A stretch of DNA of 56,895 nucleotides, taken from positions 1 to 56,895 of the IMG/VR virus record IMGVR_UViG_3300042731_003524; one strand, 5' to 3'. This DNA is from a virus. Made by a program: the position numbers and the translations under genes. Below are positions 1 to 56,895 of this stretch, in pieces (the first letter of the stretch is position 1; each line of letters opens with the position of its first letter). The notes under the pieces are model-generated. The model saw nothing but the letters and a program-made list of their open reading frames with translations. It was not told the origin of the DNA and did not search any database.

Positions 1-69
1 GTTCACTGGTGGGCTCCTTTCGTTGTGAGGTGGACGGGGCCGCGTTAGATGCGAAGGTCAACGGTCGTC
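1..69. repeat. terminal direct repeat, left copy
   Basis: These 69 bases are identical to positions 56827-56895. This is the signature of a circular or terminally redundant molecule whose assembly runs past its own start. The leftward gene at 56449-56832 begins inside the right copy, and its ribosome-binding site and upstream neighbour lie in the left copy, so the join is biologically continuous. Whether the repeat is a physical phage terminus or only an assembly overlap cannot be decided from the sequence. Confidence 0.95.
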
Positions 70-206
70 AGCCGTAACAGGGTCTTGCTAAGGAGATTAC
101 AAGTGCTCGTCAACTCGGCAACGGATCGTTTAAGAGCGTCAACTTGCCACGAGAGGTAGCAAGCTCTCCACTTTGCTTCCTCTTCTGGCGAGAACTCAAT
201 CTTCAT
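45..206 (-). CDS. small hypothetical protein, 53 aa
   Basis: This short ORF starts with ATG at 206, overlapping the stop codon of the upstream gene (203-667) in an ATGA arrangement typical of translational coupling. It begins MKIEFSPEEEAKWRAC and is predicted helical and charged (Glu-rich N-terminus, Lys/Arg/Leu-rich C-terminus). No family is recognised. It fills what would otherwise be a gap between 203 and the GTG of the next gene downstream across the circular junction (56832). Confidence 0.7.
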   Translation of the reverse strand: MKIEFSPEEEAKWRACYLSWQVDALKRSVAELTSTCNLLSKTLLRLTTVDLRI

Positions 207-667
207 TTGATGCCTGCTTTCTTCTTCAGGTTGTCGATGACGGAGAGGACCCGCTCGGCGTTTGTCCAGCCGTCCCCCACTTCACCCCACACTCTACCGT
301 GGCCGTAGCCATTGTACAGCCAATTACAGTGGTCGGCGTATCCCTCGAGGGCCTCTTCAGCGCGGGAGAGGAGGTCGCGGAGGGTGTCGAGTTCCTTCTC
401 GTACTTCTTTCGAGCGGTTGCGGTCCTTACGTGACCAAGGACAAGAGCGCGGTTGTGCTCTCCTCTTTTAATGGGAACATTGCTATTTAAATCGGACGCT
501 ACACTCACACCCTCGGAATTAACAGCGAGTACCGTTCCGTTGCAGACTCGCTCGCCATTATGGTCTACGGCGATAAGCTCAATATCCCCAAAGGTGGTTT
601 CGCGAAGGTCGAAGTAGACCGTGTTGTCAGGGGGGTCTTGCTTGTTAAACTTTTTGAACTTGGTCAT
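203..667 (-). CDS. two-module hypothetical protein, 154 aa
   Basis: The ATG at 667 follows an AAAGGAG site by 8 bases. The N-terminal half (about residues 1-72) resembles the small proteins at 52437-52670, 52680-52913 and 54086-54322: a start like MTKF, then a segment like ELIAVDHNGE, then VNSEGV and SDLNS at spacings close to theirs. The C-terminal half has a coiled-coil stretch followed by a segment (YADHCNWL) resembling one in the protein at 9473-9757. It therefore looks like a fusion of two phage-specific small modules. Function is unknown. Confidence 0.8.
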   Translation of the reverse strand: MTKFKKFNKQDPPDNTVYFDLRETTFGDIELIAVDHNGERVCNGTVLAVNSEGVSVASDLNSNVPIKRGEHNRALVLGHVRTATARKKYEKELDTLRDLLSRAEEALEGYADHCNWLYNGYGHGRVWGEVGDGWTNAERVLSVIDNLKKKAGIK

Positions 668-679
668 GGGGGTCTCCTT

Positions 680-1084
680 TTAGATTGCCTTTCCGTGTTT
701 GTGGGGGCGACCGGCGTTGAATGCGATCTTGGCGACGAGGGCCTCCGCGACGTTGTAACCAAAGCCCTCGGCGATGTCCATGATGCGGATGATGGCGTCC
801 GCGAGTTCAACCGCGACTGACTCGTGAGTGGGAACGTGCTCATCGGGAGCGTCGGAGGCCGCTCGCCACGATTCGAGGGCTTCTGACAACTCCGAGTGGA
901 CGAGGGCGATGGCCTCACCGAAGTTGCGTTCGGTGTTCCCAGGGGTACCCCAGAAGCCTTTGCGAACGGCGTTGGCGTGGGCAAGTTGCTGGACGGTTTG
1001 GAAGGAGGAAAAGAAGTCCTTTAGCTCGGACTCGTACATCTTTAGGATCGACTCTTCGATCGGGTCGGGAGGATTGGTGCTCAC
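680..1084 (-). CDS. MazG-like nucleotide pyrophosphohydrolase
   Basis: A 134-residue protein with the MazG-type helical core: a first helix with the pattern ALVHSELSEALE (about residues 60-72), then VELADAIIRIMDIAE (about 91-105), and a C-terminal NAGRPHKHGKAI resembling the usual NxxRPxxHG tail. Enzymes of this family hydrolyse (d)NTPs, or alarmones such as ppGpp, to monophosphates. In phages they are usually linked to nucleotide-pool control or blunting of starvation signalling. The start is GTG at 1084 behind AAAGGA. It sits in the leftward, probably early, gene cluster. Family assignment is firm; substrate is inferred. Confidence 0.85.
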   Translation of the reverse strand: MSTNPPDPIEESILKMYESELKDFFSSFQTVQQLAHANAVRKGFWGTPGNTERNFGEAIALVHSELSEALESWRAASDAPDEHVPTHESVAVELADAIIRIMDIAEGFGYNVAEALVAKIAFNAGRPHKHGKAI

Positions 1085-1087
1085 GGG

Positions 1088-1243
1088 TTAATCCTTTCTA
1101 AACCTGGAGATTTCGTAGGTGAGATCGGCGATCTTCCGATTGAGGGTAGATAACTCGGTGCCTATTCCAATACGCGTCCACGCTATGCTAGTTCCAAGGA
1201 AGACGAACACAAATGGAAACGCGGGGTGTATGTTAGCCTCCAT
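1088..1243 (-). CDS. small membrane protein, 51 aa
   Basis: The ORF starts at ATG 1243, overlapping the end of the upstream gene by 11 bases, and stops just before the MazG-like gene. Residues about 8-21 are a hydrophobic segment (AFPFVFVFLGTSIAW), followed by a charged helical tail with heptad-like spacing. It resembles other short phage proteins with one membrane anchor plus a coil. No clear Shine-Dalgarno site is visible, so translation is probably coupled to the gene upstream. Confidence 0.6.
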   Translation of the reverse strand: MEANIHPAFPFVFVFLGTSIAWTRIGIGTELSTLNRKIADLTYEISRFRKD

Positions 1244-1631
1244 CTGACGACGAGGGAACGTCACTGGGGGATTCTTCTTTTTGGTGAGTCTCGGGACACA
1301 AGGACTTCATCGCCTTGAGTTCGGCTTTGACCTCCTGGAGTTCGGTGTAGTATTTAGAAGCGCGTGCACCAGCGTCGGCTGCTTCTTTCTTTGCAGCTTT
1401 TACATCGATGACATCCGCCTCTTCGTCTGTGACGAGTTGATCGTCTTGGATGAAGTTGAGGGAGATGTCTAACTTACTCCGGTCGATTTTGTAGGAGTCT
1501 GGATCGTTGTAACTCTCCTTGTGGGTGGAGACTTTTGTTACGCCGGAAAAGGCTTTAATCACGGCGGCGGCGTCACAATCGGGAGGGAAGAGATACTTGT
1601 AGTAGTCGAGGGTGAGAAGAAGACGAGCCAT
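1233..1631 (-). CDS. hypothetical protein, 132 aa
   Basis: The ATG at 1631 follows TAAAGGAG by 7 bases. The N-terminal half is globular with aromatic residues (MARLLLTLDYYKYLFPP). The C-terminal half (about 75-110) is a Lys/Glu/Ala-rich helix predicted to form a coiled coil, ending in a Ser/Asp tail. No family is recognised. A copy of the dispersed CGTCACTGGGG word lies in its 3' end at 1259-1269. Confidence 0.75.
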   Translation of the reverse strand: MARLLLTLDYYKYLFPPDCDAAAVIKAFSGVTKVSTHKESYNDPDSYKIDRSKLDISLNFIQDDQLVTDEEADVIDVKAAKKEAADAGARASKYYTELQEVKAELKAMKSLCPETHQKEESPSDVPSSSDGG

Positions 1632-1632
1632 G

Positions 1633-1896
1633 TTATTTCTCCTTTATTGGGGTGTGGCCTAGGACTCTGCGAATCCAGAACGAGTGGGTATTGCACCACT
1701 TCTTCACGCCCGTATCGTAGACGAGAGTGCAGCGGGTGCAGCAGAAGTCACCGCTGTCGGATTGGAAGCCTGAGTTCACGAGGACTCCGCAGAGAAGGCA
1801 CGGTCGAAGTTCGGAAGTCACCGCGTGATAAGGAGTGGGGGGAGTACCCCCGTCATAGAGGGTCTTGTCCAAGAGTTGGTAGAGGACGACGGCCAT
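1633..1896 (-). CDS. putative zinc-ribbon protein, 87 aa
   Basis: The ATG at 1896 lies behind AGGAG. The protein has paired cysteines typical of a treble-clef or zinc ribbon (CLLC at about 33-36, CCTRC at about 52-56, then a Cys-His in WCNTH). It probably binds a structural zinc ion and may contact nucleic acid or protein. It abuts the genes on both sides. Function unknown. Confidence 0.75.
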   Translation of the reverse strand: MAVVLYQLLDKTLYDGGTPPTPYHAVTSELRPCLLCGVLVNSGFQSDSGDFCCTRCTLVYDTGVKKWCNTHSFWIRRVLGHTPIKEK

Positions 1897-1908
1897 GAAT
1901 GGGCACTC

Positions 1909-2217
1909 CTAAAGTTCGATTGTTCCTATAGGTAGAGGTAAGCCGAGCGCGTCGTGGCAAGCATTTCGTACTTCCACCAAACGAAGCTTTGGAATAGTGG
2001 CTGTGGGGTTGAAGTCTTTGACGTTGTCCCCAGTATGAAGAAGGTCTTCACAGAGTTTATACGCCTTCTGACACGCCCACTTTGCCTTAGTATGAGACAT
2101 CGACTTCTCATAAATTTGAGTTCGCAAACTACTTACCTCATTAAGGAGCTTAGCAACTCTACTATGATCTCCGTAGTAGTAGCTAACAAGTTCGTCCTGG
2201 GTCCAGTCGTCTTGCAT
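1909..2217 (-). CDS. hypothetical protein, 102 aa
   Basis: Predicted mainly helical, acidic at the N-terminus (MQDDWTQDELVSYYYGD) with a Lys/Cys-containing middle helix. The start at 2217 shares a base with the stop of the membrane protein upstream, so the two are probably translated together. No family recognised. Confidence 0.7.
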   Translation of the reverse strand: MQDDWTQDELVSYYYGDHSRVAKLLNEVSSLRTQIYEKSMSHTKAKWACQKAYKLCEDLLHTGDNVKDFNPTATIPKLRLVEVRNACHDALGLPLPIGTIEL

Positions 2218-2357
2218 CAGGTGAATACCTCTCTAGTGTAGTAGGCGATGAGTTTGCAGCCACCGATGATCCCACCGAAGAAGGCAAGAGCTAAGACTAA
2301 TAGAGCGACGACCGCGACGAGGAACGCAGTCCAGTTGGTTCTATTGCTCGCCGACAT
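2217..2357 (-). CDS. small single-pass membrane protein, 46 aa
   Basis: The chosen start, ATG 2357, follows GGGAGG by 6 bases; longer forms have no such site. After a polar N-terminus (MSASNRTNW) the protein has one long hydrophobic segment (about residues 10-35, rich in Ala/Val/Leu then Gly-Gly), ending in a short basic tail. Size and topology fit a phage membrane protein such as a holin or superinfection protein, but nothing specific identifies it. Confidence 0.7.
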   Translation of the reverse strand: MSASNRTNWTAFLVAVVALLVLALAFFGGIIGGCKLIAYYTREVFT

Positions 2358-3111
2358 TGGGAGCCTCCCACCACACTTCTTTGCAGGGAAGTGTCTTCCA
2401 AAGTAGAGCTCTGTAAGCCTGGGAGTATTCCATCTCACTTACTGCGCCGACTGATCTGGCGAGTCGGAGGGCGCCTAAGCAGGAAGGTAAGGCGCTTGCG
2501 ATCTTTCTTGAGCTTAATGCCTGACGAATTTCCTTTCGGCATTCTTCTCTGATTCGCATTTTTGTTTCGTTTGAAGTCGTGTCGGTCGGGGGCGTTTGCT
2601 TACGGGTGTAGGGGGTTCCGTCAGGTTTTAGGAGGATCACGTCGTTGGGGAATTGAGCGAACAGGCGAGACACCTCAGAGTCTATAAGTGTGTGGTACCA
2701 ACTTTCCCCAATTGAACTGTAGGTATAGCCCACACTTCCGCCTAACGAAGACGTGGTACAAACGAGGTTGAGCTTGTCGAGGCTTGGTCGAAAGATTAGG
2801 GCTTGGGTGCCGAGACAAAGCTCTACCTTTTGCCCAACGCAGATGACTTTGGGGGTTCGCTCACCCGGAGGGGTAGCGAGCCACTTCTTGACGGTGACTA
2901 CCTCCTCATGCTTGGGTAAGCCCTCGGGAATGAGGTCGGGGCGGGGGAGTAGCTCGTAAATCTGGCGGGAGTCCTTCGCCACCAGCCTTGAAAAAGCTTC
3001 AATTGCATCTTTTTTCGAGAGGGGGCGAACGCACCCATAGGAGGGTTCCCCCTTCCGACCGTAGACTGTTCCCGGATAGCCGACCACGAAGCGTTTCTCG
3101 TTGGTGCTCAT
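2341..3111 (-). CDS. hypothetical protein with RFVVGYP N-terminal domain, 256 aa
   Basis: ATG 3111 has AGGAG 7-8 bases upstream and is preferred over the longer frame. The N-terminal about 55 residues (KRFVVGYPG, VYGRKG, RPLSKKDAIEAF, IYELLPRPDL) match the whole small protein at 9249-9476, so the domain exists both alone and joined to a 200-residue extension. The C-terminal part contains two predicted helices with Cys residues (SALPSCLGALRLARS). Function unknown. Confidence 0.8.
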   Translation of the reverse strand: MSTNEKRFVVGYPGTVYGRKGEPSYGCVRPLSKKDAIEAFSRLVAKDSRQIYELLPRPDLIPEGLPKHEEVVTVKKWLATPPGERTPKVICVGQKVELCLGTQALIFRPSLDKLNLVCTTSSLGGSVGYTYSSIGESWYHTLIDSEVSRLFAQFPNDVILLKPDGTPYTRKQTPPTDTTSNETKMRIREECRKEIRQALSSRKIASALPSCLGALRLARSVGAVSEMEYSQAYRALLWKTLPCKEVWWEAPNVGEQ

Positions 3112-3165
3112 TGATTGTCTCCTATTTGTTGGTGCGATTTTCAAAATTGGCAGGGGGATAAGTGC

Positions 3166-4131
3166 TCATTTAGACTCTCCAACTAGCTCGCGAATTTGAC
3201 TCAACTTGCCCTCAGCCGTCTCAGCGCGTTGTGTTGCACGGTGCGCTTTGTCGCTTGCGTCGGCTAGTCTGCGCTGGAGGTTTCGACGTAATACGAGAGG
3301 AGCCGTCCTCGACAACTTCAGGGACACCGACTCCCCGGCCCCGATGTATGCTGTCATTGCCGGGCTCTGGCACGTGGCGACCGATTCCGCGAACTGGCTG
3401 GGATGCCAGTAGGAGTATTCGTAGAACCACACACGCGGAATCGTCGGCACCTTGAAGTGCTTCTTAACGTATTCCTGCCGTGCGATCTCGGGTGCGTACG
3501 TGGCTGACTCGGGAGTCATATGCTCAAACGTGGTGAGTGTTACATCTGGTAGCGTTTCGACAACAAGCCGCAAGAACTTCGTCTGTAGCACTAGGTCGTC
3601 TTTGCTGTATCTGTCGTCTGGTGGTCCTTCAACCCGGCACGAGATACTGGGGTACCAGATATACGCCACGTCTGTCGGGAGCAGCTTCAGTCCTTCGAGA
3701 ACCTTATCCCAGTCAGGGATGTATTCACCCTTCCGCATAGAGAGGATCGACTTCTCGGCGTTAATAACGAAGCGATCAGAGTCGGCGATCTCCGTCAGGC
3801 GGCCGACGTCCTCCGCGACCACCCGCCACCCGTCTACATTGTCAAGACGCCGTCTCAAAGTTGGATTCGGATCGACGCCGGGGATAATCCGAAGCGGCGC
3901 CAGTTCCGTCACCATGCTCTGCATCACGGGAACGCAAACGTTGGGGTCCGGGTGCGAGGTGATGATGGCTTCGTCAACCGATATGCGCCAGAATCGTAAG
4001 CACTCGACGATGCGGTTGTACCACCCGCCGACCGCTTGGCACCCTAGACAGTCGCAGTCAGGCAGGTGGTTGGCAATACCCCAGGGGATGACCGTCGTTC
4101 CCGGTTCGATGTGCTGCGGGGCTATCGTCAT
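3166..4131 (-). CDS. hypothetical protein, possible TIM-barrel fold, 321 aa
   Basis: ATG 4131 follows AAGGAG. The sequence alternates hydrophobic strands and helices; strand ends carry polar or acidic residues (IITSHPD, RIIPGVD, FVINAEKS, VAYIWYPS, LTTFEHM, VWFYEYS), the pattern of a beta/alpha barrel such as a glycoside hydrolase. This is a structural guess only. The last 45 residues form a basic coiled coil (RRNLQRRLADASDKAHRA). It is the largest protein of the leftward arm and has its own strong promoter (4226-4254). It could be the missing cell-wall enzyme, but no catalytic motif proves it. Confidence 0.75.
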   Translation of the reverse strand: MTIAPQHIEPGTTVIPWGIANHLPDCDCLGCQAVGGWYNRIVECLRFWRISVDEAIITSHPDPNVCVPVMQSMVTELAPLRIIPGVDPNPTLRRRLDNVDGWRVVAEDVGRLTEIADSDRFVINAEKSILSMRKGEYIPDWDKVLEGLKLLPTDVAYIWYPSISCRVEGPPDDRYSKDDLVLQTKFLRLVVETLPDVTLTTFEHMTPESATYAPEIARQEYVKKHFKVPTIPRVWFYEYSYWHPSQFAESVATCQSPAMTAYIGAGESVSLKLSRTAPLVLRRNLQRRLADASDKAHRATQRAETAEGKLSQIRELVGESK

Positions 4132-4225
4132 TGCTGGCTCCTTATATTGTGAAAGGGCTTCGGTCGTGGAGAACCAGAAGCCCTTTCGAGAGGGGGAAAG
4201 CGAGTCATGTAAACGCTCCAGAGGT

Positions 4226-4254
4226 AGTGTAGCATGGAATGAAGCCCTTGTCAA
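4226..4254 (-). promoter_or_regulatory. sigma-70 type promoter
   Basis: Read leftward it has a perfect -35 TTGACA (4249-4254), a 17-base spacer ending in TGC, and -10 TACACT (4226-4231). It lies just after the small membrane gene at 4261-4398 and about 95 bases upstream of the gene starting at 4131. It shares the TGC-TAYNCT pattern with the promoters at 10216, 10369, 13408 and 20892. Confidence 0.8.
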
Positions 4255-4260
4255 GAGGAA

Positions 4261-4398
4261 CTAGGCTGGCGGAAGAACCCCTGTTGCGCGGAAAACTTTG
4301 ATGATTACCCAAAGGACGAAGGCGATCGTCCCTCCTACACATAGGGCCCATACAAGCATCGTAACCACCCCATCGAAAAGCAGTTTCCAGACCTTCAT
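4261..4398 (-). CDS. small membrane protein, 45 aa
   Basis: ATG 4398 has AAAGGAG 9 bases upstream and overlaps the stop of the ribbon-helix-helix candidate gene by 4 bases. After MKVWKLLFDG the protein is almost wholly hydrophobic (VVTMLVWALCVGGTIAFVLW), then IIKVFRATG and a short end. One or two membrane passes are possible. A membrane protein of unknown role, co-transcribed with the gene upstream. Confidence 0.75.
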   Translation of the reverse strand: MKVWKLLFDGVVTMLVWALCVGGTIAFVLWVIIKVFRATGVLPPA

Positions 4399-4628
4399 AT
4401 TTGTTTCTCCTTTAATACGGGAGGATCGAAGGTGAGAGTGAGAGTCTTATTCGTCACTGGGTTGCGAGCTTCTATCGAAGTGCAGCCCACGCGGGCCGCG
4501 TCTTGTAAGGCTTCGAGAACGACGAGGGCTAGGGAGATGGTTTTGGATAGGGGTAGGGCACATGCGGAGGCCACCTCCTCCATGCGGTCTAGATCAGCGT
4601 GACTGATTGTGAAGCGGATTTGGGTCAT
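4395..4628 (-). CDS. putative ribbon-helix-helix DNA-binding protein, 77 aa
   Basis: ATG 4628 is chosen over a longer frame because it has a (weak) AAGGG site and fits the fold. Residues 2-8 (TQIRFTI) look like the DNA-reading beta strand, about 9-24 helix A (HADLDRMEEVASACAL), then a turn with PLSK and helix B (TISLALVVLEALQDAA). This is the layout of Arc/CopG/MetJ-type dimeric repressors, followed by a 25-residue beta-rich tail. One copy of the dispersed motif lies inside the gene (4452), one 40 bases upstream of its start (4668) and one at 4925. That suggests autoregulation and makes it the prime candidate for the protein that reads the motif. The fold is inferred from sequence pattern only. 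Confidence 0.65.
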   Translation of the reverse strand: MTQIRFTISHADLDRMEEVASACALPLSKTISLALVVLEALQDAARVGCTSIEARNPVTNKTLTLTFDPPVLKEKQI

Positions 4629-4629
4629 G

Positions 4630-4929
4630 TTACAGCCCTTTGAAGACGGTGGAAGGGGTGACAATTTCCCAGTGACGACTGTAACACGCGATCTCGTCGA
4701 ATTCCTCAGCCGTGATTCTCTGCACGTCTCTCACTCTGACGGGGTCTCTGGACCTGTTTCCGTTCACTTCTCCATAGGAGTGGAGATGGATGAGACACAA
4801 TTTGAACGAGTCTACTTGACAAATCATCGCCACCGAGTTGTCGGAAGGGTCGCGGAGTAGAGTTCCTTGTCCGATGGATGTGGGGATGTAACCGGGTTGT
4901 TGATTGTTGAAAAACTCTGCGGGGGTCAC
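4630..4929 (-). CDS. hypothetical protein, 99 aa
   Basis: The start is GTG 4929, read from the context AAGGAGAACCCCAGTGAC. The start codon lies inside a copy of the dispersed motif and overlaps the TGA of the gene upstream (GTGA). A longer frame to 4995 lacks a ribosome-binding site. The protein begins TPAEFFNNQQPGYIPT after the initiator and contains a beta-rich middle (MICQVDSFKLCLIHLHSYG). No family recognised. Confidence 0.7.
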   Translation of the reverse strand: MTPAEFFNNQQPGYIPTSIGQGTLLRDPSDNSVAMICQVDSFKLCLIHLHSYGEVNGNRSRDPVRVRDVQRITAEEFDEIACYSRHWEIVTPSTVFKGL

Positions 4930-5285
4930 TGGGGTTCTCCTTGTTTTGGGTGTACGATCTTGTTGAATTCGATTACAGCGGACTGAGCGGCGCACGAGTG
5001 TGCGCGGTGTGTGGGGTTCTTCGAGATGTCGTGCAGTATTTGGCTTAGAATGTCCACACGGTAGGCTAGCTCTTCTCCAGCGGCTGTAAGCTCCGTGCGG
5101 CTGTTGACGGCGCGGATGATGTCGTCTACCTTACACCCCGATGGGTCATGGGCTAGATCAACCATACATGGCAGTCGCATAACGAGATTTCCATCTGCGT
5201 CAAACACTTCCCACCACTCCTCGTTCGTTGAGCGATCAACATACGGTTTTTGAAAGCGAGATATCGGCAGTTTCCACTCGCTCAT
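4926..5285 (-). CDS. hypothetical protein, 119 aa
   Basis: ATG 5285 follows AGGAGCC. The first half is beta-like (WWEVFDADGNLVMRLP), the second helical (AAGEELAYRVDILSQILHDI). The central stretch resembles the common phage domain in which a residue field, a Cys and a DDI segment precede a helix. Function unknown. Overlaps its neighbours by 4 bases on both sides. Confidence 0.75.
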   Translation of the reverse strand: MSEWKLPISRFQKPYVDRSTNEEWWEVFDADGNLVMRLPCMVDLAHDPSGCKVDDIIRAVNSRTELTAAGEELAYRVDILSQILHDISKNPTHRAHSCAAQSAVIEFNKIVHPKQGEPQ

Positions 5286-5575
5286 TTCGTCGGCTCCTGT
5301 TCATCAGCAGAAAAATCCCATGCTCCAGATACGCCGTCTGGCCCAGGAACCCACCGACCGGTGAATTTGGGCAGTGGCATCCAGTACGCCACTGTAAGAG
5401 TTCCACGAGGAGACCACTGCGGTTTACGTTCGTGAGCGTAATAACCCAATTCAGGCTTACCCATCCAGGCCCACCCCTTCTTTATGTGAGGAGCGGTGGA
5501 CAACGTTTCGTAAATGACGAGATACATTCCGTCACATTCCGGGCGTTCCAGCTTTGCGTCATGCCACTCGCTCAT
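5282..5575 (-). CDS. DUF551-like hypothetical protein, 97 aa
   Basis: The N-terminus (MSEWHDAKLERPECDGMYLV) and the YWMPLPKF segment near residue 65 are characteristic of the DUF551 phage/prophage family, where a WxxxxxxxP start is followed by a THWMPLP motif. The family has no known activity. The gene overlaps both neighbours with ATGA junctions. Confidence 0.75.
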   Translation of the reverse strand: MSEWHDAKLERPECDGMYLVIYETLSTAPHIKKGWAWMGKPELGYYAHERKPQWSPRGTLTVAYWMPLPKFTGRWVPGPDGVSGAWDFSADEQEPTK

Positions 5576-5838
5576 GGTGTCGGCTCCCGAAGCGCATGAA
5601 ACACGGCGCGAATGTCGCCAACGGTGAATGTAAGCTCAACATGCGCGTCGGGATTCCAGTTGTCTTCGCTGTAATACGTTTCTGCGTCTGGTTGCACGGC
5701 AAGTATCGCGCGGCGCACCACTTCAAGTGCCGCCATTGACTTGATTTCTCGACGTGTGCGCGCCTGTGTGAACTGGGACAGTTCAAGAAACAGCTTGTCG
5801 ATCGTCTCTGTGTCTCGCGGCAGTTCCAACTCGGTCAT
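5572..5838 (-). CDS. hypothetical protein, 88 aa
   Basis: ATG 5838 with AAGGAGCC 9 bases upstream is preferred over the longer frame to 5937. The N-terminal 50 residues are helical (TIDKLFLELSQFTQARTR), followed by an acidic loop and a strand-helix end (VELTFTVGDIRAVFHAL). No family recognised. Confidence 0.75.
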   Translation of the reverse strand: MTELELPRDTETIDKLFLELSQFTQARTRREIKSMAALEVVRRAILAVQPDAETYYSEDNWNPDAHVELTFTVGDIRAVFHALREPTP

Positions 5839-6206
5839 GTCGTCGGCTCCTTCGTCTTGGCGAGGATCGCGCGGGCTGGTCCGCACGTCGGGCAGGAGTG
5901 CTCGCCGGAACCATCGCCAGCGCCCAGGCATGGACACATGGCTGCTTGCTCTCTCGCGAACTCAATCAGTTGTCCAAGCAGATCGTCCTCGGCCGCTTTT
6001 ACTGGGTCGGCGCAGTTCCGTCTGAACGAGTTGACGCAGGCAACGATTTCTTTCGCATGATCGCAGTCAACGTCAAACGCAATCGTGTCTGGCCCCATCT
6101 CAACAAGCCGCTCGCTACCAATGCTGCCAACGAACTCATCCCCTTCCCATATAACAAAGTCTCCGTCTTCGTCACCAGAATAGTGAATCTGTTTCAGGTC
6201 ATTCAT
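5835..6206 (-). CDS. hypothetical protein with C-terminal zinc site, 123 aa
   Basis: The first half is beta-rich with many acidic residues (FVIWEGDEFVGSIGSERLVEM). The middle contains an IVACVNSFRRNCADPVKA segment similar to many phage proteins. The end carries CPCLG and HSCPTCGPA, a probable zinc knuckle. ATG 6206 lies behind GGAGGAGCC. Function unknown. Confidence 0.75.
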   Translation of the reverse strand: MNDLKQIHYSGDEDGDFVIWEGDEFVGSIGSERLVEMGPDTIAFDVDCDHAKEIVACVNSFRRNCADPVKAAEDDLLGQLIEFAREQAAMCPCLGAGDGSGEHSCPTCGPARAILAKTKEPTT

Positions 6207-6585
6207 CGCTCGGCTCCTCCGTAATCGTCACACGCACCCCGTTCTCTTTGCACCGTTCGATGATCCAGTCACGCCGCGCGATGAGGGCTTTCTTGAAGCC
6301 GCGGTTGTGGCCTATGGCCGACAAAAGTTCCACCATCGTTAAGTGAGCGCACCCTTCATCGTGAGGACCAAGGATACAAACACTGCATTCTGGATAACCT
6401 GAAACTGCGCCAACCGCTGCTCGACAAAGACTGCACGACCTGAAACAGCAGTAGTTCTTCCATCGTGGCCGCTCTCTCCGCGGATTCGCAATCGCGGCTT
6501 CGTAGGCGGCGAGCATCTTACGCAGCGCGTCGATCATCTCATCGGAGTACCGCTTGCCTTCTCCGAGTCGTCGGATGCGGATCAT
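6199..6585 (-). CDS. Cys-rich hypothetical protein, 128 aa
   Basis: The N-terminal 35 residues are helical (MIDALRKMLAAYEAAI). The centre has nine cysteines plus histidines (CCFRSCSLC, ECSVC, GCAHL), likely binding one or two zinc ions. The C-terminus is a basic helix-strand (RRDWIIERCKENGVRVTIT). A structural zinc protein is likely; nothing more specific can be said. Confidence 0.75.
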   Translation of the reverse strand: MIRIRRLGEGKRYSDEMIDALRKMLAAYEAAIANPRRERPRWKNYCCFRSCSLCRAAVGAVSGYPECSVCILGPHDEGCAHLTMVELLSAIGHNRGFKKALIARRDWIIERCKENGVRVTITEEPSDE

Positions 6586-6959
6586 TGCTTGCTCCTCTGC
6601 TCAGCCAGCGCCTTGTGGGCTTCGTCGGGCCAAGGCGGGAGTTGGCCGAGCATCACAGACCCGCAGTACACAGCGATATCTGGCGGGCATCGCCATGCCC
6701 AATTGTGCAGCCCGTTCGGTCCAACGCCATGTTCCTCAATCTCCCATCCATTCAGCGTCAGCGCCTCCAACTGCTCCTCACGCATCGCGAGGCGGGCGCG
6801 GAGGTCGGCGAACTCGGCGTCAATGATGTCGAGGATTTCCTGCTTGGCGTTCGGCGCGTTGAGCATGATGTCCGTCGAGCGAAAGTGGTCTTCTAGCCAG
6901 TCGAATACCTGTTTGGTCGCCTTCTTCGACTCGGGGCTCGGGTCGGGTAGGTTAGTCAT
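6582..6959 (-). CDS. hypothetical protein, 125 aa
   Basis: ATG 6959 is chosen because GAGGG lies 6 bases upstream and the longer frame adds a low-quality N-terminus. A helical coiled-coil segment (about 45-65: FADLRARLAMREEQLEALTL) is followed by a small domain with NGWEIEEHGVGPN and WAWRCPPD. No family recognised. Confidence 0.75.
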   Translation of the reverse strand: MTNLPDPSPESKKATKQVFDWLEDHFRSTDIMLNAPNAKQEILDIIDAEFADLRARLAMREEQLEALTLNGWEIEEHGVGPNGLHNWAWRCPPDIAVYCGSVMLGQLPPWPDEAHKALAEQRSKQ

Positions 6960-7305
6960 GATTGGCCCTCGGCGCGTCCCAGTAGTATAGGTCATTCATG
7001 TCACCGTCACACACGGATTTCAGCGTGGCCAATGCGGCTTGGTAGAGCGGCATTATGTGCGCTCTGATCAGGTCGACTAGCTCGTCGCGCGTGTCAGCGT
7101 AGACTAGGTACGATTGCTCTCCTGATAGGCGGCCTTTTCTGGGCATGTAGTTGTCGGCCGCCAACACGAATTGGGTATTCTTCGCGATGTCTAAGATTCC
7201 CTCCCAGTAGCCGCTATCCCCGTTACGTCTGGCGATCCAAATGTCTACCGGGATGTTGCCGGCGTCTGTGTCTGTAATCTTAATTGCGCCTAAGTCATGT
7301 ATCAT
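6952..7305 (-). CDS. hypothetical protein, 117 aa
   Basis: ATG 7305 lies behind AGAGGAGAG. Mixed alpha/beta sequence with WIARRNGDSGYWEGILDI and a C-terminal helix (LVDLIRAHIMPLYQAALATL). Overlaps its downstream neighbour by 8 bases. No family recognised. Confidence 0.75.
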   Translation of the reverse strand: MIHDLGAIKITDTDAGNIPVDIWIARRNGDSGYWEGILDIAKNTQFVLAADNYMPRKGRLSGEQSYLVYADTRDELVDLIRAHIMPLYQAALATLKSVCDGDMNDLYYWDAPRANHD

Positions 7306-7308
7306 GCG

Positions 7309-7569
7309 TCACTCTCCTCTCGGGGCAAACCGAGGCCAGAAGCAATTGAGAAGCTCCCCAGTTTCGGTGTCTAGGTGTCGCTCAAGCCCGACAATGTCAT
7401 GCTTCAGTTGGTGTGCGGGGGCGTTGTGCATTCTATTTATGTCAATATACCCATTGTCAAAGGCGATCTCTAAGCAGGTTCCGGCGAGAAGGACGTTAAT
7501 CTCCGGACACTCGTCGTGGACGCGAAGAACAACATTGGAAATTTTGATGCGGTCTGTCTTACTGGCCAT
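7309..7569 (-). CDS. hypothetical protein, 86 aa
   Basis: ATG 7569 with GGAGGCG upstream is preferred over the longer frame to 7632. The protein is small and mixed alpha/beta (ISNVVLRVHDECPEINVLL, then CLEIAFDNGYIDI). No family recognised. Confidence 0.75.
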   Translation of the reverse strand: MASKTDRIKISNVVLRVHDECPEINVLLAGTCLEIAFDNGYIDINRMHNAPAHQLKHDIVGLERHLDTETGELLNCFWPRFAPRGE

Positions 7570-7585
7570 GTTCACGCCTCCGAAT

Positions 7586-7837
7586 CTAGTTGAAGTGTCG
7601 TTTCCAAGTGACGCCCGCCCATGTACCGACAAGCGAGCCGAAGATACAGACGAGGAGAATCGCCGGAAGGTTCAACGGCTCGAACCAAAGAAATTCAGAG
7701 TCGATTAGTGGGGGGTCAACGTCACTGGGATCAACGGGGGTGAAGTTGGGATCGGACAAGGGTCCAATCTCCCCGCTTTGACCGAGTGCACAGGCGACGA
7801 TAAGAAGGACGAAGAGGATTGGGGGAATACGTTTCAT
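7586..7837 (-). CDS. putative lipoprotein with C-terminal membrane segment, 83 aa
   Basis: The N-terminus (MKRIPPILFVLLIVACALG) is a typical signal sequence with a lipobox-like LIVAC, so Cys-16 could be lipidated after export. A Pro/Asp-rich linker follows, then a second hydrophobic segment (about 56-76, LPAILLVCIFGSLVGTWAG) and a basic end. The AAGGAG site lies inside the end of the small gene upstream. Envelope location is inferred. A role in lysis or exclusion is possible but not shown. Confidence 0.75.
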   Translation of the reverse strand: MKRIPPILFVLLIVACALGQSGEIGPLSDPNFTPVDPSDVDPPLIDSEFLWFEPLNLPAILLVCIFGSLVGTWAGVTWKRHFN

Positions 7838-7841
7838 TGAG

Positions 7842-7949
7842 TTATCTCCTTAAAGCGTAAGCGATTAGTCCGGCAATTCCAACGCCGCTCAACCATGGGA
7901 GCACGATGTACGCTACGAAGCGAGCGATTTCCTCATTTGTCCTAGGCAT
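7842..7949 (-). CDS. small membrane protein, 35 aa
   Basis: ATG 7949 is followed by MPRTNEEIARFVAY and then a hydrophobic stretch (IVLPWLSGVGIAGLIAYA) ending in Leu-Arg-Arg. The stop overlaps the ribosome-binding site of the lipoprotein gene downstream. The pairing of a tiny membrane protein with a lipoprotein resembles lysis or membrane modules in other phages, but this is inference. Confidence 0.65.
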   Translation of the reverse strand: MPRTNEEIARFVAYIVLPWLSGVGIAGLIAYALRR

Positions 7950-7978
7950 GTCTGCCTCAAGAAAAACGTAAGCGGCGA

Positions 7979-8275
7979 TTACTTCGTGTAATTATTAGTT
8001 CGAGTTTCTAACCAGAATGCGCCGTGCGGCTTGTATCCGCCGGTTTCGTCCCAAGCGTTCCCGCATTTTAGGCACGAGACGCTTTTATATGATCCACGGC
8101 GACGAAATAGATGGTCAACCCCACCATAGCCTCCGAGCCCGCACAGGACTGGGCCATGAAATTGTCGACACCACAATCGCCCCTTGTAGACACGCCACAC
8201 GCCCCGCAGCGCTCGCTGAGGGAATCTCCATTTCCACAGCCGCACATAAAACACAATCCTACGTACCAGCGCCAT
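7979..8275 (-). CDS. hypothetical protein with Cys-X2-Cys motif, 98 aa
   Basis: The frame begins MALVRRIVFYVRLWKW behind GGAG and ends with a convincing SCLKCGNAWDETGGYKP zinc-ribbon-like tail. A second minus frame (8068-8256) also encodes Cys pairs (MCGCGNG, RCGACG), so the correct frame in the 5' half is uncertain and a frameshift cannot be excluded. Confidence 0.5.
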   Translation of the reverse strand: MALVRRIVFYVRLWKWRFPQRALRGVWRVYKGRLWCRQFHGPVLCGLGGYGGVDHLFRRRGSYKSVSCLKCGNAWDETGGYKPHGAFWLETRTNNYTK

Positions 8276-8367
8276 CGGCGGTTACTCCGTATCCGTACTC
8301 GGCTAAGTCGTTGTTCCCACTGGTGACTTGAGCAGCGCAGCCATATCCGCCGCCGCTCAAAACGCCA

Positions 8368-8478
8368 TTACGGCATCCCTTCAACACTGAGAATGATGTA
8401 GTCACTGAGTGTGAAATACATGCGGATGAACTCCTCAATGACCCACGGCACCCAGCTTGTCATCAGGATTGTCAGCAT
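8368..8478 (-). CDS. small hypothetical protein, 36 aa
   Basis: ATG 8478 has AAGGAG 7 bases upstream, immediately after the stop of the secreted protein gene. The peptide is hydrophobic and aromatic (MLTILMTSWVPWVIEEF) and may be amphipathic or membrane-associated. No family recognised. The 90 bases downstream of it contain no convincing gene. Confidence 0.6.
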   Translation of the reverse strand: MLTILMTSWVPWVIEEFIRMYFTLSDYIILSVEGMP

Positions 8479-8496
8479 TTGGTTTCTCCTTCTTGG

Positions 8497-9225
8497 TCAT
8501 TCGATCCAGCCGCCGAGGCACGCCGCCTCGCACGCCGACATCGTTTCGTACTGGCCGCAGGCAGACCAACCACAAATCCACTCGCCGTCGTACCCAATCT
8601 CCTCGTACTCGCACGAGTATAGGGCGCCGGGGGTGCAGGGCATCCCGCCGGACAACTGCATACAGTCGCAGCCGTGCCCGAGCGAGTGAATCTCGCAGGC
8701 CCAGAAACAGGTTGAGTGATGCTCGCCGCAGAAGAGGTACATCGGATCGCAGTGCATCCCCTCGTACGGGAATGTCTGTGTCGGATCGTAAATCACTGAC
8801 CCCCAAGAATTTTCGTACTCCGCGTAGTGATCAAAGTTCTCGGGCAGCGTGTTCGCTGGTTGGGTGATCCAGCTTGGATAGCAGAGCGTTCCGTCTGATC
8901 CGACCACGGCAATCTTCAAGATCGCCCGGCCGTTCGCGTCGATCAGTTCGGGGGGAATGTTCGCGGGCGTAACCCACACGTTGAACGTATTATCGTTGTA
9001 CTGCTCGATCGAAATACACTCGCTGAGCCCCGGCGGAACCGACAACGTTTGGATGGTCTCGTTGTAACCGACGCCGTTGCGGAACTCATACACCCAGTTC
9101 TGAGCGCAATCGTCCGGGATGATCATCGTGCCGGGAAATGTATACGCTGTTGGGTTGGCAGCGATGACGCTTTGAGTAACTGACAGGAAGCAGGCGCACG
9201 TCATGATCTTGATTACGGTTCTCAT
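8497..9225 (-). CDS. secreted Cys-rich protein, 242 aa
   Basis: ATG 9225 follows AGGAG. The N-terminus is a classic signal peptide (basic MRTVIK, hydrophobic core to about residue 18, likely cleavage near VIAA). The mature part is acidic and carries 17 cysteines. The last 90 residues form Cys-rich repeats (GMHCDPMYLFCG, CFWACEIHSLGHGCDC, WSACGQYETMSACEAAC) that suggest disulphide-stabilised units in an oxidising compartment. Phage genes encoding exported Cys-rich proteins are unusual. It could act on the host surface, for example in exclusion, or outside the cell. No family recognised. Confidence 0.8.
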   Translation of the reverse strand: MRTVIKIMTCACFLSVTQSVIAANPTAYTFPGTMIIPDDCAQNWVYEFRNGVGYNETIQTLSVPPGLSECISIEQYNDNTFNVWVTPANIPPELIDANGRAILKIAVVGSDGTLCYPSWITQPANTLPENFDHYAEYENSWGSVIYDPTQTFPYEGMHCDPMYLFCGEHHSTCFWACEIHSLGHGCDCMQLSGGMPCTPGALYSCEYEEIGYDGEWICGWSACGQYETMSACEAACLGGWIE

Positions 9226-9248
9226 TGCGATTCTCCTAGTCCTGCCGA

Positions 9249-9476
9249 CTAAACCACGTCGGCGTCCACGATCTTGCCATTTCCGTCTGACTGGCCGAGA
9301 TCAAGCCTCGGCTTTAGCTCGTAAATGATTGCGCCGGGGTCCGCCATCGTGCGCAAACACGTCTTGGCCTGGTAAAGCGTGAATGGCCTTGTCCACTCCC
9401 AATAGCCAGATTTGCCATAGACACAGCCTTGGTCTGACGGATACCCAACCACGAACCGATGTTTTCGCTCTTTCAT
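9249..9476 (-). CDS. stand-alone RFVVGYP-domain protein, 75 aa
   Basis: The sequence RFVVGYPSD, VYGKSGYWEWTRPF, IYELKPRLDL matches the N-terminal domain of the 256-residue protein at 2341-3111, showing duplication of a phage-specific domain. ATG 9476 overlaps the neighbouring stop (ATGA) and has GGAAG upstream. Function unknown. Confidence 0.8.
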   Translation of the reverse strand: MKERKHRFVVGYPSDQGCVYGKSGYWEWTRPFTLYQAKTCLRTMADPGAIIYELKPRLDLGQSDGNGKIVDADVV

Positions 9477-9757
9477 GTCGTCTTCCTTTCGTCACCCTCC
9501 GTTGTGTCCAGCCCAAGCACGCAGCGGGCAATGTCGTAACCGTGCAAAAACTCATCTGGAACTTGGAAATCGTCAAAACAGCAGTGGTCCTCTTCTTCGC
9601 AGCAGTCATGCCACTCACTAGCACATCTGCATAGCCAGTTCGCTTTGTCAGCGTACGTCTCTAACGCCGCCCGCAGCCGCTTGACCTCTGCCTCAGCACG
9701 CTCGGCCCGCTCTTTCATGTCCTGATAATCGTCCAGGGGGACCGGGTCGTTGTTCAT
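9473..9757 (-). CDS. coiled-coil Cys-rich hypothetical protein, 94 aa
   Basis: Residues about 8-36 form a coiled coil (DMKERAERAEAEVKRLRAAL). Then follows YADKANWLCRC, which resembles the C-terminal half of the 154-residue protein at 203-667, an acidic Cys cluster (CCEEEDHCCFDDF) and HGYDIARCVLGL. It may bind metal through the Cys cluster. Function unknown. Confidence 0.75.
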   Translation of the reverse strand: MNNDPVPLDDYQDMKERAERAEAEVKRLRAALETYADKANWLCRCASEWHDCCEEEDHCCFDDFQVPDEFLHGYDIARCVLGLDTTEGDERKTT

Positions 9758-9972
9758 CGCTCATCCTCCTGTTTCTTGTTTCGCTCGGCGAGCATGGCGT
9801 CAGCGATGTCATACACGTCGGCAGCCAAGTCTTTGTTGCCGCAGTTCTCGTGATAGTTTCCATGGAGAGGGTTGACGTAGCTGTACGCCAAGCAGCCCGT
9901 TAGTGCAGCCGCAGCGAAGTAGTCGCGGAGAGACACTCCGTTTGGTAAAAGTCTTTCGGTTCGATTAGACAT
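9754..9972 (-). CDS. conserved phage hypothetical protein, 72 aa
   Basis: The segment GVSLRDYFAAAALTGCLA and the end VYDIADAMLAERNK are typical of a short protein found in many phages and prophages whose function is not established. ATG 9972 follows AGGG. Overlaps its downstream neighbour by 4 bases. Confidence 0.8.
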   Translation of the reverse strand: MSNRTERLLPNGVSLRDYFAAAALTGCLAYSYVNPLHGNYHENCGNKDLAADVYDIADAMLAERNKKQEDER

Positions 9973-9985
9973 GGTGAGCCCTATT

Positions 9986-10192
9986 TCATAAGTTTAAGAG
10001 GTCTGGTTGGAGTGTCGTCAGAGTGTCCACTATAAGCTTGGCGCGTTTCTCTGCTAACTCGCGGGAACTCGCCCAAATGTTGCAGAAGGTTGAATTTTCG
10101 GGGTCATTGTCATCAATGACATATGATCGGTAACATATGTTCCGCCCCTCGTCCAACCATTGACCCTCATCAACCTGATATCGAAGTTTCAT
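9986..10192 (-). CDS. hypothetical protein, 68 aa
   Basis: ATG 10192 with GGAGG upstream is preferred over the longer frame. Short beta-rich protein (KLRYQVDEGQWLDEGRNI, YRSYVIDDND) ending in a helix (RELAEKRAKLIVDTL). It is the first gene after the promoter at 10216-10244. No family recognised. Confidence 0.75.
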   Translation of the reverse strand: MKLRYQVDEGQWLDEGRNICYRSYVIDDNDPENSTFCNIWASSRELAEKRAKLIVDTLTTLQPDLLNL

Positions 10193-10215
10193 CTTACTGC
10201 CTCCAAGTATTGTAA

Positions 10216-10244
10216 AGGGTAGCATGAGTTGGGAGGGAAGGCAA
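10216..10244 (-). promoter_or_regulatory. sigma-70 type promoter
   Basis: Leftward -35 TTGCCT (10239-10244), 17-base spacer ending CATGC, -10 TACCCT (10216-10221). It sits immediately after the terminator at 10246-10282 and 24 bases before the gene starting at 10192, so it restarts transcription after the short upstream unit ends. Confidence 0.65.
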
Positions 10245-10245
10245 G

Positions 10246-10282
10246 AAAAAAAAGCGGGACGCCGCCAGAAAAGCGACGCCCC
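10246..10282 (-). terminator. rho-independent terminator
   Basis: Leftward hairpin with a 10-bp GC-rich stem (10256-10266 with 10273-10282, including GU pairs), a 6-base loop and a run of eight U residues (10246-10253). It ends the short transcript begun at the promoter 10369-10397. Confidence 0.85.
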
Positions 10283-10362
10283 GTGACAGGGGGGAGGAGT
10301 GCCTTGAAGAGAAACGGACTAATAGGTCATTTAGGCTCCTTTCGTCTGTAAGTCGCGTGTGT
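10246..10362 (-). ncRNA. short promoter-to-terminator transcript, possible small RNA
   Basis: A promoter (10369-10397) and a strong terminator (10246-10282) frame a transcript of about 117 bases with no normal gene. It contains AAAGGAG followed by ATG and a three-codon ORF (Met-Thr-Tyr-stop), so it could be a leader/attenuator or a small regulatory RNA. Identification is by signals only. Confidence 0.5.
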
Positions 10363-10368
10363 ACGAGA

Positions 10369-10397
10369 AGTATAGCACGAGATTTGGGGGGACGCAA
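10369..10397 (-). promoter_or_regulatory. sigma-70 type promoter
   Basis: Leftward -35 TTGCGT (10392-10397), 17-base spacer ending CGTGC, -10 TATACT (10369-10374). It overlaps the tail of the terminator at 10400-10431, a tight stop-and-restart arrangement. Confidence 0.75.
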
Positions 10398-10399
10398 AT

Positions 10400-10431
10400 A
10401 AAAAAGCGCCGCGCGGCGAACCGCACGACGC
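10400..10431 (-). terminator. rho-independent terminator
   Basis: Leftward hairpin of 11 bp (10406-10416 with 10421-10431) closed by a TTCG tetraloop and followed by six U residues (10400-10405). It ends transcription from the gene at 10458-11120. Confidence 0.9.
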
Positions 10432-10457
10432 CCGACCGATGGGCTCAGAATCGGTCT

Positions 10458-11120
10458 TTATGAATCGAGTTCTTGGCGCACGGTGTCGAGGGTGCGACGA
10501 CCTTCAAGCCAATCGAATAGCAGTTCCGTTTGAGCAGCCCAAGCAGCAGCCCGAGCAGCATCCTGAGCAGCCCAAGCAGCAGCCCGAGCAGCATCCCAAG
10601 CAGCAGCCCGAGCATCACTCAGTTGCTTTGTTGTGGCCTCCCTCAGTACGAATTTTCGAGCTGTTGTAATAGCGTTGGTAACTCGTTCGTCGTTTGCTAA
10701 GTGAGCCACTTTAGCAGCGCAGTCGGCGGCGAATAGCTGTTGAGTTTGAGGATTCCAAGTAGGTAGCAAGCGGCGTACAACGATCTCATCACATGTCACT
10801 CCCTTGTCTTCCCCCCAAACGATCCCGCCTTTGATGACGACAATCGCAATGTGTGTTGACAAGTGCTGTACTAAGTGCTCCCTCTTACAGAAGTGGTAGC
10901 CGTTTCGACACAAAACTGGCTCGCCTTCCAACGAAGGGAAGGCGGCGGGGAGTGTGGTCAAGTCGTATTGACCATAGCCGTAGGCGCCTGAAACGACGGG
11001 GAGTTCGCCTTGAAATGTTTTGTAGTACGTTTCCATGTTGAGCCTCATTGTGAATGATGTAAGCCTTCTCCCAGTGACGTATCCTACCATGCGTCCTCGG
11101 GGCCGGTGATGTACTCCCAT
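10458..11120 (-). CDS. hypothetical protein with Ala/Trp repeat tail, 220 aa
   Basis: ATG 11120 has AAAGGAG 7 bases upstream; later in-frame starts (11048, 11036) have weaker sites, although homologues might start near METYYK. Residues about 29-150 form a globular domain (YKTFQGELP, GAYGYGQYDL, RNGYHFCKREH). The C-terminus is an Ala-rich helix built from near-repeats of ARAAAWDA (about 175-205), encoded by 33-bp tandem repeats. The overall plan resembles phage proteins with Ala/Trp/Asp repeats of unknown role. A motif copy lies at 11070 within the N-terminal extension. Confidence 0.75.
   Translation of the reverse strand: MGVHHRPRGRMVGYVTGRRLTSFTMRLNMETYYKTFQGELPVVSGAYGYGQYDLTTLPAAFPSLEGEPVLCRNGYHFCKREHLVQHLSTHIAIVVIKGGIVWGEDKGVTCDEIVVRRLLPTWNPQTQQLFAADCAAKVAHLANDERVTNAITTARKFVLREATTKQLSDARAAAWDAARAAAWAAQDAARAAAWAAQTELLFDWLEGRRTLDTVRQELDS
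10532..10614. repeat. 33-bp tandem repeat, about 2.5 copies
   Basis: Units at 10532-10564 and 10565-10597 are identical except for the last base, and a partial third follows to about 10614. They lie inside the gene at 10458-11120 and encode its Ala/Trp repeat, so copy number may vary between relatives by slippage. Confidence 0.85.
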
Positions 11121-11132
11121 GGGGGCTCCTTT

Positions 11133-11720
11133 CTAGGTGACGGGTCGAGCCACGATCCAAGCCCAGCACTTGGTGCACCGTACGTGCATATGCTCGCCGT
11201 TAGGGCAGTCCGACCAGCATTTATGGCCGACTTCTTTATGGTTCTTATGGGGTACGTGGCGAAGAACGAACCCACCGTGCAGTACCGCGCCACACTTAGG
11301 GCAGACGCGGAGTTGATCGACGCGGGGGAGGTTGTCCGTTGGATGAAAGTAAAGCGCATCAAGAAACGTTTTGTTGATAAACGGCTCGGGGGATTTCGTG
11401 AGTTGGGCGAGCATCTTGGTTACGAGAGCGCGAGGGACGATCTCATGGTGTGACGGCTTTGTGACAAGGCTGCGAAGCTCGACGGAAGAGAGGTTGTGAA
11501 TGTTGTGGACCGTTCGAGGAGGGCTGACTAAGGTTCCCGCCAGCCCTCCAGGTGTGAGTGTGATGAGTGCTACTTTTTTCTCTACGGCGGACGCCTCAAC
11601 GATCATGCGGAGTCGGTTGGGGAAAGGGTGGGGGGGGATGGAGCGCAGGACCGTGCCTACGCCGACGCGGACGTGGAGATTGGGGGATTCGAGACGGTCA
11701 ATGTACGTTGCGAGGTTCAT
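11133..11720 (-). CDS. hypothetical protein with C-terminal zinc finger, 195 aa
   Basis: ATG 11720 follows AGGAGCC. The N-terminal part is alpha/beta (VGVGTVLRSIPPHPFPNRL, KKVALITLTPGG). The C-terminal 60 residues carry CPKCGAVLHGGF, HKCWSDCPNGEH and CTKCWAW, a probable pair of zinc ribbons. No specific family recognised. Confidence 0.8.
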   Translation of the reverse strand: MNLATYIDRLESPNLHVRVGVGTVLRSIPPHPFPNRLRMIVEASAVEKKVALITLTPGGLAGTLVSPPRTVHNIHNLSSVELRSLVTKPSHHEIVPRALVTKMLAQLTKSPEPFINKTFLDALYFHPTDNLPRVDQLRVCPKCGAVLHGGFVLRHVPHKNHKEVGHKCWSDCPNGEHMHVRCTKCWAWIVARPVT

Positions 11721-12012
11721 TGGTGGCTCCTATTCTGTGGATAGCGCGGACCGTGCCGCACTTGTTGCCGTTGATATCATACCCGGCCTGCCTGAGTGCG
11801 CTACGCGCCGCAACCGCCAGCGGGTGCCTGCTCTTTCCAGGCAAGCTTGTACAGGCGACTTCAAGGGCGAGGTGCACAGTTTCGATCAGTTTAGGGAGAC
11901 CGCTGATGGTGTCTACACACACGGCGTACTCGCTGATAAGCTTTTCGTCAGCCTTCGTGTTGGCAAGTATTGATCTCGAAATTTGCATTGCTGGATAGGT
12001 CGGTTCGCTCAT
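11698..12012 (-). CDS. hypothetical protein, 104 aa
   Basis: ATG 12012 lies behind GAGAG. Largely helical (ILANTKADEKLISEYAVCVD, LIETVHLALEVACTSL). It overlaps the gene downstream by 23 bases. No family recognised. Confidence 0.7.
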   Translation of the reverse strand: MSEPTYPAMQISRSILANTKADEKLISEYAVCVDTISGLPKLIETVHLALEVACTSLPGKSRHPLAVAARSALRQAGYDINGNKCGTVRAIHRIGATNEPRNVH

Positions 12013-12015
12013 GGT

Positions 12016-12351
12016 TCACTCTCCATTCGCGGCTGCGGTAAGAATGTTTCGGTAGCGAGGTATTTGGCGCAGCCGACCGAAAATCGGTAACTGTCGCCAA
12101 TCGGTCACGCCCTCGGGCTCCTCGGCGTCGAAGTGCATCCCATCGTGCTTGATCCATACATGGCCTGGAAGACCAGTTATGGTTAGTCCGCCGTCAGTTT
12201 CGATCTCTGCCGTTGTTTCGCAAAGGCCGTCTCGGCAGCCGCCCATGCGGGCAATCACATTGCCCGCGAAATCCTCGCAGAATCCGTTATTGATATCGTA
12301 CGGGTGCATACCCATTTCGGAAACTTCTGCCCGAATTTCATCTCGTATCAC
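12016..12351 (-). CDS. hypothetical protein, 111 aa
   Basis: The start is GTG 12351 behind AAAGGAG. Residues 14-33 (GMHPYDINNGFCEDFAGNV) and the strand VWIKHDGMHFDAE resemble a Cys/His-containing family seen in phages where a D-x-N-x-G-x-C segment precedes a His-Asp pair, suggesting a papain-like or transglutaminase-like small fold. This is a loose resemblance. Confidence 0.7.
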   Translation of the reverse strand: MIRDEIRAEVSEMGMHPYDINNGFCEDFAGNVIARMGGCRDGLCETTAEIETDGGLTITGLPGHVWIKHDGMHFDAEEPEGVTDWRQLPIFGRLRQIPRYRNILTAAANGE

Positions 12352-12354
12352 GTC

Positions 12355-12618
12355 TCACTCTCCTTTCGCGGCGGCGATGGCGGGCATGACCCAATCCAGT
12401 ATTGCGCCTGAGCAGGTCGGGCAGTTGACGTAGCGAGCCATTACCTCGCACGCTTCCAGGAGGTCGGGGGCGGCGGCAAACAAGTTAGCAAGGGTGCGCG
12501 CCTTGTCTCCGTATTCCGAAATGAACGCAACCTCTCGTCCCTGGTTGTCCAAGACCGCCGCTTGGCGTGAGGCATAGTACTTCACCGAGAACGGCACAGG
12601 GGTTTGTTGTGTGTTCAT
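12355..12618 (-). CDS. conserved phage hypothetical protein, 87 aa
   Basis: Contains the segment ARTLANLFAAAPDLLEACE, a very common sequence in short phage proteins of unknown function, plus CPTCSG. ATG 12618 follows AAAGG. It forms part of the leftward operon driven from 13408-13436. Confidence 0.8.
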   Translation of the reverse strand: MNTQQTPVPFSVKYYASRQAAVLDNQGREVAFISEYGDKARTLANLFAAAPDLLEACEVMARYVNCPTCSGAILDWVMPAIAAAKGE

Positions 12619-12629
12619 GGTGGGGCCTT

Positions 12630-12947
12630 TCAGTCGAGGGGATTGCCGTCAGAGTCGCAGAAACCCTCGAATTGCATTTCGCCAACGTGGCGACCGTCTG
12701 CGTCTGCGGCATAGAGTGTGAAATCGTCTTCACCGTCGATGTCGGGGTCTTCGCCGAAGACTTCCTCGATGACGGAATCGGGGACGGGGTAGGTGTCGAA
12801 TTCCTGGGGGGTGCCTTCGTTAAAAACGTGGCGTGGGCAGGCGACGACGAAGGAACGATCGTAGCAGGAGCGGTCGTTTACGTCATAGCCGTCTTCGGCG
12901 TTGCCCCAAACGTCATAGGACCAAAGGGAGTACTTGCGGTATTTCAT
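12630..12947 (-). CDS. hypothetical protein, 105 aa
   Basis: ATG 12947 with AAAGGG upstream, the same initiation context (AAAGGGCTCACCATG) as the next gene. The protein starts KYRKYSLWSYDVWGNAEDGYDVND after the initiator Met and is strongly acidic. This N-terminus is seen in many phage hypothetical proteins. Function unknown. Confidence 0.8.
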   Translation of the reverse strand: MKYRKYSLWSYDVWGNAEDGYDVNDRSCYDRSFVVACPRHVFNEGTPQEFDTYPVPDSVIEEVFGEDPDIDGEDDFTLYAADADGRHVGEMQFEGFCDSDGNPLD

Positions 12948-13360
12948 GGTGAGCCCTTTCGTGAGTCGTTGGAGAGGAGCCAAAGTAACTCTGTGGCGTA
13001 TAGCCGCTTGTGCTGTTCCGATTCGAGTTCGGTGAAGTCGATCACGTCGTAAGGGCTCCTGTCAAATGACGGATTGACGAAGAAGTGAGGGCGTGGAACG
13101 GTAAAGGTTATGTCGTACATCAATCTGCCAAGTGAATGAGTACAGCAGTGTGTGACGGTGCAGGGCCAGGGTCCACGCCCCGCGTCGATGGTGATTTGCT
13201 GGCCGACTAGCGGAGATTGCAACGTGCGGCCGCGAAAAACGTTGTCAGTGTCGATGCCCGCAAGGCCCATCCAACCGCCTATTTTGGATTGCGTGTCGGG
13301 GTCATAAAGACGTAGTGGTAAGGTGTTTAGGGCAGCGATTGCCTTTTCTCGCGATAACAT
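12944..13360 (-). CDS. hypothetical protein, 138 aa
   Basis: ATG 13360 follows AAAGGGCTCACC; the longer frame to 13465 would run through the promoter at 13408-13436 and is rejected. Mixed beta-rich sequence with paired cysteines (CTVTHCCTHS). It is the first gene of the leftward arm. No family recognised. Confidence 0.75.
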   Translation of the reverse strand: MLSREKAIAALNTLPLRLYDPDTQSKIGGWMGLAGIDTDNVFRGRTLQSPLVGQQITIDAGRGPWPCTVTHCCTHSLGRLMYDITFTVPRPHFFVNPSFDRSPYDVIDFTELESEQHKRLYATELLWLLSNDSRKGSP

Positions 13361-13407
13361 GGTGAGCCCTTTCATGAAACGAGTCGTGGGTACGTGTCCA
13401 CTAGGGA

Positions 13408-13436
13408 AGGATAGCACGGAATGAGGGGAAAAGCAA
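13408..13436 (-). promoter_or_regulatory. main leftward promoter (sigma-70 type)
   Basis: Leftward -35 TTGCTT (13431-13436), 17-base spacer ending CGTGC, -10 TATCCT (13408-13413). Transcription would begin near 13401, 40 bases before the first gene of the leftward arm. It fits the genome consensus TTGNNN-N17-TAYNCT with TGC before the -10. Confidence 0.75.
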
Positions 13437-13523
13437 GGGAAAATGGATTGCGGATAAGTAAACACTCGTTTAAAGCGCGCGTTTTAGTGCTATTTTTTGG
13501 GGGAGAGGAGAAGAGGATGAAGA

Positions 13524-13549
13524 TGTCCTGTTATTTGTATAACAGGACA
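13524..13549. repeat. perfect inverted repeat
   Basis: TGTCCTGTTA and TAACAGGACA form 10 uninterrupted base pairs around a 6-base spacer (TTTGTA). There is no U-run after it, so it is more likely a dimeric operator or origin element than a terminator. Confidence 0.8.
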
Positions 13550-13553
13550 ATTC

Positions 13554-13626
13554 ACTCACAACCCGAGTAATTAAAACCCCTATATACAAGCTAAAATATT
13601 AACTCACGTCCCGAGTAATTAAACCC
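13554..13626. repeat. direct repeat pair in AT-rich DNA
   Basis: Two copies of ACTCAC-NN-CCCGAGTAATTAAA-CCC start at 13554 and 13602, separated by a very AT-rich stretch with TATATA. Repeats next to an AT-rich segment are typical of initiator or repressor binding regions. Confidence 0.75.
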
Positions 13627-13922
13627 GCTTGCTCCCCCTCACTCACCCCGCGCGGTTCCCCTCGCCAACCACCGAGCGCTTTTTTCGTTCCTTCGCTACC
13701 CAGTGACGATCGTCTCGCGACCAGTCACCCAGCGCGTCACCCCGCGCGTTGCCTAGCGACAGAACAAGCACCCCGCGATCGCTCCCTAAAAGACAATCAA
13801 CCCTAAACGTCCTCAATTAGACTCCCCCATCGGCCCCCGAGGTGTGGTGAAATATGGATCAAAGGTCTCCCTCCTCTATTTACAGCGCCAACACAAAATC
13901 CCCCAATTCGTCTATATCCCCC

Positions 13923-13951
13923 TTGACCCGCCTCCTCCCTTCCGTTACACT
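13923..13951 (+). promoter_or_regulatory. rightward promoter (sigma-70 type), probably leaderless transcript
   Basis: -35 TTGACC (13923-13928), 17-base spacer, -10 TACACT (13946-13951). The expected start of transcription, about 7 bases after the -10, coincides with the ATG at 13958, and there is no ribosome-binding site, so the mRNA is predicted to be leaderless. Confidence 0.65.
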
Positions 13952-13957
13952 ACTCCC

Positions 13958-14344
13958 ATGAGCATCGCCGCCCTCTCAACCCCCGTTCGTTACCGCACTC
14001 GTAACCTCCACGATGGCCGTCCCGTTCCCCCCTCTCGCCCCGTAAACCCCCGTCACTCAAAGGGTTACACATCACCCCAAGACCGCTGCGATGCAATCAT
14101 TTGCCGACATGGTCACGTTTTCCAGGACGGCTCGCACCTCGATTGGACCCTCATAACCCCCTCCCCCCGTTCCACACACGCCCGCCTTCGTAAAATCCGC
14201 CTTCTCGACGGCTGCCATGTCTCTCAAATCGGTGACACAGAAGCAGCAGGCACCCTCGCCATCTCCTCCCTCCCCAAGCTCCTTCGTATCCTCGAACCCT
14301 ACACCAAACGCGAACCCTCTACGTCCCCTCCACAATCGAATTAG
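13958..14344 (+). CDS. hypothetical protein, 128 aa
   Basis: The ATG at 13958 sits where the promoter at 13923-13951 should start transcription. The longer frame to 13844 would overlap that promoter and is rejected. The protein is basic, Pro/Arg-rich at the N-terminus (STPVRYRTRNLHDGRPVPPS), with CDAIICRHGHVFQDG in the middle and a helical part (LAISSLPKLLRILEPY) near the end. The codons are strongly C-ending. It is the first rightward gene; a regulatory role is possible but unsupported. Confidence 0.6.
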   Translation: MSIAALSTPVRYRTRNLHDGRPVPPSRPVNPRHSKGYTSPQDRCDAIICRHGHVFQDGSHLDWTLITPSPRSTHARLRKIRLLDGCHVSQIGDTEAAGTLAISSLPKLLRILEPYTKREPSTSPPQSN

Positions 14345-14468
14345 CCCCCCATGGCGCCCCCCTTTCCCACCGTATTTTGAACGCTACGAACTCCCCCGGT
14401 AGGGTAGTACCACCCGAATCGAAATAAACCCAGAATCCCACCTCTCCCGAGATTAACCCATTTTCCCC

Positions 14469-14497
14469 TTGCATCCTCATCGTCACTGGGGTAAAAT
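14469..14497 (+). promoter_or_regulatory. promoter with dispersed motif in its spacer
   Basis: -35 TTGCAT (14469-14474), 17-base spacer whose last 11 bases are exactly CGTCACTGGGG (14481-14491), then -10 TAAAAT (14492-14497). A protein bound to the motif would cover the promoter. It drives the genes from 14527, which has AAAGGAG upstream. The preceding 125 bases (14345-14468) show nothing else recognisable. Confidence 0.7.
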
Positions 14498-14526
14498 TCT
14501 CCTATCACAAAAAGGAGACCCGCAAA

Positions 14527-14916
14527 ATGTTCGATTCTACCAAAGTCCGTTTGAAGTGTCGCCCGATGCGAGGGCGCCTGTCCGCCCGCCTACGATGGGA
14601 AACTCCGACACATCGTTGGCTCTCTGAGTGCGCATGGAACTACCTCGGCTTTGGGCTTCGCATCCTTCTCCCCCGCAAACTTCTCCGTTGGCAACGCCAC
14701 TTCTACTATGATCGAGAAGGTGACCTCCGCCACGTAGACCCGCCCTCAACCGAGAATACGTCACTGGGGGAAATCATCGAATACCTCGAAGTCTGGACCT
14801 ACGGCATTACAGACAGACGCAGGCTCTACCCTCTCAAAGACTCCCTCGCCCGAATAAAAGACCTCTGGGAAGCAGAACTTTACGGACGAGAACTAGCCTT
14901 CTTCCTTAACTACTAG
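14527..14916 (+). CDS. hypothetical protein, 129 aa
   Basis: ATG 14527 with AAAGGAGACC upstream. Basic N-terminal half rich in Arg and Trp (RLRWETPTHRWLSECAWNY), then a helical acidic half (SLGEIIEYLEVWTYGI, LKDSLARIKDLWEAEL). The motif at 14759 encodes TSLG here. It directly precedes the helicase gene and may be its partner; no family recognised. Confidence 0.75.
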   Translation: MFDSTKVRLKCRPMRGRLSARLRWETPTHRWLSECAWNYLGFGLRILLPRKLLRWQRHFYYDREGDLRHVDPPSTENTSLGEIIEYLEVWTYGITDRRRLYPLKDSLARIKDLWEAELYGRELAFFLNY

Positions 14917-14925
14917 GAGACCCCA

Positions 14926-16176
14926 GTGCCCCACGATCCCCCAGTCAACCACGCTCGCATTCGCCTCACCCGCCGCCAACGCGCTCGCGAGCTCCTCCAC
15001 TCCTCCGCTGACGAATTCGCCTCGCTCTGCGCTAACACAGCATCGTCACTGGGGGAAACTTCTCTCGAACTTCCCCTCCTGGACCTCCCCTCAATCCGAT
15101 CCATCGTCAAGCCCCCGTGGCTCGTCAAGTCCATCATCCCCTCCTCCTCCCTCGTCCTCGTTCACGGTCAGGAAGCCTGCGGCAAATCCTTCCTAGTTCT
15201 AGATATGCTTCTCTCGATATCCCTTGGCCTCCCCTTCTTCAACCGTGAAACCAAAACCGGTCCCGTCCTCTACCTGACGGCCGAGGGCACGTCTGCATTA
15301 GGGGATAGATGTCGAGCCTTCCTCCAAGCCAAATCCACGCCCGGCGCTGCATACCGCGCTACGTTCTACGCCATTCCCATCCCTCTCAACCTTGCATCAC
15401 CCGAGGACACCAATCGTCTCCTTCTCGCTTTCCATCAGATGCTCCTCGAAACCGAAACTCCACCTATCGCCATCGTAATCGACACCTTCCACGCATACAT
15501 GTCCATGGCTGATGAAAACTCCGCCAAGGATATTGGCATCTTCGTTCGCTGGGCCAATGAACTTCGTCGCCTCACCGGCGCCACCATCTTCATCATCCAC
15601 CACAACCGTAAGGGCTCCTCCACCTATCGAGGCCACTCATCTCTCGCTGGTGCCGTTGATACCTCCTTATCAATAACTAAAGAGGACAATCACATCTTCA
15701 TTAAGTGCGACAAGCAAAAGGACTCACCGCCCTTCTCCGACCTCGTGTGCGAGTTGGAGTCTGTCCCACTCAACCACGGCTCTGCGTCCTGCGTTATTCG
15801 CCCCATTGAACCCATTCGTTCCCTTCCCGTCAAAATCCTCACCTACATCCAAGAACACGATGGCGCAACCTACTCCCCCATGCGAGACGCCCTCGACACT
15901 GACGACAAACTCTTCTCTATCGCCCTTCATCGACTCCACGAGCGTCGCTTCATCATCAAGCGCCCCGAAGACGATAAATGGATCATCAATAACTTTCCTC
16001 GCACCAAACTCATCAACCGCTCTGATGGCACGATAGAACAAACCCTCGACATCAAGAACACACCCAACTCCGATCCAGTCAAGAAGCCGGGCCTGGACCC
16101 CCCTGACTCGAAACCGCTCCCAAACTCACCCATTGACAGGACCACAGATTTCGGGGTGAAAAGATGCGTCCGATAA
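14926..16176 (+). CDS. RepA-like/RecA-fold hexameric helicase or ATPase, 416 aa
   Basis: An AAA_25/RepA-type ATPase. Walker A is VHGQEACGKSFL (about residues 79-90), Walker B IAIVIDTFHAYM (about 183-194), followed by the sensor strand TIFIIHHNRKGS and the RGHSSLAGAVDTSLSI segment characteristic of plasmid RepA/phage replicative ATPases. Such proteins form hexamers that unwind DNA at replication forks. The C-terminal about 130 residues look like a winged-helix region with a disordered Pro-rich tail. The start is GTG 14926 behind AGGAG. Probable replicative helicase, though it lies 30 kb from the polymerase. Confidence 0.85.
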   Translation: MPHDPPVNHARIRLTRRQRARELLHSSADEFASLCANTASSLGETSLELPLLDLPSIRSIVKPPWLVKSIIPSSSLVLVHGQEACGKSFLVLDMLLSISLGLPFFNRETKTGPVLYLTAEGTSALGDRCRAFLQAKSTPGAAYRATFYAIPIPLNLASPEDTNRLLLAFHQMLLETETPPIAIVIDTFHAYMSMADENSAKDIGIFVRWANELRRLTGATIFIIHHNRKGSSTYRGHSSLAGAVDTSLSITKEDNHIFIKCDKQKDSPPFSDLVCELESVPLNHGSASCVIRPIEPIRSLPVKILTYIQEHDGATYSPMRDALDTDDKLFSIALHRLHERRFIIKRPEDDKWIINNFPRTKLINRSDGTIEQTLDIKNTPNSDPVKKPGLDPPDSKPLPNSPIDRTTDFGVKRCVR

Positions 16177-16203
16177 AATGTTTTTTTCAACAGTGGGGTC
16201 GGT

Positions 16204-16267
16204 GTTACCCTACCTATCAGCATATACCCCCCTTATAAGGGGGTATATGATGTTGGGTAGGTGTAAC
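16204..16267. repeat. large two-level inverted repeat (cruciform)
   Basis: A central 16-bp perfect palindrome (CCCCCTTATAAGGGGG) extends to CATATA...TATATG with one extra C (16221-16249). It is flanked by outer arms GTTAC-CCTACC (16204-16214) and GGTAG-GTGTAAC (to 16267), pairing with one bulge. It fills the gap after the helicase gene. It may be a dimer operator, an origin element or a terminator. No protelomerase was found, so a telomere site is unlikely. Confidence 0.75.
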
Positions 16268-16303
16268 ACAAGCCCTGTTCACCCTCATTTGTGAGCGCTC
16301 CCA

Positions 16304-16735
16304 ATGCCCATACACGCAACACTCCGACAAGACTGGTATCGCCTGGACGACCTCGTTCTTTTGCCCAACGGCACGGCCCTCGTCGCCCTCTGCGCGCTGG
16401 GCGCACTCCTTGGAACCGACGAAGAAAAAGTAGAAAATTTTCTTGACGAGATCGGTTGCCCTGTGATACACTGCCCCAATGGAAAGGCGTATTTCTCAGC
16501 ATGGACACTAGAACTAGCGCTGACTCACAAGATGACGGGCCTGAGTTGGAAGGACTCCGCCGACCTACTCGCGAGGGGCAAATCAACGTTCCAATCCCAG
16601 AGCCGAAAAAGAGCGTTCGCGCGTCTCGCCCTGACACTAAGCCGACTCCTGTGGCCACACTTGCCGACCTCACGGAAGTTCTCACGGAGGCTGACATCCT
16701 TGATAGAGAGTCAACCCCAGTTGAACCGAACATAA
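16304..16735 (+). CDS. hypothetical protein, 143 aa (overlapping ORF 1 of 3)
   Basis: The first 85 residues look genuine (WYRLDDLVLLPNGTALVALC, LLGTDEEKVENFLDEIG, YFSAWTLELALTHKM), possibly a small helical DNA-binding fold. The last 45 residues are Arg/Ser/Leu-rich, like an out-of-frame tail. The following ORF overlaps it by 235 bases in the -1 frame. Either the genes really overlap or a frameshift joins them. Function unknown. Confidence 0.6.
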   Translation: MPIHATLRQDWYRLDDLVLLPNGTALVALCALGALLGTDEEKVENFLDEIGCPVIHCPNGKAYFSAWTLELALTHKMTGLSWKDSADLLARGKSTFQSQSRKRAFARLALTLSRLLWPHLPTSRKFSRRLTSLIESQPQLNRT

Positions 16736-17502
16736 ACCACCAACGGGCGATCGTTCCTCAATCCGGCACTGCTCGTGCTGCCACTCCCACCGTCATGGAT
16801 TTCTTCGACCTCAACGAGCTAAATGACGCCCTCTTCGAGAACGACTGGTCTCTCCGTGAGGAAATCCAAGTCTACCGCTCGATCGCTCAGAACCCCGATG
16901 CCCGCCCCAGGGAGCGAATGTTCGCCGCTTCAGAACTGCGCAAGCTCGCCACGCAACTACTCTCACTCCACGGCGTTATCCGCGATCTCACTCTCGTGGG
17001 CGTAGACGAAAAAACGGGCTTTCGCGGCATACAATCAGGGCCCCGCCTATCTCACGATCAACACACTGAACGTCTCCTCAAGGAGATGGCTGACAGTAAG
17101 GAGATTATAGATGCAATCCCGCTCAAACTCGAAGAGTCCTACACCCAAGGAGACTCCTCCTCCTCAGACTTCGACGAAACCCCCGGAGGATTCGCCAAGA
17201 GACCCGGAGACGTCCGCACCTTCAACCCCGACGCCCACGACCCCGATGCCGAAGCAGTGGGAGAAAGCTCAGGAGACAACAAGCACTCAAACGAAGCTTA
17301 TCAAGGAGATGATCGCGGACGCGAAGGCCCACGACAAGACGAAGCCTCCCAAGGAAATGACGGAGGGGCGAATACACACCATCACGAAGGAGGATGTGAA
17401 GTCGATGAAAGACCTTCCCCCAGTGACGATTCATCCGGGGAACAAGATGGGCCCGACGTCCCCGCCACCGAATGCGAACAAGTTGAAGGGGCTGAAAGCT
17501 GA
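16501..17502 (+). CDS. hypothetical acidic protein, 333 aa (overlapping ORF 2 of 3)
   Basis: Starts at ATG 16501 or possibly 16456. Residues about 85-150 are the best-structured part (DFFDLNELNDALFENDW, REEIQVYRSIAQNPDARPRE, ELRKLATQLLSLHGVI), reminiscent of small helical packaging or replication proteins but not assignable. From about 17246 onward the codon pattern fades and the sequence becomes low-complexity acidic (GDDRGREGPRQDEASQG), while the +1 frame becomes protein-like. That suggests the functional protein ends or shifts frame there. Confidence 0.6.
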   Translation: MDTRTSADSQDDGPELEGLRRPTREGQINVPIPEPKKSVRASRPDTKPTPVATLADLTEVLTEADILDRESTPVEPNINHQRAIVPQSGTARAATPTVMDFFDLNELNDALFENDWSLREEIQVYRSIAQNPDARPRERMFAASELRKLATQLLSLHGVIRDLTLVGVDEKTGFRGIQSGPRLSHDQHTERLLKEMADSKEIIDAIPLKLEESYTQGDSSSSDFDETPGGFAKRPGDVRTFNPDAHDPDAEAVGESSGDNKHSNEAYQGDDRGREGPRQDEASQGNDGGANTHHHEGGCEVDERPSPSDDSSGEQDGPDVPATECEQVEGAES

Positions 17503-18322
17503 CATGATCATTATAGACGACCCAGAGCCAGAAATGACCAAGGAGGAGTTCGACGAGAAGTTGAAAGAAATCCAAGAAAACAAAGCCCTCCACGGTGCCG
17601 TAGACACAATCTACAACAGGCCCCTCAAAAAGTCCGATGTTGATTCAAACGGGAAGCTAACCAAGGAAGCCTGTGCTCGAATTCAAAAGGAGCACGAAGA
17701 CGAGTTTCACAAGAAGCTAACGGAAGCGCAAGATAAGGACGCCCGCGAGCGAGAAGCCGTCCGCAAGACCTTCAACCGTGCGAAGAACGAGGAGAAGGCC
17801 AGACAGGAAGCCATCGCCAAGAAACGAGAAGCCGCTCTCGTTTCCCGCAAAACCAGCGATACCCCAAAGCAGAAGCCACCACCCACCGACGAAAAGAGGA
17901 CGTCACTGGGTAAAAATTCAACCCGGTTGACAAAGAAGCGACTTTCTGACACGCTCGCGGCTAAACACATGAAGATGGGCATGTCCTTAGCAGGCGTCGG
18001 CGACATGCTACGCGCGATCCGTCGTCTCCCAGTCTGCCACTCGGACCTACAAGGAATGTTCGATGACATGGCGATGAGCGGTGCACTTCCCTCCTTCATC
18101 GACTTCAAGCTAGAGGATCGTGAGCACATCATCGGCCTAGCATCAGACTTATTCTTCGAAGAAGACTCGTTCCTTCTCGAACTGATTTACTTCCTAGCCC
18201 ACAACAAGATCGACCCCTCGATGCAGCGACTTCAGAACTACGCGCTGCTTCTCTGTCTCGTAAACGCCTTACAGCAGGCAGCGCACGAGCGCGCCGTGGA
18301 GGACATCAAAAATGAGCTTTGA
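17111..18322 (+). CDS. hypothetical charged coiled-coil protein, 403 aa (overlapping ORF 3 of 3)
   Basis: ATG 17111 has AAGGAG 7 bases upstream; an internal ATG at 17246 is where good coding character begins but lacks such a site. Residues 1-45 are Pro/Thr/Ser-rich, about 50-110 Lys-rich, about 140-270 a highly charged coiled coil (KKLTEAQDKDAREREAVRKT). The last 120 residues are a helical domain (MGMSLAGVGDMLRAIRRLP, LELIYFLAHNKIDPSMQRL). Function unknown. It overlaps ORF 2 by 392 bases. Confidence 0.65.
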   Translation: MQSRSNSKSPTPKETPPPQTSTKPPEDSPRDPETSAPSTPTPTTPMPKQWEKAQETTSTQTKLIKEMIADAKAHDKTKPPKEMTEGRIHTITKEDVKSMKDLPPVTIHPGNKMGPTSPPPNANKLKGLKADMIIIDDPEPEMTKEEFDEKLKEIQENKALHGAVDTIYNRPLKKSDVDSNGKLTKEACARIQKEHEDEFHKKLTEAQDKDAREREAVRKTFNRAKNEEKARQEAIAKKREAALVSRKTSDTPKQKPPPTDEKRTSLGKNSTRLTKKRLSDTLAAKHMKMGMSLAGVGDMLRAIRRLPVCHSDLQGMFDDMAMSGALPSFIDFKLEDREHIIGLASDLFFEEDSFLLELIYFLAHNKIDPSMQRLQNYALLLCLVNALQQAAHERAVEDIKNEL

Positions 18323-18368
18323 CATCTCCAAGATGCACGGCATCTTCGCTGTGCAAGGAGGGTCCATT

Positions 18369-18659
18369 ATGTCTCTCGAACCAGAAAAAGTGTTCGAGGA
18401 CGCCCTTCAGTTCATTAGGAATAACGGACTGGGATACATGGACTTCAAAATCAAAGGTCGCCATAATGGGCCTCTGCCTGAGTTTTTTGACGCTGCGATT
18501 GACGGAGGCTTCGACCCATGCACGGTATTCTCTTGTGGAGAAGGCTACAGAGAACTCCCAAACGGGACTTTCCTAAAGTGGACTCCAGGAAAAGGATTCA
18601 AACTCCATGACGTAGCCCCGATAACGTACAAATCGAAAGGAGAACCCAGTGACGGATGA
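18369..18659 (+). CDS. hypothetical protein, 96 aa
   Basis: ATG 18369 has the best site (AAGGAGGG, 6 bases away). An in-frame ATG at 18312, overlapping the upstream stop and behind GGAGG, would add 19 residues. Compact alpha/beta sequence (KVFEDALQFIRNNGLGYMDF, FDAAIDGGFDPCTVF). No family recognised. Its 3' end contains the start codon of the next gene. Confidence 0.7.
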   Translation: MSLEPEKVFEDALQFIRNNGLGYMDFKIKGRHNGPLPEFFDAAIDGGFDPCTVFSCGEGYRELPNGTFLKWTPGKGFKLHDVAPITYKSKGEPSDG

Positions 18660-18951
18660 CGCCCCAACCACCCTCGCCGGTAAGCTCACGGTCGCGGGCG
18701 CGAGGGAACTCGAACCCACCTACTCTTTCGAGTTCGATGTGACGGACGACATGAAGTCTTACGCCTTCATTCCCGTCATCATCAAAGCCAACAACCTCAA
18801 CCCCTCGCCCCGCGCGGGCGCCTCCATCGTCATTCCCCTATCGTCACTGGGGGACGATTCTTCCATCGTTGAAGCCTTCACCGAAGGTATGAAGACCCTC
18901 GCCGCCAAGGCCGAGGACCAATTCGTTGACTACTTGCAGGACACACTTTAA
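18649..18951 (+). CDS. hypothetical protein, 100 aa
   Basis: Starts with GTG 18649 inside AAAGGAGAACCCAGTGACGG, so the start codon lies within a copy of the dispersed motif, exactly as at 4929. A second copy is at 18842. Beta-rich protein (AGKLTVAGARELEPTYSF, SYAFIPVIIKANNLN) with a helical end. No family recognised. Confidence 0.7.
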   Translation: MTDDAPTTLAGKLTVAGARELEPTYSFEFDVTDDMKSYAFIPVIIKANNLNPSPRAGASIVIPLSSLGDDSSIVEAFTEGMKTLAAKAEDQFVDYLQDTL

Positions 18952-18962
18952 GGAGATGATCA

Positions 18963-19172
18963 ATGAGTCCACGACAAGAGATGCTTAGAGCGCTTTCGGT
19001 TGACATAGCAAAAGCCTTTCGCGATCACCAACCTGGACCGTTCATACAAGGGGAGAGAATTGCCGTTGGAACGGATAATCAGCACCCAAAATATCTAATC
19101 AAGTACGAGAATAAAGGGGAACGGAATTGGGTCATTGAAGTTGATCAGATTCCAGAACCCGTATCCTACTAG
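18963..19172 (+). CDS. small hypothetical protein, 69 aa
   Basis: ATG 18963 follows AAGGAG. One helix (EMLRALSVDIAKAFRDH) then a strand-rich part (YLIKYENKGERNWVIEVDQI). No family recognised. Confidence 0.7.
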   Translation: MSPRQEMLRALSVDIAKAFRDHQPGPFIQGERIAVGTDNQHPKYLIKYENKGERNWVIEVDQIPEPVSY

Positions 19173-19182
19173 GAGACGTACC

Positions 19183-19425
19183 ATGTACTATCAACCAAAC
19201 TATTGTCCGTACTGTGATCCTCCCCGTTGCCCATGCTGCGGCCGTCCACTGTATGGCTATCAAGGTCAACAATGGCCGAGTCCGTGGACTCCCTATCCGT
19301 GGTATCCTTCAGGGCCGTGGATTGTTTGCTCTACGAGTTCAGACGGTGGCGCGCTTTCGCAACAAAACACCTGCCAGTGCGGCCAGAATACAGGACCAGA
19401 CGATGCCAAGACACCCGGACTTTGA
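19183..19425 (+). CDS. Cys/Pro/Tyr-rich zinc-binding protein, 80 aa
   Basis: ATG 19183 with AGGAGACG upstream, preferred over the frame from 19135. The N-terminus MYYQPNYCPYCDPPRCPCCG carries two close Cys pairs, followed by a Trp/Pro/Tyr-rich linker and a CQCG near the end. Probably a small zinc ribbon with a flexible tail. Confidence 0.65.
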   Translation: MYYQPNYCPYCDPPRCPCCGRPLYGYQGQQWPSPWTPYPWYPSGPWIVCSTSSDGGALSQQNTCQCGQNTGPDDAKTPGL

Positions 19426-19618
19426 ATGCTGCGAATGGTCCCGCTGTCGTAACGAGGCGGAGATGACCTACGAAGGTGTGATGACCAACCACAAAAAGAT
19501 GCTTCTCTGTATGAGGCACTACGAAAAACTCTGCGACAAACACGAACGAGAATTGGAGAAAGCCCGTGACCAAGAGCGACGAGCCAACACTCAAGCTGAA
19601 GACCGAGAAGAACTTTAA
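19403..19618 (+). CDS. small hypothetical protein, 71 aa
   Basis: ATG 19403 (MPRHPDFECCEWSRC) is chosen because the upstream part of the frame is a shadow of the preceding gene. Cysteines and a His in the first 50 residues (CCEWSRC, LLCMRHYEKLC) resemble a zinc finger; the end is a charged helix. Overlaps the preceding gene by 23 bases. Confidence 0.65.
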   Translation: MPRHPDFECCEWSRCRNEAEMTYEGVMTNHKKMLLCMRHYEKLCDKHERELEKARDQERRANTQAEDREEL

Positions 19619-19994
19619 AGAATCGGAAATATTAGGGGATCAAATGAGGAAGGAGTATGCAGAACTCGCGGTACGCCTGGCTGATGCGTGGTCCCATACC
19701 GGAGTGGTGATGGCGAATGATGGAGTGGAAATTGTAGCCATAGACTACTCAGGGATACCTTGGACGGTCACAATGAAGTTTAACAGTAGTCGAGGATTGC
19801 TTGAGGCGTTGATCCGACCGGCGTGGGTTGCACGAGTCCCCAGTGACGATCAGAGGGATGATAATGTCCAAGAGTCAGACCTATTCAATGCTGGTATGGG
19901 AAACACGACAGAATCTAACAACCGGGGAGATAGCGTTCGGAAAGAAGTTCGTCCAAGTGACGAGCAAGGAGAGACCAACGATGAAACGTCTTAA
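19566..19994 (+). CDS. hypothetical protein, 142 aa
   Basis: GTG 19566 behind GGAGAAAGCCC. The middle is the structured part (YAELAVRLADAWSHTGVVM, VEIVAIDYSGIPWTVTMKF). The last 50 residues are acidic and low-complexity, and overlap a possible N-terminal extension of the next gene. No family recognised. Confidence 0.65.
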   Translation: MTKSDEPTLKLKTEKNFKESEILGDQMRKEYAELAVRLADAWSHTGVVMANDGVEIVAIDYSGIPWTVTMKFNSSRGLLEALIRPAWVARVPSDDQRDDNVQESDLFNAGMGNTTESNNRGDSVRKEVRPSDEQGETNDETS

Positions 19995-20346
19995 CCCGTA
20001 CGCAGACCGATCGGGCAGGCCCCAGCGCGTCTACATCGCGGGCCCCTACTCAAGCGATGATGACTACCAGCGAGAGGTGAATGTTACTTCGGCTGAGCGG
20101 GTCTCAATAGCCGTTATGAAGCTGGGCCACTACGTCTTCTGCCCCCACACCATGACGAACTATTGGGAAGAAGACTACGACTACGAGGCGTTCATGGAAC
20201 TAGACAAGACGTTCGTTCGTCACTGGGCGACTTGCCTTCTAGTAATCGGCCAGAGTCCCGGCACAGCCCGCGAGGTGGAGTACGCCCTCAAGCTCAACAT
20301 CCCAGTGTACCACGACATCGACCAGCTACCCAATCTGAGGAAATGA
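19981..20346 (+). CDS. nucleoside 2-deoxyribosyltransferase-like protein (DUF4406 type), 121 aa
   Basis: RVYIAGPYSSDDD near the N-terminus, LGHYVFCPHTMTNYWEE in the middle and GTAREVEYALKLNIPV near the end are the three signatures of the nucleoside deoxyribosyltransferase-like Rossmann fold; the Glu of REVEYA corresponds to the usual catalytic acid. It probably works on nucleotides or their sugars in pool remodelling. ATG 19981 has AAGGAGAG upstream; an in-frame ATG at 19864 would add 39 plausible residues. A motif copy is at 20218. Confidence 0.8.
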   Translation: MKRLNPYADRSGRPQRVYIAGPYSSDDDYQREVNVTSAERVSIAVMKLGHYVFCPHTMTNYWEEDYDYEAFMELDKTFVRHWATCLLVIGQSPGTAREVEYALKLNIPVYHDIDQLPNLRK

Positions 20347-20347
20347 C

Positions 20348-20551
20348 ATGAAGAAGAGTGCCTTAGACAAACTTGACCGAACCTTTATCGACGTTGAATA
20401 TTTGGTGGGGGAACTAGCGGGAAGCGCGCAAAGCCTTATTGAGGAATTGGAGTGGAACCACGACTTGAAACTTTGGACCATCAGACATGATAGAGTCCAA
20501 AGATGGTTCCCTGGATTCAAGAAGCGGCCCAAGGCGAAGAAAGGAAAGTGA
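20348..20551 (+). CDS. small hypothetical protein, 67 aa
   Basis: ATG 20348 follows GAGGA. Helical N-terminal half (ALDKLDRTFIDVEYLVGEL), then WNHDLKLWTIRHDRVQRW and a very basic tail (KKRPKAKKGK). May bind nucleic acid through the tail. Unknown. Confidence 0.65.
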   Translation: MKKSALDKLDRTFIDVEYLVGELAGSAQSLIEELEWNHDLKLWTIRHDRVQRWFPGFKKRPKAKKGK

Positions 20552-20552
20552 C

Positions 20553-20753
20553 ATGACGATGATAGTCTCCATCATCTTTGGAGTCCTCTGTGGGCTGGTT
20601 GTGAAGGCTATGGCTAAGTCTGAATTGTATGTCTTCCTGGATGGCGGACCGGCAGCTAGGACGTTTGGTAGAATCCTTGAGTGGTTCGCGGCGATTGGGA
20701 GTGCTCTGATTGCTGCGTCGGCCCTGAACGCTACAATAGTCAATTGGAGGTAA
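20553..20753 (+). CDS. membrane protein, 66 aa (holin-like)
   Basis: ATG 20553 lies just behind GGAAAG. Two hydrophobic segments (about 3-20, MIVSIIFGVLCGLVVKA, and about 45-62, FAAIGSALIAASALNA) flank a short polar loop. Two-pass topology and size fit a class II holin, and a second small membrane protein follows directly, but no family signature proves it. Confidence 0.7.
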   Translation: MTMIVSIIFGVLCGLVVKAMAKSELYVFLDGGPAARTFGRILEWFAAIGSALIAASALNATIVNWR

Positions 20754-20754
20754 C

Positions 20755-20895
20755 ATGAGACGCTTGTTGGACATCTTCAACTTCGTAACGAATTGGGTGA
20801 GGGACGACTGCCCGGCGTGGGCGAAGTGGAGCCTCAAAATAGAACTGGCGATTCTCCTCACCCTCGTTCTATGCCGCGCGGCCGGGTACATTTGA
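20755..20895 (+). CDS. small membrane protein, 46 aa
   Basis: ATG 20755 follows GGAGG by 5 bases and begins one base after the previous stop. MRRLLDIFNFVTNWVRDD is amphipathic, followed by CPAWAKW and a hydrophobic LAILLTLVLCRAAG end. It may act with the preceding membrane protein. Its last codons overlap the -35 box of the next promoter. Confidence 0.65.
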   Translation: MRRLLDIFNFVTNWVRDDCPAWAKWSLKIELAILLTLVLCRAAGYI

Positions 20896-20919
20896 CGTCA
20901 TTGGGAAACGTGCTATCCT
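20892..20919 (+). promoter_or_regulatory. promoter with degenerate motif in spacer
   Basis: -35 TTGACG (20892-20897), 16-base spacer ending CGTGC, -10 TATCCT (20914-20919). The bases CGTCATTGGG (20896-20905) are one mismatch from the dispersed motif. It reads into the surface-protein gene at 20973. Confidence 0.7.
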
Positions 20920-20972
20920 AGCTCCACGTACATGTACATGGTTTTGTTGGGCATTACCTCTGGAGGTCTACG

Positions 20973-21671
20973 ATGGCACGAGAAAATTTCGTTTTGGAAG
21001 AGTATTTCAACCTGGAAACGGGGACCAACCCGCTCGATGACAACACAACGTGGCAGGAGGAGCCGTTCAATACGACGGATACGAACGCCGCGATGGCCGG
21101 GAACGTCCTCGGGATCGAGCTAAAGACGCACGACGGCGGCGCGGCTCATAACGCCTTTGGACTCGAACCGAAGGCCGACCGGCTGATCGCTACGTCCACG
21201 TTCTTCGACACTGATAGTGAGCTAGAGTGCGAGATCGACGTGTATCAGCACTCGACACAGCCGGGCTCCATCTTCTTCGGATTCTTAGACGCACTGCCGG
21301 ACGGCGGGGCGGGTTCGGGATATCAAGATAAAGAAGGCGGATGGAAGAACGCTGACGTATCCCACGGCTTCGGCTTCTGGTTCGAGGACGGAGCGAATAG
21401 CGACATGTGGTGCTGCGTCTACAAGAGCACCAATGTGGAGGCGCTGTTCCAGACGGCGGTGGAGGCTGAAGTTAGTACATCCTTCAAGCTGAAGGCGGTT
21501 CTTAGCTCCAGCCAGCTTATTTCGTTCTACATCAACGATACGCTGGTGCATACGTCTTCCGTGGCACTTGACGCTTCACAGGCGCTAATTCCCTATCTGG
21601 CCGTGGCGAAGACAAACGCGCAGGGTCAGTTGTACTTCAGTCGAATCAAGCTGACGAAGGCGTACGCGTAG
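20973..21671 (+). CDS. putative virion surface or decoration protein, jelly-roll type, 232 aa
   Basis: ATG 20973 with GGAGG upstream. The protein is beta-rich and related to the next gene product: both share HGFGFWFEDGANSDMW-like segments, a WCCVY/WCAVY strand, and a ISFYINDTLVH/IKFFVNGSLVH strand near the end. This pattern resembles a concanavalin/LamG-like beta sandwich as found in tail spikes and head decoration proteins. No enzymatic motif. It is driven by the promoter at 20892. Confidence 0.65.
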   Translation: MARENFVLEEYFNLETGTNPLDDNTTWQEEPFNTTDTNAAMAGNVLGIELKTHDGGAAHNAFGLEPKADRLIATSTFFDTDSELECEIDVYQHSTQPGSIFFGFLDALPDGGAGSGYQDKEGGWKNADVSHGFGFWFEDGANSDMWCCVYKSTNVEALFQTAVEAEVSTSFKLKAVLSSSQLISFYINDTLVHTSSVALDASQALIPYLAVAKTNAQGQLYFSRIKLTKAYA

Positions 21672-21705
21672 ACGACAGGCTTCGTGACGGTTGGGTGGTT
21701 AGGAC

Positions 21706-21737
21706 GGGTGCGCGTCGAGGAGGTGCGGCGCGTGCCC
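21706..21737 (+). other. intergenic RNA hairpin
   Basis: GGGTGCGCG (21706-21714) pairs with CGCGTGCCC (21729-21737), 9 bp with two GU pairs, between the two related surface-protein genes. There is no U-run, so it may stabilise or process the mRNA rather than terminate it. Confidence 0.45.
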
Positions 21738-21757
21738 CGACACCCTAGGAGAGTCTT

Positions 21758-22450
21758 TTGGCGGTAGATTATTCCCACACTGAGACCTTTACATCGGTGG
21801 GAACTCTCCTCAGCGAGAACCCGACGTTCTCAATCGAATCGTTCGGAACCGAGTTGGGGAGTGCGTCCGCCTCGATATCAGATGGCATCTTCAGTGGTCT
21901 TGTCTTGGAAACGAACGGAGACGCCGGGCACCACGTCTTGGGATATTCCCCTCGCACCACGAGTCTTTTAAGCCTCTCGTACTCGCTGAATACCAGCTAC
22001 AAGTTACGATCTGACGTAACAATCGGCACATCCGACGAGCTTGCCGGTGGCTACTTCATCGGGTACACGGACACGCTGTTGAATGCGTCGGGGGGCTCTG
22101 ATTCGGAGACGCGAGAGGGAGGCTGGTTCAATTCGGCGGCGGACGTCGTTTTCGGTTTCTGGTTCGAGAATGGTGCGAATGAGGACAAATGGTGCGCTGT
22201 CTACCGAGGTGGGGACTCGTGGGCCCGAGTTCCTGTCGTCCCGGCAAACGTCGCCTCCCTGTACGACATGTCGGTACAGACGCAATCGGACGGCACGATT
22301 AAATTCTTTGTCAACGGATCGTTGGTTCATCGCTCGGTCTTCCTTCTAGATGATCATGACACGGATGTAAACCCTGTCGTACTCGTGGTTTCCGATAGTG
22401 CGGTTGGGCAACTGACCGTGGTGGAGCACAATATCGAAAACACGACGTGA
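21758..22450 (+). CDS. putative virion surface protein, paralogue of the preceding gene, 230 aa
   Basis: Starts with TTG 21758 behind AGGAG. Related to the 232-residue protein upstream (VVFGFWFENGANEDKWCAVY, IKFFVNGSLVHRS), so the pair arose by duplication. Beta-rich throughout, with a LamG-like strand pattern. Probably exposed on the virion; the function may be host attachment or capsid decoration. Confidence 0.65.
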   Translation: MAVDYSHTETFTSVGTLLSENPTFSIESFGTELGSASASISDGIFSGLVLETNGDAGHHVLGYSPRTTSLLSLSYSLNTSYKLRSDVTIGTSDELAGGYFIGYTDTLLNASGGSDSETREGGWFNSAADVVFGFWFENGANEDKWCAVYRGGDSWARVPVVPANVASLYDMSVQTQSDGTIKFFVNGSLVHRSVFLLDDHDTDVNPVVLVVSDSAVGQLTVVEHNIENTT

Positions 22451-22466
22451 AATTCTCGTTTTCTCC

Positions 22467-22494
22467 TTGACGTGTAGCCAACATCGGCTATACT
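22467..22494 (+). promoter_or_regulatory. promoter of the structured-RNA unit
   Basis: -35 TTGACG (22467-22472), 16-base spacer, -10 TATACT (22489-22494). The predicted transcription start near 22501 falls on a reverse-oriented motif copy (22502-22511), so a bound protein would block initiation. Confidence 0.8.
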
Positions 22495-22514
22495 ACAGAT
22501 ACCCAGTGACGTGA

Positions 22515-22804
22515 GGCGGGTCAAATCCCATGCGGATCACTGAACCGACTCAACAGACCTTGGAGCACAAAGCAAGGACGCTGCGTGCTCCATCGTAAAT
22601 TCCCCGCTAACCTTCGGGTATGCGGTACGAGGTCGCATATCGGCCTCTGTTGAACCTGCCGTGGTCTGTTAATCCGAATCGGCACCACGGCGTGGACGAT
22701 CTTGATAAAACCTGGGTCTTGATCGTCCCATGTGCGGACTGATGTAATCGGAAGCATATCCCCGAGAATGGGTGATTGTTCGGGTTCAACTCCCGAGTCC
22801 GCCA
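22515..22804 (+). ncRNA. structured noncoding RNA with tRNA-like 3' end
   Basis: About 290 bases without an ORF but with four strong hairpins: 22561-22568/22585-22592 (8 bp), 22619-22624/22634-22639 (6 bp), 22658-22665/22684-22691 (8 bp) and 22694-22701/22721-22728 (8 bp). The 3' end (22780-22796) is a perfect tRNA T-arm (TCGGG, TTCAACT, CCCGA) followed by GTCCGCC-A. That acceptor strand can pair fully (two GU) with GGCGGGT at 22515-22521, giving a tmRNA-like fold, or less well with TGCGGAC at 22733-22739, giving a 72-base tRNA-like element with an irregular anticodon arm (no U33). No proteolysis-tag ORF was found. Confidence 0.5.
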
Positions 22805-22823
22805 GTTGGAAAAGGAGACCTCA

Positions 22824-23066
22824 ATGAGAATCACGGTAGACCTGAAAGATGCCGATCTGACGCTACGAAGTCAGATTGGGGATTCGTGGGAATGTGATTT
22901 CTCAAGCAACGTAATACTGACTGGCCCCGGTCAAGTACGACTAGAAATTATGGTGCCAAAGTACGGGGAGGAACCGACGTATCATTACATCGGACGAAGT
23001 GGGCCAGCAGAGAAAGGGAAAAACATCTTGAAGGGTCTACGAAAGTTCTGTAAGGAGGCAGAGTGA
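22824..23066 (+). CDS. hypothetical protein, 80 aa
   Basis: ATG 22824 with AAAGGAGACC upstream; the longer frame runs through the RNA element and is rejected. Beta-rich small protein (MRITVDLKDADLTLRSQIG, VRLEIMVPKYGEEPTYHYI) with a basic helical end. It lies between two structured RNAs in one transcription unit. No family recognised. Confidence 0.75.
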   Translation: MRITVDLKDADLTLRSQIGDSWECDFSSNVILTGPGQVRLEIMVPKYGEEPTYHYIGRSGPAEKGKNILKGLRKFCKEAE

Positions 23067-23067
23067 A

Positions 23068-23175
23068 GAGGGTCGCCCCGGACCCGAATTCAATAAACGG
23101 GCCTTGGCCACTGATGCGACAGTGGTGACGTGGCTGCCGTCGAAGGACGCTCGAAGCAGCATCCCGAGGACCCTC
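23068..23175 (+). ncRNA. second structured RNA element
   Basis: The ends GAGGGTC (23068-23074) and GACCCTC (23169-23175) pair perfectly over 7 bp and enclose further hairpins such as CCACTG/CAGTGG (23108-23113/23120-23125) and GCTGC/GCAGC. It overlaps only the last codon region of the preceding gene and lies just before the terminator. No known RNA family is recognised. Confidence 0.45.
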
Positions 23176-23185
23176 GGAAGAATAG

Positions 23186-23222
23186 GAACCCCAGTGACGT
23201 ATCCCGTTGCTGGGGTTCTTTT
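23186..23222 (+). terminator. rho-independent terminator built on a motif copy
   Basis: GAACCCCA (23186-23193) pairs with TGGGGTTC (23211-23218) and is followed by UUUU. The left arm and loop contain CCCCAGTGACG (23189-23199), a reverse copy of the dispersed motif. It ends the transcription unit begun at 22467. Confidence 0.85.
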
Positions 23223-23278
23223 ATAGCGAGGTTAGGGGGTTTATCGTCGTAAGATAAATTGGGGTAAACTTCTTACTT

Positions 23279-23306
23279 TTGACGCGAATCGTCACTGGGG
23301 TATATT
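23279..23306 (+). promoter_or_regulatory. late-gene promoter with dispersed motif in its spacer
   Basis: -35 TTGACG (23279-23284), a 16-base spacer whose last 11 bases are CGTCACTGGGG (23290-23300), -10 TATATT (23301-23306). Transcription should begin at about 23312-23313, on the ATG of the terminase gene, with no ribosome-binding site, so this mRNA is probably leaderless. Confidence 0.75.
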
Positions 23307-23312
23307 CGTTTC

Positions 23313-25205
23313 ATGCCAGTACGATTCAACGGCAAGCTATCCCCCTTGCCAGACAACTACTTTGAACTTTCGCCTTCCGGGCAACGGGACGCTCGGATTA
23401 ACGCCGTGCGCCTTGTGGAGACGCCCGCAGACGTTGTGAAGGGGTGGGACTTCTTCCGTCGCTATTATCTCCAGGCTGAGGGGGACTTCTACAAGCGTCG
23501 TCTTCCGAGCCCGTCAATTCACTATACGTGGATTTGGTGCATGGCGAACTACGCGCGCAACATTTTTGCGGCTCCTCGCTCCTACGCCAAGTCGATCGTC
23601 GTGGGAACCGAGTGGCCCATGTTCCAGTCGTTAGCGAGGCCGGGCACTGACTCGCTGATTATTGTTGCGAATGATGATTTTGCGAAGGATCGCGGCCAGC
23701 GCTTGATGGAGCAGTTTGCGAGGAACGATCGGCTTAGGGAGGACTTCGGCGACTTGATAGGGAAGCCTCGCTCGGATGGGCGGCAGTGGAACTTCCACAC
23801 AATGAACCTGCTGAATCGGTCTAAGATTCGCTTTATGTCCTTTGGTTCTAGGCACTTAGGAGCGCGGCCCGATCTGATTATCTGGGACGACTTGGAGCCC
23901 GATCCGCAGCAGGTGCGCGATTGGGAGTCCATCGTTGACGACCTGATTAACGGCTTGTTCAATGTGTTCCTGCCGATGTTGGATGGCGGAACGCAAATGT
24001 CCATCATTGGCACCTTGCTTCATCGGAGGAGTTTCCTGTACTGGGCGATCACCTCGACGGATCGACGGCTTGGTTATTGGAACCGGATGCTGACGGCGAT
24101 CGTGGATCGAGAGGGGAATCCGACGTGGAAGGAGAAGTTCAACAAGACGACGATTGAGCGACTGAGGAAGGAGTTGGGGCCGTCCGCCTTCTCAGCGCAG
24201 TACATGAATAACCCGATCAGCGACTCCGATCAGACGTTGGACCTCCATCTGCGACGTAACATGTACACGGTAGACGTCACTGGGGACGAGTTTTCTGTCC
24301 TTCCTCTCGAAAGTGAGTCCACACTGGTTCACTGGACGTGCAAGGATATGGAGGAGAAGGAGACGTCTCCGGATTGGGATGAGATTCGACGCCCGTTCGG
24401 CCGAACCGTCTCCAAGTGGTACAGGTTCATTACGGTGGATTCGGCGCAAGAGACACACCAGAATGCGGATTACTCCGTGGTGATGGTGATGGCTGTTGAT
24501 CCTGATGACTGTCTTTGGGTGCTGGATATGTGGGCCGGGCGTGAGGGGTTGGGAACCGTCTGTGATCAGATTTGGACGATGGCCTACAAGTGGAAAGTCA
24601 AGCTGATCGGCATTGAGCGCATCGGTGCGTATCAATCACTGTATGAGAAGGCGGTCGGCGAGAGGAGTGAGATCGAGCGCAAGATGGGGTGGATGCCGGG
24701 TATCATGCCGATTAAGTATCCTGCGCACCTGAATAAAGAGTCGCGGATGGGCCAGCTTGAATGGCGATTCAAGGCGGGTCGCGTCAAAATTCTGGATAGC
24801 ATCATCGGACCCTGGAAAATGCTGAGGCACCAGATTGAGGCATTTACGCCCGATCTGGCAAATTTGAAGCATGACGATGCGTTGGACGCGCTTTCAATGC
24901 ACGGGTACGTGATGAGGCCGCGTACAAGGCAGATTGCGGAGGGGGAGGAAGACAACTATCGGAAGACTTTCGCCCAACGACTGTGCGACGGTGAACTTTT
25001 GCATCCGGCTACGGGAATCCCTTATATTACTGGAATGAACTCAGACGAGATTCCAGTTCACGCATTATTGGAACGTCAGGAAGATGCTAGTCGGAAAGGG
25101 CAAGATGAGAAGCCAAGAATCGAGTTACCACGGGGGACGTTTACAATGCTTGACGTGGCTAGAACCCTCTCTAAAGGAGGCGACGAATGGAATGGTGGAC
25201 GGTAG
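23313..25205 (+). CDS. terL: terminase large subunit, 630 aa
   Basis: DNA-packaging motor and headful nuclease. The ATPase shows a deviant Walker A (APRSYAKS, about 87-94) and Walker B PDLIIWDDLE (about 186-195). The RNase-H-like nuclease has the first acidic site in FITVDSAQ (about 372-379), GIERIG in the middle and the last in KHDDALDALS (about 515-524). Length is normal for podovirus terminases. No separate small subunit was recognised. The gene starts at an ATG directly at the predicted transcription start. A motif copy is at 24275. Confidence 0.92.
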   Translation: MPVRFNGKLSPLPDNYFELSPSGQRDARINAVRLVETPADVVKGWDFFRRYYLQAEGDFYKRRLPSPSIHYTWIWCMANYARNIFAAPRSYAKSIVVGTEWPMFQSLARPGTDSLIIVANDDFAKDRGQRLMEQFARNDRLREDFGDLIGKPRSDGRQWNFHTMNLLNRSKIRFMSFGSRHLGARPDLIIWDDLEPDPQQVRDWESIVDDLINGLFNVFLPMLDGGTQMSIIGTLLHRRSFLYWAITSTDRRLGYWNRMLTAIVDREGNPTWKEKFNKTTIERLRKELGPSAFSAQYMNNPISDSDQTLDLHLRRNMYTVDVTGDEFSVLPLESESTLVHWTCKDMEEKETSPDWDEIRRPFGRTVSKWYRFITVDSAQETHQNADYSVVMVMAVDPDDCLWVLDMWAGREGLGTVCDQIWTMAYKWKVKLIGIERIGAYQSLYEKAVGERSEIERKMGWMPGIMPIKYPAHLNKESRMGQLEWRFKAGRVKILDSIIGPWKMLRHQIEAFTPDLANLKHDDALDALSMHGYVMRPRTRQIAEGEEDNYRKTFAQRLCDGELLHPATGIPYITGMNSDEIPVHALLERQEDASRKGQDEKPRIELPRGTFTMLDVARTLSKGGDEWNGGR

Positions 25206-25519
25206 GATTCTGTCTTTCCTGCTTGGGGGTGACACTAGTGTTGACGTTGGGGGCTTTTGTGGTGCTTGCCGTGGCGTTCCGAAGAGCGAGGGACGTCTAC
25301 ATAAAGATGTTGGAGGACACCGCGCGAGTGTCCAATTTCCTAGCCCACTATGCGGCCAACTCAACTCAGGGCTTGAAGGAGCCTCCATCCAAAGAGGAGA
25401 TCGAAAAGATAACGAAGGCACGAGAGGAAGCGTGGGCTCGACTGCAACAGAGGCAGGAGGAAGAGGAAGAAAAACGCGCTGCGTCACGAGACGGGCCTTT
25501 ATTCATGCTCAGCAGCTAG
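25187..25519 (+). CDS. membrane-anchored coiled-coil protein, 110 aa
   Basis: ATG 25187 with AAAGGAGG upstream, overlapping the terminase end by 19 bases. One N-terminal membrane segment (about 5-30, GFCLSCLGVTLVLTLGAFVV) then a charged helix rich in Glu, Gln and Lys (about 60-100). Topology is that of an inner-membrane spanin or a small membrane-tethered helix. Its place between terminase and portal is unusual for a lysis gene, so the role is open. Confidence 0.7.
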   Translation: MEWWTVGFCLSCLGVTLVLTLGAFVVLAVAFRRARDVYIKMLEDTARVSNFLAHYAANSTQGLKEPPSKEEIEKITKAREEAWARLQQRQEEEEEKRAASRDGPLFMLSS

Positions 25520-25537
25520 TGGACTTGGAGAACTAAC

Positions 25538-27535
25538 ATGATGATCCTGCCGACCGAGGAGAAGGCTTTAGCGTCCGCCATTGAGTCCTTGGATGCGAAA
25601 GGTACGACCAAGCTCAATACAATGATCCCGGACTGGATCGTAGCCAAGTCTTTCTTGGCGGGTGTGAGAGATTTCGAGTCGATCGACTATCGGAACGGCA
25701 GGGTACAGTGTCAGTTTGTGAACGAGCATGGGGAGCTACGTTTTAAGAACGAGGAGATTCTTCGTAATTATCAGGTGGAGCTAGGTCGATTCCTGGGGAT
25801 TGACATACGACCGAGTGTCACGATGAAGGGGTGGGGCCTCGATCGGTTGCGGGCTGCTGCGATTGGTCAGGTGATTCTGGATTACGAGATTGACGAGTAC
25901 ACGATAGCGCAGGCGCGTAGTCCCTTCATGGAGCAGTTGTTGCAGTGCGGGTGCTCCGCGATGAGCGGGTGGGTTGAGGATGCCGGACTGCTTCAGGGAA
26001 CGTCCTCACTGGAGATTATTAATCCGGGAGAACTGATCCCCATTCCATACAATGCGAAGAGTCCACAACAGGCTGTTGGCATTATGCGACGGCGGTGGGT
26101 GAGCTTCGAGGGGCTGAAGAGCACGCGGATCGGGGATCGACTGAAGAGAATTAATAATGAGAAGCTGATGCTTCGCGAGTTGGACTGGGGCGAGATGGAG
26201 GCAGCGCTGGCAAGCGATCAGGAGGACGGGGAGTCAGGCGTTGTGGGCACGTTTGCGAGTGCGTTTAGGGGCGCGGCCGAGGCGGGGGTTGGTGTCGATA
26301 AGAAGCTCTCCAAGGTGAAGGAAGGCAAGATTTTCGTCAAGCTGGTGGAGACGTGGTTGTGGGATGTCTCCGGTCACGTTCAGCGGTACATCGTGAAGGT
26401 GGGCAAGGCGATCGTGCTGGACGAGAACTATGAGAAGGACGGCAAGACGATTTATAAGCCCATTGGGATCGCAAGGTATTATCCTGTGGGGTTTTACGGG
26501 CGTAGCTACGTGTTGCCTCAAGTTCCATTTGCGTACGAGGCGGAGCGAGCCTTGGAATCCATGTTCCAGACGTTGCGAGATATGGACCCTCAGGGGATTC
26601 TCGCCTTGCCAACGTCACTGGGAATTCGTGATTCAAGTTTCCAGCTTGGCGGTCGGCCGAAGAAGTTGTACTTCAATCCCGATCCGTTGCAGCCGTCACT
26701 CGGGCCGACGAGCATTCAGCAGTATGGATTGGGGAGTTTTCCAAAGCAGGGAATGGAGGTAGCCAGCGCGTATTTGCAGCGGTTGGGCGGCCAGTCGGAA
26801 ATGTTCTCTGGGGACGCGCCGGGACGGACGGATTCTGCGGCGGGCTTTGGCATGTTGCTGGAGACGAACAATGTGGGGATTGAGGCGCCGGGGAATTCTA
26901 TTGCGGACTGTTGTACTACGGTTTACACGGCGGTTTTGGGGGGTGCGAAGGACAGACTGACTACGCAAGACATGGCGGAAATCGCCTCGCTCGATACAAA
27001 CATCGTGGGCGTAGTATTGAACGCAGACGGCAAGCTATCGCTGGACGACAACCCGGTGCCCGATCCTGATAACGTGAAGATCAACATTAAGTCGCGGACT
27101 CCCCCGAGCAAGACACAGACGATTAACGAACTGCGGCAGGAATTGATGCAAGGCACGATTGACCAGCGGCAGTACAGGTTGATCTCGTATCGTAAGGGGC
27201 TGGACCTGCCGGTGGGGAATGACGGAGAGTATCAGAGTTGGCGAAAGGCTCGATTGAGCATTCGTCAATTGTTTAACGACGGGGAGACGCCGGGGGAAGG
27301 CGTGGCCGTGGATACCGAGGCGGACGATCAGAACGTGTTTCTGGATGAGATTCAGGCGTTCATGGCGTCACCCGAGTATACCATGGCAAGCAAAAGAGTT
27401 AAAGATGCGTTTGTAAAGTACAAGCGCCGGTATGCAATGATGATTGGCGGATACCCTGAGCAGCTACCGTACCCTGATGAGGTTGGCGAGGAGCCACCCG
27501 GCGCTGTGATGGGCTCTGCTGGAGGATTGATGTAA
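25538..27535 (+). CDS. portal protein, 665 aa
   Basis: Position directly after the large terminase and before scaffold and capsid genes, length and composition fit a podovirus portal (head-tail connector). N-terminal half contains the alpha/beta wing (FLGIDIRPSVTMKGWGLDR), a central part with RYYPVGFYGRSYVLPQVPF and ESMFQTLRDMDPQGI, and a helical C-terminal stretch with Gln-rich segment (INELRQELMQGTIDQRQY). It forms the dodecameric ring through which DNA enters. ATG 25538 follows GGAG. Confidence 0.82.
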   Translation: MMILPTEEKALASAIESLDAKGTTKLNTMIPDWIVAKSFLAGVRDFESIDYRNGRVQCQFVNEHGELRFKNEEILRNYQVELGRFLGIDIRPSVTMKGWGLDRLRAAAIGQVILDYEIDEYTIAQARSPFMEQLLQCGCSAMSGWVEDAGLLQGTSSLEIINPGELIPIPYNAKSPQQAVGIMRRRWVSFEGLKSTRIGDRLKRINNEKLMLRELDWGEMEAALASDQEDGESGVVGTFASAFRGAAEAGVGVDKKLSKVKEGKIFVKLVETWLWDVSGHVQRYIVKVGKAIVLDENYEKDGKTIYKPIGIARYYPVGFYGRSYVLPQVPFAYEAERALESMFQTLRDMDPQGILALPTSLGIRDSSFQLGGRPKKLYFNPDPLQPSLGPTSIQQYGLGSFPKQGMEVASAYLQRLGGQSEMFSGDAPGRTDSAAGFGMLLETNNVGIEAPGNSIADCCTTVYTAVLGGAKDRLTTQDMAEIASLDTNIVGVVLNADGKLSLDDNPVPDPDNVKINIKSRTPPSKTQTINELRQELMQGTIDQRQYRLISYRKGLDLPVGNDGEYQSWRKARLSIRQLFNDGETPGEGVAVDTEADDQNVFLDEIQAFMASPEYTMASKRVKDAFVKYKRRYAMMIGGYPEQLPYPDEVGEEPPGAVMGSAGGLM

Positions 27536-28467
27536 TGGCAGACGAAGTAAATCAGGAAGGAACTCTCCCCAGTGACGATCAGACGGCGGAATCGTTCGTT
27601 GAGTTGGTGGGCGAGGGCAAGGCGGAGCGATTCACGACGGAGCAGGTGAAGGCGCTAGCACAGAAGGGACAGTATGTTCTGCCTAAGACGCAGGCTGAGT
27701 TGGATCGGCTGAAGGCGGAATTGGAGGAAACGCGATCGACCGCCAAGAACGGGGAGTCGTTCGTGAAGGACTTTAGTCGGTTGGTAGCGGGCGATGAGGA
27801 GGAGCAATCAGCCGCGTTGAGTCGCATCGCGAGAAGCCTCAACATGACGGAGAACGAATTCAAGCACGCGCTTACCGGGTTCGGATCGAAGGACGTCACT
27901 GGGGAAGATATTGATCAAGATGAGGCTCCTCGTGGTAAGAGGCGGGCAGCGGATGATGAGCCGCGACGCTTTAGTCGGGAGGACATTGATCCCGAGGTGT
28001 TGAAGGACTTGGATTTTGCGAAGCAAGTGCGGTTGGAGCGGCTTAGGAATACGGTTCTGGGTCAGTTGGACGCTACTTTTGACAGCGACCCGGAAATCAA
28101 GAAGATACTGAGTGGAAGTAATACCCGCGCTGCCAAGTTTGTGAAGCAGTATGGGCAGCAGGCGTTGGAACGGCGAGTTGCAGCCAAGGGCGACTTACCC
28201 GGACCCCAAACCTTCAGAGAAGTGGTGAACGATGTTCACGAAATGCTGGAGAGTTTGGGCACCCGTGGTGAAGAGTCGAAAGAGCCCTCTCTTGCCGCTA
28301 TGGGCCTCGGGCGCGTGGCGGATTCCTTGGGTGAGGTACTCCACCAGAGTCAACCACCTAAACGGGTTTCGGTGAGAGAAGGCGAAAGCTATCGGAACAA
28401 CTTCCGAGATCGAATGCTTCACCTGCTGAAGAGTAAGGGTGGAGTGAAGAAGATCGACGAGGAGTAA
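27535..28467 (+). CDS. capsid scaffold/assembly protein, 310 aa
   Basis: A very charged helical protein located between portal and major capsid protein: an acidic N-terminus, a coiled coil (about 55-75, QAELDRLKAELEETRSTA), a disordered acidic middle (EDIDQDEAPRGKRRAADD) and a basic C-terminal end (LLKSKGGVKKIDEE), as in phage scaffolds, whose basic tail binds the coat protein. Start ATG 27535 overlaps the portal stop (TAATG). Motif copies at 27567 and 27894. Confidence 0.75.
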   Translation: MADEVNQEGTLPSDDQTAESFVELVGEGKAERFTTEQVKALAQKGQYVLPKTQAELDRLKAELEETRSTAKNGESFVKDFSRLVAGDEEEQSAALSRIARSLNMTENEFKHALTGFGSKDVTGEDIDQDEAPRGKRRAADDEPRRFSREDIDPEVLKDLDFAKQVRLERLRNTVLGQLDATFDSDPEIKKILSGSNTRAAKFVKQYGQQALERRVAAKGDLPGPQTFREVVNDVHEMLESLGTRGEESKEPSLAAMGLGRVADSLGEVLHQSQPPKRVSVREGESYRNNFRDRMLHLLKSKGGVKKIDEE

Positions 28468-28514
28468 GGTAGCGCTTCGCCTAGAACTACTAACCTGTAA
28501 AGGAGGTGAGTTCC

Positions 28515-30308
28515 ATGGCGATTTCCATGGTTGAGGCACTTCAGACCATTGCGGTCGAGGATTTGTCTCCGGGTATTCGGGAAACCCTTCCCGATATTGA
28601 CCCGATTTTCAATCTGATTTATGACAGTTGGGAGGGTGTCGATCGTAACGAGATCGGTCGTCCGGCTGTCGATGCGAATGGCGCGCTGGTTTACGGATCG
28701 ACGTGGGTCAAGCGCTGGATTTGGAAGGCCAGCGGCGGCGGTGCGTTTAAGTATACGAATCCGTCTCCTGACATCGTGACGGCGACGGGTGACCACCATC
28801 GGGTGTATGCGTCGAACTCTGGTTTCCCTGGGATTACGGACTTCGTGCACGGTTCGTTCGCGAATCCTTACGTGGGTCTGAAAGAGGGACGAGGAACGCT
28901 GATCGCTCCGTGGCAGTTGCTTCAGGCGGATCAGTTCGAGAGTGTGTTGGCGGAGATGTCGGCCGAGCAGATTGCGGACTCGGCGGAACTGACGGCGCAC
29001 TCTGAGGCGATCTGCTGGACGTCTCGCAATCCGAGTTGGGGCGAGGTTTGCCGAACCCCGGCGTACAAGGCGGCTGGTGCGTCAAATCCCTTGGTGACGA
29101 CGTACGCTTCAGTTGGCGAGACGGACATTGCTGGGACGGCAAACGACTACCGAATTTCGTTCTTCCCGAACGCGACGAGTCCGGCTGCTTATCCCGCGCT
29201 GGATAAGTATGACAGTATTACGAGACTGCGGCCGGGCATGTCGGTTGACATTTGGGAAGTCGATTTGGACATGGTTGATTCCGGTGAGTCCGTTGATATT
29301 GTCAAGCTGAACGCGCCGGGCTTCGTGGTAGACAACGTGGACTATATCAACGGGGCCGTGTCCTTCTACTCGAAGGATGGGGCGGCCATTGATAACGCGG
29401 TCGGCGCTGCGGGCGCGGAAAACGATGTCATGTGCTACATTGTGACATTGCAGGGTACTTGTAATCTGGCCGCGTCTGGCGTGGACATTACGGGTGAAAC
29501 GGCCCACCTAGCCGCTATTAACGCGGCTACGTCTGGTTCCAAGGCGTTGCAGGATGCGATTGACGCGCTTCTGAATGATACGGATGTGTTCGCGCTGAGT
29601 ACCTACTACAAGTACGGGCCGGGCGGACTGGCGGACTGGATCAAGACGGAATACACCGATTCGTTGTACGGCGTGTCGATGACCAAGATGCCGAATCTGC
29701 TGTCCATGAAGTACGATTTTATGTCTACTGCCGGCGGTGGCGCCGAAGACTACATGAGTGAGAAGCTGGCGGACCGACTCGTGGGTTGGTACCATAGCCA
29801 GTATGGGCCAAGACAGGCGCCTGACACCATTTTGAGTACGAATGGCGTGTTGGCGGGCTGGGCTCACAATCATCGAAGTAGCCCGGCGAATAGCTCGGCT
29901 GGTGTCCAGATTCGGGAGACGTACGATCGTACTGGTAAGGGTATTAGCCAGACGCTTGGGTTTAAGAATCTAACGTACGGGTATCGTGGGATGGACTACA
30001 ACATTGTGGATTCGCCCATGGTGCCGCGAAAGACCCTGCGGTTCATTCGGACGCGGGATAAGAACTTCCAGCGGTTGACCCCGCCACCGATTCCGGGCGC
30101 GGGAGGCAAGGAGAAGTTCCGCGATGTTCAGTTTGTCGTGCCGCTTGCCGGACAAGGCAAGGGTGTGTTCAAGTGGGCGCACGACGGCGACGGCAAGGTG
30201 ACTGATTACGTTGAGGCGCCTTACGTGGTGATGCACCAGCATTATGTGCAGAAGCCGCAGGCGCTCGAAGTGGTTGGTATTAAGGAGATCGACGCACTGA
30301 ACTCCTAA
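28515..30308 (+). CDS. major capsid protein, 597 aa
   Basis: ATG 28515 has the strongest site in the genome (AAAGGAGGTG, 7 bases away); a GTG 9 bases earlier is rejected. The N-terminus (SMVEALQTIAVEDLSPGIRET) and the overall alpha/beta layout following a scaffold gene support a large HK97-type coat protein. No motif copy occurs here, although the flanking genes carry them. A stable hairpin follows the gene. The identification rests on position, expression signals and size; homologues were not checked. Confidence 0.75.
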   Translation: MAISMVEALQTIAVEDLSPGIRETLPDIDPIFNLIYDSWEGVDRNEIGRPAVDANGALVYGSTWVKRWIWKASGGGAFKYTNPSPDIVTATGDHHRVYASNSGFPGITDFVHGSFANPYVGLKEGRGTLIAPWQLLQADQFESVLAEMSAEQIADSAELTAHSEAICWTSRNPSWGEVCRTPAYKAAGASNPLVTTYASVGETDIAGTANDYRISFFPNATSPAAYPALDKYDSITRLRPGMSVDIWEVDLDMVDSGESVDIVKLNAPGFVVDNVDYINGAVSFYSKDGAAIDNAVGAAGAENDVMCYIVTLQGTCNLAASGVDITGETAHLAAINAATSGSKALQDAIDALLNDTDVFALSTYYKYGPGGLADWIKTEYTDSLYGVSMTKMPNLLSMKYDFMSTAGGGAEDYMSEKLADRLVGWYHSQYGPRQAPDTILSTNGVLAGWAHNHRSSPANSSAGVQIRETYDRTGKGISQTLGFKNLTYGYRGMDYNIVDSPMVPRKTLRFIRTRDKNFQRLTPPPIPGAGGKEKFRDVQFVVPLAGQGKGVFKWAHDGDGKVTDYVEAPYVVMHQHYVQKPQALEVVGIKEIDALNS

Positions 30309-30335
30309 CGGGAGTCGGTGGGTTGCTAGGCTTTG

Positions 30336-30362
30336 GGAGCGCCTCTTCGGGGGCGCTCCTTA
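30336..30362 (+). terminator. hairpin after the capsid gene, partial terminator
   Basis: GGAGCGCC (30336-30343) pairs with GGCGCTCC (30352-30359) around an 8-base loop; only a short T-rich end (TTA) follows. Such hairpins after capsid genes usually trim or partly stop transcription, lowering expression of the following genes. Confidence 0.65.
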
Positions 30363-30379
30363 CCCTACTTGGAGGACTC

Positions 30380-30808
30380 ATGGGTTACTTCATGGCGCAG
30401 ACTTATCGACCGGGACCGGGGGAAGTCATTCCAATCGAGACGGATGTTGCGAAGTCGATTCGACGGGAAACGAAGAATGAGCGGTTCTTTACGTGGAGGA
30501 ACGCGAACGGCGGTTGGGTAGTGGGGTACAAGTATGATGATGGAAGGATTTTTGACGCGGCGTTTGCTGGGTCTGGGGAAATGCCTGAGATTACGAGGGG
30601 GACGATTGACTCGCTGATTTCGATGATTAAGGTGGGGTTGGACAATCCAGCGCCTCTGGCCGAGGTGGAGCGCAAGCTGTTGTCCACGGAGAAGGAGAGG
30701 CTACGGATCGCTCAGGAGAAGAATAACGAGGTGTTGGAGCAGCGACGATCGTTGAGGCGAAGGATTCGGAGTAACGTGAAGAAGGACCACCCAGCGGTGA
30801 AGGTGTAG
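30380..30808 (+). CDS. hypothetical virion-block protein, 142 aa
   Basis: ATG 30380 lies 4 bases behind GGAGG; the longer frame to 30323 runs through the hairpin and is rejected. Beta-rich N-terminal half (FFTWRNANGGWVVGYKYDDG), then a charged coiled-coil tail (ERKLLSTEKERLRIAQEKNN) ending very basic. Probably a minor head protein or assembly factor. Confidence 0.65.
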   Translation: MGYFMAQTYRPGPGEVIPIETDVAKSIRRETKNERFFTWRNANGGWVVGYKYDDGRIFDAAFAGSGEMPEITRGTIDSLISMIKVGLDNPAPLAEVERKLLSTEKERLRIAQEKNNEVLEQRRSLRRRIRSNVKKDHPAVKV

Positions 30809-30809
30809 C

Positions 30810-31715
30810 ATGGGCTTCCTTGAGGATTTAATTTCGGATGTTCGAGATGCGATCGACGATCCGTCGGTGTCGAGCAAGTTTAGCGACGCTAAGATTGTCA
30901 GGCATTCAACGATGGCCGCGCGGAAGGTATATAAGGATGTGATGAGCATTTCCGCAAACCCGGTTGTTCTGACGCACACGATCTCGATTGTAAGCGGAAC
31001 GAAGTCGTACATGCTGCCCCCGCATGTTGGTGAGATTCTGATTATCGGGAAGTACGATACGGACGCGGAGCGATGGGACTGGCGACTTGATCAGACTTCG
31101 AGGTATCACCCGTACTTGCCCTCTATTCGGGTTGTAGGGAGGAGGATTGTTTACGACGCCGCGCCTAATCAGGGATACACGTTGACGATTGTGTACGTGC
31201 CGTCAGCGGACTTCTATCCGCACGCGGGGTCCAACACGTTTTTGACGGCGAATCTGGATCAGGACGAGTTTGCATTCGCGGAGAACTCGGCGTCGATTGA
31301 CTATGGGGCGCCGGACGATCGGGAGGCCGCGTACGTGGGGGCGCTGTTGCGCGTGTGGCCTACAGCTACAGACGCCCCGAGAATCGTGCAGGAAAGAATC
31401 GTCACTGGGTATGAATTGGACACTTCTACGCCGAAGCGAAAGGCAACGGTGGATCACGAGTGGAGTCCAAACCTAGTGAACTCAACGAGTTATGAGTATG
31501 AAGTGGTTCCGATGTACATGTTGGGGATTCAGCAGGTTGTAGCGCTCGGGACCGCGATGACGTTGTGCGCGTTCTCCGGGCAGGACGACAGGCGGAAGGG
31601 GTTGAATTTGGAGTATGCGGCAGCGCTGCGTACTGAGCAGTTGGCGGCTGCGTATTCGACTCCATACGGTCAGAGGATGACTACGGATAGTTGGAATGGC
31701 GGGAGCTTCCGATGA
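30810..31715 (+). CDS. probable head-tail adaptor, 301 aa
   Basis: Starts MGFLEDLISDVRDAIDDPSVSS, a helical opening typical of connector/adaptor proteins that bind below the portal, followed by a beta-rich middle (YMLPPHVGEILIIGKYD, GYTLTIVYVPSADFY) and a helical C-terminus. Placement after the capsid gene and before a giant nozzle-like protein supports a short-tail adaptor. The motif at 31400 encodes VTG. Confidence 0.7.
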   Translation: MGFLEDLISDVRDAIDDPSVSSKFSDAKIVRHSTMAARKVYKDVMSISANPVVLTHTISIVSGTKSYMLPPHVGEILIIGKYDTDAERWDWRLDQTSRYHPYLPSIRVVGRRIVYDAAPNQGYTLTIVYVPSADFYPHAGSNTFLTANLDQDEFAFAENSASIDYGAPDDREAAYVGALLRVWPTATDAPRIVQERIVTGYELDTSTPKRKATVDHEWSPNLVNSTSYEYEVVPMYMLGIQQVVALGTAMTLCAFSGQDDRRKGLNLEYAAALRTEQLAAAYSTPYGQRMTTDSWNGGSFR

Positions 31716-31918
31716 ATCTAGTGAGGAATGTTCCGGCGAGAACCGAAGAAGTGGATCAGTACAGGGGGTCGCTCGTTTTTCGGGGTGAACGGCGATGGCA
31801 ATTAAAGCCGCCCGTCGAGCGGCCTCCTGTCGATCCCAAGGCGTATGCGGGGTCCATTTCGATCACGAGGCGAGACGAGATGGACTTGGTGTTGGATAGT
31901 ATTGGAGATGTAACCTAG
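31712..31918 (+). CDS. small hypothetical protein, 68 aa
   Basis: ATG 31712 overlaps the adaptor stop (ATGA) behind GGGAG. Basic N-terminal half (MNLVRNVPARTEEVDQYRG, ERRWQLKPPVERPP) and an acidic end. The start of the next gene overlaps its stop. Likely a small virion or assembly component. Confidence 0.65.
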   Translation: MNLVRNVPARTEEVDQYRGSLVFRGERRWQLKPPVERPPVDPKAYAGSISITRRDEMDLVLDSIGDVT

Positions 31919-34900
31919 TGGGACAGAATCCACAGAGAGCCGTTGAGATGTTCCCGCTTTCGCGTAGGTTTCCCGTGCCTACGGCGGATTACAGTCAGGC
32001 GGAGATTTCCATTCAACATCCGTTACTGATTGACGCGGTGGGGGTGGACGGGCGGATGAACGGAGAGTTGCGATCGTTCCCAGGGATGGTTGGACTGGGA
32101 TTGAACGAGGCGTATGACTATGAAGGGCCCCTGCTAGTGGGTCCGGGCATTGATCATAAGAGCGATGCGTCTACGATCTCGTGGAAGCATCTACCCATCT
32201 ACTTGACGGCGGGGAGCGACGAGCGAGTTAAGTTCATTAAGGCCCTGGAGTTGACGAAGGGGGCGGGCACCAGCGCTACTGTGAGCGGCTTTGTGATGAT
32301 GATTCCGTACCATGGACCAATGTGGGACGGGGCCAGTGCTTATAATAAGGGGCTTCCGAGGACGGGGTATGAGGCCGCGTACGGGGTCGTGCGGTACGTA
32401 GTGGTGTATGTATACTGGGACGACGCGGAGTACACGGTAACGGCGGGCGGATCGGAGACGAAAAGCGCGGGGTGGCGAGCGCGGATATTGAATCAGAGTT
32501 GCACTGGGACTTCGCTGCCAGGAACGGAGGTATCAGCGCAGGCCCCGACAAATATGGACGTGGCGTATGAGGGGCAATTGGGGTATATCACGAATCCTGA
32601 TGTGTGCGGGACGGACGCTCAGTATTGGGGATCGCCGTATAGGGTGGCGTCCGACGAACGGGATAACGTCACTGGGATTGGAGCGATGTACTATGATTCT
32701 GATCTTTCGTATGTGACGTTCCGCTCGTTCGGAGATGGTTTTGCGGAGGCGGAGCAGCCTCGATTTGATAAGCATGAGTATGGGGATGCGGATAGCGGGA
32801 GAATCTATCGGTATGATACGCACCTGATTGGCGATCCGGGTGAGGGGGGACGCGGCGATTTTCTAACGGCTGGGGATACGAACGAGACATTTACAGTGGG
32901 CGTCACACTGTACAGGACGACGGATGCCAACAGAACGCAGATGTACAGCGAGGATCATGTAACGATTCTGGCTGGATCGACTAGTATGTTGGCACACACG
33001 TTTCTGTTTTTGCATGAGTCTATTTGGTCCGCCGGTTGGGATCGCGTCGAGTTGTGGCGGTCGGTTAGGAATGGTGCCGGGCTTCTGTTTCGAGAGTCGT
33101 ACTCTGATCTCCCGGCGCTGCCTGCGTATGATGCAACGCAGGACGGGCCGGATTCGGAGTATCGCAGATTCTTGGTGATTTGGGGGGCGGCGAGTATCGC
33201 TCTTGCCCGCTGGGACATTTCGCACATTACGGCGGAAGACTGGTGGGAGGAAGGGAAGTGGAGAGACGCCTGTTTGAAGGACGGGAAGCCGGATAGTCAG
33301 TTGTTGAATCAGGAGTATTACGATTACGTATTTGAGTATGACGGCGACCCACCGTCAAACGCCACGAGAGTTTCTATCGACAATCAGGTGTCGATGGTGA
33401 TTGACGCGAAGGGGGACAATAGCGATGAGACGACGTCAGCACGGCCGGTAGTGCCTCCGTTCCTCCGATGGTCGTCACTGGGAATTCCTAATCCGGAAAA
33501 ATACTCGGATACGGAAAATAGGTGGAGACCAGACGCGCCGATTGGGATGGTGTATGGGTTGGAGACGGCGGGCGATACGACATTTGTGGTAGGAACGAGA
33601 GGGATTACGGCGACGAGAAGAGTTGGTTCCCGCATGTCGTTTAATCGGTTGGAGGGGGACTTGGCCCCGGTAAATCGGTGGTGTTATTGCGTGGCTGCTG
33701 GGCGATTAGTAACGCTGTCGAGGGGCGGGGTGTTTCTGATTAACGGGTACGATAATTCGATCACGCCGATGCTTACGGCGAACCGGCTGCTGTTGGGGTC
33801 GGATGAGTGGGGCTCCGAGTTGACGAAGGAATCTCAGTCGCTCTATCCTGCGATCGGGATTGCGTTCGATCCGTCGGGCAACTGTCTATACATATGGAAT
33901 AGTAATCGACTGGAGTGCCTTTGCGTCTGGTTGACGACGGGATACGTTACGAGACTGTTTGATTTTCCGTGGACGATGGGGGTACAGGGCGTGGTGCCCA
34001 CGGTGAGATTTGATTCTGGAGGTACGCGGTATGACGGGCATTACGGGGAGAGGGCGTATTTCCTCGGGGAGAGGGGGGCTACGGAGACTCACGAGTCGGC
34101 TGACGAGGAGAGGTACGTAGATTTGTACTATGGGGACTTCTCGCCCGAGGTATTGATGCGGACGGATGACGTGAGGGAGTATGGGTGTTACACGATGCAT
34201 GGGAGGATCGGACGACAGTGGAACGGAACGGAGGAGGCATCCATTGAGTTGTTGAACGGGACGATCGTCGTGATGGATAGAGAGTACGTGGTGGTGGCTT
34301 CGCAGGCGAGCGATTACGGGACGGATATTGTAAAGGAGTTGAATCGGAGGCTGGTGGGTGGATATCTACACCTGTGGAATAGTGAGGATACGCTTCATGT
34401 TCGGCGGCAGATTTTGGGCGTGACGACGTACGAGAGTGGAGGAACGCACTACTTCAAGGTTTACATCGGGCCGACGTTGAGTCTGGCTGCTGCTACGGCG
34501 CTGAGTGGCGGAACGTGGAGTTTAGCCCCAGTGACGATGAGGGTCATACCGAGCTTGGTGTCCGTGGAGGATTCGACACAGGGGCAGTGGTACTCGATTG
34601 TGTCACTGGGGTCGCAGTTGGACTTTGTGGCGACGAGGGGAGTGATGCCTTCCTCGGGGACTGGGCCTAACTACACGGCGGACGTCACTGGGATGAAGAT
34701 TTACGCAGTTGGGTGGAGGTTGAATGACGCCCTGCTGACGGATGAGGGGTCGTACGGGCCCGACGCTCCAGTTTATAATCCTAGTATCCTCAAGGTGTTG
34801 GAGTGGGGTGAGTCAGCGAACCCGTATACGTCACTGGGGAGAATTAGGGAGGTGGTCAGGACGGCGGTCACGGCGAGTAGGAAGAATAAGGATACGACAA

Positions 34901-35025
34901 CGGCGTTGCAGTTTGCTGGGGACGATGTTACAGGGGGGCTGGAGGCGTATCCGTCTGGGGTGCAGGTAGCTTTGCGTGGAATTCGGCTAAATGGTAATAT
35001 ACTGGCCGGATCAAGGAGGACGTAG
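31918..35025 (+). CDS. large structural protein, probable tail nozzle, 1035 aa
   Basis: GTG 31918 shares a base with the previous stop, with GGAG upstream. The protein is almost wholly beta strands with many Tyr, Gly and Asp, and no membrane or coil segments. It starts FPVPTADYSQAEISIQHPLL in the usual way for podovirus nozzle (tail tubular B-like) proteins, which build a large beta-propeller below the adaptor. Seven motif copies occur in it, four of them within about 310 bases (34526-34839). Assignment is by position, size and composition. Confidence 0.65.
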   Translation: MGQNPQRAVEMFPLSRRFPVPTADYSQAEISIQHPLLIDAVGVDGRMNGELRSFPGMVGLGLNEAYDYEGPLLVGPGIDHKSDASTISWKHLPIYLTAGSDERVKFIKALELTKGAGTSATVSGFVMMIPYHGPMWDGASAYNKGLPRTGYEAAYGVVRYVVVYVYWDDAEYTVTAGGSETKSAGWRARILNQSCTGTSLPGTEVSAQAPTNMDVAYEGQLGYITNPDVCGTDAQYWGSPYRVASDERDNVTGIGAMYYDSDLSYVTFRSFGDGFAEAEQPRFDKHEYGDADSGRIYRYDTHLIGDPGEGGRGDFLTAGDTNETFTVGVTLYRTTDANRTQMYSEDHVTILAGSTSMLAHTFLFLHESIWSAGWDRVELWRSVRNGAGLLFRESYSDLPALPAYDATQDGPDSEYRRFLVIWGAASIALARWDISHITAEDWWEEGKWRDACLKDGKPDSQLLNQEYYDYVFEYDGDPPSNATRVSIDNQVSMVIDAKGDNSDETTSARPVVPPFLRWSSLGIPNPEKYSDTENRWRPDAPIGMVYGLETAGDTTFVVGTRGITATRRVGSRMSFNRLEGDLAPVNRWCYCVAAGRLVTLSRGGVFLINGYDNSITPMLTANRLLLGSDEWGSELTKESQSLYPAIGIAFDPSGNCLYIWNSNRLECLCVWLTTGYVTRLFDFPWTMGVQGVVPTVRFDSGGTRYDGHYGERAYFLGERGATETHESADEERYVDLYYGDFSPEVLMRTDDVREYGCYTMHGRIGRQWNGTEEASIELLNGTIVVMDREYVVVASQASDYGTDIVKELNRRLVGGYLHLWNSEDTLHVRRQILGVTTYESGGTHYFKVYIGPTLSLAAATALSGGTWSLAPVTMRVIPSLVSVEDSTQGQWYSIVSLGSQLDFVATRGVMPSSGTGPNYTADVTGMKIYAVGWRLNDALLTDEGSYGPDAPVYNPSILKVLEWGESANPYTSLGRIREVVRTAVTASRKNKDTTTALQFAGDDVTGGLEAYPSGVQVALRGIRLNGNILAGSRRT

Positions 35026-35026
35026 A

Positions 35027-35410
35027 ATGAGTATTATGGGGCCGGTACTGGCGGCGTCTGCTATCTCAGGGGCAAGCACTCTCGGTGCGTCCGCGATTGG
35101 GTCTAGTGGGGGTTCGGAGTATCCCAAGGCGAAGAAGTGGCAGATTGGGTTGGGGGCGGCAGCCGCGATCCCCGACGTGCTTATGGCGCTGAGTAATATG
35201 GTGGGGGCGGCTCAGTGGAAGCAGGAGGCTGGGGCGATGACGAGGCCGGAAAACTATATGGGCGAGGCGAACGTATGGAAGTCACTGGGGACGGATACGG
35301 GAGTGAGAGAGTTCCTGAGTGCGTACGGGGCAAGTCCGAAGATGACGGAAGGGATGCCTGAATACGGGCGGATGGTACAGGGAGCGAGTAAGAGAGAGCA
35401 AAGGATGTAG
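35027..35410 (+). CDS. Ala/Gly-rich virion protein, 127 aa
   Basis: ATG 35027 follows AAGGAGGA. N-terminal hydrophobic Ala/Ser/Gly stretch (about 5-25: GPVLAASAISGASTLGASAI) like the membrane-penetrating parts of ejection proteins, then a second one (IGLGAAAAIPDVLMALS). Probably packaged in the head and ejected with the DNA. Confidence 0.65.
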   Translation: MSIMGPVLAASAISGASTLGASAIGSSGGSEYPKAKKWQIGLGAAAAIPDVLMALSNMVGAAQWKQEAGAMTRPENYMGEANVWKSLGTDTGVREFLSAYGASPKMTEGMPEYGRMVQGASKREQRM

Positions 35411-35419
35411 GAGGTTGGA

Positions 35420-36706
35420 ATGGGCCTGTTGGACTGGTTTAATCCGAAGGGAACGCAGGTTAAGACTGGAGACGAACTAGGTAGTAGTTACTCTCCGGTA
35501 AATCTGTCTGATGTTCAAAGGTCCGCGCTGAGTGATTTGGGGAATCTCCAATCACTTGACCAGTTGCGAGGGAGGGAGCGTCGAGGGGCGCTGGCTGACT
35601 TTCAGCAGGCGATGAGCCAATCGGGGCAGGCGGGGAGAACCCAGTCGAGGAATGCGACGAGGCAGGGGCAGTATGAGGCTGGGGCGGAGCGCGATTGGAG
35701 GCGGAAAGAGACAAAGATTTCTGCTGATAGTCAGAAGAAGTCTGAACAGGCGGGTAGGGAGGAGCTACTTGCTGGTATTACTAATGTTCGGGCAAAAGAG
35801 TCTCAGATTATTGCTGGACTGACGACGGCGGGGGATCAGTTGCGGGAGAATTTGAAGGCGTTGCAGACGAAGTTCGGGGCGACTCGGGATTACGCTACAG
35901 GGATGGCGGACAAGGCGTGGAACGAGGCGACGAGTGCGCTGAGTGGATTCCGTTCGACGGTGGCGAGCCAGATGGCCGCGTATCAGACGGAATCAGGGCA
36001 GGCGCATCGTGAGTATAAGGATCAGTTGTCGGCGGAGTTGTCGGCTCAGGGGTATAGGCCGGACGAGATCAAGGCGGAGTTGAAGAAGTTGGACTTCGAT
36101 CGGTCAGTGGAGATTAGTAGGACTCTATCACAAACGCGAACCGCTGAGGAGATGGCCTATCGTGAGTTGGAAAAAGGGTATTATGACCGAGCGACGGCGG
36201 TACAGGAGACAGCAGCGAATGTACTGGCTATTACAGATGCGTCAGAGGCGGGGTATACGTCGGCGAATGAACAGGCGATGGTGGGTCTAGAGGGGTTGAG
36301 GTCGGCGGCGCTACAGTGGTCGGGCAGTACGGAAGCCGGTCTGCGGTCTGGGATTGCGGAGTCTCATACGAGGACTGCGGAGATCGAGCGTTGGAGAGAG
36401 CAGATGGTGAGCGAGGTCGATCTTGCGGTGATGGACAATAGGACTCAGTGGGGGATGGCTGAGCAGAGTTGGAACTTGACGAGAGAGTCGTTGGAGATGA
36501 GCGGGCGGACGGAGTTGCTGAATCAGTGGATGAACTTTCAAGATTCCTATACGGCATCGTCCGACGTGCTGTCTGGATTGTTCGCGTTGCAGGTTGGTAT
36601 GGAGGATAGATATCTTAATACGCAGATGGCCGGGCTGAGTGCTGGAGCGAGCATGATGGGCGCGATTGGCAGCGCGGTCGGCGGACTGGTTGGACTTCCG
36701 ATATAG
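35420..36706 (+). CDS. internal virion (ejection) protein candidate, 428 aa
   Basis: Long alpha-helical protein rich in Gln, Glu, Ala and Ser (QQAMSQSGQAGRTQSRNATR, ELKKLDFDRSVEISRTLSQ), ending in a Gly/Ala hydrophobic segment (GASMMGAIGSAVGGLVGL). This is the typical composition of core proteins that are injected to form a trans-envelope channel. It has no enzymatic motif. No motif copy falls within it. Confidence 0.65.
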   Translation: MGLLDWFNPKGTQVKTGDELGSSYSPVNLSDVQRSALSDLGNLQSLDQLRGRERRGALADFQQAMSQSGQAGRTQSRNATRQGQYEAGAERDWRRKETKISADSQKKSEQAGREELLAGITNVRAKESQIIAGLTTAGDQLRENLKALQTKFGATRDYATGMADKAWNEATSALSGFRSTVASQMAAYQTESGQAHREYKDQLSAELSAQGYRPDEIKAELKKLDFDRSVEISRTLSQTRTAEEMAYRELEKGYYDRATAVQETAANVLAITDASEAGYTSANEQAMVGLEGLRSAALQWSGSTEAGLRSGIAESHTRTAEIERWREQMVSEVDLAVMDNRTQWGMAEQSWNLTRESLEMSGRTELLNQWMNFQDSYTASSDVLSGLFALQVGMEDRYLNTQMAGLSAGASMMGAIGSAVGGLVGLPI

Positions 36707-36715
36707 AGGTGACGA

Positions 36716-37183
36716 ATGGCGCTGAGTGAGATACAACAGGCGATTCAGGCTGGCGGGCAGAATCGAGTAGGGGCGACGAGCGCGCTAGCTCAGTCTGCGG
36801 GTACTGGGGCCCAGACGATGCAGGGCCAGCAGGCGCTTCAGCAGCAGGCGTTGGATAGTCGAGCCCAGTTTGAAGCGACGATGGACGCGAATCGGAAGCG
36901 ACACGCGCAGGCGACGATGCAGGTGATGTCCGACTTGACGACAGAAGGGCTGCACGAGGTGTACCAGTCCAAGAGGCAGACGGATTGGACGAATTTTCAG
37001 AAAGATATACTGGCGTGGAAAAAAGAGCAGGCGAGGCTTGAGCGAGAGGACATGCGAACGATGGCCGAGGCGTTTGGCGACTTGTCGAAAGGGATGAAGA
37101 AAGACGGGGGAAGGAAGATGAGTGAGAAGGAGCTTGAGGAGCTTATGCAGGCATTTAAGACGCCTGCGGGAGGTCTTTGGTAA
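36716..37183 (+). CDS. internal virion protein candidate, 155 aa
   Basis: Helical, Gln/Ala-rich N-terminal half (SAGTGAQTMQGQQALQQQAL) and a charged C-terminal half (KKEQARLEREDMRTMAEAFG). ATG 36716 follows GAGG. Likely a small core or ejection component acting with its neighbours. Confidence 0.6.
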   Translation: MALSEIQQAIQAGGQNRVGATSALAQSAGTGAQTMQGQQALQQQALDSRAQFEATMDANRKRHAQATMQVMSDLTTEGLHEVYQSKRQTDWTNFQKDILAWKKEQARLEREDMRTMAEAFGDLSKGMKKDGGRKMSEKELEELMQAFKTPAGGLW

Positions 37184-38718
37184 TGCCCGAGTACCCGACG
37201 AGACAAGGATCGCTAGGACTCCTCAACGCTGACTTGGGGAAGACGAAGGGTACTCCCGAGCCTGTGAAGATTGAACCTATAGCGAAGACTGAGACGCCAA
37301 AAGAAACGCCTCCCAGTGACGAGGAGCCTTTAATTATGACGGGGAGGGGTGCTTCGCCAGATGAGTTGACGGCTATGAAGATCCAGTTGACGCCGAGTAA
37401 GCCTTCAATGACGGTGAGCGAGCCGGAGGATTTGAAGGCGGCTCGATCGCAGGCAATGAAGTATTTCGAGCGATACTTCTCCGATGCCAAGCCGACGAAT
37501 CAGGACGTCTTGATGTCACTGGGCGAGGTCATGGGGAAGTACGCGGATAGTTTGGGGAGTGCTACGCCGCAGATGGCCCAGATGTTTCGGGACATTGCGA
37601 CGAGTCCCGACTATGGGGCTATTACGGCACAGAACTATTTGCAGATTGTGGACGGGATGTCAAGGCAGGCGCGGGCTGAGCGGCTGAACGAGGTTGATAC
37701 GATGAGAGCCGCGACGATTGATATGGTGGGAGGACTGCTCGCCGAGGGTCAAGCCGCGATTGAGGCTGGAATACCTGGAGATCAGGTGATTCAGTATACG
37801 CAGACAAATATCGACAAGATGTTGAATGCGTTCCCTGACGGCGATCCGTATAGTGGGATTATTCGGATGCGGGCGAACTCCGGGCTGCGGATGCTGTCGA
37901 TGTTTCAGATGGGGAAGGCGCAGACGTTGATGGATGATGAGGCTATGCAGCAGTCGATGCAAGCCACGAATGCGAATTTGGCGAAAGGGATTGTAGCAGC
38001 GCAGCGAAAGACGCAGGCGTGGGCCCATGCGACTGCGGCAATTAACGAGACGTACGGCTCAATTGGAGACCTGAGCGCGGTGTTGAACTCGTCATTTGAC
38101 GCGGATATGAATCGAGCCCTTGTACTGAAGGGTCTACTGGAGAACGCCGGGCTCGTCACTGGGGATAAGATTTCCTCCGTGTTGTTCTCGAAGGAACGAG
38201 ATAAGTCGGCTGCAATCCGAGCGATGATCAAGGGGGAAGGCTTGCCCGTGGATCAGATGTTGGGGGAGGCTCAGGCGTTGCAGGAGCACTTGCAATACTT
38301 GGGGTATCTGGGTGAGCGATCAGGCGGGAAGGAAGGTATCCCCATGAAGGAGGCGAATACACTGATCGCCATGTTGTCGCCGATTTTGACTGACCCCGCG
38401 ATTAACTCTTCGACGTATACGGCTGGGTCTGAGTTGCTTTGGGTTGCGAGTTTGACGGGGAATAAGGAGATGGCGGACCTTGCTGGGCAGTTGATGGCGC
38501 CGGGTGGTTTTGCGGATCAAACGAAGATGAATCTGTTGCTGCCCGCCGCCACAAAAATGGCTAAGGAGATTGAGAGGCAGATGGCGGGGATGAGCGCTGA
38601 GGAGCGAATGGCCATGTGGATGCTCGTGAACAAGAACATGGGAGTGCATAGGAGCATGGTGGCGGCTCAAGCGGAGAATCCGTACCAGTTTAGTGGGACG
38701 CCGAAGGAGGGTCAGTAA
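37183..38718 (+). CDS. internal virion protein candidate, 511 aa
   Basis: ATG 37183 overlaps the previous stop (TAATG) behind GGGAGG; an upstream TTG-type start is rejected. After a disordered Pro/Lys/Glu linker the protein is helical with many Met, Ala and Gln (QAMKYFERYFSDAKPTNQDV, AEGQAAIEAGIPGDQVIQY). It is long, non-enzymatic and placed among core proteins. Motif copies at 37312, 37515 and 38154. Confidence 0.65.
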   Translation: MPEYPTRQGSLGLLNADLGKTKGTPEPVKIEPIAKTETPKETPPSDEEPLIMTGRGASPDELTAMKIQLTPSKPSMTVSEPEDLKAARSQAMKYFERYFSDAKPTNQDVLMSLGEVMGKYADSLGSATPQMAQMFRDIATSPDYGAITAQNYLQIVDGMSRQARAERLNEVDTMRAATIDMVGGLLAEGQAAIEAGIPGDQVIQYTQTNIDKMLNAFPDGDPYSGIIRMRANSGLRMLSMFQMGKAQTLMDDEAMQQSMQATNANLAKGIVAAQRKTQAWAHATAAINETYGSIGDLSAVLNSSFDADMNRALVLKGLLENAGLVTGDKISSVLFSKERDKSAAIRAMIKGEGLPVDQMLGEAQALQEHLQYLGYLGERSGGKEGIPMKEANTLIAMLSPILTDPAINSSTYTAGSELLWVASLTGNKEMADLAGQLMAPGGFADQTKMNLLLPAATKMAKEIERQMAGMSAEERMAMWMLVNKNMGVHRSMVAAQAENPYQFSGTPKEGQ

Positions 38719-39560
38719 TGCCGTTGAGGACTGGGCCTAATAAGAAGATGAGTGAGGAGGAGCTTGAGCGACTTCTCAATGTGGTGTTCGATGAGGGGCC
38801 GATGGCTGAGGACGTTGTAGGGCCGGGTTCCGCTGAGACCTATTTTGGTGATGCCAAACAGTTTTTTAAGAGTATGATGGGGCCGACAGACGAGGCGGGA
38901 ATCCGAGAGCAGTTCGGTTTAGGGCCTGATGATCCCTTGCCCACGATGGGAGTAGCCCCGTCACCGACGAGTATCGGTAAAGGAGTGGGGAAGGGGATAC
39001 AATACGGAAAGGGCGTGTTGAATTTTCTAAGTAAGGCTGCGATGCCTGTTTTCGGTGCGGACATAGTAATGGGCGCTTCCACTGGAAAAGGGCTTACGCA
39101 GAGGGCATACGACTTTTGGAATTCAGACGAAGGCAACCAACCAGTAAGCAAAAATGAGTTGATTTCTGCGATAAGTGAATTGCAGAAGGTAGGGGATGCA
39201 CAGTCTCAGGCGATGGCAGCGGCCCAGGCTGGGGACTATGCGAAGGCGATGGAGGCGTTTCAGTTGGGGTTTGCCCAGCCGCCAGGTAAGGAGACGGTGG
39301 AGCGAATGGTGGCGGAGTTGAGGATGTCGTTTGCTCAGCAGCGAGCGCTGGCGCAGAGGATTGCGAAAGCGAAGATGGGTGCCGAGTTGGCTGGCCCGGT
39401 GCTGAAGAAGTTCATGGAGGAGAGATTGAACGATCCTTCGGGGAGGAATCTGGATTTGATTTCTTACATGCCTGCGGACCGAGAGGTGGTTGCGGCGGCC
39501 CACGCGCATTTGGGAATTCCGTTTGAAGAGGCTAACCTGCTTCCAGAGGATGGAGAGTAG
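38718..39560 (+). CDS. internal virion protein candidate, 280 aa
   Basis: Starts at ATG 38718, overlapping the stop before it. Residues about 85-120 include a Gly-rich hydrophobic part (GKGIQYGKGVLNFLSKAAMP), then a helical Ala/Gln-rich C-terminal half (AAAQAGDYAKAMEAFQLGF). Same general composition as its neighbours; probably ejected. Confidence 0.65.
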   Translation: MPLRTGPNKKMSEEELERLLNVVFDEGPMAEDVVGPGSAETYFGDAKQFFKSMMGPTDEAGIREQFGLGPDDPLPTMGVAPSPTSIGKGVGKGIQYGKGVLNFLSKAAMPVFGADIVMGASTGKGLTQRAYDFWNSDEGNQPVSKNELISAISELQKVGDAQSQAMAAAQAGDYAKAMEAFQLGFAQPPGKETVERMVAELRMSFAQQRALAQRIAKAKMGAELAGPVLKKFMEERLNDPSGRNLDLISYMPADREVVAAAHAHLGIPFEEANLLPEDGE

Positions 39561-40820
39561 ATGGCTAAGAGAAAACGAAAAGGCGGCGGTCAGACGTTCG
39601 AGGCGTTTCAGCAGTTGCAGGCGGATATTCGCAAGCGACTGGGTGGGATGAGTTCTGGCGCTGGCGTGGGAAGCGAGGCCCCAGTGACGATGGGTGGGGG
39701 CGCGATCGCGCCTGGCGATCAGAAGGTGTTGGAAGGGATTAAGGGACTGGCGAAGATGGAGGGGGAGGTCGGGAAGAAGTACGGGGAGATCGCGAAGGAA
39801 TTGGAGGCGGCGCTGGGGAAGGTCGATAAGTCGCCGTGGCCCAGCCAGTACATGAAGGCAAATAGCGCGGTCAACAAGGCACTGATGAAGGTGGGTCAGG
39901 AGGGGGGCGCTGATGCCGTGTTGAAGGCGACGATGGCGGACCCTCGTGGTGGGGCGGTTAAGACGGAGATGGGGAAGATTCTGAAGACGACGCAGGCCGC
40001 GAGTAAAGGTGCGGCGGCTCGGATTATGCGAGATACGCAGTTGGAGAGCGCGATCGGGCGATTGGGGAAGGAGACCTCGCGACCTTACTGGTTGGAGTTG
40101 GGGGAGAGTGTCGGGAAAGCGGGCAAGATGAGTATTGAGGGGGTACCTCTGAAGGAGGTCGCCAACTATGAGAAGGCTCTTAGAAGGGGTTTGGAGAGCA
40201 TTCCGAAGGGGGCCGAAACGAAGGAGGCGCTTAAGAAGGTCACTGGGGAACTTTTCAAGGAAACGAAGAAAGCGGGTTGGTCTGCTGCTCAGACTGAGGC
40301 AGTGGCTTCGGACCTTACTGGGCTGTATGTGGAGAAGGAGGGGTGGAGCGCGGCGTTGAAGAAGGCGCTGGGGAAGACCCCGCGAGGTTTGGGTAAGGGG
40401 TTGGGACTGGCTGCGATCGTGGGCGGGGTATTGGCCGCGAAGAAGCTGATGGATAGTGGGTCGTCGGAGGGGGAAGCTCCAGTGGCGACTGGTGGAGGAG
40501 CCCCCCAGGCAAAGACGTCACTGGGGAACTTGTTTGGGGAGATGGCTAAGAATCCAATTTGGGGGGAGGCGGTCGCCCCGACGTTGATGAATAGCTTGGC
40601 GGCGATTGAGCGAATGGGGCCGAGGATCGCAGAGGGACAAGCGGCTGCTGATCGGGTTGACATCGTGCGGGCGATGGGTAGAATGCCGGGGCAGCGAGAA
40701 TACTCTGAGAGTGAGATTCCGATTGGTACGGCGTATGATGAGGAAGCGATGAAGCGGCAGGCGGCTTGGGATGTGAATGTGGGGAGGGGCGACCTGCTGG
40801 CATCTCTGAAGGGCGGATAG
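39561..40820 (+). CDS. internal virion protein candidate, 419 aa
   Basis: Begins one base after the previous stop with a basic N-terminus (MAKRKRKGGGQTFEAF), then repeated Lys/Gly/Ala helices (KVDKSPWPSQYMKANSAVNK) and a hydrophobic Gly-rich segment about residues 275-292 (RGLGKGLGLAAIVGGVLAAK). Composition suggests a membrane-active ejection protein. Motif copies at 39679, 40239 and 40516. Confidence 0.65.
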   Translation: MAKRKRKGGGQTFEAFQQLQADIRKRLGGMSSGAGVGSEAPVTMGGGAIAPGDQKVLEGIKGLAKMEGEVGKKYGEIAKELEAALGKVDKSPWPSQYMKANSAVNKALMKVGQEGGADAVLKATMADPRGGAVKTEMGKILKTTQAASKGAAARIMRDTQLESAIGRLGKETSRPYWLELGESVGKAGKMSIEGVPLKEVANYEKALRRGLESIPKGAETKEALKKVTGELFKETKKAGWSAAQTEAVASDLTGLYVEKEGWSAALKKALGKTPRGLGKGLGLAAIVGGVLAAKKLMDSGSSEGEAPVATGGGAPQAKTSLGNLFGEMAKNPIWGEAVAPTLMNSLAAIERMGPRIAEGQAAADRVDIVRAMGRMPGQREYSESEIPIGTAYDEEAMKRQAAWDVNVGRGDLLASLKGG

Positions 40821-40821
40821 A

Positions 40822-43674
40822 ATGGCTAATCCAAGACTACCGAGAGATCGGCTCAGCATGGCATTGTATCTGGCTGGGTCGGGCGAGGGGGAGATGGCGC
40901 TTCAATCTCTGGTCGATCCGTATAAGGTACCGCTGAGGTATCAGAAGCAGATTTCGGATTTGATGGAGCCGGGATTCGATCCCGAGTCGATGGTGCCCGT
41001 GGTGGAGGAGAAGGGACTATTCCCGACGATTCGTCGCCTGTTTTCCAATCCTGTTTTTCTTGGGGGGATTATTCTGGCTGGTTTGTATCCGGTGGGTCGC
41101 AAGGGGATCATGCGATACCTTGAGAACGCGAAGAACTATTCGCACATGCCGTGGTTCCATCAGTTGAGGTCCGCGAATCAGATTTTCAGGGATAAGGCGG
41201 GGCAGTTGACGAAGGCCGGGCGTATGCTCATGGATACATCGTTTGAGATTGAGAGGGAGATCGGGAAGCACGGAACGATGTTGCAGGAGGCTGTGACGAA
41301 GTACGAGAAGGCGACTGGGAGGGCGCTGGATAAAGCGACGGCTGTGAAGATCAATCTGTGGCTGGAGAAGCCATGGGAGTCGATGAATCCTGAATGGAAG
41401 AGGGTGCGAGACTTGTCGGGGAGAAGCAACGTCGGGGTGATGAAGTTCAACTTGACGAGGGAGGAGAAGCTTGTAGCGGACGCATTTGATGCGCTAAGGC
41501 GGGGAGAGTACGAGCGCACGTTGAAGCCGTTGCATGGGGGCCAGATGAAGCAGTTTCGAGGGGAACTGAGGAATCGAGGAATCGTCACTGGGAATCTTCC
41601 TTCACCGGAGAGGATGGATACGTATGTGCCGCACTACTTGCATACGAGGCCGGGGCCGATTCGGGATGAGGTGACGAAGCTGTTGAGGGAGGGGAGGATT
41701 GACGAGGCCGTTGCGCTGTCGAATCCGAGGGCACCTGCCACGCAGTTGACGTACGAGCAGTATAAGAGGGGACAGTTGAGCCCGAAGGTGGCGAAGAGTG
41801 TGCGGGCGCGTGAGATGTGGATGCTGCCGACGCCTGAGCATTTGAAGCTGGTGGAGAGGTATTTGAAGCCGGGTTCTGTAGCGGCGGTGGAGGAGGCATT
41901 GTTGAAGGGGAGGCGATTCGCGTCGAAGCGACCGTTGATGGTGGCGGAGTATTCGTTGGACGGTCGGCAGACGTGGATGGCGTACGCGGACTCGATGGCT
42001 AGGTTTAGAGTGCTGCATGTGAAGGAGGCGGGGAAGGCGTTATCACGGTATGAAGCGCTGCGTCAGGAGGGCGACGTGGTGATGGGGCAGAATAAGATTC
42101 TGGGGAAGTACCTGACGGACGTGCATCTGCCGCTGTTGCAGGGGAGATTGTCGGAGGCCCAGTTGTGGAGGATGCAGGCGTGGGAACAGAAGAAGATGCA
42201 GTGGGTGGAGATGTTGCAGACGAACAAGTTCTTTCAGAAGGGGCCTGCGAAGGAACTGGCGAATAAGCTGACGAATTCGTTAATGACTGGTGCGTTGTCG
42301 AGTCAGGTGAGTCGGGATGCAGCGATTACCGGGTACTTGTATACGTCCACGCTTGGGGCTAACTTTGGCTCGGCGTTGACGAACCTAATGCAGACCTTCT
42401 TGACGACGGTTCCCTCCCTTGGGTTTGTGAATACGGCGGAGGGGACGTTGAACGCGATGAAGAAGATGGGGAAGTATTTCTCACAACGGGGTGAGGGTGT
42501 AGCGCATCGAGTTGCGTTTGAAAAGGCGTTCCCTGAGTTTATTGAGTCGGGGTTGCACACAGCAGGGGAAACGTCACTGGCGAGGATTCTGGATCACTCG
42601 TGGAGGGACGTATCCGGGCGGTTGAGTGGAAGCCGCGTGTGGACGAAGACGCAGGCGGCGCTGTTGCGGCCGTTCACCTTGGCGGAGACGACGAACCGAG
42701 TAGTAGCGTTTGAGAGCGCTATGGCGGCGAGTAAGGCGGGGGGATTGAGTAAGGCACAGTCTGCAGAGGTAGCGCGTCAGGTGGTCGCGGAGACACAATT
42801 CTTGACGGGGCCATTGATGCAGCCGCAGTATTTCCTCACGAGTAAGACGTTGGGAAGACCGATTTTTCGACAGTTTTTACAGTTCCCTTTGGGATTGGCT
42901 GGGTACTTGGGGTCTGCGGTTGGACGGGGAGACTTGGGGACGTTGGGGCGATTTGCAGCGACTAGCGCGGCGGGCGTACAGTTAGCGCGGGAAGCGGGGA
43001 TGGACTGGCGCCATGCGTTTGGAATGGGGGCGCTGCCAATACAGAAGGAAGGACTGTTGGGGGTCTTGCCGACGCCACCCATCGCGTCACTGGGGGAGGC
43101 GTTGTTGAGCCCGTTTACGGGAGATGAATATGCGGGGAGGAAGGCGTTGCCGCTGCTTGTACCAGGTGGTGTTGCGACGGCTCGGGCTACGACGGCGTTT
43201 GCGCCTGGGGTCGCGGAGAAGCTGGGGAAGACGTATGTGGATTATAATCGGCCGAACGAGGAGGGGCTACTGCCGATGTACAAGCCGAACGGGCAGTTGA
43301 TTGGGCACTTCTCGAAGACGCAGATTATGTTGCAGGGGTTAGGTGTTCGTCCAGCGTCACTGGGGGAAGAGCAATCGGCGATTAAATATCTGATGAAGCA
43401 GAGGGACATTATACGGGACATGAGGAGACGGGCAACGGAATCGTACATGAAGAATCAGATGGGCGAGTTCTCCAAGCTGAGTGAGGAGTGGAAGAGAATG
43501 TTTGGAACGCCCTTCATGTTGAAGAGGAGCGATATCAAGGCATGGCGAGATAGGAAGGACATGACGAGGATGGAAGTATTGTATCGACAGATGCCAGCCG
43601 AGTTGAAGCCTCAATTTAGGCAGGCGGTGTACGGGTCGATGGTTGAAAACCAGCCGACGTACCTCGGGGGTTAG
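40822..43674 (+). CDS. large internal virion (ejection) protein, 950 aa
   Basis: The last and longest of the ejection block, in the position of T7 gp16. It is helical and basic, with a hydrophobic segment about residues 70-90 (PVFLGGIILAGLYPVGRKG) and another near 720-745 (GLAGYLGSAVGRGDLG). No lytic-transglycosylase Glu motif was seen, so peptidoglycan-cutting activity is not supported. Motif copies at 41583, 43085 and 43355, plus a near-copy at 42572. The gene converges with the tail-fibre gene, overlapping it by 4 bases. Confidence 0.7.
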   Translation: MANPRLPRDRLSMALYLAGSGEGEMALQSLVDPYKVPLRYQKQISDLMEPGFDPESMVPVVEEKGLFPTIRRLFSNPVFLGGIILAGLYPVGRKGIMRYLENAKNYSHMPWFHQLRSANQIFRDKAGQLTKAGRMLMDTSFEIEREIGKHGTMLQEAVTKYEKATGRALDKATAVKINLWLEKPWESMNPEWKRVRDLSGRSNVGVMKFNLTREEKLVADAFDALRRGEYERTLKPLHGGQMKQFRGELRNRGIVTGNLPSPERMDTYVPHYLHTRPGPIRDEVTKLLREGRIDEAVALSNPRAPATQLTYEQYKRGQLSPKVAKSVRAREMWMLPTPEHLKLVERYLKPGSVAAVEEALLKGRRFASKRPLMVAEYSLDGRQTWMAYADSMARFRVLHVKEAGKALSRYEALRQEGDVVMGQNKILGKYLTDVHLPLLQGRLSEAQLWRMQAWEQKKMQWVEMLQTNKFFQKGPAKELANKLTNSLMTGALSSQVSRDAAITGYLYTSTLGANFGSALTNLMQTFLTTVPSLGFVNTAEGTLNAMKKMGKYFSQRGEGVAHRVAFEKAFPEFIESGLHTAGETSLARILDHSWRDVSGRLSGSRVWTKTQAALLRPFTLAETTNRVVAFESAMAASKAGGLSKAQSAEVARQVVAETQFLTGPLMQPQYFLTSKTLGRPIFRQFLQFPLGLAGYLGSAVGRGDLGTLGRFAATSAAGVQLAREAGMDWRHAFGMGALPIQKEGLLGVLPTPPIASLGEALLSPFTGDEYAGRKALPLLVPGGVATARATTAFAPGVAEKLGKTYVDYNRPNEEGLLPMYKPNGQLIGHFSKTQIMLQGLGVRPASLGEEQSAIKYLMKQRDIIRDMRRRATESYMKNQMGEFSKLSEEWKRMFGTPFMLKRSDIKAWRDRKDMTRMEVLYRQMPAELKPQFRQAVYGSMVENQPTYLGG

Positions 43675-45971
43675 ATTACAGTCTCTCGATCTTGGGTGGT
43701 TATTAGTCTCTTGAAGTTCGGAAGGTCGAAGTAGCTTTCTACTTGGGACTCGGAAAGGACTCCTTCTATAATTCGATTGTCCAAGAGAACCCCATTGATG
43801 GAATTTTCGCCGCTTTCATCCCCGGTAGTGATTACAATGCCAGCGCCCGAAAGGGCGTCACCTGAATGTGTGATTGGGTCGACATGTTCGACGCCTGCCC
43901 CGTCTGACACGGAGAAGGACATTTCTCCGTTTGCGTATCGAACTGCAATACGGAATAAATGCTCACGGTCAATTTGCCGTGTGCCGGTCGTCTCAATTGG
44001 TGATCCGGTTGGCGAGGCATCGACGGTGGACTCCATCTTGATCTTGGAGTCAGAGGGGTCGAAATAGAGGTTGACGAAGTCGCCGTCCGGCGCGACCCAG
44101 GAATGGATGTAGACTAGATCATCGTCCGAGTTTGTCAACTCATCGCTGTCCTGCAACGGCATGAAGCCAAACACCTGCGTCCAGTGCGTTCCCAATTCCA
44201 TGGTAACTGACGCCACGTCTGCTGGTTGGGACACCCCGCCAGGGCTCCATTCACCAACATCCTTACATGCAAGCAGTTCACAGGCCCCGATGTACACGTC
44301 TGAGCTATAGTCGGCTTGGTCCTGCGCGATAAGGATTACCGGGTGGTTTGCCGTGCTTGTTGCAACGAAGGGGGCACTCCACACTTCCGTCCAACCGTCT
44401 TGATTTAGCGCGTGCATGTACGAGGCGCTTGACGACGCGTCGGGCGACATATAGCACTTGGCGAAAAACCCTTTGCCCTTAACCCACGCATGAACAACGT
44501 ACCGCTCACCGATAACGGTGGTTGCATTGGCTACGGCTGCCACGCCGGTGTACTCGCTGTAAGCGACGTCGTCCTTGACAAGATGTAACGCGCCAACGGC
44601 CTCAGGCGCGAAACTCACGCTGGTGTCCACCTCAGACGTTGTGTACGTGCCGGATTGAATGAGTGACCAGTCCGTATACAAGTCGCATTTGGACGGTCGA
44701 TCACCGAGAAGGTTTTCCTTGGCTGGGGACACTACAACTCCGGTACGCTTGACGATGCGGGCCGGGTCTAGGTATATATGCTCATCGATCAAGTGCGTTG
44801 TGGAGTCGGTGTCACGGACACGAAAATGCAACTTACCATTGAGTTCGCCGCAAAATTGGTAAACCGTTTGTAGGTCGGTTCGCGTGGGACGCCAGTACGT
44901 TACCCAATTCACGAGGTCCGTGCTGACACGAATAACCGGCGCGTAGCCGTTACCGGCTATCGCGTCGTCGCTACACCAGTACCAAATGCCGTTATGCTGA
45001 AACAGGTCGAACGCATAGGCATGATCCCACGATGACGGGAATCGACAGAACGTGCCCGTCTCAAGCGTGTCCAGATCAAACCAGCCGATCCGAAGATGGT
45101 GGTCCGAGCCGACGAGGATGCGAGTGGGGTGGCCGTAGTCGCGAAATCTGGTCACGCGGCCTGTGACGGAGTGAAGCTTCGGGTCGATCGGGTTGTACCA
45201 CGTCACACCGTCGTCATCGGAGAACATCGTAATCTGCTCTTCGCCGGTCCAGTCGTCGCCTCCGTCAATGACCCATCGCGATAGTCCGGAGTGGTAGCAT
45301 ACTGTGTGGAAGTGATCTCGTGTTCCTGACGGCACAGTAAGAACCTTGGTCCAGGTGAGTCCATCGTCCGTACTGCGCCAGATTTCGGTATCGTTCGTTG
45401 AGAGGCCGTAGGTGGACGCGATGATTGTGCCGTGGTCTTCGTGAAAGCCCCAGACGTGCGGATCGTACGTGAAGACGACGTCCCCGCCACCGACTGTGTT
45501 CGTCGCTTTGGTCCACGCGGTCCCGTCATGAGTGCCAGTGCTGTAGTAGACGACGTGGCCGCTACCTTCATCAACCCACGCGATCAGGCGTCCAGTGCTC
45601 GTGACGTGAACAGCGTCAACGTCATAGCCTGAGGCGTACCCAAAATCGTACTTCTGCGTCCACCCCGTCACACCGTCCGCTGAGAGAAACAGGTATGCCT
45701 TGTTAGTGTGGTTGCTGGTCGCGAACAGGCCATTGGAATTGATGCAGTGCGGCGTAATCCCGTACGCGCCGCGTGGGTCTTCGTCAACAGGCTCGACAGC
45801 GTTGCACTCCGATACAGATAATACGTCTGTCGTTCGGATCGTATCGGCAGCGTATGTTGTCATGCCGTCCGGGCCACCAAAATAACCCACAGCGTCTCTG
45901 GTGCAGGTGTAGGGGTAGTGAGTTTCTACGGCCCCATCCGGCCCTGGTTGTTCGTAAATTAGATCGGGCAT
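43671..45971 (-). CDS. tail fibre/spike with sialidase-type repeats and LamG-like domain, 766 aa
   Basis: ATG 45971 (MPDLIYEQPGPDG) has GGAGGA upstream; a longer frame is rejected. Residues about 90-400 hold Asp-box repeats typical of sialidase/BNR propellers (STDDGLTWTK, SDDDGVTWYN, STDLVNWV). About 440-580 resemble a carbohydrate-binding beta sandwich, and about 585-750 a LamG/concanavalin-like domain (FRIAVRYANGEMSFSVSDG). It probably recognises, and may cleave, host surface glycans. It lies on the strand opposite to the late genes, with its own promoter and no exact motif copy, so it looks like a swapped-in receptor module. Confidence 0.8.
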   Translation of the reverse strand: MPDLIYEQPGPDGAVETHYPYTCTRDAVGYFGGPDGMTTYAADTIRTTDVLSVSECNAVEPVDEDPRGAYGITPHCINSNGLFATSNHTNKAYLFLSADGVTGWTQKYDFGYASGYDVDAVHVTSTGRLIAWVDEGSGHVVYYSTGTHDGTAWTKATNTVGGGDVVFTYDPHVWGFHEDHGTIIASTYGLSTNDTEIWRSTDDGLTWTKVLTVPSGTRDHFHTVCYHSGLSRWVIDGGDDWTGEEQITMFSDDDGVTWYNPIDPKLHSVTGRVTRFRDYGHPTRILVGSDHHLRIGWFDLDTLETGTFCRFPSSWDHAYAFDLFQHNGIWYWCSDDAIAGNGYAPVIRVSTDLVNWVTYWRPTRTDLQTVYQFCGELNGKLHFRVRDTDSTTHLIDEHIYLDPARIVKRTGVVVSPAKENLLGDRPSKCDLYTDWSLIQSGTYTTSEVDTSVSFAPEAVGALHLVKDDVAYSEYTGVAAVANATTVIGERYVVHAWVKGKGFFAKCYMSPDASSSASYMHALNQDGWTEVWSAPFVATSTANHPVILIAQDQADYSSDVYIGACELLACKDVGEWSPGGVSQPADVASVTMELGTHWTQVFGFMPLQDSDELTNSDDDLVYIHSWVAPDGDFVNLYFDPSDSKIKMESTVDASPTGSPIETTGTRQIDREHLFRIAVRYANGEMSFSVSDGAGVEHVDPITHSGDALSGAGIVITTGDESGENSINGVLLDNRIIEGVLSESQVESYFDLPNFKRLITTQDRETVI

Positions 45972-46306
45972 TAGCTCCTCCGATGATCGCTCCATTGATT
46001 GTACGAGTTTACTGTGCAATTCTTACCAGCGCCGGAGAGGGTCGTAGCGGCCAGGGGGTAAAGAGAGAACGAGCTAAATTCAAAGGTATCAAAGACTTTG
46101 ACAGTGCCATCAGGAACGAAGAACGCGGCGGCGGCTTGATTGCTGGTTGACGAGGCGCCGAGTTCCACGAAGATTGTATCGCCCGTCTGATTGTCGATGA
46201 CGAGGAGCCGCTGCTTCTGGTCGTAGGTGAACGCTTGGCTCGTGTCAGCGCTGATCGAGGTATCTCCAGTGACGTATGTGCTTGGAGTCGCGGTAAAATA
46301 ATACAC
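45971..46306 (-). CDS. small beta-rich protein of the receptor cassette, 111 aa
   Basis: GTG 46306 follows AAGGAGG by 9 bases; the stop overlaps the fibre start (TAATG). Beta-rich sequence with STSNQAAAAFFVPDGTVKVF and NQTGDTIFVELG, as in small virion decoration or fibre-attachment proteins. It is expressed with the fibre and may connect it to the tail. A one-mismatch motif copy lies at 46265. Confidence 0.65.
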   Translation of the reverse strand: MYYFTATPSTYVTGDTSISADTSQAFTYDQKQRLLVIDNQTGDTIFVELGASSTSNQAAAAFFVPDGTVKVFDTFEFSSFSLYPLAATTLSGAGKNCTVNSYNQWSDHRRS

Positions 46307-46337
46307 AGATTTTCCTCCTTTACATGGGTTCTCGTGT

Positions 46338-46343
46338 TATAAT
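46338..46343 (+). promoter_or_regulatory. rightward extended -10 promoter for the polymerase gene
   Basis: A perfect TATAAT (46338-46343) preceded by TGT, an extended -10 form. No good -35 is seen at 16-18 bases. It overlaps the -10 of the leftward promoter (46339-46366) on the other strand. Confidence 0.55.
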
Positions 46344-46366
46344 ACCAAAGGGGGAGGTTTCGTCAA
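46339..46366 (-). promoter_or_regulatory. leftward promoter of the receptor cassette
   Basis: Leftward -35 TTGACG (46361-46366), 16-base spacer, -10 TATTAT (46339-46344). The transcript starts near 46332 and reads into the 111-residue and fibre genes. Its -10 is the complement of the rightward TATAAT, so the two promoters share one melted site. Confidence 0.7.
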
Positions 46367-46380
46367 ATGTAGGAGACGAC

Positions 46381-48909
46381 ATGGCTTGCACGCTGCCGGG
46401 GCACCCAGATTGCGAGAAATGTGCGTTTCACGAGGGGGCGAAAGAGGTGGGAATCGCGGGGAGGGCGATCCGAGACTTGGGGTCTAGGAAGTGCGTACTG
46501 GTGGTGGGTCAGAGTCCGGGGGTGGAAGAGGATAAGACGGGACGGGTATTCATCGGACGATCGGGGAAGCTATTGGAGGGGGCCTATGTGAACCATATGC
46601 CGAAGGGGTGGGACATAGTGGCCACGAACGCGGTGAAGTGTGTGCCGCCGTATCGGGTGGACCCGCGCGTGACTCAGTGTAAGGCGTGTGGGGGGTATCT
46701 AGGGGAGGACTTCGCGGCCGTTCTAGAGGCGTATGACGAGGTGAAGGTGCTGTGCTTGGGGAAGGTGGCAGCGCTGGCAGTGTTGGGGTCGAAGACGCTG
46801 AAGGCAGCGATGAGACGACAGGGGGAGTTGGTGACGAGGTTGCCATGGGCGGACGAGCCCCTATCTAAGCCGGTGCGAGTGTTCACGACGTATCATCCAG
46901 CGTTCATACTGCGAGATCCGAAGCCCGCAATCCTGGGGGCCGTGGAGGACCACTTGGCGCTGTTGAGGGAGGACGCAACGGGCACGGTCGAGGGGCGCGT
47001 AACGACGGTAGGAATGAGCGAGTTTAGAACGTCACTGGGGGAAGATCGACCGGAGTTGATGTGGTTGGATATTGAGACGTACGGGATTCGACCGGGGGTT
47101 GAGCAGACGGTGTTCAATCCCCATGCGTCGTACGTGGTGGATGGAGTGAAGTATTCGAATCAAATCGTGTCGATCGCATTCTCGTATTGGAAGGGGGAGG
47201 AACTGATTGTAACTTCTGGACTGATAAGCAGTCACGAGAAGACGATACGCGGGATTCTGAGCGACGCAACGTCACTGGGAATTGGCTTAGGGGGCACGAG
47301 TATCGCGTTCGACTTGAGCTATTTGAAGTGCCGATTTCCAGGGTGGGTGATACGAAGTAATACTCATCTAGTGGACCTATGTGCGGTGAGCTTCGCGGAG
47401 AATCCGAATCGACCAGAGGGCAGTCTGAAGGACTTGTCGCCGTTGCTGTTGCGAGGGAAGGAGGCGAAATACGAGAAAGGGATGAAGAAGTACGGAGATG
47501 ATCGCGAGTTGTTGATGTACAACATGCAGGATGTAATCAACCCAGCGAGGATTTATCGGCTGCTGGTGGGGAGGATGGAGGTAAGAGGATACCCCAGTGA
47601 CGTAGGGGCGTTGCTACGATGGTACTCGTTCGTGGTTCATCGGCTGTTGGAGATGGGGATGGAGGGGACGGAGATGGATAAGGAGAGGTTGGGGGAGTTG
47701 GAGCGTCAGACGAGAGGTCGGGTGGAGACGATGGTGAGGGGGGCGCCGACTAGGGGGCCCGAGTTCGTGTTGAGGGGGAAGGGATCGGGGCTGTACGCCG
47801 ACTGGTTGTTTAATCTCATTGGAACGACTGAGAAGGGGTATAAGTGGGAGATGACGAAGACTGGGGTGAGCACGGGGAAGAGCAATACGAGGCGAGCGCT
47901 GTCGATTCCAACGTTATCAAGAACGCTGAAGACGAGGGTGAGATTGATCTCTCACTATCGGACAGCGAACAAGCTGTTGACGAGTTATCTCTCGCCTATG
48001 GAGGCGATGTTGGCGGGGGGCTCTCGGGTGTGGCCGACATGGTTTCCGGTGCCGAGTCGGTTTGACCGGGGGAAGATGGACGGAGGAACGAGGCAGGGTC
48101 GGATTACGTGTAAGCGGCCCGCGTTGCAGACGAGCCCGCCGCAGATTAAGGCTCTGTTCAAGTCGAGGTATCGGGGTGGGTGCTTGGTGAGCTTCGATTT
48201 TAGCCAGTTGGAGTTGAGAGTGGCCGCGCTGTTGTCGGGGGATCAGCGGTTATTGCAGGTGTTCAGGGATGGGAGGGACATTCATCAGGAGACGTTGGAC
48301 GGGGTGTACGGACGGCCGGTTGGGAAGGACGTACCGAACTATGATCGATTGAGGAAGCTGGCGAAGTACACGAACTTTGGTACGATTTACGGGATTGGGC
48401 CTCCGCATTTGAGGGAGGTATTATGGAAGCAGGGGGGGATCGACGTTTCAGAGTTGGAGTGCGCGAAGTTCATTACGGGTTTCAGGCGGACGTATTGGGG
48501 GTATCAAGCGTGGCAGCGCGATCAGGTAGAGAGGGTGAGAAAGGATCGGCGGTTGGAGTTGCCGATTACAGGCCAGTGGTTGAGCTTCGCCGATCCGAGG
48601 ATGAACTTTGATAAGGCGATTCTCAATTTCCCGATCCAGACGACGGCCGCGAACATCTGCTTGGTGGCCCAAGGGTTGGTGAAGTCGATCTTGGATGTGG
48701 GTGCTAGGGGAGTGGTGCCGTTGCAGATTTACGACGCGGTGTTGGTTGATCTAAAGTGGAAGGACGAAGAGGGGCTTCAGGAGATAGAGAGGGTAATGAC
48801 TGATAATTGGTATTTGAAGGCGTTGTTCGAGGAGTACGGGAGGAGCTTGCCGATCACGGTGGACCGGAAGATTTTGTACGAGGAAGGACCCCAGCCGTCG
48901 TATCATTGA
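46381..48909 (+). CDS. uracil-DNA glycosylase/DNA polymerase I fusion, 842 aa
   Basis: ATG 46381 with AGGAG upstream. The N-terminus (1-210) is a family 4-type uracil-DNA glycosylase: cluster cysteines CEKC (11-14), KCVPP (C87) and QCKAC (100-103), active-site motif GQSPG.EED (43-51) and the YHPAF His. Then a 3'-5' exonuclease: LDIETYG, IAFDLSYL, YNMQD. The polymerase palm shows motif A SFDFSQLELR, motif B RKLAKYTNFGTIYG and motif C QIYDAVLVD, where the usual His-Asp-Glu reads Tyr-Asp-Ala. It is the replicative polymerase. A UDG-like N-terminal domain on a phage polymerase has precedent in SPO1-type phages. Motif copies at 47030, 47270 and 47592. Confidence 0.92.
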   Translation: MACTLPGHPDCEKCAFHEGAKEVGIAGRAIRDLGSRKCVLVVGQSPGVEEDKTGRVFIGRSGKLLEGAYVNHMPKGWDIVATNAVKCVPPYRVDPRVTQCKACGGYLGEDFAAVLEAYDEVKVLCLGKVAALAVLGSKTLKAAMRRQGELVTRLPWADEPLSKPVRVFTTYHPAFILRDPKPAILGAVEDHLALLREDATGTVEGRVTTVGMSEFRTSLGEDRPELMWLDIETYGIRPGVEQTVFNPHASYVVDGVKYSNQIVSIAFSYWKGEELIVTSGLISSHEKTIRGILSDATSLGIGLGGTSIAFDLSYLKCRFPGWVIRSNTHLVDLCAVSFAENPNRPEGSLKDLSPLLLRGKEAKYEKGMKKYGDDRELLMYNMQDVINPARIYRLLVGRMEVRGYPSDVGALLRWYSFVVHRLLEMGMEGTEMDKERLGELERQTRGRVETMVRGAPTRGPEFVLRGKGSGLYADWLFNLIGTTEKGYKWEMTKTGVSTGKSNTRRALSIPTLSRTLKTRVRLISHYRTANKLLTSYLSPMEAMLAGGSRVWPTWFPVPSRFDRGKMDGGTRQGRITCKRPALQTSPPQIKALFKSRYRGGCLVSFDFSQLELRVAALLSGDQRLLQVFRDGRDIHQETLDGVYGRPVGKDVPNYDRLRKLAKYTNFGTIYGIGPPHLREVLWKQGGIDVSELECAKFITGFRRTYWGYQAWQRDQVERVRKDRRLELPITGQWLSFADPRMNFDKAILNFPIQTTAANICLVAQGLVKSILDVGARGVVPLQIYDAVLVDLKWKDEEGLQEIERVMTDNWYLKALFEEYGRSLPITVDRKILYEEGPQPSYH

Positions 48910-48934
48910 CACGCGGTCACGGAGTGAGTAGTAT
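48906..48934 (+). promoter_or_regulatory. sigma-70 type promoter
   Basis: Consensus -35 TTGACA (48906-48911), 17-base spacer, -10 TAGTAT (48929-48934), starting inside the polymerase stop region and reading into the lipoprotein gene at 48969. Confidence 0.75.
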
Positions 48935-48968
48935 GCGAGTAGGAACTTACCCCATAAGGAGGAAGATT

Positions 48969-49475
48969 ATGATGAAGATGGCTCTGATGAGTTTGGCTAC
49001 GCTGCTGGTAGGTGGGTGTCTTAGCGGGTGCTCGGCGGAGCATTGGGCGGGGAAGACAACGATGCGAACTGAATTGAAGTTCAACCCAGTGACGAAGACG
49101 TTCTACTTTGTGGATACGAAGGACAACGACATTGAGATGGAAGACCTGGAGATGGACGCTGAGTCAAAGAGATTGACGCTGGCTCGATTGAAGATCGTGA
49201 ACAATTCGAGCACGGCTATTGCGGCCGAGGTTGATCGAATTCTGGCGGTGGCCGAGGCGCAGAAGACGCAAGTGGAGTATGTTAGCGCGCTGACGGATGG
49301 GATTGGGAATGTGGTGAAGGAGTTGGTGCCGTTGGTGTCGTCGTTGCAAGGTGTTATTGCGGCGCTTAATCCTGACGATCCGAGTACGATCGAGCAGTTG
49401 ACGGAGGCATTGGAGGCCCTTGAGGCGTTACAGCAAGTCAAGGAGATTACTCCTGGAGCAACTACCGATGAGTAG
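48969..49475 (+). CDS. phage lipoprotein, 168 aa
   Basis: ATG 48969 follows AAGGAGGA; the long upstream frame overlaps the polymerase and is rejected. Signal MMKMALMSLATLLVGGC with a lipobox-like VGGC, a second Cys nearby, then a beta part (FYFVDTKDNDIEMED) and a helical coiled-coil half (KTQVEYVSALTDGIGNVVKE). It has its own promoter. Probably anchored in the envelope, perhaps in lysis, superinfection exclusion or receptor masking. Confidence 0.75.
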   Translation: MMKMALMSLATLLVGGCLSGCSAEHWAGKTTMRTELKFNPVTKTFYFVDTKDNDIEMEDLEMDAESKRLTLARLKIVNNSSTAIAAEVDRILAVAEAQKTQVEYVSALTDGIGNVVKELVPLVSSLQGVIAALNPDDPSTIEQLTEALEALEALQQVKEITPGATTDE

Positions 49476-49926
49476 TCGCAAATGGCTGTGGGCGCTTCTT
49501 GTAGTGCCTCCAATGTTTTTAGGCTGCGATGCCAGCGGCGGGAAAGGTAACGTCACTGGGGAGAATCCTGATAAGATCGTTGCTGGGGTGGGGAGTGGGA
49601 CGCAGGACACGTCTGGAGTGAAGGTGAGTCCTGCGTTGACTGGGTTGGTGTCCAGTCATGGAGATAACGATCCGTGGTTGGGCAGGATTTTCGCGCTGGC
49701 CGTGGCGTTCGGCGGGCCGTACATGCTGCGGCAGTTTCTTCGTCTGATTGAAGAGGTGATGACGCACCGAAGGATTATGGCGTGCTCGTCGAGTGAGATT
49801 TCCGAGGTCTTGAAATCAGGAGCTATACATGGGAAGAGAGACGAAGCCAAAGCCGCCCTTGCCCGTATCAAAGCTGGTTCTGGACGGAGAGGAGACGGAG
49901 GTTCAGTATCCAGGGACGCTACCTGA
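49468..49926 (+). CDS. lipoprotein with a membrane segment, 152 aa
   Basis: ATG 49468 overlaps the previous gene behind GGAG. Signal RKWLWALLVVPPMFLGC with lipobox FLGC, a Gly/Ser/Thr-rich linker (the motif at 49551 encodes VTG), a membrane segment (about 80-98, RIFALAVAFGGPYMLRQF) and a basic tail. It forms a pair with the lipoprotein upstream; such pairs can act as spanins, but the second membrane segment is atypical. Confidence 0.7.
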   Translation: MSSRKWLWALLVVPPMFLGCDASGGKGNVTGENPDKIVAGVGSGTQDTSGVKVSPALTGLVSSHGDNDPWLGRIFALAVAFGGPYMLRQFLRLIEEVMTHRRIMACSSSEISEVLKSGAIHGKRDEAKAALARIKAGSGRRGDGGSVSRDAT

Positions 49927-50314
49927 CGATTGGCTCGGGTCGTATAATCGAGGAACGCAGGTCATTCAGGTGTTGGGAACGCTGCCATCGAACGTGGCGT
50001 TCTGCGTACTGGTGCATGAGATTTTCCATCATGTGTATCAGCAGTCGAAGTTGAGTATTTTCTTTCAGGCGATGGGCTTGAAGGGAGAGGAGTTGGACGA
50101 GACGGAGGAGTTGTTCGTGGACTCGCTATCTGGCGAGTTCGTGAAGGTGTTGCAGGCAAATCGGGGGATGTTTAAGAAGTTGGCGCCAATATGGAACGAG
50201 ATCACGAGTCGGAAAATCAGTTCAAAAGGGACGTTCTCGATGCGGAATCTTCTGGGGAGCAGCGTGAAAAGCTCCATCGTTGGGCTCAAGCCGCTCAAAT
50301 CCTCAGTGATATAA
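49829..50314 (+). CDS. putative zinc metalloprotease, 161 aa
   Basis: Residues 63-68 are HEIFHH, the HExxH zinc site, with a likely third ligand Glu in ELDETEELFVDSL about 25 residues later. Length and pattern fit small phage/plasmid metallopeptidases; the substrate is unknown. ATG 49829 follows AGGAG and overlaps the preceding gene by 98 bases. It could process a host regulator or a phage protein. Confidence 0.75.
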   Translation: MGRETKPKPPLPVSKLVLDGEETEVQYPGTLPDDWLGSYNRGTQVIQVLGTLPSNVAFCVLVHEIFHHVYQQSKLSIFFQAMGLKGEELDETEELFVDSLSGEFVKVLQANRGMFKKLAPIWNEITSRKISSKGTFSMRNLLGSSVKSSIVGLKPLKSSVI

Positions 50315-50577
50315 GCGACGAATTGATCTACCATAAGATCGTACGTTCCCCCAGTGACGATCATATACGACGGACGATGCTTCGAGCCAAGAAGGACTTG
50401 GGGAAGCTTGTCACGGTGTTCAATCGGAATTCTAGTCGGCAGAACGAGGTGCTAACGAGGTTGTTCGATGTTATTTGCCGTCTCGTCTCTCTGTCGGCGT
50501 CGTTGAGGGAGGCATCTAGTGCTTCAACTGGTGATAAGCGATCTTCAGATTCCGTTCCACGACCGGAGGGTTCTTAA
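50191..50577 (+). CDS. hypothetical helical protein, 128 aa
   Basis: Mostly charged helices (QREKLHRWAQAAQILSDISD, LRAKKDLGKLVTVFNRNSS). The ATG at 50191 has only a weak ribosome-binding site and overlaps the protease gene by 124 bases, so the true start is uncertain. The motif at 50349 encodes PSD. No family recognised. Confidence 0.6.
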   Translation: MERDHESENQFKRDVLDAESSGEQREKLHRWAQAAQILSDISDELIYHKIVRSPSDDHIRRTMLRAKKDLGKLVTVFNRNSSRQNEVLTRLFDVICRLVSLSASLREASSASTGDKRSSDSVPRPEGS

Positions 50578-51274
50578 CGCGGCGCTCGACATAGCGCTGA
50601 AGGAGCAGCCGGACGTTGTTCATATGCTGGGGGACGTGGGGGACTTCTTTAGCGTTTCTCGCTTCGTGGAGGAGCCACGGGATGAGCGACTGTTGCGGTT
50701 GAAGTTCGAGTTGGAGAACGTGGGGGCGCTTATCGACAACATAAGGGGGTCCTGTCCTAAGGCGAAGGTGCATTTCCACTGTGGGAATCACGAGGCGAGG
50801 TTGCAGAAGTATGTGTATTCACGGGTGGGGCCGCTAGCTGGGTTGGACGAGTTGAGGTTGGAGAACTTGTTGAGGCTCAAGGAGCGCGGGGTTGAGTATC
50901 ACGAGTACGGGACAGTAGTGAAGGTGGACGGGATTGGATTTACGCACGGGCAGGTGGTACGGAAGAACGCGGGGGCAGCCGCGCTTGAGACGATCATGCA
51001 GACGGGGTGCTCCACGATGATGGGGCACACGCATAGGATGGGGTACGTGGCGAAGAGGATGGAGAACAAGGTGTTGGAAGGGTGGGAGATCGGATGCTGT
51101 TGTCGGTTGAATCTGCCATACGTCGTGGGAACGCCGAACTGGCAACAAGGCTTCGCTGTGGTGGAGGACGGACAGGTGACGCTACTGCCGTGGAAGGGTG
51201 GGATATTCTGGAAAGGACGTCACTGGGGGAAAGATAAGAACCTGTTGGTTGGAATCAAGGGCGCGCGAGCGTAG
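50519..51274 (+). CDS. calcineurin-like metallophosphoesterase, 251 aa
   Basis: Metal-binding signatures in order: ISDLQIPFHD (about 6-15), MLGDVGDF (about 36-43), CGNHE (about 89-93), THGQ (about 142-145) and GHTHR (about 168-172), the dimetal phosphoesterase set. Such phage enzymes cleave phosphodiesters in nucleic acids or nucleotides; this one lies among replication genes. GTG 50519 follows GGAGG. The motif at 51218 encodes RHW, the rarest frame used. Confidence 0.9.
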   Translation: MLQLVISDLQIPFHDRRVLNAALDIALKEQPDVVHMLGDVGDFFSVSRFVEEPRDERLLRLKFELENVGALIDNIRGSCPKAKVHFHCGNHEARLQKYVYSRVGPLAGLDELRLENLLRLKERGVEYHEYGTVVKVDGIGFTHGQVVRKNAGAAALETIMQTGCSTMMGHTHRMGYVAKRMENKVLEGWEIGCCCRLNLPYVVGTPNWQQGFAVVEDGQVTLLPWKGGIFWKGRHWGKDKNLLVGIKGARA

Positions 51275-51283
51275 GAGGCGACG

Positions 51284-51505
51284 ATGGAACCTAAGCCCGG
51301 TAAGACGGTGGGTCCGAAGCAGTGGACGTGTTCGTGCGGGGGTAGACTTCTTGGGCATGAACGCGAGCAAGGGGCGTTCTCTGTAAAATGCGAGTCATGC
51401 GGTAAGACGATTGAAGGACTGCACTACTACTGTGGAAGATGTGGCGAGCGAGAGACGAACGAACGAGGAAGACTCTGTAACGTGTGCGATAATTCCTACG
51501 GCTAG
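51284..51505 (+). CDS. zinc-ribbon protein, 73 aa
   Basis: ATG 51284 follows AGGAGG. Four Cys pairs (CSCGG, CESCGK, CGRCG, CNVCD) predict two tandem zinc ribbons, as in small nucleic-acid-binding accessory proteins. Located in the replication cluster. Confidence 0.75.
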   Translation: MEPKPGKTVGPKQWTCSCGGRLLGHEREQGAFSVKCESCGKTIEGLHYYCGRCGERETNERGRLCNVCDNSYG

Positions 51506-51514
51506 GAGATGACA

Positions 51515-51847
51515 ATGTTTTGGAGGCCGGACTTAACGACGGAGGAGACATTCGAGCTTATCCAGAGTTTCGTCAAGGGGAGAATCGACGGTGCGTTCTT
51601 TAAAATGAGCCCCAAACAAATGGCCGAATACTTTAACGACTGCTTGCGACGATTCCCTCGACCGGAGTTTACGGACCTCATTGAGATTGTAGTTTTTGTG
51701 AAGATGGAAGATGGAAGAGAGTACAAGCCGAGTAGGTTTCTGAGGGTTTGCATTGACCATATTCGGAAATCGAATGTGACGCAGCTAATGGCTTGGCTGG
51801 CGTCCGGTGTTGACAGGATTCAGAGAGAGATTGATGGCGAATCCTAA
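51515..51847 (+). CDS. hypothetical protein, 110 aa
   Basis: The second Met (51515) is chosen because AGGAG lies 7 bases upstream, too close to the first. Helical with an amphipathic start (TTEETFELIQSFVKG) and LIEIVVFVKMEDGREYKPS in the middle. Overlaps the nuclease gene. Unknown. Confidence 0.7.
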   Translation: MFWRPDLTTEETFELIQSFVKGRIDGAFFKMSPKQMAEYFNDCLRRFPRPEFTDLIEIVVFVKMEDGREYKPSRFLRVCIDHIRKSNVTQLMAWLASGVDRIQREIDGES

Positions 51848-52382
51848 GAAGTTCGTCGTGTCGTGCGACGATCGTGAGAAACGACCGATCGTCTTTCCAA
51901 AGGTGTATGCGCTCGGGGGGACGCTGCATCTGATTGAGCCGCAGAAGAAGCGGATGAAGGTAGGGGATTACGCGGACCCCAGTGACGTAGTGGGGATCGA
52001 GAGGAAGAGTGCGCTGAGCGAGTTGTTTGACTGTTTCTACGGAGGGAAGCGGCGGAGTTGTAGAAGACAACTGGAGAATCTTAGTAAGAAGTACGATGTG
52101 GGGATTCTTCTCGTGGAGACGCAGCCGCACGAGGTGATAGCGCACGACTTTACGAAGGACTATCGGGGGGCGTGTCAGATCGAGGCGAAGGCGGGGCTCG
52201 GGCATGTGATCGTGCAGAACATCGTGAGCGATGCGGTGGAGTTCGGGCTACATCTCGTTTGGTGCGGGCGGGTGGACACGACGGCACGAAGGACGTCACT
52301 GGGGGCCTTGGTTCTTTCGTGGTTGTATTACGGGCGATATTGGGCGGAGCGAGGGAAAAAACTGAAAAGAGCTTGCAAGTAG
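51834..52382 (+). CDS. ERCC4-type nuclease, 182 aa
   Basis: VVSCDDREKRP near the N-terminus, then MKVGDYADPSD and VGIERKSALSELFDCF match the ERCC4/XPF nuclease core (GDY..., ERKxxxD/E). The remainder is alpha/beta (VGILLVETQPHEVIAHDF). Such phage enzymes cut branched or flap DNA during recombination. ATG 51834 (MANPKKF) is preferred over the longer frame. Motif copies at 51977 and 52294. Confidence 0.85.
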   Translation: MANPKKFVVSCDDREKRPIVFPKVYALGGTLHLIEPQKKRMKVGDYADPSDVVGIERKSALSELFDCFYGGKRRSCRRQLENLSKKYDVGILLVETQPHEVIAHDFTKDYRGACQIEAKAGLGHVIVQNIVSDAVEFGLHLVWCGRVDTTARRTSLGALVLSWLYYGRYWAERGKKLKRACK

Positions 52383-52401
52383 GCGAAACGTCCGGTACAC
52401 T
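52373..52401 (+). promoter_or_regulatory. sigma-70 type promoter
   Basis: -35 TTGCAA (52373-52378), 17-base spacer, -10 TACACT (52396-52401), overlapping the end of the nuclease gene and reading into the small-domain genes from 52437. Confidence 0.7.
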
Positions 52402-52436
52402 AGGGGAGGTCGATAGTTCAACTCAAGGAGAGCATG

Positions 52437-52670
52437 ATGTCGAAGTTTGAGGTTTACGAGGGTTCAAAGAAGAATGTACGAAGACTTAGGTTGATCAAGA
52501 ATGAGGGGACAGGCCGGGTTGACCTTTGTATTGTGGATGAGGATGGCGAACCGTATGAGGACGGTCGGATTCTCGGCGTAGATGAGAGAGGAATTGAGCG
52601 TTATAGCGGCTTCTCTTCTCTTTGGGACATTGCAATGGGTATGTGTGGGACGGTTCGTTTTACAAACTAG
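52437..52670 (+). CDS. small-domain family protein A, 77 aa
   Basis: One of four related phage proteins (with 52680-52913, 54086-54322 and the N-terminal half of 203-667). Shared pattern: short start (MSKFEVYE), RLRLI, VDLCIVDEDGE, DGRILGVDERGI, YSGF. The second Met of the ATGATG start is used because it aligns with the others and is 6 bases from AAGGAG. Probably a small beta barrel; function unknown. Confidence 0.75.
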   Translation: MSKFEVYEGSKKNVRRLRLIKNEGTGRVDLCIVDEDGEPYEDGRILGVDERGIERYSGFSSLWDIAMGMCGTVRFTN

Positions 52671-52679
52671 GAGATCATG

Positions 52680-52913
52680 ATGACTGAGGTACGAGTTTAT
52701 GACGACGCCAAAGAGAAGAAGATCGTGAGACTGAAGCTTGTCCCCCATACTAACGGGTCAGTGGACGTAGACGTGGTGGATGAGAATGGGACGGCATTAT
52801 ACAGTTTGGTAAGTATCGGGGAGAAGGGGTTATGCCAGTATGACTCTATTCCTAGCGGATTAGGGTTGAAGGTGGACTCGGATGGGCGATTAAAGAAGTG
52901 GAAGGGAGACTGA
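52680..52913 (+). CDS. small-domain family protein B, 77 aa
   Basis: Related to 52437-52670 and 54086-54322 (MTEVRVYDDA, VRLKLVPH, VDVDVVDENG, LVSIGEKGL, YDS). Adjacent duplication. The second Met is 6 bases from AGGAG. The stop abuts the PD-(D/E)XK nuclease start. Function unknown. Confidence 0.75.
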   Translation: MTEVRVYDDAKEKKIVRLKLVPHTNGSVDVDVVDENGTALYSLVSIGEKGLCQYDSIPSGLGLKVDSDGRLKKWKGD

Positions 52914-54089
52914 ATGATTGGCGGAGGCGGTGCGTCAATTAGACAAGCGGCGTTGGAAAGGGGGGAGAATCCAATGGAGATTTTCAATCATTTCCATCCG
53001 CTACATAATCTTGGGTTCAAGGTAATTCGTCCTACGGTAACGGGGAGTGGGTGCGGGACGTTCAATGAGTGCGAGAGGAAGTATTTCTTCGAGGAAAGGA
53101 TGGGGTTGAGGAAGAAGGGGGAGATGACGCCCGAGTATTTTCTGGTGGGGGAGATGGTGCATGAGGCGATGCGCGTGTATTCGCTGGGGAAGGGCGATAG
53201 CGCAGCAGCGCTGGCGGTTTCTGTGATTGGGGGGCGAGAGATTGATGATTGCACGATTGGAGGGGTGTTGCCGCCTGGCGTGCTTGAGCATGTAGATCGG
53301 TGTACGCAGAAGTCGTTGGCGATGGCAATATTCTTTCGAGACGTGTTGAAGAAGTATGGGGAGATGTTCGACGGAGAGAAGCACGAAGTGTTAGGGGCGG
53401 AGGTAAGGATCACGGCCAAGGCGACGTTTGAAAAGGGGATAGGGAGGAGTAGTGCTGCGACGATTGGAGGGCAGTTGGACTTGGTGACGAGAGAGCGGGC
53501 GACTGGCGAAGTGACACTACACGACTACAAGCAGACGGGCGGGAAACCGTTGGATCGAGCTAAGACGGTGAAGTTGGAGAAGCAGCCATGGATGTATCGG
53601 TTGTTGTGGGAGTGCTTGGAGGGGGTTAAGGCGACGAAGTTCAAGCACTACATTTTAAAGCGGCCCACGATTCGACAGCACAAGCCGAGTAAGAGTAAGC
53701 CGGAGGGGGAAACGTTCCAGGAGTATGTTGAACGGATGAAGTTGTGGTACTTGGACGAGCAGCAGAAGGGGAATAATCCGTTGGTGATCTCGACGTATGT
53801 CTATCCGACAGAAGGGTATCCGTCATGGTTCGTCGAACAGTTGAGAAGGGTGGCGAAGGCGGGGGCATTGCGGCCCTACTTGAGGTTTTTCCCGCCGACA
53901 GGGGCGCCTCATAGGTGCGTAGAGAGAGGGGGAGAGTGTCAGTTCCTGAATATCTGCACGAGTGACCCAGTGACGTGGGTGGAGATGATCGCTGGGAAGT
54001 TCAAGCGGGTGTTTAGGTATGATGAAGATGAGGAGAAGAAGGGGAGGATAGGATCCGATTACAGTTTTGATCTTGGAGCAAGAAAATGA
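52914..54089 (+). CDS. PD-(D/E)XK nuclease (Cas4/RecB-like), 391 aa
   Basis: NECERKYFFEERMGL and GEMVHEAM near the N-terminus, then GQLDLVTRERATGEVTLHDYKQ with the catalytic D...D-x-K, and EKQPWMYRLLW form the RecB/Cas4-type core. C-terminal cysteines (RCVERGGECQFLNIC) plus the N-terminal CGTFNEC could hold an Fe-S cluster, as in Cas4 and AddB. Probably an exonuclease preparing single strands for the Sak4-like recombinase downstream. ATG 52914 lies behind GGGAG (an alternative is 52974). Motif copy at 53966. Confidence 0.88.
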   Translation: MIGGGGASIRQAALERGENPMEIFNHFHPLHNLGFKVIRPTVTGSGCGTFNECERKYFFEERMGLRKKGEMTPEYFLVGEMVHEAMRVYSLGKGDSAAALAVSVIGGREIDDCTIGGVLPPGVLEHVDRCTQKSLAMAIFFRDVLKKYGEMFDGEKHEVLGAEVRITAKATFEKGIGRSSAATIGGQLDLVTRERATGEVTLHDYKQTGGKPLDRAKTVKLEKQPWMYRLLWECLEGVKATKFKHYILKRPTIRQHKPSKSKPEGETFQEYVERMKLWYLDEQQKGNNPLVISTYVYPTEGYPSWFVEQLRRVAKAGALRPYLRFFPPTGAPHRCVERGGECQFLNICTSDPVTWVEMIAGKFKRVFRYDEDEEKKGRIGSDYSFDLGARK

Positions 54090-54322
54090 ACAGGTTCGTA
54101 GTTTTCAACGAAGACGAAGAGGGCGTAACTAGGTTGAGGCTTGTAGTAGATCACACAGATGGGACAGTCGATCTTGTCGCAGTAAATGCTGATGGGGAGG
54201 TGTTGAGGTGTGGGCACATTCTAAATGTGGGGCCGGAAGGGGTGCTATTGTATAGTGACGTGAATGCCGAGTGTGGAATCAAAACAGACAGGGATCGCTA
54301 CGTTGTGACGACGAAAGACTAG
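54086..54322 (+). CDS. small-domain family protein C, 78 aa
   Basis: Third tandem member of the family (MNRFVVFNEDEEG, RLRLVVDHTDG, VDLVAVNADGE, HILNVGPEGV, YSDVN), closest to the N-terminal half of the protein at 203-667. Overlaps the nuclease gene by 4 bases. Function unknown. Confidence 0.75.
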   Translation: MNRFVVFNEDEEGVTRLRLVVDHTDGTVDLVAVNADGEVLRCGHILNVGPEGVLLYSDVNAECGIKTDRDRYVVTTKD

Positions 54323-54341
54323 ACTGCTTAGGAGACGGCGA

Positions 54342-55241
54342 ATGAGCCAGACGATTGTTGATGCGCTGGGCGGAAGTCCTCTGTTTAAGGAGGTGGCGCG
54401 CGAGAGTCATATTGGGCCGGTGACGGAGGAGTTAGAGAAGAAGGTGGTCGCTATCATGGGGTGGCCCGGTAGCGGGAAGACGTCGTTGCTGAGAAGTATG
54501 CCCAATACGTGGATTTGGGACGTGGACAAGGCGACTAAGGACTTGCCGCCGATTGTGCATCCCGAGTCGTCGATGTATACGGTGATCCGTAGTTGGGAGC
54601 AGGTGAAGAAGTATCTGGATTTGCTGGAGGAGGCAGCAAAGCAGGGGAAGAGACCGTTCAAGGCTGTAGCGATTGATACGACGGATGGACTGTTTGGAAG
54701 TCAGGCGAGCTTGCTAGCGGAGTACGCGATTAAGGCTGAGAATACGGACTTCATCTCAGCGTTTGGAAGTAATGGGGCGGGATGGGGGCGTCAGATTGAA
54801 GGCGCTTGGCAGTGCGTGAATCGGATTATTAATGCGGGGTACGGTCTATGGATGACGTGCCACTTGAGAAGGAAACTGGTTGAGAGGCCTGACGGAACGA
54901 GCCAGACGATCGTCACTGGGGACTTGACTCCCAAGGTGTCGAGGATTGTTATGGGGTCGGCGACGTACGTGGTGGTTACAGCGAAGTCGATTGGGACTGT
55001 GACACACGAGACGGAGAAGAAGTTGACGACAGGGGCTACGACGGTGATTAAGGAGCGAATTAGGAAGCCGATCTATACGATGATCTTTCGGAGTAAGGAT
55101 CAAAGTATGGAGGAGCAGTTGAAGAGTCGGATCAATGTTGGGGATGAGATTGTGTTTGACAGGGATAATGGGTTTGCCCTGTTTGAAAAGGCGTACAATG
55201 ACGCGCTTGGAATTAAGAATGAAGGAGACAAGAGTGAGTAG
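54342..55241 (+). CDS. Sak4-like ATPase/recombinase, 299 aa
   Basis: RecA-fold ATPase of the AAA_24/Sak4 group: Walker A MGWPGSGKTSLL (about 39-50), Walker B KAVAIDTTDGL (about 107-117), then GLWMTCHLRRKL. Such proteins promote annealing and strand exchange of single-stranded DNA. Next to a DUF669-like ssDNA-binding protein, a nuclease and a polymerase, it forms the usual recombination set. ATG 54342 follows AGGAG. Motif copy at 54912. Confidence 0.88.
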   Translation: MSQTIVDALGGSPLFKEVARESHIGPVTEELEKKVVAIMGWPGSGKTSLLRSMPNTWIWDVDKATKDLPPIVHPESSMYTVIRSWEQVKKYLDLLEEAAKQGKRPFKAVAIDTTDGLFGSQASLLAEYAIKAENTDFISAFGSNGAGWGRQIEGAWQCVNRIINAGYGLWMTCHLRRKLVERPDGTSQTIVTGDLTPKVSRIVMGSATYVVVTAKSIGTVTHETEKKLTTGATTVIKERIRKPIYTMIFRSKDQSMEEQLKSRINVGDEIVFDRDNGFALFEKAYNDALGIKNEGDKSE

Positions 55242-55695
55242 CTTTTCTGCTGATGCGATGGCCATTTTGGAATCAGAAGAGGTAATGGGATCGTGGAAGG
55301 AGGCGCAGGAGCGCGCGAATCCAGTGCCGCACAACGGTTTGTACAACATGCTGCTAACGAAGGTTGGTGAACCGAAGAAGATTGAGTCTAAGGCGACGGG
55401 GAAGACCTTTAGGTTGGTGCCGCTCAGTCTGAAGGTGGTTGACCCCGGAGAGTATGGTGACTATCCCTTCACTAACGATTTCTTTATTAGCTCGCCTAGC
55501 GGGGCGGAACAGTTTCTGACGTTCACCTGTCTCGCTGCTGGGAAGCCTATTGATCATCCCGTGGAGGGTGTCGAGGCTTTGCAGGCGGTTGAGGGGTCGG
55601 CCATCTTCGAGGTGGAGATTTCTCGAAGTAAGGGTAAGGACGGGCGAGAGTACGTGAACATGCGAGCAAAGAGTCGATCCGATGTGCAGGAGTAA
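55234..55695 (+). CDS. ssDNA-binding protein, DUF669-like, 153 aa
   Basis: GTG 55234 lies 6 bases from AAGGAG and overlaps the recombinase stop; the ATG upstream is rejected. Mixed beta sequence (ANPVPHNGLYNMLLTKVG, FRLVPLSLKVVDPGEYGDY) ending FEVEISRSKGKDGREYVNM, typical of DUF669/OB-fold phage proteins that accompany Sak4 recombinases. Coats single strands in replication and recombination. Confidence 0.8.
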   Translation: MSSFSADAMAILESEEVMGSWKEAQERANPVPHNGLYNMLLTKVGEPKKIESKATGKTFRLVPLSLKVVDPGEYGDYPFTNDFFISSPSGAEQFLTFTCLAAGKPIDHPVEGVEALQAVEGSAIFEVEISRSKGKDGREYVNMRAKSRSDVQE

Positions 55696-55776
55696 CAACT
55701 GAGGGTAATCCGTGAGTGCTCTTTAGGGGTTTGTTCACTTCCCTTCACCCCGAACCACGGACATTCATGATGCTGG

Positions 55777-55806
55777 GGAGGGGTCTTCGGGCCCCTCCTG
55801 CTTTTT
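55777..55806 (+). terminator. rho-independent terminator
   Basis: GGAGGGG (55777-55783) pairs with CCCCTCC (55792-55798), loop TCTTCGGG, followed by TGCTTTTT. It ends the replication operon. The 70 bases before it (55710-55760) can also fold as nested CCGTG/CACGG and GGGGT/ACCCC arms. Confidence 0.85.
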
Positions 55807-55818
55807 AAGGAGAAACGA

Positions 55819-56070
55819 ATGAGTACGCCGAGGTGGACTGATCCCAGTGACGTTGCGGAACAAGCCGTTCGATTTCGTCTGAGTGGGACGCATAGCCGTG
55901 CTCAGGAAGACGTGTTGTTGGATGCTGCGGCACTGGCGGTGGACCTGATGGATAAGATTGGGGTGGGGCCGCTGGCACCGACAGACGATCTAGTGGATCA
56001 TGTGAAGGCACACTGGAGAAGACTTGTAGCTTTGGAAAACGGGTTTGTTGGGGGAGAGTCAGCCAGATGA
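55819..56070 (+). CDS. hypothetical protein, 83 aa
   Basis: ATG 55819 with AAGGAG 8 bases upstream, shortly after the terminator, so it is made from read-through or a weak promoter not seen. Helical (QAVRFRLSGTHSRAQEDVLL, HVKAHWRRLVALEN). Motif copy at 55843. It is the last rightward gene. Confidence 0.7.
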   Translation: MSTPRWTDPSDVAEQAVRFRLSGTHSRAQEDVLLDAAALAVDLMDKIGVGPLAPTDDLVDHVKAHWRRLVALENGFVGGESAR

Positions 56071-56080
56071 AAAGAAGAAG

Positions 56081-56123
56081 GGATCACCGCTGAATAGTGG
56101 GCTGACAACTATCGCGGTGATCC
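56081..56123. terminator. long hairpin between convergent genes
   Basis: GGATCACCGC (56081-56090) and GCGGTGATCC (56114-56123) pair perfectly over 10 bp around a 23-base loop, between the last rightward gene and the last leftward gene. No U-run, so it may act as a two-way block together with factor-dependent termination. Confidence 0.7.
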
Positions 56124-56132
56124 TGATCGAAG

Positions 56133-56222
56133 CTAGAAACGACGGTGCTCCACTTCTTGGAAGATGATCCACATGAGGATGAAGAGGACTCCGCAGACGA
56201 GGTAGATGGCCAGGTCTTTCAT
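56133..56222 (-). CDS. tiny membrane protein, 29 aa
   Basis: ATG 56222 overlaps the stop of the gene before it (ATGA). MKDLAIYLVCGVLFILMWII is a single membrane segment followed by FQEVEHRRF. It is the last gene of the leftward arm. Similar tiny membrane proteins occur at 4261, 7842 and 2217. Confidence 0.65.
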   Translation of the reverse strand: MKDLAIYLVCGVLFILMWIIFQEVEHRRF

Positions 56223-56425
56223 TCTGGGTAATGCTCCTCGAAAAGAATTCCGCTGGGGCCACCCACTGTCACAATATAGGAGGGGGTTTCTTTTGGGTTC
56301 AACCACGCCTTCTCGCCCAAGTCTTCAGACGCCAGTTGTCGTGCTTCCCTCTCGTTCTTGGCGCGGATGAGATAGCGAATTGGCCCGAACTGCCCACTTG
56401 TGTATCGCAGGTCAAAGAGTTTCAT
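56219..56425 (-). CDS. hypothetical protein, 68 aa
   Basis: ATG 56425 with AGGAG 10 bases upstream; the longer frame to 56542 is rejected. MKLFDLRYTSGQFGPIRYLI, then NEREARQLASEDLGEKAWLN, resembles small phage proteins of unknown role with a strand-helix-strand plan. Confidence 0.7.
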   Translation of the reverse strand: MKLFDLRYTSGQFGPIRYLIRAKNEREARQLASEDLGEKAWLNPKETPSYIVTVGGPSGILFEEHYPE

Positions 56426-56448
56426 TGCGGCCGATCTCCTTCTTCCAT

Positions 56449-56832
56449 TTAGAGGTCTTCCAAGGTGTTCTCGATATTTTCTCTCTCTTTGGAAAGTTTG
56501 TCTACGGTCTCTTTGATGTACGAGAGTCGTCGAACGGCCCACTCTTTGTAGAAGGAATCGCCGATGGTAGGGTCTGCCTCCATTTGAGCTTGGAAATCCT
56601 TGGCATACTTTCTGTCGCTCCAGGTGGACTTCGCGTAGTCGTCAACGGCCCGAGTGACTAAGGATTCCCAGTCCAAATCTTCAAAGCGCTCCTCCCAATC
56701 TTCTTCAAATGAGAAGGTCAGGTGTCCAGTTGGAAGTGCTGGGTGCTCTATACGGACACGAGTTTGCTTTTCGTTGGGGTGACAAAGATCATAGCTTCCG
56801 ACACAGGTGGAGACTCGAATTCGATTGTTCAC
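56449..56832 (-). CDS. hypothetical protein, 127 aa
   Basis: GTG 56832, with AAAGGAG 7 bases upstream inside the terminal repeat. N-terminal beta part (RIRVSTCVGSYDLCHPNEKQ), then charged helices (DWEERFEDLDWESLVTRAV, KETVDKLSKERENIEN). Its operon neighbour upstream is the gene at 45-206 across the circular junction. No family recognised. Confidence 0.75.
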   Translation of the reverse strand: MNNRIRVSTCVGSYDLCHPNEKQTRVRIEHPALPTGHLTFSFEEDWEERFEDLDWESLVTRAVDDYAKSTWSDRKYAKDFQAQMEADPTIGDSFYKEWAVRRLSYIKETVDKLSKERENIENTLEDL

Positions 56833-56895
56833 TGGTGGGCTCCTTTCGTTGTGAGGTGGACGGGGCCGCGTTAGATGCGAAGGTCAACGGTCGTC
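56827..56895. repeat. terminal direct repeat, right copy
   Basis: Identical to positions 1-69. See the left copy. The unique genome length is therefore about 56,826 bp. Confidence 0.95.

Follow-up and report, generated by a model that had tools for sequence, protein, structure and literature searches.

A sharp, dispersed DNA word in a phage genome that resembles DNA uptake signals in its build

What force could place one short, asymmetric DNA word dozens of times in a phage genome, mostly inside genes? The question arises from the window, the whole stretch of 56,895 nucleotides analysed here, in which a sequence-only reading had counted 47 exact copies of CGTCACTGGG (29 plus, 18 minus) and five more that keep only GTCACTGGG. 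These counts were reproduced, giving 52 copies (34 plus, 18 minus), and the repeated word is confirmed. An order-2 Markov model of the window predicts 0.19 copies of CGTCACTGGG and 0.55 of GTCACTGGG, while 300 permuted words occur 0.12 times on average and never more than twice. When 10-mers were ranked, as the same reading had proposed, the top 15 listed all overlapped the word (47 copies down to 7). The best unrelated 9-mer reaches 11 copies versus 52 for GTCACTGGG, and the best unrelated 8-mer 17 versus 54 for the word's own 8-mer; no other word is equally enriched. The longer form WCGTCACTGGGD matches 43 of the 47 exact copies. All copies are given below, "exact" meaning CGTCACTGGG and "core" meaning that the nine-base core is exact.

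1259..1268, plus strand, exact
4452..4461, plus strand, exact
4668..4677, minus strand, exact
4924..4933, plus strand, core, first base G
7720..7729, plus strand, exact
11070..11079, minus strand, exact
13699..13708, minus strand, exact, intergenic
14481..14490, plus strand, exact, intergenic
14759..14768, plus strand, exact
15044..15053, plus strand, exact
17419..17428, minus strand, exact
17901..17910, plus strand, exact
18645..18654, minus strand, exact, containing the GTG with which the predicted gene at 18649 starts
18842..18851, plus strand, exact
19839..19848, minus strand, exact
20218..20227, plus strand, exact
22502..22511, minus strand, exact, intergenic
23190..23199, minus strand, exact, intergenic
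23290..23299, plus strand, exact, intergenic
24275..24284, plus strand, exact, in the terminase large subunit gene
26613..26622, plus strand, exact
27568..27577, minus strand, exact
27894..27903, plus strand, exact
31400..31409, plus strand, exact
32667..32676, plus strand, exact
33473..33482, plus strand, exact
34527..34536, minus strand, exact
34601..34610, plus strand, core, first base T
34683..34692, plus strand, exact
34829..34838, plus strand, exact
35280..35289, plus strand, core, first base A
37312..37321, minus strand, exact
37514..37523, plus strand, core, first base T
38154..38163, plus strand, exact
39680..39689, minus strand, exact
40238..40247, plus strand, core, first base G
40516..40525, plus strand, exact
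41583..41592, plus strand, exact
43085..43094, plus strand, exact
43355..43364, plus strand, exact
47030..47039, plus strand, exact, in the DNA polymerase gene
47270..47279, plus strand, exact, in the DNA polymerase gene
47593..47602, minus strand, exact, in the DNA polymerase gene
49085..49094, minus strand, exact
49551..49560, plus strand, exact, intergenic
50350..50359, minus strand, exact, intergenic
51218..51227, plus strand, exact
51978..51987, minus strand, exact, in the ERCC4-type nuclease gene
52294..52303, plus strand, exact, in the ERCC4-type nuclease gene
53966..53975, minus strand, exact
54911..54920, plus strand, exact
55843..55852, minus strand, exact

The 52 copies in 56.9 kb lie at a mean spacing of 1.07 kb that follows an exponential distribution (KS P 0.76), with no regularity beyond chance (CV 0.91 versus 0.97 for random placement, P 0.34). 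The strand ratio of 34:18 is a mild bias (P 0.036). Copies in opposite orientation form no close inverted pairs, the nearest lying 75 bp apart. The description of the word as asymmetric and dispersed is upheld, and nothing points to a mobile repeat. Coverage is uneven, the six largest gaps measuring 2.6-3.7 kb, and the minus-strand modules are poor in the word (6 copies in 16.8 kb, P 0.003, for regions picked after looking), a shortage that resembles recently acquired DNA.

By a hand-curated list of 86 genes, based on open reading frame length and ribosome-binding sites and uncertain in its choice of frames at 16.2-18.3 kb, 92.2% of the window is coding. A C-rich stretch lies at 14-16 kb. Most copies are genic, as had been proposed: 44 of 52 fall inside predicted genes, one on a gene edge and seven between genes, where about four would be expected (P 0.108, or 0.047 when the gene-edge site brings the number to eight). 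The claim that all three reading frames are used holds for words lying with the gene (16, 10 and 3 copies) and fails for those lying against it, which occupy two frames (9 and 6) because the third would give an in-frame TGA. Synonymous codon shuffles yield at most six genic nine-mers, compared with the 44 observed. The word bends protein sequence as well, with TSLG occurring eight times versus a mean of 0.48 for its permutations. Both results uphold the view that selection, or drive, targets the DNA word rather than the protein, and the alteration of protein sequences is strong evidence for a force that maintains the word. When four proteins were aligned with distant homologues (19-34% identical), words sometimes stood beside gaps and sometimes did not; one polymerase word and the terminase word fall at gaps of the homologues. 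Origin of the copies by substitution rather than insertion is the simpler reading, weakly suggested by these alignments.

The A/T-rich stretch that had been noticed 3' of the word is real and structured, with segments at fixed offsets, and the element is longer than first described. Measured along the word's strand from its first base, it runs from about -2 to +27, roughly 30 bp, and comprises W before the core, an A-rich segment at +11..13, a T-rich segment at +16..19 and a weaker T segment at +26..27. In these position groups, picked after a per-position scan of the same sites, A stands at 0.39 versus 0.22 in phase-shifted control positions for +11..13 (z 5.2), T at 0.44 versus 0.22 for +16..19 (z 7.8) and T at 0.39 versus 0.23 for +26..27 (z 4.1). 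The first two segments are significant in plus and minus sites separately and are therefore not produced by codon context; the third is weak and, in the 18 minus sites taken by themselves, not significant (P 0.19). Such an anatomy has been published for the uptake signal sequence (USS) of Haemophilus. As a positive control, the same code was applied to its core AAGTGCGGT at 30 distinct sites in four IMG/VR loci, and their profile shows A before the core, followed by A, T, a gap and T at similar places. The best-lag correlation of A/T profiles with this control is 0.56 for the window word, 0.22 for the nick sites of phage tf and 0.0 for stoperators, while 300 random sets of window positions gave a mean of 0.20, a 95% level of 0.38 and a maximum of 0.56.

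The best reading of this anatomy, tentative and held at somewhat below even confidence, is that the word is a self-DNA tag resembling an uptake signal. W, the core CGTCACTGGG, the A-rich then T-rich 3' segment and, about one helical turn beyond, the weaker T segment would form a single asymmetric element of about 30 bp, read as duplex DNA and bound by protein. Like a USS, it would be gripped in either orientation by a DNA-handling machine, most likely the apparatus with which a naturally competent host imports DNA, and that host would carry the same word. Copies would accumulate by point substitution wherever proteins tolerate them, driven by preferential import and recombination of tagged DNA, and would be kept by that drive and not by need at each site. 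A "host-directed recognition word" had been a mere alternative in the sequence-only reading; the extended anatomy points that way.

The comparison with known uptake signals is close in several respects. The Pasteurellaceae USS, e.g., AAGTGCGGT in H. influenzae, likewise has an asymmetric core of 9-10 bp, an A-then-T segment directly 3' of it and a T segment one turn further, and occurs about once per kb in coding and non-coding DNA with weak or no orientation bias. In the window, too, the word is short, asymmetric, present about once per kb in both kinds of DNA and without strong orientation bias; its second segment is found on both strands and its third is weaker than that of the USS. Perfect copies outnumber singly mismatched ones in both systems. 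The window word is the sharper, with 52 perfect and 11 one-mismatch 9-mers where 14.1 of the latter are expected by chance, as against exact to one-mismatch ratios of 9:10, 12:10 and 6:7 for the USS in three control loci. It further differs in its unrelated core and in its occurrence, being dense in a single phage and in none of the bacterial genomes scanned. The DNA uptake sequence (DUS) of Neisseriaceae is also asymmetric, of similar length, about once per kb and in both orientations, but it has another sequence and lacks flanking motifs (PMC1626085). USS and DUS have been reported to be more regularly spaced than random, with some close inverted pairs (PMC1626085), traits counted here as secondary rather than defining; the window word displays neither (CV P 0.34; nearest pair 75 bp). 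Only two families, Pasteurellaceae and Neisseriaceae, are known to use uptake signals according to PMC1626085, dated 2006, and the same pair appears in PMC7811141, a restriction that counts against the uptake reading. No competence genes were recognised in the phage.

An uptake sequence should be strongly enriched in the chromosome of its competent host; neither a host nor a relative rich in the word emerged from the collections searched, which weighs against the uptake reading. A spaced-pair scan of 84,980 species representatives returned 16 stretches, compared with about 14 estimated by chance, and the word is not abundant in any of the 15 source genomes; a 2-Mb host with one copy per kb would be estimated to give about 30 pair matches. 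Among 369 Gammaproteobacteria genomes, the extended word matched once in each of five and was dense in none. When a head-gene candidate (28515-30308) was compared with 392 genomes from the phylum to which a Gemmataceae MAG belongs, a single match (5e-4) came up; it contained a stop and was taken as noise. In IMG/VR, WWCGTCACTGGGGGAA returned 11 stretches, with the 9-mer once in ten records and twice in one, none dense; pair searches at spacings N260-290 and N120-150 returned 4 stretches each and a search for one inverted pair none, and the eight records concerned contain 2-5 copies of the 9-mer. None of the IMG/VR records found carries the word densely. Searches with TerL, with PolA and with a DNA pattern for a polymerase motif gave no close protein relative, and megablast of 24 kb against phages gave no close relative either. 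A TerL profile search found at least 335 loci, of which 80 were kept (21-34% identity). A k-mer screen for dispersed words covered 104 sequences including the window, scored those of 8 kb or more and listed the best 40. Several promising cases were rejected: L024, L037 and L039 hold arrays of a 7-base unit in tandem, L033 has pairs that face each other, the repeats of L084 have near-tandem neighbours, and the seven copies in L067 share one orientation and lie within 5 kb, where they may encode a peptide. The scattered layout in either orientation is present in none of the six.

Other explanations must be weighed against the uptake-tag reading, and the one first proposed fares worst. The sequence-only reading was right to take the DNA word as the target and to call it asymmetric and dispersed, but its closest analogy, the stoperators at which a repressor stops prophage transcription, finds scarcely any credence here. 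The comparison rests on one cluster A phage, Mycobacterium phage Severus, whose stoperator word the same screen recovered unprompted. Its GATGTCAAG sites oppose transcription in 19 of 19 cases and are intergenic in 14 of 19, as the reading itself had anticipated in calling stoperators fewer, mainly intergenic and oriented; the corresponding figures for the window word are 20 and 7 of 52. The mechanism set out in PMC9283540 requires orientation against transcription. Stoperators share with the window an asymmetric repeated phage word, and the best matches listed for the window's metallophosphoesterase are in mycobacteriophages, including stoperator-bearing Severus. Nevertheless, Pfam or PHROGs scans of 81 of the 86 predicted proteins, all but five small ones, revealed neither a repressor nor an integrase, and BLAST for the Severus repressor gave no match in the window at E 0.05. 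A possible explanation, although a doubtful one, is that a protein encoded by the phage, or captured from a host, binds the words to organise, condense, segregate or package the phage DNA; the A/T segments would then be points of DNA bending or of a grip on the minor groove. The genome-wide spread, weak orientation and footprint of about 30 bp suit such a protein, as does the confinement of the dense word to this record among the collections scanned. The uneven coverage, with its gaps of 2.6-3.7 kb, does not, and one packaging site normally suffices. Nor did the scans recognise a ParB, a nucleoid-type protein or any other sequence-specific DNA-binding protein, apart from two weak matches, at 9754-9972 (PHROG "transcriptional regulator", E 0.0013, below better matches to unknown families) and 10458-11120 (PHROG "HTH", E 0.0078).

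A further reading, an unlikely one, takes the words for places where a phage nickase opens one strand late in infection, giving the localized interruptions known from tf, Rembedalsseter, phiKMV-like phages and T5. The enriched 10-mer of tf, CGTCACAGTA, has CGTCAC and 7 of 10 bases in common with CGTCACTGGG, a likeness with chance probabilities of 0.014-0.017 for seven matches, 0.010-0.015 for the common 6-mer and 0.004-0.006 for both, uncorrected for the several nick words compared. The nick words TACT/RTGMC and WACTRTGAC (tf / Rembedalsseter) are also phage-borne, genic and fairly sharp; in tf, 8 of 11 lie inside genes and 3 on edges, with 11 exact and 6 one-mismatch copies (PMC3517423). The nick words reported in PMC3517423 and PMC11780129, however, lie on one strand, 11 of 11 in tf, and number 13-14, whereas the window has 34 and 18 copies on its two strands, 52 in all. 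The tf sites lack A/T segments, though they number just 14. Agreement with the T5 word, and with the 10 bases compared of the phiKMV word, is limited to 4-5 bases, and there is no known nickase sequence that could serve as a query. It is very unlikely that the word is a Chi-like signal for a recombination module of the phage itself. The module is present in the window:

51831-52382, ERCC4-type nuclease
52914-54089, PD-(D/E)XK nuclease
54342-55241, AAA_24 protein

PD-(D/E)XK and AAA genes near the polymerase also occur in Serbin and ctfzr933, and so precise a word suits an enzyme, yet the same screen finds no such word in those two phages. Chi-type signals are oriented and lack A/T segments, whereas the window word is weakly oriented and carries them. 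More improbable still are decoys that would titrate a DNA-binding protein of the host; they would accommodate many genic copies in either orientation and would not require enrichment throughout the host; but decoys could cluster in non-coding DNA, need not change proteins, and come here without a candidate factor.

Should the words prove to be nicked or bound by a phage protein instead, they would represent the densest such system among those compared, on both strands, and the function of phage genome nicks would become directly testable. The uptake-tag reading has a bolder form, conceivable but rather unlikely: CGTCACTGGG and its A/T segments of USS type would be a new dialect of uptake signal, used beyond the two known families and seen first in a phage whose tags are as dense as those of a competent bacterium's chromosome. 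Were this true, the host's competence machinery would routinely import DNA of this phage lineage, either to let the phage enter or to supply fragments for recombination. Why uptake signals accumulate is still argued over, and an unrelated core with the build of the USS would constitute a third, independent origin of such signals and link phage evolution to natural transformation.

The 10-base core CGTCACTGGG occurs 47 times in the window and its inner 9-mer GTCACTGGG 52 times, where 0.19 and 0.55 copies are expected, in agreement with the roughly 50 copies of a 10-base core counted in the sequence-only reading (47 exact copies plus five first-base variants give the 52 nine-mers). Apart from tolerated variation at the core's first base (5 of 52 copies), no fringe of decayed or nascent sites surrounds the word: one-mismatch copies of the 9-mer number 11, against 14.1 by chance. 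Inside genes, 44 nine-mers stand against a mean of 1.84 and a maximum of 6 in 400 synonymous-codon shuffles; the shuffled-codon control proposed in the same reading leaves the word far above it. The word reshapes protein sequences. TSLG appears 8 times in the window's proteins (its permutations: mean 0.48, maximum 2) and SLG 27 times (mean 9.0, maximum 14); VTG, PSD, PVT and RHW exceed all their own permutations by smaller margins, and VTGD, with four occurrences, is not above its best permutation (4). Copies occupy reading frames to the extent that proteins tolerate them, and never the one that would bring TGA into the gene.

Distances between copies fit an exponential distribution (KS P 0.76), with a coefficient of variation of 0.91 versus 0.97 for random placement, and no phasing was evident at 10.5 or 11 bp. 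Orientation is biased 34:18 (P 0.036), and copies inside genes follow the gene direction in 29 cases and oppose it in 15. Because codon shuffles are biased too (same:opposite 79:45 in codon-order and 398:338 in synonymous shuffles), the bias may stem partly from coding composition. Words are fewer than their share in three regions taken together, the left arm and the insert at 43671-46306, both on the minus strand, and the right end: 6 copies over some 16.8 kb (P 0.003, for regions picked after looking).

The window, an IMG/VR virus record, has identical ends over 69 bases (1-69 = 56827-56895), so it probably represents a complete genome of about 56.8 kb that was assembled as a circle. The genome is that of a tailed phage, with the following features:

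23313-25205, terminase large subunit
46381-48909, family A DNA polymerase with an N-terminal uracil-DNA-glycosylase domain
50519-51274, metallophosphoesterase
in the 14000-16000 stretch, AAA_25 protein, whose phage matches are annotated mostly as helicases, DNA-binding proteins or RepA

A PD-(D/E)XK nuclease, an ERCC4-type nuclease and an AAA_24 protein were also recognised, and most of the late genes scanned had no firm PHROGs match. No near relative was found among GenBank phages (24 kb megablast) or in IMG/VR, and terminase relatives, among the matches kept, are 21-34% identical. The polymerase aligns over its full length, at 26-28% identity, with those of Serratia phage Serbin and Manatee Spring phage ctfzr933, where PD-(D/E)XK and AAA genes adjoin as well. 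For the metallophosphoesterase, the best 30 matches listed all belong to mycobacteriophages at about 30-33% identity (Severus, E 2e-14), and gene 47 of phage tf is weakly similar (E 1e-4, tf ORFs alone being searched). Small proteins at 52434-52670, 52677-52913, 54086-54322 and 203-667 look paralogous (25-36% to the last in forced alignment, and by eye); the first three have no PHROG match. In 14000-16000, where the AAA_25 gene lies, GC skew is -0.35, compared with roughly +0.2 to +0.39 across most of 24-56 kb; gene direction switches near 13.4-14.5 kb, and this may be an origin region. Among loci of distant terminase relatives, three (L024, L037, L039) have numerous tandem arrays built from a 7-base unit (ACTGATT or ACTGCTC); these often adjoin AAAGGC or TTTGCC stretches and lie in both orientations along the contigs. 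A fourth locus, L033, has GCCCCTAC 17 times in 11.8 kb, and several copies face each other in pairs separated by about 40 bp, resembling a hairpin-type repeat.

The flanks of the word were tested against control positions displaced by multiples of three. A/W is found at -2 and -1 ahead of the core, positions +10 and +11 of the word avoid C, A is enriched at +11 to +13 and T at +16 to +19, with a second T enrichment at +26 to +27. The A and first T enrichments are present on both strands' sites separately (minus sites, P 0.023 and 0.0008), and the second is driven by plus sites (P below 0.001; minus sites, n=18, P 0.19, not significant). These group P values are optimistic, as the groups were taken from the per-position scan; the profile correlation is independent of that choice. 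The uptake signal sequence (USS) of Pasteurellaceae served as control, represented by 30 distinct sites with the H. influenzae-type core in four IMG/VR loci (same code): A lies ahead of the core, A then T directly after, and a T segment one turn on. Compared with this control, the window's A/T profile reaches a correlation of 0.56 at the best of nine lags, against a mean of 0.20, a 95% point of 0.38 and a maximum of 0.56 among 300 sets of random positions, 0.22 for phage tf and 0.0 for stoperators. The USS-type anatomical match is statistically supported.

PMC1626085 describes USS and the DNA uptake sequence (DUS) of Neisseriaceae as occurring about once per kb without significant orientation bias, preferring non-coding DNA but not restricted to it, and following an unusually strong consensus; USS arises by substitution, its segment 2 is A's then T's and its T-rich segment 3 is centred 12 positions further. 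According to PMC7811141, these A/T tracts have a role in uptake, and prediction makes them rigid with a slight bend. PMC1626085 also reports that USS/DUS are somewhat regularly spaced and that some form close inverted pairs; the window word shows neither trait. USS in three control loci is less sharp than the window word (exact to one-mismatch 9:10, 12:10 and 6:7).

The same k-mer screen recovered, unprompted, the stoperator word of Mycobacterium phage Severus (cluster A); stoperators, those of phage L5, are the analogy offered by the sequence-only reading. In Severus the exact GATGTCAAG sites oppose transcription in 19 of 19 cases and are intergenic in 14 of 19, whereas the window word does so in 20 of 52 and is intergenic in 7 of 52; both orientation and location contradict a stoperator, whose effect, as stated in PMC9283540, is abolished by reversal. 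The screen also recovered the published nick word of phage tf (11 exact 9-mers). Its 10-base form, CGTCACAGTA, has CGTCAC in common with the window word, and PMC3517423 (TACT/RTGMC) and PMC11780129 (WACTRTGAC) describe phage nicks on one strand, of unknown function. The tf words all lie on one strand, in contrast to the 34:18 distribution in the window, and a nicking site is an improbable reading.

A word-rich genome was not found in a spaced-pair scan of 84,980 GTDB species representatives, which returned 16 stretches against 14 estimated by chance; tandem arrays explain the matches in at least three genomes. The word was counted in the genomes of 15 of the 16 loci, the sixteenth (L118) being the second contig of a Buttiauxella genome counted through L110. 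A 2-Mb genome with one word per kb is estimated to yield about 30 pairs, and a tenfold lower density would go undetected. Unrelated tandem arrays containing the word or its 9-base core lie in contig 67 of a Nostoc sp. MAG (G042, period 36) and contig 334 of a Gemmataceae MAG (G030, period about 71 bases). The extended word has one match each in 5 of 369 Gammaproteobacteria genomes, and the 19 IMG/VR records that pattern scans brought up have 1-5 copies of the 9-mer each, in collections that may lack close kin of the window. A limited open-access literature search, mostly by titles and abstract openings, found no phage with such a word. That no word-rich host turned up in a genome set of this size weighs seriously against the simplest uptake model.

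Whatever reads the word must recognise it in double-stranded DNA whichever way it points, accept random placement, require a near-exact core and be sensitive to A/T composition in the ~18 bp that follow. That reader might be a phage-specific architectural or packaging protein, which we consider unlikely. USS is the one known element found with all of these traits: either orientation, random placement, near-exact core and A/T flank. As the traits match but a word-rich host is missing, we propose only tentatively, in likeness and not as membership of the USS family, that the word may act as an uptake-signal-like tag.
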